DNA from: Chitinophagaceae bacterium | GTDB taxonomy: Bacteria > Bacteroidota > Bacteroidia > Chitinophagales > Chitinophagaceae | NCBI GenBank assembly: GCA_004322015.1 | Contig: SCQT01000195.1 | Coordinates: 1-32,515, forward strand | Length of the DNA: 32,515 nt | Reading direction: 5' to 3' | Shown: in pieces, positions 1 through 32,515 of the stretch | Numbering within the stretch: position 1 is the stretch's first letter | How the letters are laid out: each line of letters begins with the position of its first letter | Notes under the pieces: generated by a model | What the model was told of the DNA's origin: nothing | Database searches by the model: none | What the model saw: only the letters and a program-made list of their open reading frames with translations | Position numbers and translations under genes: made by a program

Positions 1-64
1 GCAGCATAATGGCGGTTTGAAACCAGTGCCTGTTGACTGATTCCGAGAGACCTCCTCTCATCAT
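1..64 (-). CDS. Possible 5' end of the gene downstream of susD1 (partial)
   Basis: On the minus strand an ATG ATG pair at 64-59 opens a frame with no stop up to the window edge (21 full codons, beginning MMRGGLSES and ending WFQTAIML). It starts 53 nt after the susD1 stop, a spacing normal for the next gene of the locus. The start, one or two basic residues and then the onset of a hydrophobic stretch would fit a signal peptide. The family cannot be recognised from so few residues. An open frame of this length also occurs easily by chance. Confidence 0.35.
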   Translation of the reverse strand, partial: MMRGGLSESVNRHWFQTAIML

Positions 65-117
65 TTACACAGCATCAACTTTCATTATCTTAAAGAACTA
101 TTTGTTGTTCGTGACAC

Positions 118-1740
118 TCAGTAACCCGGATTTTGCTTTAAATTCTTATTGATATCAATTTCAGCCTGAGGAATCGGCCATAAGTAATCCTTATTTGGAT
201 CAAATACCCTTGTTTCTACCAGAACGTTATTTCCCGAAAAGGTTGTTTGCCCATTTGAAGGATTCACTGTACCTAATCTTGTACCATAGACAGGGCCGTG
301 CATTACTTGTGTGCCAATTTGCCAACGTTGAATGTCATACCACCGCAAGCCTTCCATGGCAAATTCAACTCGTCTTTCATGGTGGATCGTTTGCCGCATC
401 GAATCCTGAGATAAGCCTGGTGTAACATCAGGCATACCTGCACGCTCACGGACCTGATTGATGGCTGCATATACGGAAGGATCAGGCCCAACCAATTCGT
501 TCTCCGCCTCAGCGTAATTTAATAGTACTTCCGCATAACGGATCAGGATCATATCCAAACCTGTATTCCACATATTATCGTAATCGGATAAATTAGAAGT
601 GAATTTCTTAACTAAATAACCAGTTTTAGAATTATTATTCCCTGAATAATAATCGGGAGAAGAGGCATCTATAGGGTCATAATAATTCGGAGTACCATTT
701 GCATAAGCATAAGATTCGCCCGGATAAACAATAGTAGCTGCCAATCTGGGATCTCTGTGCTCAAAAGGGTTCGCCGGATCATAACCTGAAGTCGGATCAG
801 TAATGGGTTTGCCATTGAGCATATCATAGCTGTCCACGAGGCTTTGAGTTGGATCAATAGAACTCCATCCACCGTAAGAAGATGATGGCATTACACCAAG
901 TCCTCCATTCGGCTGGTCATTTTCTTTATACTGAACATCAAGGATCACTTCCTCATTATTTTCATTTTGTATTCTGAACAGATCACTGTAACTCGGAAAT
1001 AGACTGTAAACACCCAGATTTTCCACTGCCTTACAATCATTTACGCAATCCGCCCAATCCCCGTTATATAATTCAACCCTTGCTTTCAGGGCTAATGCTG
1101 CACCTCGTGTAATGCGGCCAAAATCAGAAGCAGGGTAGCTTACCGGAAGATCAGGAGCTATGTCCGCTAATTCGTTCTCCATCCATTTAACCACTTCGGC
1201 TTTTGGTGTTCTTGTTACTTCGTTTGCCCGGGTAGTTGTAAGCGCTGTAGTGTCTAATGGTACATTTCCGTATAACTGGCTCATTACAAAATATGTATAG
1301 ACGCGTATAAACCTGGCTTCCGCTTGTGTGCGAAGCATTAGTGACTGACCTATGGGTGCTTTCACTACATTCTCTAAAAACCAATTACATTTCTGGATGG
1401 TCACATAGTTCCATAAGCTTTCCTCATTGCCATCATTAGCCGAAGAAAAGCCATTGCCATGTGCTTGAAAACCTTCCCATGGAAACTGGCTATAAGCGTT
1501 ATCCGAAACGCAATCCATATACTGAACGTTTAAAGCATCTGCCCAACTCGGACCGCTATCTGACCATGGATTATTCCACCCGTTATAACAACCATTAAGT
1601 GCCGCAATGACATCGCTTGAATCAGTAAACAGGCTGGAGATACTGTATGCATTGGTTGGCTGCCTGTTCAAAAAGCTTTTTGAACATGAGGATAGGAAAA
1701 AAGCCAAAATAGCCATATATAAAATGAAAGACTTTTTCAT
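118..1740 (-). CDS. SusD/RagB-family outer-membrane glycan-binding lipoprotein (locus 1)
   Basis: Surface lipoprotein that forms the lid of a SusC transporter and captures glycan for import. The 540-residue length is usual for SusD/RagB. The N-terminus has a lysine pair, a hydrophobic core and a lipobox ending in Leu-Ser-Ser-Cys (about residues 16-19), followed by Ser-Lys and a SFLNRQPT segment typical of mature SusD proteins. The C-terminus, with WPIPQAEIDINKNLKQNPGY, is the family signature. The gene starts 24 nt after the susC1 stop, so the two are surely co-transcribed. Ligand specificity cannot be read from sequence. Family assignment is very secure; the substrate is unknown because the enzymes of this locus lie beyond the left edge. 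Confidence 0.96.
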   Translation of the reverse strand: MKKSFILYMAILAFFLSSCSKSFLNRQPTNAYSISSLFTDSSDVIAALNGCYNGWNNPWSDSGPSWADALNVQYMDCVSDNAYSQFPWEGFQAHGNGFSSANDGNEESLWNYVTIQKCNWFLENVVKAPIGQSLMLRTQAEARFIRVYTYFVMSQLYGNVPLDTTALTTTRANEVTRTPKAEVVKWMENELADIAPDLPVSYPASDFGRITRGAALALKARVELYNGDWADCVNDCKAVENLGVYSLFPSYSDLFRIQNENNEEVILDVQYKENDQPNGGLGVMPSSSYGGWSSIDPTQSLVDSYDMLNGKPITDPTSGYDPANPFEHRDPRLAATIVYPGESYAYANGTPNYYDPIDASSPDYYSGNNNSKTGYLVKKFTSNLSDYDNMWNTGLDMILIRYAEVLLNYAEAENELVGPDPSVYAAINQVRERAGMPDVTPGLSQDSMRQTIHHERRVEFAMEGLRWYDIQRWQIGTQVMHGPVYGTRLGTVNPSNGQTTFSGNNVLVETRVFDPNKDYLWPIPQAEIDINKNLKQNPGY

Positions 1741-1764
1741 AATTAGAATAATTTATTATTTTAC

Positions 1765-4700
1765 TTAAAAAGTTACGTTTAAACCAACAGAATTTACTTT
1801 CACTTGTGGGAAATAATATCCATTGTCTCCTGTCGGAGCTTCAGGGTCCACCCATTTGTAGAATTGAGTAAAAGTGAAAATGTTTTGTCCGCTGTAATAT
1901 ACCCTTAACCTTTGAATACCCACGTGTTGGGTGATTCCCTCAGGTATCGTGTAACCAATCTGTAAATCTTTAAACCTTAAATAGGCAGCATTCCTGATCC
2001 AATATGAGGAAGGATTGGCGGAGGGGTCATTTTGTGTGTAATTAACCCATAACCTGGGAAACGAAGCATTTGTATTTTGGGGTGTCCAAGCGTTTAACAT
2101 AGCTGCAGTTGGCTTACCTGCTCCATTGCTAAGTTGCCCTAACATGATGCCACTCACGTAATTTTTAACTCCAGCCTTCCCTTCCAAAAATGCCATAAAA
2201 TCAAATCCTTTCCACCCGAAAGTAAGGTTCGCACCAAAAGCTACTTTAGGGAATGAATTTCCTAAATAAGTTCTGTCGTACCCATTGATAACGCCATCAG
2301 ATTTCCCATCAGGGCCACTTATATCCTTATACATAATATCACCGGGTGCAATTACGCCACCGCTTTCGGTAGCATGCTTACTTACTTCTTCCTGTGTTTG
2401 GAAAAGCCCCTGTGCAATATATCCCCAGAATGCATTAATAGGTAATCCCACTTTGATAATGGTACCTCCGGATATAATAGGAGCTGTATTATCCAGGTTC
2501 GTCACCTCATTATGAATGAAGCTGACATTGCCGGTAATGCCATAACTGAATGCTCCTTTTTTATCGTGATAACCTAATGACAATTCCACCCCTTTATTTT
2601 GGACAGCGCCGGCATTTTGCGTTGGCGCCACCAATCCATAAGGTGCACCTACGGGAACGGAAATAAGTATATTGGTTGTATTTTTAATAAAATAATCAGC
2701 CGTAAGTATAATCCTCTCGTTTAAAAAACCTGCATCTACTCCTAAATCACTTTCTGCAGTGGTCTCCCATTTCAAGTTCGGATTTGCTCCATAGACGGGT
2801 GCAACACCGGCCGCAATGGTCGGGCTTGTACCTCCAAATATATAATTCTGACCACTGCTGACAGTAGTAATATATCCATAATCACTTGCCAATTCGTTCC
2901 CGCTGATCTGTGCATTTCCCAACTTTCCCCATGATGCCCTGATCTTTAAATCAGAAACTATCCGGGTCAGAGGTTGGAAAAAGTTTTCATCAGATATCCG
3001 CCACCCTGCGGAAATGGAAGGAAATAAACCCCATCTATTGGTTGTATCAAAACGGGAGGATCCATCATATCTCAGGTTGGCTTCTAAGAGGTATTTCCCT
3101 TTGTAATCGTAATTGAGCCTTCCAAAATAAGACATCCATGCTACTTCTGTAGAATATCCGGAAGATGTTTGACCGTTGGTAGAAGCAGCATTCAAATCAG
3201 CTAACGAATTATTCAAAAAATTTTGTCTATACCCTTCTAACTGATTATAGCCATCATATTCCTGAGACCAACCGCCTAATATTTTAAAATGATTATTTCC
3301 AAAAGATTTATCATATTGTAGTAACCCCTGGAGAGTAACAACGGATGCCTGATCATAGTGATCAGTGACATTATTGGGTCCCTGATTAAACGAAGGAACT
3401 CCTTGTGGGGTATAATATTGAATATCAGCAACGAATTGCTTGTTGTAATCTGTTTGCAACTGATAGGAAAAAGAAGGAGTAAAATGAAGTCCTTTTACTA
3501 TTTCAAGATCAGCCCCGATATTACCTCTGAATACTGAAGGTTGCATTCTGTTAAAGGAAGGAGAATTTAACCATGCCATCGGGCTTCCATCTGCTATATA
3601 GCCATAATCGCCATTAGCATATTCATAAGGTATCACCGGGGATATTCTGTTAATTTGCCTGATGACCTGCGAAAAGCCGGGAACTCCCGGATAAGAACTT
3701 GCAGGTTCTTCAAATGGCTGATAACTATAAGACAAATTAGTAAACGCAGATAACCGCTTACTAACTTGGGTATTCAGATTTATTCTGAAATCAAAATGTT
3801 GAGCTTTTGTTTTCTTTACTATTCCCTGCTGATTCAGATAACCAAAAGAAGCCATATACTGGGTTTTATCCGTCCCGCCACTGAGGCTTACATATTGGCT
3901 TTCCTGGACCCCCCTTCCTTGATAAAACAACCCAAGCCAGTCCGTATTCGGGTGACCATAAGGATCAGTTCCGTTTTTGAATAACGCTATATCTTGTTGA
4001 GTATAAACAGGCTGTTTGCCTTCATTTGCCAGCCCTTCATTATACATCGTTGCAGCCTCCCATGAAGGAAGATAATCGGGCAATGCAGTTGGGGTCTGCT
4101 TTCCGAAATAAGTATTATACTGAACCTGAATGGACCCTACTTTCCCCTTTTTAGTAGTAATCAAAATAACTCCATTGGCAGCACGTGATCCATATATCGC
4201 AGCTGATGCAGCATCTTTTAATACGGTTACAGATGCGATATCATTTGGGTTAATATTATCCATTGAGGAAACGATCATGCCATCAACCACGATCATTGGA
4301 TTGGCATTATTTAAAGTACCAATACCCCGAATAATTACATTTCCTTGATCTCTTCCAGGCTGCCCACTCGTTTGTCGAACAGTAACGCCCGCCATAGTTC
4401 CTTCTAAGGCAGCAGAAATACTGGTTACAGGCCTATTCTCCAATTGTTTCGGTGTAACACTGGCTACGGCTCCCGTTAAATCTGCCTTTTTCTCTATTCC
4501 ATATCCGACAACTACCAATTGGTTCAAAGTACTTACACTTTCCGATAAAGTGGTATTTAACTCAGTCCGGTCACCTACAACTATCTCCTGTGTCTGATAA
4601 CCCAAATAACTAAACTGTAAAACAGTATTATTACCTGCTACGTCAATACTAAAATGCCCGTTTGCCCCCGTGATAGTACCAATGTTACTATTTTTTATTC

Positions 4701-5151
4701 TGACAGTAACTCCAGATAATGGATCGCCATTTTTATCTTTTACCATTCCCTCTATCGTTCTCGAAGGCTTTAAAAAAGCCTCTGCTTCTTCCTTTGGAAA
4801 TACCAGGATGGTTTCGTTTTGGAGTAAATAGCCTAAAGGATATCCTGCTATACATTGATCTAATGTTTTCTGAAGAGATGCTTTTTTAACGTCCACATTA
4901 ATGCCTTTAAGGCCTTTTAATGTGCGGCTATCATATAAAAAAAGATAGCCGGTTTGCTGGTGAATGGCGTTGAGCGCTTCTTCCAGCGTGGCGTTGTGAA
5001 GGGAAAGCGTCACCTTTTGCGCATAGCTCCTGGCGCTGACCTGCAAGGCGCAGGTGAAAATTAAAACAGTTGCCAGCTTCATAATCTTCCATACTTTGGC
5101 ACGAAAAGGGCTTCGCAATGAAGCGCCTTTGGCGAATGTATTTAATAACAT
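1765..5151 (-). CDS. SusC/RagA-family TonB-dependent transporter with STN signalling domain (locus 1)
   Basis: Outer-membrane TonB-dependent importer of oligosaccharides, 1128 residues. In order: a signal peptide (hydrophobic core about 25-40, ending near SARSYAQ), an STN (secretin/TonB short N-terminal) domain about 48-118, a carboxypeptidase-regulatory-like beta-sandwich about 132-205 (EGMVKDKNGDPLSGVTV), the VVVGYG box at 213-218, a plug domain about 222-335 (DAASAAIYGSRAANGVILIT) and a 22-strand barrel to the C-terminus. The STN domain is the part that contacts a FecR-type anti-sigma factor, so this is both transporter and sensor, partnered with the FecR and sigma genes upstream. The ATG at 5151 is 12-13 nt from the predicted 5' end of an opposing small RNA. 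No Shine-Dalgarno motif is seen, as is usual in Bacteroidota. Confidence 0.96.
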   Translation of the reverse strand: MLLNTFAKGASLRSPFRAKVWKIMKLATVLIFTCALQVSARSYAQKVTLSLHNATLEEALNAIHQQTGYLFLYDSRTLKGLKGINVDVKKASLQKTLDQCIAGYPLGYLLQNETILVFPKEEAEAFLKPSRTIEGMVKDKNGDPLSGVTVRIKNSNIGTITGANGHFSIDVAGNNTVLQFSYLGYQTQEIVVGDRTELNTTLSESVSTLNQLVVVGYGIEKKADLTGAVASVTPKQLENRPVTSISAALEGTMAGVTVRQTSGQPGRDQGNVIIRGIGTLNNANPMIVVDGMIVSSMDNINPNDIASVTVLKDAASAAIYGSRAANGVILITTKKGKVGSIQVQYNTYFGKQTPTALPDYLPSWEAATMYNEGLANEGKQPVYTQQDIALFKNGTDPYGHPNTDWLGLFYQGRGVQESQYVSLSGGTDKTQYMASFGYLNQQGIVKKTKAQHFDFRINLNTQVSKRLSAFTNLSYSYQPFEEPASSYPGVPGFSQVIRQINRISPVIPYEYANGDYGYIADGSPMAWLNSPSFNRMQPSVFRGNIGADLEIVKGLHFTPSFSYQLQTDYNKQFVADIQYYTPQGVPSFNQGPNNVTDHYDQASVVTLQGLLQYDKSFGNNHFKILGGWSQEYDGYNQLEGYRQNFLNNSLADLNAASTNGQTSSGYSTEVAWMSYFGRLNYDYKGKYLLEANLRYDGSSRFDTTNRWGLFPSISAGWRISDENFFQPLTRIVSDLKIRASWGKLGNAQISGNELASDYGYITTVSSGQNYIFGGTSPTIAAGVAPVYGANPNLKWETTAESDLGVDAGFLNERIILTADYFIKNTTNILISVPVGAPYGLVAPTQNAGAVQNKGVELSLGYHDKKGAFSYGITGNVSFIHNEVTNLDNTAPIISGGTIIKVGLPINAFWGYIAQGLFQTQEEVSKHATESGGVIAPGDIMYKDISGPDGKSDGVINGYDRTYLGNSFPKVAFGANLTFGWKGFDFMAFLEGKAGVKNYVSGIMLGQLSNGAGKPTAAMLNAWTPQNTNASFPRLWVNYTQNDPSANPSSYWIRNAAYLRFKDLQIGYTIPEGITQHVGIQRLRVYYSGQNIFTFTQFYKWVDPEAPTGDNGYYFPQVKVNSVGLNVTF

Positions 5152-5158
5152 ACTTTTG
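5128..5158 (+). promoter_or_regulatory. Consensus Bacteroidota promoter facing away from susC1
   Basis: TTTG at 5128-5131, a 19-nt spacer, and TACTTTTG at 5151-5158 match the primary Bacteroidota sigma consensus TTTG-N19-TAnnTTTG without a mismatch. The predicted start of transcription is about 5164. The -33 element lies inside the susC1 coding sequence and the -7 element overlaps the first base of its ATG, on the opposite strand. There is no plus-strand protein gene downstream; an intrinsic terminator follows about 100 nt later. The match is as good as those for the aldehyde dehydrogenase and YfhO genes in this window. Confidence 0.7.
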
Positions 5159-5163
5159 TATCG

Positions 5164-5272
5164 TTCCGGTTACCCCGGAACAGGTTTGGGTTATTGGAAT
5201 TTGTTATAACGAATGAATGCCGATAGATTACCAGGCCGTTGCCGTCCTGCCTGGATCGCAGGACGGTTTTTT
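5164..5272 (+). ncRNA. Predicted cis-antisense small RNA of the susC1 leader
   Basis: About 109 nt between a consensus promoter and an intrinsic terminator, with no reading frame of note. The 5' end is a perfect 7-bp hairpin, GTTCCGG (5163-5169), loop TTACC, CCGGAAC (5175-5181). The 3' end is a 9-bp GC-rich stem, CCGTCCTGC (5242-5250) with GCAGGACGG (5258-5266), followed by six T. The RNA would be fully complementary to the susC1 5' untranslated leader. Position and orientation match the DonS-type RNAs of Bacteroides, which lie between anti-sigma and susC genes and repress the locus. The RNA itself is inferred; promoter, hairpins and terminator are directly visible. Confidence 0.62.
5242..5272 (+). 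terminator. Intrinsic terminator on the plus strand in the susC1 leader
   Basis: A perfect 9-bp stem (5242-5250 with 5258-5266), a 7-nt loop and T6 at 5267-5272. The T tract is on the plus-strand side only; read in the susC direction the stem is preceded by A's and followed by CAACGG. It therefore ends a transcript running against susC1, not the sigma/anti-sigma mRNA. Confidence 0.75.
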
Positions 5273-5370
5273 ATTTATGATAATCTGGTGATGGTAAAGC
5301 TTATGTTTTCATGATTTTAGATTTAAAATTTATAGAATTATCCATTTTTAAAGCGTATAAGATTAATTTG

Positions 5371-5655
5371 GTTGTTCTTTCTTTTCCTTGATGAAAAGAA
5401 AAGAACCAAAGAAAAATCAAGACTTCCCGAATATTCGGGCGAAAAATGACTAAAATTTGCTCAATTACGCTACGGAAGATAATGCTCCGGTCAACATTTT
5501 AAACTTTTGCAAGCCCTTATATTATTCGGCATTACCTAAATCTATCCGTATTTTCCGTTGACGCTCCATTATCGCAAATTTTTTAACGTCATTTTTCTAA
5601 GGTCATGAGGCAAAGCCACTATTTCTAATACTACGGAACTAAGTGATTAATTCTA
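5371..5655 (+). repeat. Dispersed intergenic repeat, copy A
   Basis: About 280 bp that reappears in the same orientation at 18133-18404. It opens with a 13-bp stem, GTTCTTTCTTTTC (5374-5386) with its complement at 5393-5406 (one bulged A), then shared text including a 30-bp identity (5448-5477) and a 33-bp identity (5572-5604), and ends near GAACTAA. Copy A carries an extra perfect 14-bp palindrome, CCCGAATATTCGGG (5426-5439), missing from copy B. No reading frame is conserved between copies, so it looks non-coding. It fills most of the 509-bp gap between anti-sigma and susC1; 5273-5370 shows only AT-rich sequence. No transposase or target-site duplication was seen. Confidence 0.85.
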
Positions 5656-5660
5656 TTTAA

Positions 5661-6884
5661 TTACTTGTCAGCCTGCGAAACAATAACGTTCCTGCCATCT
5701 ATTTTCAAATGTACGTTACTGGTCACTTCCAGCATGTGCAATACCTGCGATAATTCGGTATTTCGGGATATCATTCCATTCAAATAAGCGTTCGTTTCTC
5801 CTTTATAAACTACTTTCACATTATACCATCTTGCTATCTCGTGCAGGACAGACTGAATATTTGTATTATGAAAAAAGAACAATCCGTCTTTCCATGCCAT
5901 TACCTCCTCTACCTCTGCCACATTCACATTTATCTTATCCGAACCGGCTGAGAAAGAGGCCTGTTGCCCCGGCTTCAAAACCACCTCCTCATTTCCTTTT
6001 GAAACTTCCACCGCCCCTTCCAGCAGGGTGGTTTTAATAGCAGGTTCATCTGAGTAAGCCATCACATCAAAGTGAGTTCCCAATACTTTTACTTCTACCT
6101 GATTTACATCCACTTTAAATGGCATGTCTTTATCAGGAGTGATTTCAAAATATGCCTCACCGGTTACTTTTACTTCCCTGCTTTTACCTGTAAATGCGGT
6201 CGGGAATGTCAGGGAGGAGGCTGCATTCAACCATACTTTACTTCCGTCTGGTAATATTACCCGATATTGCCCGCCCCGGGGAGTACTCAGTGTATTATAC
6301 TCTGATGGACGGTTGCCTGCTGAGGCTGGATTAGCGATTGACGATTGACGATTAAATACCAGTAATCCATTATTTACCTTTGTAATATTATTCGCATATT
6401 TTGTTGGTAAAGCTCCATTCTCCAAGCTATCCAATATTATTTTCTTTCCATTAGCCAATGTCAATACCGCCTTATTTCCTCCCGGCGCTATATCATGCTG
6501 CGTTTGTGTAAGCACCCCGGGAATCTTTTTTACCCGGATATCGTTTTTAAACCACATTATTCCTCCTGCCAGGATAAGAACCGCCAAAACAGCGGCCACA
6601 GCGCTCCATCGCATAAAATATATGCTCTTTTTACCGCTTCTTATCGTTTCCTCTGCCATAAAGGGATTGAAAATGGCGGATAAAATACGTGTTGACTGTT
6701 CTTCATTGAGACGATAAGCGGAAGATAGCCGTGACCACACCTGATCCATCAATCCTTTTAGTTGTTCGTCCTGTTGCGCATGTTGAATAATGCTCAACAG
6801 TTCCTCCTTCTCTTCCTGCGTGCAGATTCCATCCACATAACGCTTTAATAGATATTCCAGACGAGAATCTGATGTTACAGGCAT
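5661..6884 (-). CDS. FecR-family anti-sigma factor (locus 1)
   Basis: Inner-membrane regulator that binds the ECF sigma factor in the cytoplasm and receives the SusC STN signal in the periplasm. With the chosen ATG at 6884 it has 407 residues: a cytoplasmic N-terminus (LEYLLKRYVDG), one membrane segment about 94-112 (SAVAAVLAVLILAGGIMWF), a FecR domain about 195-300 (GGQYRVILPDGSKVWLNAAS, then VTGEAYFEI and VLGTHFDVMAY) and a C-terminal DUF4974/STN-like domain about 335-405. The frame stays open to an ATG at 6968, but those 28 extra residues (a run of four Phe, no homology expected) are unlike the family. The gene lies 92 nt after the sigma gene. A heptamer repeat lies in the coding sequence at 6335-6355. 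Confidence 0.93.
   Translation of the reverse strand: MPVTSDSRLEYLLKRYVDGICTQEEKEELLSIIQHAQQDEQLKGLMDQVWSRLSSAYRLNEEQSTRILSAIFNPFMAEETIRSGKKSIYFMRWSAVAAVLAVLILAGGIMWFKNDIRVKKIPGVLTQTQHDIAPGGNKAVLTLANGKKIILDSLENGALPTKYANNITKVNNGLLVFNRQSSIANPASAGNRPSEYNTLSTPRGGQYRVILPDGSKVWLNAASSLTFPTAFTGKSREVKVTGEAYFEITPDKDMPFKVDVNQVEVKVLGTHFDVMAYSDEPAIKTTLLEGAVEVSKGNEEVVLKPGQQASFSAGSDKINVNVAEVEEVMAWKDGLFFFHNTNIQSVLHEIARWYNVKVVYKGETNAYLNGMISRNTELSQVLHMLEVTSNVHLKIDGRNVIVSQADK
6335..6355. repeat. CGATTGA heptamer tandem inside the anti-sigma gene
   Basis: Three adjacent 7-bp units: CGATTGA, CGATTGA and the variant CGATTAA. They encode part of the periplasmic linker before the FecR domain (around Asn-Arg-Gln-Ser-Ser-Ile-Ala). 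Because seven is not a multiple of three, gain or loss of one unit would shift the frame. Confidence 0.7.
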
Positions 6885-6976
6885 AGTTCTTTTTTTATCA
6901 TTAGACGCAAACAATGAGCAGGCTATATGATACTGACGATTGAAAAAGAAAAAAGGATTAGTGCCCAAGAAATTTT

Positions 6977-7570
6977 TTAATGAAAGAACAGACAGGTAAC
7001 AATTATCAGCAGTAAAATAAACCCCGTAAGATGCGCAATAAGGTAATGGCGCACTTTCGCTCTGGCCTTGGCAATATGGACTTTTACCGTATTTTTTGAG
7101 ATATGAAGCGATTCGGCAATTTCCTCCTGTTTTTGTCCCTGGTAAAGGCTCAGGATATATATCTTTTTTTGCTGGGGAGGTAATTGATCCAATGCCTGCT
7201 GTATGATGCTTTCATAATGATGGTATTGGAATACACTTTCCGTATTCTCTTCTGACATTTCTGCGTCACGGCTCCATGCTACCTTTAAAGCATGTTCATG
7301 TGCCAGCTTTTTCAAATAATCAAAACACAGATTGCGGGTAATGGTATATAGATATGCCTCAAAATTATTCATTTCGGCAAGCCGTTCTTTATTTACCCAT
7401 AGCTTGAGAAATATATCCTGAACGATTTCCTCCGAAGCAGGCACCGAATGAGTAAAATGCATGGCATAAGCATACACCTGCTGCTTAAAGGAATTAAATA
7501 AATCCCTGAAAGAGCTTTCGTCACCCCCCGCTATCTTCTCCAGTAATTTGTGTAACGTAATGTTATCCAA
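6977..7570 (-). CDS. ECF RNA polymerase sigma-70 factor (locus 1), TTG start, hydrophobic C-terminus
   Basis: Directs RNA polymerase to the locus 1 promoter when released by the adjacent anti-sigma. The 197-residue protein has sigma region 2 about 22-90 (ASEEIVQDIFLKLWVNKE; YLYTITRNLCFDYLKK) and region 4 about 122-175 (LPPQQKKIYILSLYQGQKQEEIAESLHISKNTVKVH, written here as the helix-turn-helix zone). The start is TTG: an in-frame TAA lies five codons upstream and no ATG occurs between it and the region 2 core. Starting at TTG gives the expected MDN...LLEKIAGGDE N-terminus. Residues 180-197 (LTGFILLLIIVTCLFFH) are strongly hydrophobic, enough to span a membrane. This is the first gene of locus 1. 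Confidence 0.92.
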   Translation of the reverse strand: MDNITLHKLLEKIAGGDESSFRDLFNSFKQQVYAYAMHFTHSVPASEEIVQDIFLKLWVNKERLAEMNNFEAYLYTITRNLCFDYLKKLAHEHALKVAWSRDAEMSEENTESVFQYHHYESIIQQALDQLPPQQKKIYILSLYQGQKQEEIAESLHISKNTVKVHIAKARAKVRHYLIAHLTGFILLLIIVTCLFFH

Positions 7571-7718
7571 ACAAATATAATTTTAACGTGATAAAGTTAA
7601 AATTATTCTGATAATTTTCCATTAATTCATAAAAGGTCCAATACATAACTTAATATTGTTTCGTATTTTTTTCCTTGCTTCTAAGTGATTCAGCCATAAA
7701 TTATTTATACCCATAAAA

Positions 7719-9620
7719 TTAACCTGCCTTCTTCCACTTTTTCATCCTTCTCCTTAACCAGCTCAACGGGCAATTCACTTGTTTACCGATAGGTTTTCCG
7801 CACCGGTAAGTAATCACCTTTATTTCAGATGCTCCTTCTGGAATATCTAAGGGTTTCCCTGTATATTCAGGAGAAAAATTATCCGGGTCAGTTCCATCGA
7901 AACGATAATAAATATCCAGTCCTGGAATTTGAGCTTCTAAAACTACTTTCATAGAATCATCAGAACCTTTAATAGCCGAGATCACCGGATCATACATACT
8001 GGTGGCATATTTAATTTGTGCTTCCTGTAAATAAGGTAATTGATCCTGCATACGTATCAAAAAGCTGTTCCAATTATGTTTATCTTCCTGTGACCAAAAG
8101 ACTTCTGCCAGGGCCATCGCTCTGGGATAAGCCATATATTCCAGATGACGATAGTCAGGGATATGTTCCGTCCATAAACAGGCTTCACCACCTAAAATGA
8201 ATGTCGGATCAACACCTTCGGGAAGGATATTCGTTTCATAACATTTCTGGAGCGTGATCATCCCCGGTCCGGGCGGTTCTGCCAGCGGATTTCCCTGTAT
8301 CTGGCTCAAGTAAGTAGAGCCGTAAGGCGCCATGATCACATGATGCCCCATTTGCGAAGCTTTAATACCTCCCTGTTCACCACGCCAGCTCATCACAGTA
8401 GCTTCGGGCGCTAATCCCCCTTCCAATATTTCATCCCACCCGATCATTTTTTTCCCTTTGGCAATGATCAGCTTCTCCAATTTCTTTTCAAAAAAGCTTT
8501 GCAATTCTGCCGGTGTCGTTAACCCTTCCTTCTTCATTAAAGCCAGATCTCCCGGATCCTTCATCCAGAAACTCCGGTTGGCTTCATCTCCTCCCACATG
8601 GATATATCGGGATGGAAATAGTTTCGCTACCTGGGAAAATATAGTATCTAATGCAATCCATGTAGAATCATTGGCCACGTCCAATACATTATCAATACTA
8701 TCCGGTGGATATTGGGGCCATACAGAATATTGTTTTCGTGTACTCGACAAATTGGGATAAGAGGCGATCAATGCCAGGCAATGCGCTGGTACGTCAATCT
8801 CAGGAAGGACAGTAATAAACCGTTCTTTAGCATACTGAACTATTTCGCGAATATCTTCCTGTGTGTAATATCCGCCATACGTTTCTTTTTCACCAGGCTG
8901 TGGCGCTTCAAACGTCCCCCATCTTCCGGTTCTTGGCACACGCCAGGCGCCTGTTTCTGTCAGTTTCGGCAACCCTTTAATCTGTATCCTCCATCCCTGA
9001 TCGTCCGTTAAATGCCAATGAAACACATTGTATTTGTATTTCGCCATTTCATTGATGAATTGTTCAATGGCTTTCATGCCGAAGAAATGGCGGCTGTCAT
9101 CCACCATCATGCCCCGCCATTTAAACCTGGGGTAATCCGTGATATTGACACAAGCCGCTTTCCATGAAATATGCCTTACCACAGTATCTGATTCAATTTG
9201 CGAAGGAAATAATTGCATCAAAGATTGCATTCCGTAAAAAATGCCATTCGGCTTATTAGCTGAAATAATAATCTTCTCAGATAAAACTTTTAACCCGTAG
9301 CCTTCATCACCAAGTAAGGTGTCTGGTTTCCTGTAAATATTTAAAATGATACCGCCTGAAATGGTCCTTTCTTTTCCTCCCATTGCCCGAAGGTTAAACC
9401 CGGTTGGCTTATTCAGCATTGTTGCAAATAATCCGGAGACATCTTTTAATTCCTGAGTAGAATAGATAATTTTTGTGTCGGGTCTTAATATGAAATTACC
9501 CTGCTCAATCTTAACCGAAACAGGTACCGGGACAATATGAATGCCTGATAGCTGAAGCGCCGACTGGGCAAAACAATACTTCGAAATTATCAATAATGCA
9601 AAAAGGATTATTTTCTTCAT
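7719..9620 (-). CDS. GH20 beta-N-acetylhexosaminidase, secreted
   Basis: Exo-acting enzyme that removes terminal beta-linked GlcNAc or GalNAc by substrate-assisted catalysis. The 633-residue protein has a Sec signal peptide (1-19, ending CFAQ), a GH20b N-terminal domain about 28-150 (IVPVPVSVKIEQG), the catalytic TIM barrel about 165-510 with HWHLTDDQGWR (201-211) and the catalytic pair Asp345-Glu346 in HVGGDE (341-346), and a C-terminal chitobiase/hexosaminidase beta-sandwich about 545-615 (YYRFDGTDP). All key residues are intact. It is the last gene of the locus 2 enzyme block, 43 nt after the SGNH gene. The signal peptide has no lipobox, so it is probably periplasmic. Linkage preference is not readable. 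Confidence 0.95.
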   Translation of the reverse strand: MKKIILFALLIISKYCFAQSALQLSGIHIVPVPVSVKIEQGNFILRPDTKIIYSTQELKDVSGLFATMLNKPTGFNLRAMGGKERTISGGIILNIYRKPDTLLGDEGYGLKVLSEKIIISANKPNGIFYGMQSLMQLFPSQIESDTVVRHISWKAACVNITDYPRFKWRGMMVDDSRHFFGMKAIEQFINEMAKYKYNVFHWHLTDDQGWRIQIKGLPKLTETGAWRVPRTGRWGTFEAPQPGEKETYGGYYTQEDIREIVQYAKERFITVLPEIDVPAHCLALIASYPNLSSTRKQYSVWPQYPPDSIDNVLDVANDSTWIALDTIFSQVAKLFPSRYIHVGGDEANRSFWMKDPGDLALMKKEGLTTPAELQSFFEKKLEKLIIAKGKKMIGWDEILEGGLAPEATVMSWRGEQGGIKASQMGHHVIMAPYGSTYLSQIQGNPLAEPPGPGMITLQKCYETNILPEGVDPTFILGGEACLWTEHIPDYRHLEYMAYPRAMALAEVFWSQEDKHNWNSFLIRMQDQLPYLQEAQIKYATSMYDPVISAIKGSDDSMKVVLEAQIPGLDIYYRFDGTDPDNFSPEYTGKPLDIPEGASEIKVITYRCGKPIGKQVNCPLSWLRRRMKKWKKAG

Positions 9621-9663
9621 ACACTAAACAATACTTAAAACCTTAATAATAAAGGGAGGAACC

Positions 9664-11430
9664 TTATTTGAGGATGTGGCTGATCTCTTTTCCTAACACT
9701 TCATATCCTTTCCCGTCCGGATGTAAACCATCGCTAACGAACAGAGCAGGATTAATTTTTCCATCTTTTGTCAACGGTTTTCCGAAATCCACATACGTAA
9801 AATGATTCCTTAAAGTCATATTCTTAATTTGACGATTAATTGTTTCTACCTGTTTTTCAGCACCGCGCCTGGGTAAGATGCCTGCCATTATTATTTCAGC
9901 ATCCGGTTTCTTCTGGTGTATCTGTTCAAGCAGGAATTGTAATCCATTGACAATATCTTCATTCGAGTTAATTCCCAAATTATTAGTTCCAATCATAATC
10001 AATATCTTTTTACCCCGGAAATTATCCAATTCACCATGATAGACCCTCCATAATACATTTTCTATCCTGTCCCATCCAAAGCCGGCATTTTGAACTTTTA
10101 CGGGAGCCAGATATTTATTCCAGCTATTGTCACCTCTGGCAATACCGCTTTCTGCCGCAGGTTCACCACCCCAATAATTGATAATGGAATTACCTAAAAT
10201 AATGGCATCAGGATTTGTTTTTTTAATATTTTCCATTACTTCATCATGCCGTTTTACCCAGTCATACCCATCTCTGTATTGTTCAATGGGGATTTCAGTA
10301 GCCATGTCTCCTTTGGGTTCGTGTAAAATCTGCCGGATGATCTTTTCGTATGCATTGGCATATTGTATCATGCCTATATCATCTGAGTGCAAACCTTCAG
10401 TAGTGCTGTTTATATCAAAACCAATTTCCTTATCCGTTAACAGATAAATATTTTTAAATCCGTCCGTTTTCAAATCATTATAAATGCCTGCTATCACCAT
10501 GCTGGCTCTGTGATATTGATTCAATCTGGCGGTATCCATGTAAAACGGCGAATATCCAACCGAATGCTCAACTAACAGAATAGGAGTCTCTGGATGATGC
10601 TCCTGCAATGTTTTTATCCCATAATACACTCTGGTTTTAATCAGGCTGTCAGGGTAGATTTTCTCATTGTCTAAGTTGGGCATGCAGTCTAAAATATATA
10701 AAGCAGCATCCGTTTTAGCCATCAAATCGAAAATAGGCTTTTCAAATCGTCCGTTTCCTGAAAACCCCAAATTGATTACGGTACGATCTAATCTTCTTTC
10801 TAAAATATTAGTCCAGGCTAAACCAGCTCTTGAAGCTACCCCCCCCTGCAGGATGGAGGTACCATAAGCAACTATGGGGTTTCCTTTATTTTCCCGGACA
10901 AATTCAAGCTTATCCTGATTGGGCACACCTATGGAAAGCCATTTTACCGTATTATACAATGGCAGGTATAAATAAAAATCAGCCGGCTTATGGTTATCTG
11001 CAAGGTATAAATGGGTATATTGAAAAACACAGGTATCGCCAAAATGATAATGCGGCGGCGCCCAGTTCCAGTTTCCATTCATATCCATAGCAAACAAATC
11101 CACACCGCTGACGCCCATTTCGGGCATGTGAGGAAAAGGGTTCAGATTATCTTCCAACACATATCGAACTGTTATCTCGCGCGCAGTGGTTTTAAAATGT
11201 AGAAACTCTCCTGCTGTATTTTTGGAAAGATACCAGACAGGTTTCCTGACTTCTGATTCCATATTGGCAGGAAGCCGGTAATAGATATGATTGGTATCAC
11301 GCACGCAAATACCTTCCACATAATTGGGTTCATGCCAGGAATAGTTTGATTGCGCGAACAGGGAAATTCCCGAAAAAAGGAATGCTATCATTATTAAGAT
11401 CACCGAATAATGTTTTGTTCTAATAATCAT
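9664..11430 (-). CDS. Secreted protein with two SGNH/GDSL esterase domains
   Basis: Probable carbohydrate O-deacylase. The 588-residue protein has a signal peptide (1-27, ending SLFAQ), an N-terminal beta-sandwich about 30-175 and then two SGNH domains. Domain 1 (about 180-370) shows the nucleophile block AYGTS (Ser192), the glycine block NLGFSGNG (220-227) and His348 in EGLH, where the usual Asp is Glu345. Domain 2 (about 385-588) shows ILGNS (Ser415), NAGFG (448-452), GTNN (481-484) and an intact D567-G-L-H570. Both nucleophiles and both histidines are present, so both domains may be active. The neighbours suggest it removes acetyl or similar esters that block glycosidases. The natural ester is unknown. 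A relation to CE families or PAF acetylhydrolases is only at superfamily level. Confidence 0.86.
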   Translation of the reverse strand: MIIRTKHYSVILIMIAFLFSGISLFAQSNYSWHEPNYVEGICVRDTNHIYYRLPANMESEVRKPVWYLSKNTAGEFLHFKTTAREITVRYVLEDNLNPFPHMPEMGVSGVDLFAMDMNGNWNWAPPHYHFGDTCVFQYTHLYLADNHKPADFYLYLPLYNTVKWLSIGVPNQDKLEFVRENKGNPIVAYGTSILQGGVASRAGLAWTNILERRLDRTVINLGFSGNGRFEKPIFDLMAKTDAALYILDCMPNLDNEKIYPDSLIKTRVYYGIKTLQEHHPETPILLVEHSVGYSPFYMDTARLNQYHRASMVIAGIYNDLKTDGFKNIYLLTDKEIGFDINSTTEGLHSDDIGMIQYANAYEKIIRQILHEPKGDMATEIPIEQYRDGYDWVKRHDEVMENIKKTNPDAIILGNSIINYWGGEPAAESGIARGDNSWNKYLAPVKVQNAGFGWDRIENVLWRVYHGELDNFRGKKILIMIGTNNLGINSNEDIVNGLQFLLEQIHQKKPDAEIIMAGILPRRGAEKQVETINRQIKNMTLRNHFTYVDFGKPLTKDGKINPALFVSDGLHPDGKGYEVLGKEISHILK

Positions 11431-11528
11431 AAGCTGTTATTATTTATGTTTTTGTTTTATTAGTAGAATTTAGCCACTCAGTTACAATTCATCGCACCTT
11501 ACAATTTAATGCCGTTCGGTGTGATATT

Positions 11529-11603
11529 CAACCCCTCCAGGGTTGGATCCTATCCTTTACTTTCCTCCGTGGGCTTTGCCCACGGTTAATCGGATTGATG
11601 CCT
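11529..11603. repeat. REP-like pair of palindromes between the SGNH and GH16 genes
   Basis: The 229-bp gap 11431-11659 contains two perfect hairpins. The first is CAACCC (11529-11534), loop CTCCA, GGGTTG (11540-11545). The second is CCGTGGGC (11567-11574), loop TTT, GCCCACGG (11578-11585), followed by TTAATCGGATTGATGCCTTT. The compact two-palindrome layout is what dispersed REP-type elements of Bacteroidota look like, but only one copy is in the window. Neither stem is followed by a T tract, so they are not typical intrinsic terminators; they could stabilise the upstream mRNA end. Confidence 0.6.
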
Positions 11604-11659
11604 TTCAGGTATCTCTTCTCGAAAAAAATCTTTACAAAATGGCATTGATTAATCGTCAT

Positions 11660-12460
11660 TTAATCCCTTTTATACACCCTTACCCAATCCACTTCCATCG
11701 TCGCCGGCAATTCCGCATTATTTATTTTCCCCGGCCAGCCCCCTAATGCCTGATCTAAGAGAATATAAAAAGGCTGGTCAAAAGGCCATTGGGTTCCGGT
11801 AGTATCATCCTTTATTTTAGGATAGGAAAAAATTTTATGACCGTTGACAAAAAAATCAATACGATCAGGATACCATTCCATTCCAAAAGTATTAAACTTT
11901 CCCGGATGAAAAAACGCAGTGCTAAAATGCTCAGGATGGCTTTCATGATGCAGCTTATCAATATAATAGCTATGCATTGTTTGATACACAATGGAATCAT
12001 GATTCAAATGCTCCATCACGTCTATCTCCCCACCCTCGGGCCAACCGCCATGTTTATTGGTTTCAGGCAATAGCCAGATAGCAGGCCAAGAGCCTTGTGC
12101 CTGCGGCAACTTTGCACGTACAACCAATTTGCCATATTGGAAGAAAAATTTATTTTTAGTAGTAATACATCCTGTCTGATAATGAACCGTATCGGAACTT
12201 CCTCCTGAAACGATCCCTTTTAATAATAACCTGCCATCCTTAACGACGGAGGCGGCGGTATCATTATAGCAATAACAATCCCAGGGTGATTTTCCTCTGC
12301 CGGCAAAGCTCCATTTGCTGCTATCCGGTATTCCATCTTTAGAAAATTCATCCTGCCAGATCAGCTTCCATCGTTGGGATTGTGCATTAGACGATATAAA
12401 AAGGAAACAGGCAAGAATCAATAAGAGAATCGTTTTTAATTTTATAGGTATAGATATCAT
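11660..12460 (-). CDS. GH16 endo-acting beta-glycanase, secreted
   Basis: Retaining endo-glycanase. The 266-residue protein is a single-domain GH16 jelly roll with a signal peptide (1-27, ending SSNAQS). The catalytic motif EIDVME lies at 145-150, with Glu145 as nucleophile, Asp147 as helper and Glu150 as acid/base. Flanking motifs are WQDEF (35-39), the aromatic SWPAIWLLP (124-132) and the closing WVRVYKRD. The longer EIDVME form (with Met) groups with laminarinase and endo-galactanase members rather than xyloglucan enzymes. Next to fucosidases, a hexosaminidase and a sulfatase, an endo-beta-galactosidase acting on LacNAc repeats is the most attractive role (inference); laminarinase or beta-galactanase cannot be excluded. 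Its ATG overlaps the stop of the upstream fucosidase as ATGA, implying coupled translation. Confidence 0.92.
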   Translation of the reverse strand: MISIPIKLKTILLLILACFLFISSNAQSQRWKLIWQDEFSKDGIPDSSKWSFAGRGKSPWDCYCYNDTAASVVKDGRLLLKGIVSGGSSDTVHYQTGCITTKNKFFFQYGKLVVRAKLPQAQGSWPAIWLLPETNKHGGWPEGGEIDVMEHLNHDSIVYQTMHSYYIDKLHHESHPEHFSTAFFHPGKFNTFGMEWYPDRIDFFVNGHKIFSYPKIKDDTTGTQWPFDQPFYILLDQALGGWPGKINNAELPATMEVDWVRVYKRD

Positions 12461-13986
12461 GATTTATGAGTCTCTTTTCGTGTATATTCAGCATATAAAC
12501 CAAACTCACTGATCGCAGGACAAACAGGCGAGGAAGTTATCCGCAGGCGGACCTGATCGGTCCGGATATATTCGGGCAACCTGATCAATCGCAGATTACC
12601 TATGCTGGTAGCTTCCGCAATTTGTTGCCATTGATCATTTATCCAGGCATCCACCGCAAATGCCCCCACCCGCTGGCCCAATTTTATATCCTCACCGATA
12701 CTGATAATGTTAAATCTCTTTTGTCCTTTCAGAGATAATATAAGATACGGTGTAGTAACGCTGTCATCGGTAGCCCAATAAGTAAAGGGATTTTTATCCA
12801 ATATATTATGCGGGCCATAAAGTCTTGGATTATTGCCGCGAATGTTAGAAGCCTTGAATGTGGCACCTTCAGCTAAATTCCTGGCAAAAGTTTTATTCAA
12901 TATCTTTTCGAATTCCTTTAGCGATTCTACATCCTTTTTATACAATCTTCCTTCCATATCCGGCGCCAGACCTAAGTCCAGAGCTGCACCTCTTCCTACG
13001 CTTGCCAGGTATATATCAAATAATTGCTGAGGCGTTTTTACCTGATCATTCTGATCGTTATGAAAGAACCAACCGGGACGAAGCGGCACATCACATTCCG
13101 CAGGCATCCAGTACCTGCCGTCTCTCGTTCCTGCAGGTGAATGAGAATAATCTACATATCCGGGTCCATAACCTGTTTGACCGGCAAGAGGAACCGGGGT
13201 AAAAGTTTCCCAGGATGTTTCATCAGCATGGCCTCCTTCATTACCTACCCAGCGAAGGTCAGGACCTACATCGCTGAAGATGACTGCATTGGGCTGCAGC
13301 TTCCTCACCATATCATTCCAGGTCGTATCCCATCCATAATAGGTAGTTCTGTCAATATTGATGGTGGTATTCTTCCCACCGTAATACCCGTTGCCGCCGT
13401 TGGCCCCGTCAAACCATACCTCAAACAGTGGTCCGTAGTGAGTATATAATTCTTTTAATTGTTCGCGGTATAATTGCACATATTTATAAGTGCCGTAATA
13501 TTTGCTATGCCGATCCCAGGGTGAGCAATAAATGCCGAATTTCATTCCATATCTGCGAGCAGCCGATTCAAAAGCTTTTACCACATCTCCTTTACCGTTT
13601 TCAAAAGGACTTTTACTAATATTATAACCGGTCGTTTTTGTAGGCCACAGGCAAAAACCGTCATGATGCTTGGCAACGAAAATAATCCCTTTAAAGCCGC
13701 CGGCTTTTGCTGCGGCTACAATCTGATCCGCGTCGAAATGAGAGGGATTAAATTTCTCCGGACTGACGTTACCATATCCCCATTCCTTATCCGTGAAAGT
13801 ATTTAATCCGAAATGAATAAGGCAATACATGTTCGTTTGTTGCCAACTGATCTGACGAGGAGATGGTACAGGCCCGTATGGCTCAGGAGGGGCTGTTTGG
13901 GCGAAAAGAACAAAAGGAAAGAATGCTCCAAAAATGACCAATGGCAAAACGATAATTACTTTATTCGACACAGCTTTAAAATTCAT
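12457..13986 (-). CDS. GH29 alpha-L-fucosidase, secreted (first of two)
   Basis: Retaining exo-fucosidase. From the preferred ATG at 13986 it has 509 residues with a signal peptide ending VLFAQ; an ATG at 14028 would add 14 residues ahead of the signal peptide and is less likely. The TIM barrel shows LIHFGLNTF, KHHDGFCLWPTK and the nucleophile Asp193 (counted from 13986) in EVWFDGAN. A C-terminal beta-sandwich resembling F5/8C discoidin domains follows from about 380. The architecture is like the GH29-B group, whose members usually prefer alpha-1,3/1,4 branched fucose; this subgroup call is inference. It overlaps the GH16 gene by 4 bp and starts 94 nt after the sulfatase stop. Confidence 0.93.
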   Translation of the reverse strand: MNFKAVSNKVIIVLPLVIFGAFFPFVLFAQTAPPEPYGPVPSPRQISWQQTNMYCLIHFGLNTFTDKEWGYGNVSPEKFNPSHFDADQIVAAAKAGGFKGIIFVAKHHDGFCLWPTKTTGYNISKSPFENGKGDVVKAFESAARRYGMKFGIYCSPWDRHSKYYGTYKYVQLYREQLKELYTHYGPLFEVWFDGANGGNGYYGGKNTTINIDRTTYYGWDTTWNDMVRKLQPNAVIFSDVGPDLRWVGNEGGHADETSWETFTPVPLAGQTGYGPGYVDYSHSPAGTRDGRYWMPAECDVPLRPGWFFHNDQNDQVKTPQQLFDIYLASVGRGAALDLGLAPDMEGRLYKKDVESLKEFEKILNKTFARNLAEGATFKASNIRGNNPRLYGPHNILDKNPFTYWATDDSVTTPYLILSLKGQKRFNIISIGEDIKLGQRVGAFAVDAWINDQWQQIAEATSIGNLRLIRLPEYIRTDQVRLRITSSPVCPAISEFGLYAEYTRKETHKS

Positions 13987-14080
13987 AAGTGTATTTTTAA
14001 TGTAGTTGGATAATAATGATAAAGTCACGAATATTCAGATCATCTGCATTAAATATTATTTTCAATTGAACCGATAGTTT

Positions 14081-15587
14081 TTATTTATCAAGATGAGCTT
14101 TTACTTCAACTGCAAACTTCTCTAATTTATTCATCAAACGAGCTGCTATTTCAGGATTCTCTCCGGCTACATTATATTTTTCCGAAGGATCAATTTTCAA
14201 GTTGTACAGTTGCACGGTTAACTCAGCATCCGGTCCATTAAAATCCACATTCGCATCTTTTCCGTAACGCTTAGTCAGGATATCATTTCCATTATCTACT
14301 CTCTCATTCCTTGCGTAACGAAGTTTCCAATCACCCTCCCGCACAGCTTGTAAAGTATCTTGCTTAAAATAGTACATCTCTTTATCGGGATTGGATTCTT
14401 CTCCTTTTAGCCAGGGTAAAATATTGCATCCGTCAATTTGTCTGTCTTTTGGTAACTCAGCGCCGGCTGCTCCTGCTATAGTTGCAAAGAGATCCATGTG
14501 ATTATTAAGGCCGTCTTTTGTCTGCCCCGATGGAATTTGGGCAGGCCAACGCACCAGGCAGGGAACCCGAACTCCTCCTTCCCAGGTCCGTCATCTTAGA
14601 CCCTCTCAACAGACCTGCCGTGCCTTGATGGTAAGGCTTAACTTCAAACCTGTAATTCGTCGGTAAAGGATGCTGAGCACCATAGGCTAACTCGCCATAA
14701 CTATGAAACATCCTGTCAGGTAAATTAAGCCATGGTCCGTGATCACTTGTAAAAATGATCATTGTATCGTTATCAATACCTTCTTCTTTCAACGTATTTA
14801 ATATTTCTTCCGTACTCCAGTCTATTGTTTCAACCACATCACCGAACAAACCGGCATCAGATTTCCCTAAAAATTTCTCCGAGGTGCTGATAGGCAAATG
14901 AGGGAACGAGTGAGCAAGGTAAAGAAAGAAAGGTTTATCTTTTGATGATTTTATAAACTGAACAGCCTCGTGAGTGTATCTTTCAGTAAGCGTTGATTCT
15001 ATAACCGGCGTTTCAATAGGTCTCAGGTCTCTGTAAAGGGAAATCGGTCCTTTCCAGTCAATAAAAGGGCTTGTCATATCCACACTATACAGCAGTCCAT
15101 AAAAAGAATCAAAACCTCTTGAGGTTGGCATATAACTATCGGGGTTTTGTCCCAGATGCCATTTCCCGATTATCATCGTTTTATAACCAAGCGGTTTCAA
15201 TAATTCAGGCAGAAGTATTTCTTTCAGATCTAATCCGCCAATGGTGTCAGGCATTACATTACCTGTAAGTCCCGCTCTCTTGGGATATCTTCCTGTAAGC
15301 ACAGATACACGCGAAGGAGTACAAACAGGATGGGGTGTACAATGGGAAGTCAGCCGTACACCTTCTTTTCCTATCCGGTCAATGGCGGGTGTTTTTATGG
15401 TCGGATGTCCATAACCTGAAAGATTTCCGTAACCTAAATCATCACAAAAAATTAAAATGATGTTTGGATGTGCCTTCTGGGAATGCAAAGGAAATTTATC
15501 CACAGAATCGGCTAAGCTGGCAGCAGGTTGTAATGCCAAGCCGGTAGCTACCGTGCCAAACGTTTTAATAAAACCTTTCCTGTTCAT
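14081..15587 (-). pseudogene. S1-family sulfatase interrupted by a single-base frameshift
   Basis: Sulfate ester hydrolase whose active site formylglycine is made from Cys89 in CTPSR (89-93, counted from the ATG at 15587). Metal ligands FCDDLG (about 47-52) and KWHLG are present, and the N-terminus (NRKGFIKT plus hydrophobic core) is a signal peptide of Tat-like style without the RR pair. The 5' frame runs off into LGRRSSGSLPG, while the correct continuation WEGGVRVPCLVRWPAQIPSG lies in the next frame. One extra C at 14588-14589 (plus strand) explains this; removing it restores T-T-W-E-G-G and a 501-residue protein of normal length. The rest is undamaged, so it is a recent mutation, a sequencing error or, least likely, programmed slippage. 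An upstream in-frame ATG at 15677 gives an atypical N-terminus. Confidence 0.88.
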
Positions 15588-15973
15588 AGTTGTGATAAGT
15601 TTGTATCGGGAGCTCACTCCGAAAAGTTTGAAAAGTACCCCCAAAGTTCCCAAAACACAAAAGATATCCAATTTCACGGTAAACTCTAATCATTGAATTG
15701 TAGCATACAAATCCGGTACTTAATTCGTTAATTTATACCATTTATTTCCTCTGTCAAACGTATAAATTAAAATTCATTTATTCTTTACCACAAATTCCAC
15801 AGAGAATGCACAAATCCCGCATCTGCTGGACGCAAAGCAACGGTAGCCACAAAGTAATTTGATACAACACGGGATTCATAATTTCTACTAGGGTTAGCTT
15901 CTCTTATCGCCAGGCAGATAAGGTTTTTATAAAATTGTCAATAATCATAACAATAAGAAAACGAATCACCCTA
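15588..15973. other. Non-coding gap between sulfatase and clan GH-D-like gene
   Basis: No gene is supported here. At 15755-15762 the minus strand reads TACGTTTG, an exact -7 element and identical to that of the YfhO gene, but no TTG lies at a suitable distance, so it is at best a weak promoter for the sulfatase. At 15903-15922 CTTATC and GATAAG form a 6-bp hairpin followed by GTTTTTA on the plus strand. The stretch 15786-15860 is A-rich with the words ACCACAAA and GCCACAAA, reminiscent of decayed intergenic repeats. Confidence 0.4.
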
Positions 15974-18007
15974 TCACTTAGTAATATCCAATACCTGAAC
16001 CTCCTGTGGCTGAAGCGTAAAATTAATTACCTCTTCCGAATTATATCTTCCTTCATCTTTATCCGTTACCACATTGTATAAATGATATTCTCCGTTAAAT
16101 TTCTCCGGAAGTTCCAATACTTGTTTCAATGTAAACGAAAATTCTTTAGTTTCATTTGCAGGATTTCTCAGCATCAGCGTTCCGCCTCCCGGGTTCCAGG
16201 CAGCATAACCATATATTTCATCCTTTGGATCACCTCCTACCCAATGTACATCCCCCAAAATACCTTTATGCGCATGGCTCCAATGAATGGCTTTAGCCAG
16301 CAGATCCCAATCTTTTGAAGTCAGCATGTGCGGATTCACATACAGCTCCTGCAAGCTTGTCCCATTGCCGAAGAAAGACCATATCCCTTCAGAAAGCGAT
16401 TGATAATCTTTTGGTAAATTCGAGACGTAACCATTACCTGCAATAGCAATACCATGGCTCATCAATGCATTCAGCGGATATAAGGGTGAACGTAACACAA
16501 TGTTCTTATATACCTGCTCATCGCGGTAATTCAACCATTGCTGTCTTGCATTTCCTTCACCGGTTTTGCCAAAATCCCCGCCTGATCGCCAGATGTTATC
16601 ACCATATTCAAGCCAATAGGGAGAAGGCCAGGTACCCACTGTAATACTGAAATATAAATCAGGCTTTACTTCCCTTAAAGATTTGATAACCCGCAATAAT
16701 CCTTCGATATCATCTTGATATGCCTTTGTAGCCCCGGAAGCATTATTACCTGCCCCCACCCCGTCAAATTTAAAAATACACACTCCCTGAATTTTTATAA
16801 GATTAACTGCCGTATTTTTAAAGAAATTGAAATAGTTCTTATCTGCCAGACTAAATCCATGTTCATTTATCCCCAAAAGAGGAGTAATAGTGCGGCTGCT
16901 CTTTATTCTCTGCTGCTGAGAGTCGCCGTAACCGCCCCAGGGAGACAACCATACTCCCATATTGGCATGATAAGGATGTGATAATTTTTCCAAAGGCTTA
17001 AATCCGTTGGGTAAATCCGGATTAAAATGCCATAACTCATTAGGGTTATCCCATCCGTCATCCCATAGGAACGCTTTCAAATGCACTTTTCTTTTTATCA
17101 CCAAACTGTCTAAATACATTTTCACTCTGTCCATACAATCTTTCCGGTGTAAATGGATATCCACCCATGACAGATCGTACCATGAATTATAATGCAGGAA
17201 AGGACGATAAGGCACTGCCCGGATTTCTTCGATATAATATAAAAAGCCCCTTCTCAACTGATCATGAGGTGTCACGCCCCATACGACACTTATCTTACGG
17301 CCATTTTTATATTTCATGGCGACCGACAGATTCAGATTATCCGTTATCCCGCTCTTGGCAGAGTCGGTATAAGACATCGGATGTTCAATGCCTAAGAACA
17401 TATTATTTACCAATACGGGTAAGCCATCCACTACGCCGGAAGCCCGCGGGTGAAATTGAGCAGGGACATTCACTAACTGTAAACCGGTGATGGTATCCTT
17501 TGGATTATTTTGTTGTATATAGAATTCCTGCTGAATGAAATTACAACTGTCGTGAAGCGAAATAGTCCATTTGATGCTTATACCCTTATCCTTATTTTCA
17601 GCCATCAGGCTGATTTGTTTGCCGGGTAAACGATCAATAGCTCTTAAAGAATTTTCCGGGAGAGGAATATTTGAGGGTGTATCCTGTAACAAATCCGTCT
17701 GAAAGTCATTACCCTTCAATAAAGTTTTATCCTGTAAAACCATATTGAATAATTCATTGCCGGTAAATGTAACAGATTGATGAGTCTGTTCATCCGTCAA
17801 TACAGCTTTTTGAACGCTACGATTTTTCAGAAAAAATCTGGCTGAAATTACATTATTCTGTAAAGAAATCACATCAGGTTTTGTATTAATTATCACTTTG
17901 GCAATACCAATAGGTTTTTGTGAAGGATAAAAAACCTGCGCATTTGCTGAACTGAGAAATAGTCCGGGAAAAAATATTAGTGTAAGGATTCTTTTTAGGA
18001 AAATCAT
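15974..18007 (-). CDS. Secreted clan GH-D-like (melibiase-type) alpha-glycosidase, family uncertain
   Basis: Probable retaining alpha-galactosidase or alpha-N-acetylgalactosaminidase-like enzyme. The 677-residue protein has a signal peptide (1-24, ending SANAQ), a large N-terminal beta-sandwich about 30-265, a TIM barrel about 270-580 and a C-terminal all-beta domain ending LQPQEVQVLDI. Barrel motifs are FLWDDGWD (313-320), MGVWLSPWGG (350-359), IFKFDGVG (411-418, Asp415 as candidate nucleophile, like the KxD of GH27/GH36) and NIWRSGGDFG (471-480, Asp478 as candidate acid/base, like the RxxD of GH36). The sequence is far from classic GH27 or GH36 members, and I cannot name the family. It lies in the enzyme block of locus 2 after a 527-bp gap containing repeat copy B, so it may have its own promoter. 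Confidence 0.72.
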   Translation of the reverse strand: MIFLKRILTLIFFPGLFLSSANAQVFYPSQKPIGIAKVIINTKPDVISLQNNVISARFFLKNRSVQKAVLTDEQTHQSVTFTGNELFNMVLQDKTLLKGNDFQTDLLQDTPSNIPLPENSLRAIDRLPGKQISLMAENKDKGISIKWTISLHDSCNFIQQEFYIQQNNPKDTITGLQLVNVPAQFHPRASGVVDGLPVLVNNMFLGIEHPMSYTDSAKSGITDNLNLSVAMKYKNGRKISVVWGVTPHDQLRRGFLYYIEEIRAVPYRPFLHYNSWYDLSWVDIHLHRKDCMDRVKMYLDSLVIKRKVHLKAFLWDDGWDNPNELWHFNPDLPNGFKPLEKLSHPYHANMGVWLSPWGGYGDSQQQRIKSSRTITPLLGINEHGFSLADKNYFNFFKNTAVNLIKIQGVCIFKFDGVGAGNNASGATKAYQDDIEGLLRVIKSLREVKPDLYFSITVGTWPSPYWLEYGDNIWRSGGDFGKTGEGNARQQWLNYRDEQVYKNIVLRSPLYPLNALMSHGIAIAGNGYVSNLPKDYQSLSEGIWSFFGNGTSLQELYVNPHMLTSKDWDLLAKAIHWSHAHKGILGDVHWVGGDPKDEIYGYAAWNPGGGTLMLRNPANETKEFSFTLKQVLELPEKFNGEYHLYNVVTDKDEGRYNSEEVINFTLQPQEVQVLDITK

Positions 18008-18132
18008 TTGTTAAACTTTGGGGCTCAAGTTAGGAATTGTTCTTAAACCACGAACGGTTATTTTCTATTCAATGTCATTTAAACAAATATTTTATAGAAT
18101 TAGGTATTTAAAGCACGTTACCCACTGATCAT

Positions 18133-18404
18133 AATGTTCTTTCTTTGTCTTAAAACAAAGAAAGAACCAAAGAAAATTCAAGACTTACGAAAAACGACTA
18201 AAATTTGCTCAATTACGCTACGGAAAATAATGCTCCGATCAACTTTTGCCCCTGGTTTAGCAATTGCTATACTCAACTTTAGTGTAAATCCGATCATATT
18301 TTCCGTTTAACGCTTCATTTTCGCAAATTTTTTAACGTCATTTTTCTAAGGTCGCTATGGCAGTGCCCTTATTCCAGTACAACGAGAACTAACTACCTAA
18401 TTCT
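18133..18404 (+). repeat. Dispersed intergenic repeat, copy B
   Basis: Same element and orientation as copy A near 5371. The head hairpin is perfect here: GTTCTTTCTTTGT (18136-18148), loop CTTAAA, and its exact complement at 18155-18167. Two stem pairs differ from copy A by compensatory changes (T:A to G:C and C:G to T:A). The 33-bp block at 18321-18353 is identical to copy A. The middle part (18245-18300) is diverged and the 14-bp palindrome of copy A is absent. It occupies most of the gap 18008-18534; 18008-18132 shows only AT-rich sequence. Confidence 0.85.
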
Positions 18405-18522
18405 AATATTTTAATATTAGAAGATGTTCTAATGATTATTTTGTTTTGTGTTACTTTTCTTAATAGTATATACTTGACGGGAAAGTGACTATCCCGGCTT
18501 ATTCAAATAGAATTATGATCTT

Positions 18523-18555
18523 CAAATATAAATACTAAATACCCTTCATACCAAA
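18523..18555 (-). promoter_or_regulatory. Candidate promoter upstream of repeat copy B, directed at the GH-D-like gene
   Basis: On the minus strand TTTG (18555-18552), a 21-nt spacer and TATATTTG (18530-18523) fit the Bacteroidota promoter pattern, though the spacer is two bases longer than ideal. It overlaps the 3' end of the second fucosidase gene. A transcript from here would cross repeat copy B before reaching the enzyme gene about 510 nt downstream. Confidence 0.35.
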
Positions 18556-19911
18556 CGCTGCAAACTTAACTATTACAGGTGTTCGATCTGTTTTAAGAAT
18601 ATTCAGGCGAATTCTATTTGTTTTGACAGTATTAAAAACCTGAATCCGTTTATGCCCTACAGAAATACCCTTGCAAACAGGAATCCATTGATTATTTTCC
18701 CATACGTCCACCGAATATTCCCGGATTCTTTGTCCTTTACTTAGATCTTCCATGATGACTATTTGATTAACAGAGACGGGATGTTTTGATAAATTTAAAA
18801 TAAATTCTTTTCCTGCTCCTTTCGTTTCTGCAATTGGATGTGAGAACCTTTCTTTAATGGCTTTGCCAAAATCAGCAAAGAGTTTCGTTTCTTTAGCCGG
18901 AAATAATCCTGCGGTATCTATGGCCATTCCAATCAGCAGATTAGTATTTCTTCCAACAGTATGATCATACACATGCACTAAAGAATCTAACGAAACTACA
19001 TCCTGCTCTCTGTTGGCGCGCCAAAACCATCCGCCTTCCCATGCTGACTTTTTCCTGCTTGGAAAATCAGATTCTGCCGGAACCCAAATATCCCCGTTGG
19101 GGTCACCGTTCAATCCACCCATAGATACATAGCCATGTGAAGAAGTAGTGGAATCATCGCGGCACCACATCGGATAAGGCGCATTTCCGTATTCATTTCC
19201 CACCCAGCGAATCAGGTTTTTACAGGAGGCAGGTCCCTGGAAAAGTATGGCTTGCGGCTGATATTTTTTGATCATGGCTGCCAACTGATCTGAAACACCA
19301 CCCTGACTTGTCGGGAGGATGCCGCCATCAAACCAAATCTCAAACCATTTGCCATAATGTGTCCATAGTTCTTTTTCCTGTTCCAACACAATTTTATTGT
19401 ATGCTTTTCGAGCCGAGTCCGATATATGATTACTTGCCTGATAGAGCGTACTACTATTCACACTGTAATATACGCCCGGCTCAATGCCATATTTTTTACA
19501 GGATTTAATAAAGTCAGCCACGATATCCTCCTTTCCATGTTTCCAGGGTGTATGACCGACATTGTAGTCATTGGCTTTGGAAGGCCAGTTCGCGAACCCC
19601 GTTCCATGCTTGGCAACGAAAACCGCATATTTTGCACCGGCAGATTTAGCCGCTCTTATCCATTGATCCGTATTCAATTTCGCCGGATAGAAAGCGCTTA
19701 ACGTAGGCAAGGTCTTTTTGTCACCAGCACGATACGTATCGGGTGCATACAGGTTAATATCCAAATGAATGATGACGCCGATTTCGGCATTGGACCAGGC
19801 AACTTGTTGGGGAGTGGGAAGGATGGGGTTATTAAGAGACTGCCCATTACTGGTATAAACGAAAATAATGCAAATAGTTAAGAATAAAAAACTACCAATT
19901 AATTTTTTCAT
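18535..19911 (-). CDS. GH29-type alpha-L-fucosidase, secreted (second, divergent)
   Basis: Predicted retaining fucosidase and first enzyme gene after susD2. From the preferred ATG at 19911 it has 458 residues with a hydrophobic signal peptide ending near TSNGQS; an in-frame ATG at 19938 adds nine unlikely residues. The nucleophile is Asp195 in EIWFDGG. Two usual sugar-contact motifs are altered: the HFG loop reads HLDINLY, and KHHDGF reads KHGTGF. A short C-terminal beta domain (VSVNQIVIMEDLSKGQRI) resembles that of the first GH29. The altered pocket suggests a different aglycone or linkage preference (inference). The start lies 65 nt beyond a terminator-like hairpin following susD2. Confidence 0.88.
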   Translation of the reverse strand: MKKLIGSFLFLTICIIFVYTSNGQSLNNPILPTPQQVAWSNAEIGVIIHLDINLYAPDTYRAGDKKTLPTLSAFYPAKLNTDQWIRAAKSAGAKYAVFVAKHGTGFANWPSKANDYNVGHTPWKHGKEDIVADFIKSCKKYGIEPGVYYSVNSSTLYQASNHISDSARKAYNKIVLEQEKELWTHYGKWFEIWFDGGILPTSQGGVSDQLAAMIKKYQPQAILFQGPASCKNLIRWVGNEYGNAPYPMWCRDDSTTSSHGYVSMGGLNGDPNGDIWVPAESDFPSRKKSAWEGGWFWRANREQDVVSLDSLVHVYDHTVGRNTNLLIGMAIDTAGLFPAKETKLFADFGKAIKERFSHPIAETKGAGKEFILNLSKHPVSVNQIVIMEDLSKGQRIREYSVDVWENNQWIPVCKGISVGHKRIQVFNTVKTNRIRLNILKTDRTPVIVKFAAFGMKGI

Positions 19912-19976
19912 TATGATAAGTTTAGATTTTAAAGACAACCTTTAGCTACAAATTATGAGGATCAATTTCATAAAGA

Positions 19977-20010
19977 AAAAAAGGGAGTATTCATTTGCTC
20001 TCCCTTTTTT
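19977..20010 (-). terminator. Terminator-like hairpin between susD2 and the enzyme genes
   Basis: An 11-bp stem, A6 GGGAG (19977-19987) with CTCCC T6 (20000-20010), and a 12-nt loop. On the minus strand the stem ends in a T-rich tract, so it can terminate the susC2-susD2 mRNA 40 nt after the susD2 stop. Its symmetry would let it act in both directions. It probably sets enzyme expression below that of the transporter pair. Confidence 0.7.
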
Positions 20011-20050
20011 ATAGTACCCATTTATTAAAATGGTTTTATTTTCAGGGTAA

Positions 20051-21742
20051 TTACCACCCTGGGTTTTGTTTCAGGTTAGGGTTCAGCGTTATCTCCTGCA
20101 AAGGTATTGGATATAAATACATTTTATCATCCCATTTGCGGGCAGTAATACTCGGATACACCCGGATGTAATCATTGTTATCTACCACAATACCGCTCAC
20201 TTGTGTAGGAGGGTACTCCGCTCTTACCGACGGGAGCAGCTTCATTCCTAAAATAGTTTCGGGATTATTGATCAGGTCGCCGGCATGCCACCTGTGCAGA
20301 TCATCAAATCTAAACCCTTCAGAACCCAGTTCTACCCGCCGTTCGCGACGTATTTCGAGAATAACATTTTTCAGCGGTCCGGTAACCAACGGATATTTGG
20401 CAGCCAACCAGGGATCAACAGGAACTGTCATGGTCATATGTGGCATCCCTACCCTGTCTCTTAGGAGGTTAATGGATTTATCCAAGTCGTCTTGTGTGAA
20501 AGTAGCTTTACCCTCGTTGGCTAATTCTGCCTTTGCTTCTGCATAAATAAGCAAGGTTTCCGCGTACCTGAATATAAAGAAATCGTAAGTGGAAGCATTC
20601 GCGTTCCAGGCGGCCAGGCTGGATGAACGTCCTTTGGTACACTGATAACCCGTGGAGGTTACCGTGGTTCCTATTCGGGGAAGAGAAATAGTGTCTCCGG
20701 CTAAAAAATCAAATCCCCTGGTGGCAATTTGTTGCTTAAGGCGGGGGTCGCGGTTTATTATCTCCTCATCCAACGAATCATCCCCTTTGTATAAGGAGCT
20801 CATATCGGTCGGTAGCCCGTCCGTACATAAAAATGATCGTACAAAATCTTTACTATATCCGTCTCCGGCTTCGCCCAGGGACCGGTCGATACCGTTCATC
20901 AACACTACCGGTAAATACCGCATACACATGATGGATTCAGGATTGTCTTTCAGTTCCTCCTGGATAAACAAATTATAATAGTCCGTTTGGGGGTGCCCCG
21001 TACTATAAATGCCGAACTTTCCTGAATTCATTATCTGTTCGGCAGCATCTAAAGCCGCCTGTAAAAAAACATCCTGGTCGCCGGTCTTCCAATATTCCCT
21101 GTAAGTGCCTTCCCAAAGGCAAATCCGGGACTTCAAAGCAAGCGCATCATATTTATTCAGCCGGCCATCCGCAGTACTTACCGGAATATGGTCAACAGCA
21201 AAATTCAAATCTTTCAGCACTGAATCCATTACCTGTTTATGCTGCATCCTGACTCCATATAAGGCGGATTTAGAGGTGTCTGTAATATATTTATCAATAT
21301 ACGGAACATCCCCGAAGGTCTTTACTTTATTCCAATAATCCAATGCTCTGAAAAAGAGCGTTTCGCCTACATAAATGTTTTTAATGCTGTCACTTACGTT
21401 CGCTTTGGAATAATTAGCCAGGAAGAAATTCAACGTCCTGATGAAGCTGAAATCCCATGCAGTACCGCTTGCAGAGTTAGGCACCGTATAAGTCCCTGCA
21501 AGAAATGAATTGATAGACTGAGGGGCCTTATCGTCAGAATTATCATCTGCACGTAAAAAATTCTGAACCGGCAGTTGTGAATAATATTGATTACAATATA
21601 ATTGCAGATCAGTTTCGTTTTTAAAGAAACTCTGCGGGCTGATGTCACTCAGCGGATAACGATTAAGAAAACTGTCTTTTTTGCAGGATGTAATGGCGGT
21701 CATTGCAAAAAGCATTGTATATATAATATATTTATTTTTCAT
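20051..21742 (-). CDS. SusD/RagB-family outer-membrane glycan-binding lipoprotein (locus 2)
   Basis: Surface lipoprotein partner of the SusC2 transporter, 563 residues. The lipobox AITSC places the lipidated Cys at about residue 20, followed by KKDSFLNRYPL, a mature start typical of SusD. The RagB/SusD C-terminus is present (YLYPIPLQEITLNPNLKQNPGW). The central part carries the usual TPR-like segments (ETLLIYAEAKAELANEGKA; LNLLRDRVGMP-type motif). The gap from the susC2 stop is 42 nt, so the two are co-transcribed. The downstream enzymes point to a fucosylated, sulfated amino-sugar glycan as ligand, which is inference. Confidence 0.96.
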   Translation of the reverse strand: MKNKYIIYTMLFAMTAITSCKKDSFLNRYPLSDISPQSFFKNETDLQLYCNQYYSQLPVQNFLRADDNSDDKAPQSINSFLAGTYTVPNSASGTAWDFSFIRTLNFFLANYSKANVSDSIKNIYVGETLFFRALDYWNKVKTFGDVPYIDKYITDTSKSALYGVRMQHKQVMDSVLKDLNFAVDHIPVSTADGRLNKYDALALKSRICLWEGTYREYWKTGDQDVFLQAALDAAEQIMNSGKFGIYSTGHPQTDYYNLFIQEELKDNPESIMCMRYLPVVLMNGIDRSLGEAGDGYSKDFVRSFLCTDGLPTDMSSLYKGDDSLDEEIINRDPRLKQQIATRGFDFLAGDTISLPRIGTTVTSTGYQCTKGRSSSLAAWNANASTYDFFIFRYAETLLIYAEAKAELANEGKATFTQDDLDKSINLLRDRVGMPHMTMTVPVDPWLAAKYPLVTGPLKNVILEIRRERRVELGSEGFRFDDLHRWHAGDLINNPETILGMKLLPSVRAEYPPTQVSGIVVDNNDYIRVYPSITARKWDDKMYLYPIPLQEITLNPNLKQNPGW

Positions 21743-21784
21743 TGTATTAAAATTTATCAGGTAAGTTACATATTATCTCTTCTC

Positions 21785-24700
21785 TTACAGGGTGATCCGT
21801 AAACCAAAAGATACCGATTTATTGATCGGATAAGTATTATACCCTCCACCGAAGTTTACGATCTCCGGGTCAAATCCTTTAAAGAGAGATGTTATTGTAA
21901 TAAGGTTAGACCCTGTTACATATACCCTTACCCTTTGTATATTTAGTCTGCCGATCAGTTGTTTAGGCAGGCTATAGCCCAATGTTATTTGCTTTACCCT
22001 TCCATAAGCGGCATTTTGCAGATACTTTGTTTGAGTCTGTTCATTTCCATAACCGGCGAACCGCGGGCGTGCAAAATATGCATTCGGATTCTGGGGAGTC
22101 CAGTAATTCATGGCATAGGCGTATGGAATACCCCACTCATCATAGGGGAAGGCATTAAACACATTGCTTCGGGTAGGATCAAAATCTGATTTTAGTACTC
22201 CCTGGACAAACAAAGCCAAATCAAAATCTTTGTATGATACATTGAGATTGAAGCCGAACTTATACCTGGGGGTATTATTGCCAATTATTTTCTCATCCCC
22301 GGGATTTGCAAGTGTGCTATTGCCTCTGTCAATCTTCCCATCCCCATTCAGATCACGATATTGTATATCGCCTGCCAGCCATTTATACCCTGCCAGGGCA
22401 GAATTGTCGACAGCCTGTGCCTTTGCATCTGAGGTGTAAAAGCCCTCTGTTACAAAACCCCAGATATTTCCTAACCTCTCTCCCGGGTAATAATCATTCA
22501 AACTATAAGTAGGATTGCCTGAATATTTAGTAATAGTACTATAACTATCGGATAATCCGAGTGTTGCGCTATAGTGTAACTTGTCATTAAGCAGGTTGTC
22601 GTTCCAGGTTATACTTAATTCCCAGCCTCTTGTTCTTAGACTCGCAGAGTTGGTGGGCGGGGCCGAGGTTCCCAATACCGCAGGCAATTGCTGGCTGGCA
22701 ACGACCATGTCCTTCGTATCTGTGATAAAATAGTCAAAGCTGCCGCTAAGCCTGTCTCTTAGCAATGAATAATCAATACCGACATCTTTGGTCTGCACCT
22801 TTTCCCAGGTAAAAGTAGGACTGATTAACCGGGGTGTACCTACCGTTATTCCCGGCTCATTATTAAAGAGATAACCGACTGTTCCGGTTGGCATCGTTGC
22901 AATGTAAGGATATTGGGCACTCGATGATATATTATTAGGTGGCGGTGGGGCCAGTTGATTAGGCAGTTCTCCATAAGAGCCTCTGATCTTCAATTCATCA
23001 ATGGTATTCCTTAAATTCTGCATAAACGATTCCTGTGCAATATCCCATCCTGCAGATACAGATGGAGAGAATGCATACCTGTCATTAGGCTGAAAACGAG
23101 AAGTGCCATCATATCTGCCGTTAATCTCTAATAAATATTTATGATCATAAATATAATTTATCCTGAAGAAAGTACCAACTAAAGCCGACGCTGTTTCAGT
23201 ACCTCCGACAGTTGGTTTAGTGTCATTATTTGCTCCAATTGCAGGCAGTTCAGGGTCTATCAGGTTTCTTGCCAAAGCATTGCTCAACCTGTAATGATGA
23301 TACTCCTGGTTATAACCGATGAGTGCTTTAAAATAGTTTTTACTGCCAAAGGTGTTTTCATAAGTCGCATACGCATTTAAAGCAGTATAATCATTATTTT
23401 GCTTCTTTTCGGAAACCTGTGAAGGATTGGTCCAGGGGAATATATCCAGGAAAACCCCATTCACCCCATACTCGTTAAACGGTATCAGGTTTGCCTTGTC
23501 GAATTCACTATAACTATTCCATGTATAATCCGATGTGATGGTCAGATGCTTAACAGGTTTTAAGATCACTCTTCCTGTGGCCCAAAGATCATTTACCTGA
23601 TCTATGTCTCTTCCCGAGAGTGTTAAAATAGCAACAGGATTGGAATAGCTTCCCTGGCCGGAAAAATGCCCGTCTGGATTATAGACAGGCATCAATGGCC
23701 TTAAATCCCCGGGGATCCAAGACCCGCCCTGGTTGATTCTCGTCCGGGCGCCCTGGTTATTATCTGTATGTGTTGCAGACATACTCATGTTCACAGTGAG
23801 CCATTTTGTGATATCCGAATTTATTTTCAAATTAGGAGTGAATCGTTCATATATCTGATGTGCTACCTTTTCAAGGCCTTCCTGCCTGAAATAACCCAGG
23901 CTTGCTGCATAGGTAGTTTTTCCTGCACCACCGGATACAGACAGATGGTGATCCTGTTGAGGGGCCCAGCCTGGATACAGCACTTTTACCCAATTTGTAT
24001 TTCCGACGTACCGGTATTTGTTGGGATTGCCCGGATCAGGGTATGCATCGGGATTATGTGCAGGATCTTTCATATAAGCAGCTGCCATGGTCGAATCCAA
24101 TGCTGTCAACGGATCACTCGAAGTATATCCTCCCGTCAGGGCACCTGTTCTCTGGGCGCTGTTAAATAATTGTATATAGCCGGCGGAACTGACATAATTG
24201 GGTAAGTTAGTAGGCCTTGACGTAGTGTAAGACTCTGAATAGCTAATTTGGGTTTTCCCCTTTACTCCTGACTTTGTAGTGATCAAAATGACCCCATTTG
24301 CTGCTCTTCCCCCGTATATTGCCGCGGAAGCAGCGTCTTTTAATACTGTTACACTAGCCACATCGTTAGGGTCAATTAGATTAGGGTCACGTTGTACCCC
24401 GTCAACAAGTATAAGAGGCGCCGAACTGGAATTTTTGTCTATAGTAGTAAGTCCTCTTACGTTATAAGTAGCAGCGGTACCGGGCTGCCCGCTGCCAAGA
24501 TTGACATTGAGATTAGGGATAAGTCCTTCTAGCCCGTCTCCGAGATTTACCAGTGGACGACTTTCCAATTTATCACTTCCCACCGTAGCGACAGCACCTG
24601 TCAAATCTACCTTTTTCTGTGTCCCATACCCCACCACTACCACTTCATTCAATCCTGTATTAGAAGCAGATAAAGTAACATTAACGGAACTCTTGCCACC

Positions 24701-25318
24701 GATTGAGACTTCTCTATATTTATAACCAATAAAAGAAAAAACTAAGATGGAATTATCCGGTGCATTCAACAAATAATTTCCATGTACGTCCGTAACCGTT
24801 CCTATATTAGTCCCTTTTACCTGCACCGTAACTCCAATGAGTGGATTTCCCAGACTATCAGTCACCTTTCCATGAACAGGTTGAACTGTCAGTAAATTTT
24901 CATCATTCTCTCGAATAATTACTAAGTTACCATCCATAATCTTATAGCCTAACGACGTGCCTTTCACTACAGCATTCAGGACTTCGGGGATCGTCACCTG
25001 CTTTAATTCCAAGTTAACCTTCGCTTCGCCTTCCAACTCATCATTATTATAATAAAACACATATCCTGATTTCTTTTCCAGATAGCGAAGTACCTTGGAA
25101 ATTTTAGCGTCTTTAAAATTTACAGACACCTTATTCTGGGAATATCCGGTAGCAGATACTTGCATCAATCCCAGGAATAAGAAAAGGCAGGTCAGTTTCG
25201 TCATAAGGATCAGCTTTCGTAAAAATGGAGAAAATTTACGCTTCACCCTGCCGGTCCGAGAGATATTATCACAATCTCTTAAACCCCTTTGGGTAAACAA
25301 ATAATTCATAACTTGCAT
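21785..25318 (-). CDS. SusC/RagA-family TonB-dependent transporter with STN domain (locus 2)
   Basis: Outer-membrane glycan importer and signal transducer, 1177 residues. After a long basic N-terminus comes the signal peptide core (LTCLFLFLGLMQVSATGYSQ, to about residue 61), then an STN domain about 65-130 (NFKDAKISKVLRYLEKKSGY), a carboxypeptidase-regulatory-like domain about 147-225, the VVVGYG box, the plug (DAASAAIYGGRAANGVILIT) and the barrel. Two ATGs are possible, at 25318 and at 25309 (codon 4). The second aligns better with susC1 when the overlapping antisense promoter motifs are compared, so the protein may begin MNYLFTQRG. It follows anti-sigma after a 255-bp gap holding a predicted antisense RNA. 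Confidence 0.96.
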   Translation of the reverse strand: MQVMNYLFTQRGLRDCDNISRTGRVKRKFSPFLRKLILMTKLTCLFLFLGLMQVSATGYSQNKVSVNFKDAKISKVLRYLEKKSGYVFYYNNDELEGEAKVNLELKQVTIPEVLNAVVKGTSLGYKIMDGNLVIIRENDENLLTVQPVHGKVTDSLGNPLIGVTVQVKGTNIGTVTDVHGNYLLNAPDNSILVFSFIGYKYREVSIGGKSSVNVTLSASNTGLNEVVVVGYGTQKKVDLTGAVATVGSDKLESRPLVNLGDGLEGLIPNLNVNLGSGQPGTAATYNVRGLTTIDKNSSSAPLILVDGVQRDPNLIDPNDVASVTVLKDAASAAIYGGRAANGVILITTKSGVKGKTQISYSESYTTSRPTNLPNYVSSAGYIQLFNSAQRTGALTGGYTSSDPLTALDSTMAAAYMKDPAHNPDAYPDPGNPNKYRYVGNTNWVKVLYPGWAPQQDHHLSVSGGAGKTTYAASLGYFRQEGLEKVAHQIYERFTPNLKINSDITKWLTVNMSMSATHTDNNQGARTRINQGGSWIPGDLRPLMPVYNPDGHFSGQGSYSNPVAILTLSGRDIDQVNDLWATGRVILKPVKHLTITSDYTWNSYSEFDKANLIPFNEYGVNGVFLDIFPWTNPSQVSEKKQNNDYTALNAYATYENTFGSKNYFKALIGYNQEYHHYRLSNALARNLIDPELPAIGANNDTKPTVGGTETASALVGTFFRINYIYDHKYLLEINGRYDGTSRFQPNDRYAFSPSVSAGWDIAQESFMQNLRNTIDELKIRGSYGELPNQLAPPPPNNISSSAQYPYIATMPTGTVGYLFNNEPGITVGTPRLISPTFTWEKVQTKDVGIDYSLLRDRLSGSFDYFITDTKDMVVASQQLPAVLGTSAPPTNSASLRTRGWELSITWNDNLLNDKLHYSATLGLSDSYSTITKYSGNPTYSLNDYYPGERLGNIWGFVTEGFYTSDAKAQAVDNSALAGYKWLAGDIQYRDLNGDGKIDRGNSTLANPGDEKIIGNNTPRYKFGFNLNVSYKDFDLALFVQGVLKSDFDPTRSNVFNAFPYDEWGIPYAYAMNYWTPQNPNAYFARPRFAGYGNEQTQTKYLQNAAYGRVKQITLGYSLPKQLIGRLNIQRVRVYVTGSNLITITSLFKGFDPEIVNFGGGYNTYPINKSVSFGLRITL

Positions 25319-25321
25319 TGT

Positions 25322-25400
25322 TTTTTTTATTTAAAATAGTGAGGAAATACAGTGGTGTTTTCTCGATGCGGGGAATATGCCAGTATTCCCCGTTTTTTTT
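25322..25400 (+). ncRNA. Predicted cis-antisense small RNA of the susC2 leader
   Basis: About 79 nt with two consecutive stem-loops. Stem 1 pairs 25341-25350 with 25355-25364 (10 bp, loop AGTG), and two of its pairs are G-U wobbles. These would be C-A mismatches in RNA from the other strand, so the fold belongs to plus-strand RNA. Stem 2 is the terminator. The candidate promoter is weaker than in locus 1: TTTG at 25288-25291, a 17-nt spacer and TAACTTGC at 25309-25316, overlapping the susC2 start codons. The layout repeats that of locus 1 without sequence similarity, as expected for locus-specific antisense regulators. The 5' end is a guess. Confidence 0.55.
25369..25400 (+). terminator. Intrinsic terminator on the plus strand in the susC2 leader
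   Basis: A perfect 9-bp stem, CGGGGAATA (25369-25377) with TATTCCCCG (25384-25392), a 6-nt loop and T8 at 25393-25400. It is oriented against susC2, and no plus-strand protein gene precedes it. It is the strongest terminator signature in the window. Confidence 0.82.
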
Positions 25401-25489
25401 CGAAAAGCTCACGGAGGAGCATGGGCACGGTATTTATCTAATGGAAATATATTCTTCATAAAATGTTTTTTTAATTCAGGAGTTAAAAA

Positions 25490-25517
25490 TTCCAAATAAC
25501 AAATTTCAAATAACAAA
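25490..25517. repeat. 14-bp tandem repeat made of heptamers
   Basis: TTCCAAATAACAAA followed directly by TTTCAAATAACAAA (13 of 14 identical). Each unit is itself two heptamers ending in CAAA. It lies 57 bp downstream of the anti-sigma stop codon, in the gap before susC2. No further function is visible. Confidence 0.75.
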
Positions 25518-25573
25518 TAGTGCTCAATGTTCAACAAATCCTGATCAGCGAGCATCAAATCAGGAAAATATTA

Positions 25574-26659
25574 TTACTTGATAATAACATCCTTATCCTG
25601 AATCGTATATTGAAACGGTTTAATCATTTGCAGTATCTTCAACAGTTTATCCAGGGACAGATTGTCCGCCCTTCCGGTAAAATGCTGTTGGGCCAATACA
25701 GAATCTTCAATCATAATATTGACTCCATACCAGCGATCCAACCGCTGCGCCAGTGAGGATAAAGGTTCATCTTCAAATACCAGCAAATTTTCTTTCCAGG
25801 CCGTTTCAGGAATAATATTATCCACGCTCTTTAAAGGTTGAAGCATTACATTTGTCGAAATGGGATCTGCTGTTTGTATGGGTTTTATCTGATCGCGGCC
25901 TTTGTTTTTGACAGCCACTGTCCCACTCTGTTCATTATTTACCACTACCTTTTGATCAGGTTTCAGATAGATTTTCTGGTTTTGTCCATTCTGATTGACG
26001 ATCACCTCCACGGACCCTTTGATCAGAGATGTTTCCGAAAAATTTTCATCAGGATAAGCTTTCACATCAAACTCTGTTCCCAACACTTTGATATTCATAT
26101 TGGCGGCATGCACTATAAAAGGTCTTGCAGCGTTATGTTTGACCATAAAATATGCTTCTCCTTTTAGATATACCTCTCTCTTTTTTTTGTCAAAATGATC
26201 ATTATAACGCAGAGTGCTTCCGGCGTTCAGCCATACTTCAGAACCATCAGGCAGGTGAAGGATGCTTTTCATACCGTCCGCCGTGGCTACCTGTTGCCAT
26301 CCGTCAGTGGTTCCGGATATATGAGCATATCTTAAAACAAGTATCATAGCTGCCAGTGCAATGAGACAAAGAACTGACAGAGCACCTGCCCTCACTTTCC
26401 TTTGATTATACCGGAAACGTCTGCTTTTTACTGCCTTCTCAAAGCCGGTATCCTTTCCTCTGAGGATCTTTTCTATAATTATTTCTTTTTTTTCTTCAGA
26501 GAGAGCGGGTTTCAATTTCCACTTCAGTTGTTGCAATAAGCCGGCTTTCAGCCAGTTATCTGGATATTCCAGCAACAATTCTTCTAACTCCACCTTTTCC
26601 TCCATACTGAGGTGGTTGGCGTAATATTTAGCCAAAAGTTCCCAAAGCCTTTCGTTCAT
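25574..26659 (-). CDS. FecR-family anti-sigma factor (locus 2)
   Basis: Membrane regulator linking the SusC2 STN domain to the cognate sigma factor, 361 residues. It has a cytoplasmic N-terminus (LLAKYYANHLSMEEKVELEELL), one membrane segment about 92-109 (ALSVLCLIALAAMILVL), a FecR domain about 120-225 (LHLPDGSEVWLNAGSTLRY, LKGEAYFMV, VLGTEFDVKAY) and a C-terminal DUF4974/STN-like domain about 290-361 (LVFEDEPLSSLAQRLDRWYG). The order sigma, anti-sigma, SusC, SusD is canonical. It lies 93 nt after the sigma gene. Confidence 0.95.
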   Translation of the reverse strand: MNERLWELLAKYYANHLSMEEKVELEELLLEYPDNWLKAGLLQQLKWKLKPALSEEKKEIIIEKILRGKDTGFEKAVKSRRFRYNQRKVRAGALSVLCLIALAAMILVLRYAHISGTTDGWQQVATADGMKSILHLPDGSEVWLNAGSTLRYNDHFDKKKREVYLKGEAYFMVKHNAARPFIVHAANMNIKVLGTEFDVKAYPDENFSETSLIKGSVEVIVNQNGQNQKIYLKPDQKVVVNNEQSGTVAVKNKGRDQIKPIQTADPISTNVMLQPLKSVDNIIPETAWKENLLVFEDEPLSSLAQRLDRWYGVNIMIEDSVLAQQHFTGRADNLSLDKLLKILQMIKPFQYTIQDKDVIIK

Positions 26660-26752
26660 GTTAAATAGTCAAGTGTAGCGATCTTATTGTGGCTGCTTTT
26701 TTATTAAAGACAACGAAGAAGAAAAAAACAATTAAAGGAGATCAAAAAATTT

Positions 26753-27319
26753 TCAGGAAAGGAAACGGTGATGATCCGGAACAAGCTCTTGCCATATCTT
26801 TTTAAGGGCAATAGTCATTTGCACGTTTACAGTAGCGGGAGAAATATCAAGCAGTTCTGCCACTTCCCGGTAGCTAAGCCCGTCTTCCTTCACCAGCACA
26901 AATATCTGGCGACAGCGCCCGGGTAACGCATTAATCACCTGTTCAATACGAAGTACGTTCTCTCTGCTGATAGCTACCTCTTCAGGGTTCAGATAATGGG
27001 ATCCAACGGCTTCCAGAAAATATCCGGGTTCGGCAGCGGATTCTTTTTGCCTGTTCTTTTTTTTCAGATAATTTAAAGAAGTATTTTTTATTGCCTTATA
27101 GAGGTAGAAAATGAATTGTTCGCCTGCAGGCAGGTTTTCCCGATGCAACCAGATATTCAGGAATACGTCGGAAATGATCTCCTCAGCATCTTCCGCATTT
27201 TTTATGATACTACAGGCAAATTGATATGTTTTATCGCTGAATTGATGAACCAACCTGCGAAAAGCATCCTCATTCCCGAAGGAAATATCAAAAAGCATTT
27301 GAGATAAAGATTGCTGCAT
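26753..27319 (-). CDS. ECF RNA polymerase sigma-70 factor (locus 2)
   Basis: Alternative sigma factor expected to activate susC2 transcription once released by the adjacent FecR protein. The 188-residue protein shows region 2 about 20-90 (DAEEIISDVFLNIWLHRENL, then FYLYKAIKNTSLNYLKKK) and region 4 about 125-180 (LPGRCRQIFVLVKEDGLSYREVAELLDIS with a helix-turn-helix). It has an ATG start and, unlike the locus 1 sigma factor, no hydrophobic tail. It is the first gene of locus 2 and is divergent from the aldehyde dehydrogenase gene. Confidence 0.95.
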   Translation of the reverse strand: MQQSLSQMLFDISFGNEDAFRRLVHQFSDKTYQFACSIIKNAEDAEEIISDVFLNIWLHRENLPAGEQFIFYLYKAIKNTSLNYLKKKNRQKESAAEPGYFLEAVGSHYLNPEEVAISRENVLRIEQVINALPGRCRQIFVLVKEDGLSYREVAELLDISPATVNVQMTIALKKIWQELVPDHHRFLS

Positions 27320-27330
27320 GTATCGTGTAA

Positions 27331-27375
27331 GCTGCCTTGCAGCAAATGTATGATAAAAAAATAACGTGGTTTCAA
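27331..27375 (-). promoter_or_regulatory. Promoter and palindrome upstream of the locus 2 sigma gene
   Basis: On the minus strand TACATTTG (27350-27343) is an exact -7 element. A TTG at 27375-27373 lies 22 nt further upstream, slightly too far for an ideal -33. Transcription would start near 27336. Directly at that point is a perfect palindrome, GCTGC-CTT-GCAGC (27331-27343), which overlaps the -7 element by one base. It could be an operator or a 5' mRNA hairpin. The leader would be only about 18 nt. Confidence 0.5.
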
Positions 27376-27475
27376 TGGTATATTACCTACTTTTGATAGT
27401 ATTTTAACAGAGAACAAAAAGGTTTCCGGATCATTCAATTTTGAGTTCATTCTCATAAGAGAGATAACCATTCTT

Positions 27476-27505
27476 TTTGACAATGAAATAAAACCCTTAG
27501 TTTTG
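27476..27505 (+). promoter_or_regulatory. Promoter of the aldehyde dehydrogenase gene
   Basis: TTTG (27476-27479), an 18-nt spacer and TAGTTTTG (27498-27505) match the Bacteroidota consensus. The predicted start is near 27512, giving a leader of about 106 nt in which no stable hairpin was noticed. Confidence 0.7.
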
Positions 27506-27617
27506 AAGTTTGTTTTTACTCAGGAAAACCTAAAGCATCTCATAGTTATATACCTAATAAATAAGGTTTAAATACAGAGAAGAAAAAGAATTTTATTTAT
27601 CTGAAAAACATCTAATC

Positions 27618-29147
27618 ATGATAGATTTTTTAAAAAAACTCTCCATTGAAAGTGAAAATAGCGGGGTTTCCACCGGCTCAAAATGGATGAATTCCAGCGA
27701 AACATCCATTATCTCTTATTCTCCTGTGGACGGCAAAGTAATTGGAGAGGTAACTACTTCTTCCAGAAAATCTTATGATAAAGTGGTAAAAACGGCGCAA
27801 GAAGCCTTTCTCCTATGGCGGGAGATACCGGCGCCGCGCAGGGGAGAAATTGTCCGTCAGGTGGGCCAGGCGCTTCGCGAGAAAAAAGATGCGCTGGGAA
27901 GATTAGTGTCCTATGAAATGGGCAAAAGTTTGCAGGAAGGCTGGGGTGAAGTACAGGAAATGATTGACATTAATGATTTCGCAGTCGGTTTATCCAGGCA
28001 ATTGCACGGGCTGACTATGGCATCGGAAAGGCCTGATCACCGTATGTTCGAACAGTGGTACCCTGTCGGCATCACCGCCATCATCACTGCTTTTAATTTT
28101 CCGGTGTCTGTCTGGAGCTGGAACGCCTTCATAGCCTTGGTTTGTGGCAATGTTATTCTATGGAAACCGTCAGAAAAGGTACCCTTATGCGCAGTTGCAT
28201 GCCAGAAAATCATTGCAGAGGTATTTGCAAAAAACAATGTTTCCGAAGGAGTCTCTAATTTAGTGACCGGCGGAAAAGAAGTGGGTGAATGGATCACCAG
28301 TGATGAACGTATCCCCTTAGTCTCCGCTACGGGCTCTACACGCATGGGGAAAGCTATCGCAGTAGCTGTAGGCGCCAGACTCGGGAAAACCATTTTAGAG
28401 CTTGGCGGCAACAACGCCATTATTATTTCAGAAAAGGCCGACCCGGATACGGCTCTGACAGGCAGCTTATTTGGTGCGGTGGGCACTGCCGGCCAGCGTT
28501 GTACCACTACCCGCAGGCTGATTATCCATGAATCAATATATGAGGGATTTAAGAGAAAGTTAGCAGATGCTTATAAGCAATTGAGAATAGGAGATCCTTT
28601 AGATGAAAAAAATCATGTGGGACCATTAATAGATAAAGAGGCCGTGAAAAATTATTCCGAAGCTTTAAAAGAAATTAAAAAAGAAGGTGGAAAATTTATT
28701 GTTGAGGGAGGAATATTAAAAGGCAAGGGTTATGAAAGCGGTTGCTATGTATTGCCGGCAGTGGCCGAAGTAAAAAATGATCTTAAGATTGTACAGAAAG
28801 AAACTTTTGCGCCTATTTTATATGTTATGAAATATAAGAACATCGAAGATGCTATCGCCATGCAAAATAATGTCCCGCAGGGATTATCATCGGCTATTAT
28901 GACATTAGATCTGCGTGAGGCAGAAAAATTCTTATCTGTAGCAGGTTCGGACTGCGGTATCGCCAATGTGAATATAGGCACCAGCGGCGCTGAAATAGGC
29001 GGAGCCTTTGGAGGTGAAAAAGAAACAGGTGGTGGCAGGGAATCCGGTTCAGATGCCTGGAAAGCTTATATGCGGCGACAAACCAATACCATCAACTATT
29101 CACATGACCTGCCGTTAGCACAGGGGATCAAGTTTGATTTGGGGTAA
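27618..29147 (+). CDS. ALDH7-family aldehyde dehydrogenase (probable aminoadipate-semialdehyde dehydrogenase)
   Basis: Cytoplasmic NAD(P)-dependent enzyme oxidising an aldehyde to an acid; the closest known family is antiquitin/ALDH7A1 and bacterial piperideine-6-carboxylate dehydrogenase, which convert alpha-aminoadipate semialdehyde to aminoadipate in lysine breakdown. The 509-residue length fits. Catalytic residues are Asn160 (AFNFP), Glu261 (ELGGNN) and the nucleophile Cys295 (GQRCTTTRR), with the cofactor loop GSTRMGK at 239-245. The C-terminus GGGRESGSDAWKAYMRRQT is typical of ALDH7. There are no other lysine pathway genes here, so the substrate remains an inference from family. It is the only plus-strand protein gene and is unrelated to the neighbouring glycan locus. 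Confidence 0.9.
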   Translation: MIDFLKKLSIESENSGVSTGSKWMNSSETSIISYSPVDGKVIGEVTTSSRKSYDKVVKTAQEAFLLWREIPAPRRGEIVRQVGQALREKKDALGRLVSYEMGKSLQEGWGEVQEMIDINDFAVGLSRQLHGLTMASERPDHRMFEQWYPVGITAIITAFNFPVSVWSWNAFIALVCGNVILWKPSEKVPLCAVACQKIIAEVFAKNNVSEGVSNLVTGGKEVGEWITSDERIPLVSATGSTRMGKAIAVAVGARLGKTILELGGNNAIIISEKADPDTALTGSLFGAVGTAGQRCTTTRRLIIHESIYEGFKRKLADAYKQLRIGDPLDEKNHVGPLIDKEAVKNYSEALKEIKKEGGKFIVEGGILKGKGYESGCYVLPAVAEVKNDLKIVQKETFAPILYVMKYKNIEDAIAMQNNVPQGLSSAIMTLDLREAEKFLSVAGSDCGIANVNIGTSGAEIGGAFGGEKETGGGRESGSDAWKAYMRRQTNTINYSHDLPLAQGIKFDLG

Positions 29148-29161
29148 ATATAAGTTTCAAG

Positions 29162-29308
29162 TTCCAGGTTTCAGGTTTCAGGTTTCAGGCATTGACAGGT
29201 TTCATTTTGATACAATTTCTGAAACCACCCTTGGAACCATTCTGGAACTATCCTGAAACAACCCTGGAACCATCCTGGAACTATTCTGAAACTATCCTGG
29301 AACGTTCT
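29162..29308. repeat. Inverted pair of short tandem arrays between convergent genes
   Basis: Left array: TTCCAGG then three TTTCAGG (29162-29189, 7-bp unit). Right array: eight 11-bp units starting TGAAAC or TGGAAC (29220-29308, with one extra T at 29231). In the right array every third unit is TGAAAC and the others TGGAAC, giving a 33-bp higher-order period. The left array is the reverse complement of the same CCTGAAA/CCTGGAA word, so the arrays face each other and can pair. They fill almost the whole gap between the two converging genes, suggesting a bidirectional terminator or transcription barrier. Confidence 0.8.
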
Positions 29309-29309
29309 T

Positions 29310-31883
29310 TTATTTCTTTTTTACAGGTTTTTTAGTTGATGAAACAGGTTGCGCAGGAACTTCAGGAAGGGGTCCCATTTTCAATCTTCTCGTAATCTCC
29401 AAAGCCAATCCAGCCAGGACTAACAAGATCAATATTATTGATGAAATCCCCGATATCTCTTGTCCTAGAAAATACGTTTTAGGGTGAAACTTAAATTCAA
29501 TCTGATGTTTTCCGGCAGGGATGACTAACCCACGAAAAGCGTAATCTACACGAATGATCGGGGATTCTTTTCCATCAATATATGCTTTCCATCCCGCAGG
29601 ATAATATATTTCTGAAAATACTGCCAATCCATTCTGGGTATTATCAGAGGCATATTGCATATCGTTCAAAGAATAATGCGTCAGTTGAACTTTTGCTGAG
29701 GAATCAGAGGCCACAAAATTATCTTTTATTTCATTTTTCAATGATTGATTAATTACGGCTATTACCGCAGGATCAAAATGATCCATAGCCAGCATTTCAC
29801 TATCGGCATTGGGTTCCCACCGGATGTTTTGGACAAACCAGGCATTTCCTAATGCATTGTCATTCTTTACAGGGGCTCCGCCGGGGTTAATAATAAAGTA
29901 TTTTGTATTCAACAAATTCAGGATAGCGGAATGAGTGAATATTTGGAGATCAGAAGAATCCAACGTTTTTTTACTCTGTAATTCCCCATAGATCTTTTGA
30001 ATGGCAGGCGATATCTGAAAGTCTATCAGATCCTGGTAGCGCCATAACTTGGCGGGGCTGTAGCCGCCTACCGAATTATGGAAATAGGAAGTCATCGCAT
30101 CATTAAAGATATTCTGCATTCCGACACTCAGGTTCAATACCCTGTAATCCGGATCCTTATCCTGCATTATCTGCTGATCTGCCGGGCCCGGCTGAATGAT
30201 AGCTGCCAGTTCATCCGAAGGTACATAGTTGTTACTGTTCAAATAACGGCTGTCCACCCTGAAAAGATCAAAAAGCAAGAGGATGCCGGCGATTATAAAG
30301 AAAGGAACCGCTTTTATTTTTTCTTTAATAAAAGCCCATAGTGCAGCAAAGAACAACAGCGCCAGGATAAGAGAACGAATGGCATCTTTACGCATCAGAG
30401 CCGCGCGATCGTCTCTTACGGCATTCATCACCTTTTCACCTGCCTGCTGTGCAAACGAAGCGTCATCCGGGCCGCCGGTATATCCCATTGAACCCACTAT
30501 GATCCAGAGTAAAACAATGATCCCTACGGTAATGTATAAGGTCTTTTTCAAACCATCCCAAACTTCCTTCTTACTCATTTTTCCTGCTAAAAGCTCGTTC
30601 AATGCCCAGCAGGCCATAATCACAAAAGTAAGCTGAGGGATGACCATCATCATAGAAGGAGCCCGGAACTTATTATATAACGGTAAATGATAAAACAGGA
30701 AGTCATTTAACACGGGAAAATTCTTCCCCCATGCCATAAAGAAGGATAATAAAGTAATGGCCAGCATCCACCATTTATGCTTGCTTTTTACTACAAAGAA
30801 AGAAAAAATAAACAGGAGACAGATCAACACGCCAAAATATACCGGAGTGGTAAACGGCTGGGGGCCCCAGTACAAGAAATGCTGAGCATAATTGCCTGCC
30901 TGCTGCTGTCCCAGCCCCATCTGAGAAAGCATCTGGAAAGTTTTTGAATTAGGAATAAATTCATCAGATTGCGGCGGACCACCGTAAATATTCGGTACAA
31001 GAATAGAAAAAGTTTCCAGTTTACCCAAGCTCCACATATAAGCATAATCAATATCTAATCCGCCCTTTTTAACCTGGGTTTCCGTATTGTTAACTAACGT
31101 AATCTGAGACTGGCTGCCGCGTGTGGAATATTTCGTATATTCATGTGTGATCAATAAATTATCTGAAGATGGAATAGCGGCAAGAATCGCTGTACCCACG
31201 CAAATCAATGAAGCGATCACAAATTTTTTAAACTGCTTTTCTTTAATAGCTATGATCAGTTGGCTGATGACAAAGAACCCAAGCAGGATTAATGTATAAT
31301 AAATGATCTGGTAATGATTATTGTATATCATTAATGCAGCCGAAAAGGCGGTCACCACCGCACCCGATAAATATCTTCCTCTGTAAACAAGTATCACTCC
31401 GGCCAACACCGGCGCCATCCATGCCATAGTCATTAATTCAGTCACATGCCCGGCAGTGATTAAAACCACATTAAAAGAACAGAAACCGTAAGCTACGGCT
31501 CCGAACAGGCGGATCCAATATTTAAAGCCCAGTACCCAAAGCAAAAAATACATACCCAGCATGGCTATGAAAAGCATATTCACGGGCATGGGTAACCAAA
31601 GTGTAGTGAGATTGTTTAAAAAAGCTACTTTATTAGATGAAGGGCCGGTATAAAACAGGTAAGAAGGCATACCCCCAAACATGCTGTTAGTCCATAACGG
31701 CGCCCGGTGGGTGGAATCATAGAACATTTTTCCGGCATGGGCCATCCCTTCCACCTGGGTCATATCTCCCTGTTGCACTGCTTCTCCCTGTAAAACCGGG
31801 TTGCAATATGCAAATCCTAAAACAATAAATACCGCCACAGCAATGGCATGTGGTAAGACATCTTTCTTCCAGTTGATCTTCAT
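29310..31883 (-). CDS. YfhO-family polytopic membrane protein
   Basis: Large membrane protein of the YfhO family, often grouped with GT-C-fold glycosyltransferases; the biochemical role in Bacteroidota is not settled. It has 857 residues. An N-terminal helix (about 11-30) leads to a periplasmic loop with TRAPLWTNSMFGGMPSY, followed by roughly a dozen hydrophobic segments to about residue 540, a soluble beta-rich domain (about 550-800) and a final helix (LILLVLAGLALEI) before a lysine-rich tail. The motif YPAGWKAYIDGKE is characteristic of the C-terminal part. It has its own consensus promoter. No neighbouring polymer biosynthesis genes are visible to suggest a substrate. Confidence 0.88.
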   Translation of the reverse strand: MKINWKKDVLPHAIAVAVFIVLGFAYCNPVLQGEAVQQGDMTQVEGMAHAGKMFYDSTHRAPLWTNSMFGGMPSYLFYTGPSSNKVAFLNNLTTLWLPMPVNMLFIAMLGMYFLLWVLGFKYWIRLFGAVAYGFCSFNVVLITAGHVTELMTMAWMAPVLAGVILVYRGRYLSGAVVTAFSAALMIYNNHYQIIYYTLILLGFFVISQLIIAIKEKQFKKFVIASLICVGTAILAAIPSSDNLLITHEYTKYSTRGSQSQITLVNNTETQVKKGGLDIDYAYMWSLGKLETFSILVPNIYGGPPQSDEFIPNSKTFQMLSQMGLGQQQAGNYAQHFLYWGPQPFTTPVYFGVLICLLFIFSFFVVKSKHKWWMLAITLLSFFMAWGKNFPVLNDFLFYHLPLYNKFRAPSMMMVIPQLTFVIMACWALNELLAGKMSKKEVWDGLKKTLYITVGIIVLLWIIVGSMGYTGGPDDASFAQQAGEKVMNAVRDDRAALMRKDAIRSLILALLFFAALWAFIKEKIKAVPFFIIAGILLLFDLFRVDSRYLNSNNYVPSDELAAIIQPGPADQQIMQDKDPDYRVLNLSVGMQNIFNDAMTSYFHNSVGGYSPAKLWRYQDLIDFQISPAIQKIYGELQSKKTLDSSDLQIFTHSAILNLLNTKYFIINPGGAPVKNDNALGNAWFVQNIRWEPNADSEMLAMDHFDPAVIAVINQSLKNEIKDNFVASDSSAKVQLTHYSLNDMQYASDNTQNGLAVFSEIYYPAGWKAYIDGKESPIIRVDYAFRGLVIPAGKHQIEFKFHPKTYFLGQEISGISSIILILLVLAGLALEITRRLKMGPLPEVPAQPVSSTKKPVKKK

Positions 31884-31930
31884 AATTTCAAGTTTGGGTT
31901 TATGATAACCTTGGGCTGAAAAACAGGGAA

Positions 31931-31961
31931 CAAACGTACGGAAGATAATTTACTCGACAAA
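31931..31961 (-). promoter_or_regulatory. Promoter of the YfhO-family gene
   Basis: On the minus strand TTTG (31961-31958), a 19-nt spacer and TACGTTTG (31938-31931) match the Bacteroidota consensus exactly. The predicted start is near 31925, about 42 nt before the ATG at 31883. Confidence 0.75.
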
Positions 31962-31972
31962 CAGGAATAACT

Positions 31973-32419
31973 TTATTTCCCCCTGTTTATCATCTCCACC
32001 ACCTTCCTGTCAATAGGTAACGTGACTTTGTCTATTGACAAGGTCTTTAATGGCATCCATCTCAGCGCTTGTGCCTGATCAACCAGCTTGTCAAAATCAA
32101 ATGGCTCAGTCTTTACCTGTAATACAAAAGGAGAAATTTGCTTTACATAATAATAGATGGAAATGATCTGCCTGCCATCACCAAAAGCAGATACCTGGAA
32201 AAAATCCGTAGTGTAAATATGTTCTTTCACTTCAATCTCCTGACTCAGTTCTTCCATCCATTCTCTTTTAAGACAATCCTTCGTGCCTTCACCGTATTCC
32301 AACCCGCCGCCTGGGAATTTGGTGATATAGCTTCCTTTGATATATTCATCACTGATAAGAATTTCCTTGTTTTCATTGATCAATATGCCATATACCCGAA
32401 CGTTGAATGAATGATTCAT
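31973..32419 (-). CDS. NUDIX hydrolase
   Basis: Hydrolase of nucleoside diphosphate-linked compounds. The 148-residue protein is a single NUDIX domain. The Nudix box is present about residues 37-59: GGLEYGE, seven residues, then REWMEELSQ. The metal-binding REXXEE core is intact, but the usual Gly near the end of the box is Ser. The strand before it (ILISDEYIKGSYITKFPGGG) is typical. The substrate cannot be predicted. The gene lies 89 nt upstream of the YfhO gene, which has its own promoter. Heptamer repeats lie directly upstream of its start. Confidence 0.9.
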   Translation of the reverse strand: MNHSFNVRVYGILINENKEILISDEYIKGSYITKFPGGGLEYGEGTKDCLKREWMEELSQEIEVKEHIYTTDFFQVSAFGDGRQIISIYYYVKQISPFVLQVKTEPFDFDKLVDQAQALRWMPLKTLSIDKVTLPIDRKVVEMINRGK

Positions 32420-32426
32420 AAGTTAA

Positions 32427-32454
32427 GATAAAAGATAAAAGGATAAAGATGAAA
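32427..32454. repeat. Imperfect GATAAAA heptamer array upstream of the NUDIX gene
   Basis: Four adjacent 7-bp units: GATAAAA, GATAAAA, GGATAAA and GATGAAA. It begins 8 bp from the NUDIX start codon, so it would lie in the leader or promoter of that gene. Confidence 0.65.
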
Positions 32455-32473
32455 GTGGTAAATAGGTGAGGGT

Positions 32474-32515
32474 TTTATTGTTTATTGTTTATTGTTTATT
32501 GTTTATTGTTTATTG
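32474..32515. repeat. TTTATTG heptamer microsatellite, cut by the window edge
   Basis: Six perfect tandem copies of TTTATTG up to the last base (CAATAAA on the minus strand). The true copy number is unknown because the window stops inside the array. It lies 54 bp upstream of the NUDIX start. Uninterrupted units suggest recent slippage. Confidence 0.9.

Follow-up and report, generated by a model that had tools for sequence, protein, structure and literature searches.

Two loci in the window (the whole stretch of 32,515 nucleotides analyzed here), both of them sugar-transporter gene clusters, carry three elements on the strand facing susC: a promoter of the Bacteroidota type, a body that folds, and an intrinsic terminator oriented in one direction only. 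This antisense layout is real and exceeds chance: its sequence elements co-occur non-randomly, they are tied to SusC genes of the STN/FecR/sigma type, and the block at locus 2 is conserved. Each locus very probably contains a gene of the DonS type for a cis-antisense RNA, which we infer to be transcribed, to pair with the susC leader and to lower uninduced expression of susC. DonS RNAs are described as cis-antisense RNAs associated with PULs in Bacteroides fragilis and Bacteroides thetaiotaomicron (PMC7366714), and for one copy in B. fragilis, repression of the cognate PUL is reported to have been demonstrated (PMC7366714, PMC11697453, PMC10994844). Repression of susC, the "brake" proposed in a first-pass annotation of this DNA, is plausible by analogy with that precedent.

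Antisense architecture of the two loci

Both loci contain genes for a sigma factor, FecR and an STN-bearing receptor, in that order, as identified with Pfam (Table 1). The first-pass annotation described a -33 motif, a -7 box on the susC ATG, a stem-loop and a terminator in succession opposite susC, and this order was confirmed at both loci, the box of locus 2 being a weaker variant. The antisense promoter of locus 1 is a good one of the Bacteroidota type (TTTG-N19-TACTTTTG), and the A of the susC ATG (5149-5151) is the complement of the first T of TACTTTTG. At locus 2, susC probably starts at 25309 rather than at 25318, the first ATG of the reading frame (25316-25318), as judged from the alignment with a relative, L079; the ATG at 25307-25309 overlaps the variant box TAACTTGC, which matches four of six consensus positions and is weak taken alone. 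Boxes of the TAACTTGC type recur at C208 of the same genome and at L065, L079 (as TAAATTGC), L085, L117 and L315. The predicted RNA of locus 2 also contains a stem-loop between box and terminator, and neither predicted RNA was equaled in folding by any of its 200 shuffled versions.

Table 1. Features of the two loci (positions in the window)
Feature	Positions	Strand	Basis and remarks
susC 1 (STN-SusC TonB-dependent transporter, target gene)	1765..5151	-	Pfam STN, CarbopepD_reg_2, Plug
Locus 1 antisense promoter -33 element TTTG	5128..5131	+	sequence; N19 to -7 box; class-wide peak at same spacing
Locus 1 antisense promoter -7 box TACTTTTG, overlaps susC ATG	5151..5158	+	sequence; class-wide motif
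Predicted antisense RNA 1 (~110 nt)	5163..5275	+	ends inferred; +1 from conserved G; fold z -5.3
Antisense RNA 1 5' stem-loop	5163..5181	+	folding
Antisense RNA 1 intrinsic terminator	5241..5277	+	hairpin 5241-5267, T-tract 5268-5277
Leader mini-ORF ATG AAA ACA TAA, susC 1 leader	5301..5312	-	sequence; class-wide frame bias
FecR-type anti-sigma gene, locus 1 (ORF as listed, TTG start)	5661..6968	-	Pfam FecR, FecR_C
ECF sigma factor gene, locus 1	6977..7570	-	Pfam Sigma70_r2, Sigma70_r4_2
susC 2 (STN-SusC)	21785..25309	-	Pfam; start preferred by alignment with L079
Locus 2 candidate -33 element TTTG	25288..25291	+	sequence; spacer 17, shorter than usual
Locus 2 variant -7 box TAACTTGC, overlaps susC 2 ATG	25309..25316	+	sequence; recurring variant
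Predicted antisense RNA 2 (~80 nt)	25321..25401	+	ends inferred; fold z -5.2; block conserved with L079
Antisense RNA 2 intrinsic terminator	25368..25400	+	hairpin 25368-25393, T-tract 25394-25400; one compensatory stem pair in L079
Leader ORF, 16 codons, susC 2 leader	25409..25459	-	sequence; HAPP-stop end kept in L079
FecR-type anti-sigma gene, locus 2	25574..26659	-	Pfam
ECF sigma factor gene, locus 2	26753..27319	-	Pfam

Antisense terminators at SusC genes of the same genome

The census of this genome covered ~720 kb of 4.5 Mb, made up of the regions around SusC and FecR genes and other stretches, and terminators were sought within 220 nt upstream of susC; for C119, the region scored was shorter. 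There were 57 TIGR04056 matches, of which 54 were used (C215 and C228 are without the 5' end of the gene, and C264 has two matches to one gene). The 21 SusC genes with STN and/or FecR upstream include one addition, C291, which encodes an STN receptor but gave no TIGR04056 match, as well as C208 and C36, which have FecR and no STN match. Intrinsic terminators in the antisense direction were found at 19 of these 21 genes, the two window loci included, compared with 7 of the 34 remaining SusC genes and 22 of 122 genes of other kinds; none was found at C254 and C36. Sense-strand terminators were present at 3/21, 4/34 and 26/122, respectively. The corresponding counts of strong antisense terminators were 17/21, 2/34 and 3/122, and Fisher's p for STN/FecR-type versus other SusC genes was 6e-7 with loose and 1e-8 with strong terminators. 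Loose terminators appear in about a quarter of Markov-shuffled STN leaders (98/399) and strong ones in 10/399; it is therefore the strong class that carries weight. Terminator and -7 box occurred together at 16/21 STN/FecR-type genes and at 1/34 other SusC genes. The terminator scan of sigma-FecR-susC gaps against controls that the first-pass annotation had proposed was passed within the ~720 kb covered, and its suggestion that the same layout is general at STN-SusC/FecR/sigma loci is strongly supported, though not absolute.

Distribution among other Bacteroidota

In other Bacteroidota, 228 SusC starts were found and 205 used, the remainder being duplicates, without a start, or with less than 320 nt upstream. 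For the STN loci, use was made of subsets that had been listed or that scored best (in G010, 20 of 34 regions; in G003 and G007, parts). The start codon of an STN gene was taken to be the ATG nearest 205 nt before the STN domain, and that of any other gene the earliest ATG. Antisense terminators were found at 85/113 STN versus 18/92 non-STN genes, and strong ones at 57/113 versus 5/92, while sense-strand terminators were found at 12/113 and 13/92. (An initial pass, made before duplicates were removed and the start rule was changed, gave terminator counts of 15/26 and 5/48.) Box and terminator occurred together at 64/113 STN versus 3/92 non-STN genes. The start rule could lean, and so could the box score, for which the best of the candidate ATGs counts, these being generally more numerous at STN genes. 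Among named loci alone, the counts were 12/25 versus 0/47.

With the criteria used here, no terminator was found at 28/113 STN genes. The shortfall is uneven: one of four STN genes in G004 has a terminator, and none was found at the named Pedobacter, Pararcticibacter, Terrimonas and uncultured Prevotella STN loci examined. Conversely, some non-STN genes carry an antisense terminator, and C156:8457 of the genome studied, L229 and L238 have both box and terminator without STN, FecR not being seen in the flanking DNA examined.

A set of 27 Parabacteroides and Bacteroides loci, drawn from 30 loci of 132 matches and only partly independent in that many are the same gene in two Parabacteroides species, gave terminators at 22/27, box and terminator at 21/27 and sense terminators at 2/27. 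Three of these loci (L333, L341 and L337) coincide with L149, L151 and L218 of the 205-gene set; without them, the counts for terminators and for box and terminator were 20/24 and 19/24. Bacteroides propionicigenes had box and terminator at three of its five loci, and the other 22 loci came from two Parabacteroides genomes. The predicted RNAs have a median length of ~98 nt (interquartile range 89-111, with predicted ends).

A recurring apical-loop pattern was seen in 19 of 77 terminators versus 3 of 179 background terminators, having been noticed post hoc in the same data, and no conclusion is drawn from it.

Conservation among relatives

The first-pass annotation held that the two RNAs share no sequence. 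This is true of the one against the other, but each has relatives elsewhere: by eye, the hairpin of locus 1 resembles those of C208 and L071, and the RNA block of locus 2 is 72% identical to that of L079, compared with 52% upstream and in the first codons. One terminator stem pair is changed on both sides between locus 2 and L079. In seven locus pairs, chosen by eye from two Parabacteroides species, the box and the ATG match fully (10/10) and hairpins of differing sequence still fold; the RNA body, at 73-92% identity versus 68-84% upstream, is not much more conserved and is lower in one of the seven pairs. At L064, a SusC barrel like that of locus 1 is joined to a leader and STN domain like those of C268.

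Proposed mechanism and its alternatives

In the mechanism we favor, a housekeeping promoter (sigma-ABfr type) within the first susC codons, the -7 box of which shares bases with the start codon, would direct synthesis of an RNA of ~80-115 nt that is complementary to the susC 5' leader and ends at the one-way terminator. This RNA would cover the leader from ~12 nt before the ATG to ~84 nt (locus 2) or 116 nt (locus 1) before it. Because of the terminator, the antisense polymerase would not reach the DNA farther upstream in which the sense promoter is expected, and action via the RNA is therefore favored over polymerase collision there. On firing of the ECF sigma factor, sense transcription would run across the antisense promoter and might block it, which would create a threshold. 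Each RNA would need to match only its own leader, so that its sequence can drift while the layout stays. A sense (ECF) promoter was not found by k-mer enrichment upstream of the hairpin; of the candidates considered, TTCACC was rejected because on inspection it resembled the FecR end, and TGCCTATG/ATGAAAACATAA because they behaved more like a mini-ORF than a promoter.

Read on the other strand, CAAAnnTATG might be a translation-initiation motif and the hairpin a structure of the susC 5' leader, with no antisense RNA at all. Bacteroidota typically have A-rich sense contexts upstream of the ATG; here, too, positions -15 to -13 on the sense strand are rich in A, and a leader mini-ORF lies directly before the hairpin. 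This context is, however, rare at non-STN SusC starts (2/34 in this genome and 9/92 elsewhere), and C204 keeps the antisense box TACCTTTG although the ATG is absent at that site. Moreover, a -33 element stands at promoter spacing inside the coding region: among 88 STN starts with the box, CAAA (antisense TTTG) occurs at sense position +20 in 12, at +19 in 3, at +21 in 2 and at every other position tested in 0-2, a peak that corresponds to TTTG-N19-TAnnTTTG. The peak is missing from the Parabacteroides/Bacteroides set (0/21 at +20), a point in favor of a sense motif, but the T-tract after the hairpin is found almost only in the antisense direction (strong sense terminators at 1/21 STN/FecR-type genes of this genome and 4/113 STN genes elsewhere). 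A sense motif without an antisense RNA thus appears very improbable.

The transcripts might also be made and yet act by transcriptional interference between convergent promoters, or be noise contained by terminators, rather than pair with the leader. The antisense promoter would indeed face the expected sense promoter at short range, and according to the B. thetaiotaomicron study, 73% of antisense start sites lead to short, weak transcripts, some possibly spurious (PMC7366714). That the antisense polymerase would be released at the terminator, short of the upstream DNA, that the RNA body of locus 2 is conserved with L079 above its surroundings, and that folding is strong all make interference or noise unlikely. 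Finally, the association could be a by-product of the descent of a sigma-FecR-leader-STN cassette, without continuing selection on the antisense RNA. The mixture at L064 suggests that such a cassette moves as a unit, but the identity of box and ATG in all seven Parabacteroides pairs against the divergence upstream of the hairpin, the folding of hairpins that differ in sequence, and the compensatory stem-pair change that sets L079 apart from locus 2 make mere descent quite unlikely.

Relation to known systems

The sigma-FecR-STN receptor set is presumably of the FecI-FecR-FecA type of ECF sigma/anti-sigma/TonB receptor signaling, which has its sigma, FecR and STN-bearing receptor genes in the same order as both loci. 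An antisense RNA layer is not known to belong to the classical description of FecI-FecR-FecA.

By layout and predicted length, the RNAs of loci 1 and 2 are probably new members of the DonS kind. They resemble DonS in that a short RNA would be encoded opposite a susC homologue, running away from it across the 5' leader (at both loci and class-wide), in the housekeeping-type promoter and in the several copies per genome; the predicted lengths (~110 and 80 nt, with predicted ends) would fall within the 78-128 nt given for DonS (PMC7366714). The same layout also occurs in the genus of description, at loci of B. propionicigenes. It is reported that 52% of B. thetaiotaomicron cis-antisense RNAs have their own housekeeping-type promoter (PMC7366714), and other sources describe both positive and negative asRNA-PUL correlations in a B. 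thetaiotaomicron atlas (PMC10994844) and list many antisense RNAs in Flavobacterium psychrophilum (PMC9723704). Compared with DonS, the present RNAs are predicted only and belong to a non-Bacteroides genome, and they may differ further in lying mainly at SusC genes of the STN/FecR/sigma type with the -7 box on the susC ATG and with an accompanying leader mini-ORF. No match to Rfam families at gathering score was found in the window. A report of the layout outside Bacteroides was not found in the literature searched, which covers few subscription papers.

On this reading, RNAs of a kind mapped in two species of Bacteroides would become a sequence-predictable feature of sigma/FecR/STN-controlled nutrient uptake in several Bacteroidota groups, including some for which no report of such RNAs was found. 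Candidates can be picked without RNA-seq by a simple rule: a box on the ATG and a terminator ~80-120 nt upstream.

A mini-ORF in the susC leader

A start-stop mini-ORF lies in the susC leader just upstream of the hairpin (median ~18 nt before it), usually beside, rather than inside, the antisense-covered stretch. Sixty loci were compared, being those of 103 (87 with a long enough gap) that passed an automatic FecR-stop rule and had an ATG in the stretch. In this set, which was not hand-checked and for which the ATG rule was set after the first sequences had been viewed, the ATG is followed by at most 8 further codons before a stop in 54/60, and the first stop falls in the ATG's own frame in 44/60 leaders versus 49/136 and 42/114 controls; the automatic "FecR stop" is wrong at some loci, for example C186:1768 of this genome, listed at -33. 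In the Parabacteroides/Bacteroides set, the first stop is in the own frame in 15/22 and a stop occurs within 6 codons in 21/22, two of the 22 loci being already among the 60. The mini-ORF is also present at the three non-STN exceptions examined, which carry the hairpin (C156:8457, L229 and L238); box and terminator occur at one more non-STN gene, L233.

A link between mini-ORF and antisense RNA is a conjecture. We tentatively consider, as somewhat doubtful, that these leaders form a phylum-wide two-part switch, a mini-ORF followed by a stretch covered by a cis antisense RNA, in which ribosomes at the mini-ORF would set whether the antisense RNA pairs or the leader opens for susC translation. 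In Hok/Sok, antisense control acts through a leader reading frame, and the present loci would likewise combine a cis antisense RNA with a short ORF of the same leader; unlike Hok/Sok, they have no toxin, and the frame mostly adjoins the covered stretch. The mini-ORF makes the mode of action of these RNAs directly testable, and its stops are kept despite sequence change between the Parabacteroides species.

The two window loci

The two clusters of the window, locus 1 and locus 2, are alike in gene content, each comprising an ECF sigma factor, FecR, STN-SusC and SusD. The first-pass annotation had placed an antisense promoter, a stem-loop and a terminator opposite each susC; this arrangement is confirmed at both loci, with T-tract-bearing terminators on the + strand. 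The promoter as described holds for locus 1; at locus 2 the -7 element overlapping the start codon (the box) is a variant, on an ATG whose predicted role as the susC start is supported by alignment with L079, a relative from another genome. The two predicted antisense RNAs fold with z-scores of -5.3 and -5.2 against dinucleotide shuffles.

Predicted antisense and leader features of the two loci
Feature	Locus	Position or sequence	Strand	Remark
Terminator hairpin	1	5241-5267	+	T-tract directly after
Terminator hairpin	2	25368-25393	+	T-tract directly after
Antisense promoter	1	TTTG-N19-TACTTTTG	+	box on susC ATG
Antisense promoter	2	TTTG + variant box TAACTTGC	+	box on ATG 25307-25309
Mini-ORF	1	ATGAAAACATAA, 5312-5301	-	start-stop
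Leader ORF	2	25409-25459	-	just upstream of antisense terminator hairpin

Distribution

STN, SusC and FecR genes were located in the same genome, the surrounding DNA was taken for a census, and a single terminator rule (at most 220 nt away, opposite strand, reading away from susC) was applied to all gene classes. Antisense terminators were found at 19/21 STN/FecR-type SusC genes (sense strand, 3/21), 7/34 other SusC genes (sense, 4/34) and 22/122 other genes with intergenic leaders (sense, 26/122). The scan of susC leaders against controls proposed earlier bore out its expectation most clearly for strong terminators (hairpin of at most 46 nt, -12 kcal/mol or better), present at 17/21, 2/34 and 3/122, respectively; Markov-shuffled STN leaders gave 98/399 loose and 10/399 strong terminators. 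A box (at least 5/6 match) accompanied 16/21 STN/FecR SusC genes versus 2/34 others. The exceptions lacking a terminator lie on contigs C254 and C36. On contig C156, a susC (8454-11615) with no STN match, and no sigma/FecR matches nearby, has a perfect box, a strong antisense terminator and an ATG-TAA mini-ORF; its neighbours presumably encode a beta-glucosidase and a LacI-type regulator.

The earlier claim that this layout is a general feature of STN/FecR/sigma SusC loci is also supported by 205 usable SusC starts from other Bacteroidota genomes (113 STN, 92 non-STN), where terminators occurred at 85/113 STN versus 18/92 non-STN starts, strong terminators at 57/113 versus 5/92, and box plus terminator at 64/113 versus 3/92 (sense-strand terminators, 12/113 and 13/92). 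In the named-organism subset, box plus terminator occurred at 12/25 STN versus 0/47 non-STN starts, the positives including Parabacteroides, Dyadobacter, Mucilaginibacter, Chitinophaga and uncultured Bacteroidales; the terminator was absent at the STN loci of Pedobacter, Pararcticibacter, Terrimonas and uncultured Prevotella in this subset. Two Parabacteroides genomes and Bacteroides propionicigenes gave 22/27 terminators, 21/27 with a box as well, and 2/27 on the sense strand (20/24 and 19/24 for the first two without three loci already in the 205-start set).

Two non-STN SusC loci on one contig (L229 and L238; C27 of genome G033) have box, hairpin and leader ORFs whose last few codons include a cysteine pair (MKRSCC-stop, MKKMHNHCCK-stop), possibly a cysteine-sensing leader; by our reading, the ORF that precedes susC at L229 resembles a sulfatase gene.

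Promoter, translation context and mechanism

Because the box overlaps the start codon, translation context was a real rival to the promoter reading. Three results speak for a promoter. Among 88 box-bearing STN starts, the TTTG complement peaks at +20 (12 starts; neighbours 3 and 2, elsewhere 0-2), the single coding position yielding a 19-nt spacer to the box; the consensus published in PMC7366714 is a -7 TAnnTTTG with TTTG near -33. The box is kept on contig C204 of the same genome despite the lack of an ATG there, and it is rare at non-STN starts (9/92 in other genomes, besides the own-genome count). Against the promoter, and in favour of a sense-only element, the -33 peak was not found in the Parabacteroides/Bacteroides set (0/21). 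A G conserved opposite sense -12 (67%) suggests the putative RNA start, from which the predicted length has a median of ~98 nt.

Transcriptional interference, a leader element acting in the sense strand only and a layout inherited without selection are alternatives. The best-supported picture is an antisense RNA of the DonS type, which would be made from a housekeeping promoter and complementary to the susC leader; we infer its transcription, pairing and repression alike. A "brake" on the predicted target susC is plausible. DonS is reported to repress its PUL in B. fragilis by a mechanism described as not known (PMC11697453), and 32 PUL-associated asRNAs have been annotated in B. thetaiotaomicron, with mixed correlations (PMC10994844). 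RNAs of this kind have been described before in Bacteroides. Within the literature covered, the new points are the wide, rule-like distribution, the association with STN/FecR/sigma loci and the mini-ORF of the leader, of which a limited search found no published description.

Mini-ORF, conservation and apical loops

An ATG followed immediately by a stop often lies just upstream (sense) of the hairpin in susC leaders. Of 103 terminator-bearing leaders, 87 left an adequate gap behind the stop codon of the preceding gene, and in 60 of the 87 an ATG fell within the stretch tested; the first stop lay in that ATG's own frame in 44/60, compared with controls of 49/136 ATGs in non-STN leaders and 42/114 between hairpin and susC. 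The Parabacteroides/Bacteroides loci gave 15/22 (13/20 without two loci shared with the first set), and a stop within six codons of the ATG's own frame in 21/22 (19/20 without those two), the counts for the two remaining frames being 12 and 11. Many Parabacteroides loci have GCCTATG plus 0-5 codons, and stops are kept through sequence change, as in ATGACATAA to ATGGTATAG. Further examples are L332, L333, L335, L341 and L346, and across the class the bias towards in-frame stops is strong.

Locus 2 and L079 are 72% identical in the RNA block, 52% upstream, 52% in the first codons (+3 to +60) and 67% in the next, and one stem pair is altered on both sides. In seven locus pairs of two Parabacteroides species, chosen by eye, box plus ATG is identical (10/10 in each) and the hairpins differ in sequence yet still fold; the RNA body (73-92%) is only modestly better conserved than the stretch upstream (68-84%), and less so in one pair. 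The SusC of L064, from another genome, is ~84% identical to the locus 1 product (1765-5151) beyond the N-terminus, but over its first 120 residues the nearest match is on own-genome contig C268 (49%), whose leader and hairpin can likewise be aligned with those of L064. This single case is an apparent regulatory-cassette exchange, in which leader, antisense RNA and STN domain may move together.

In a post hoc comparison, 7-nt apical loops occurred in 21/77 antisense versus 12/179 background terminators, and the loop pattern RT[TG]NN[CA]GY in 19/77 versus 3/179.
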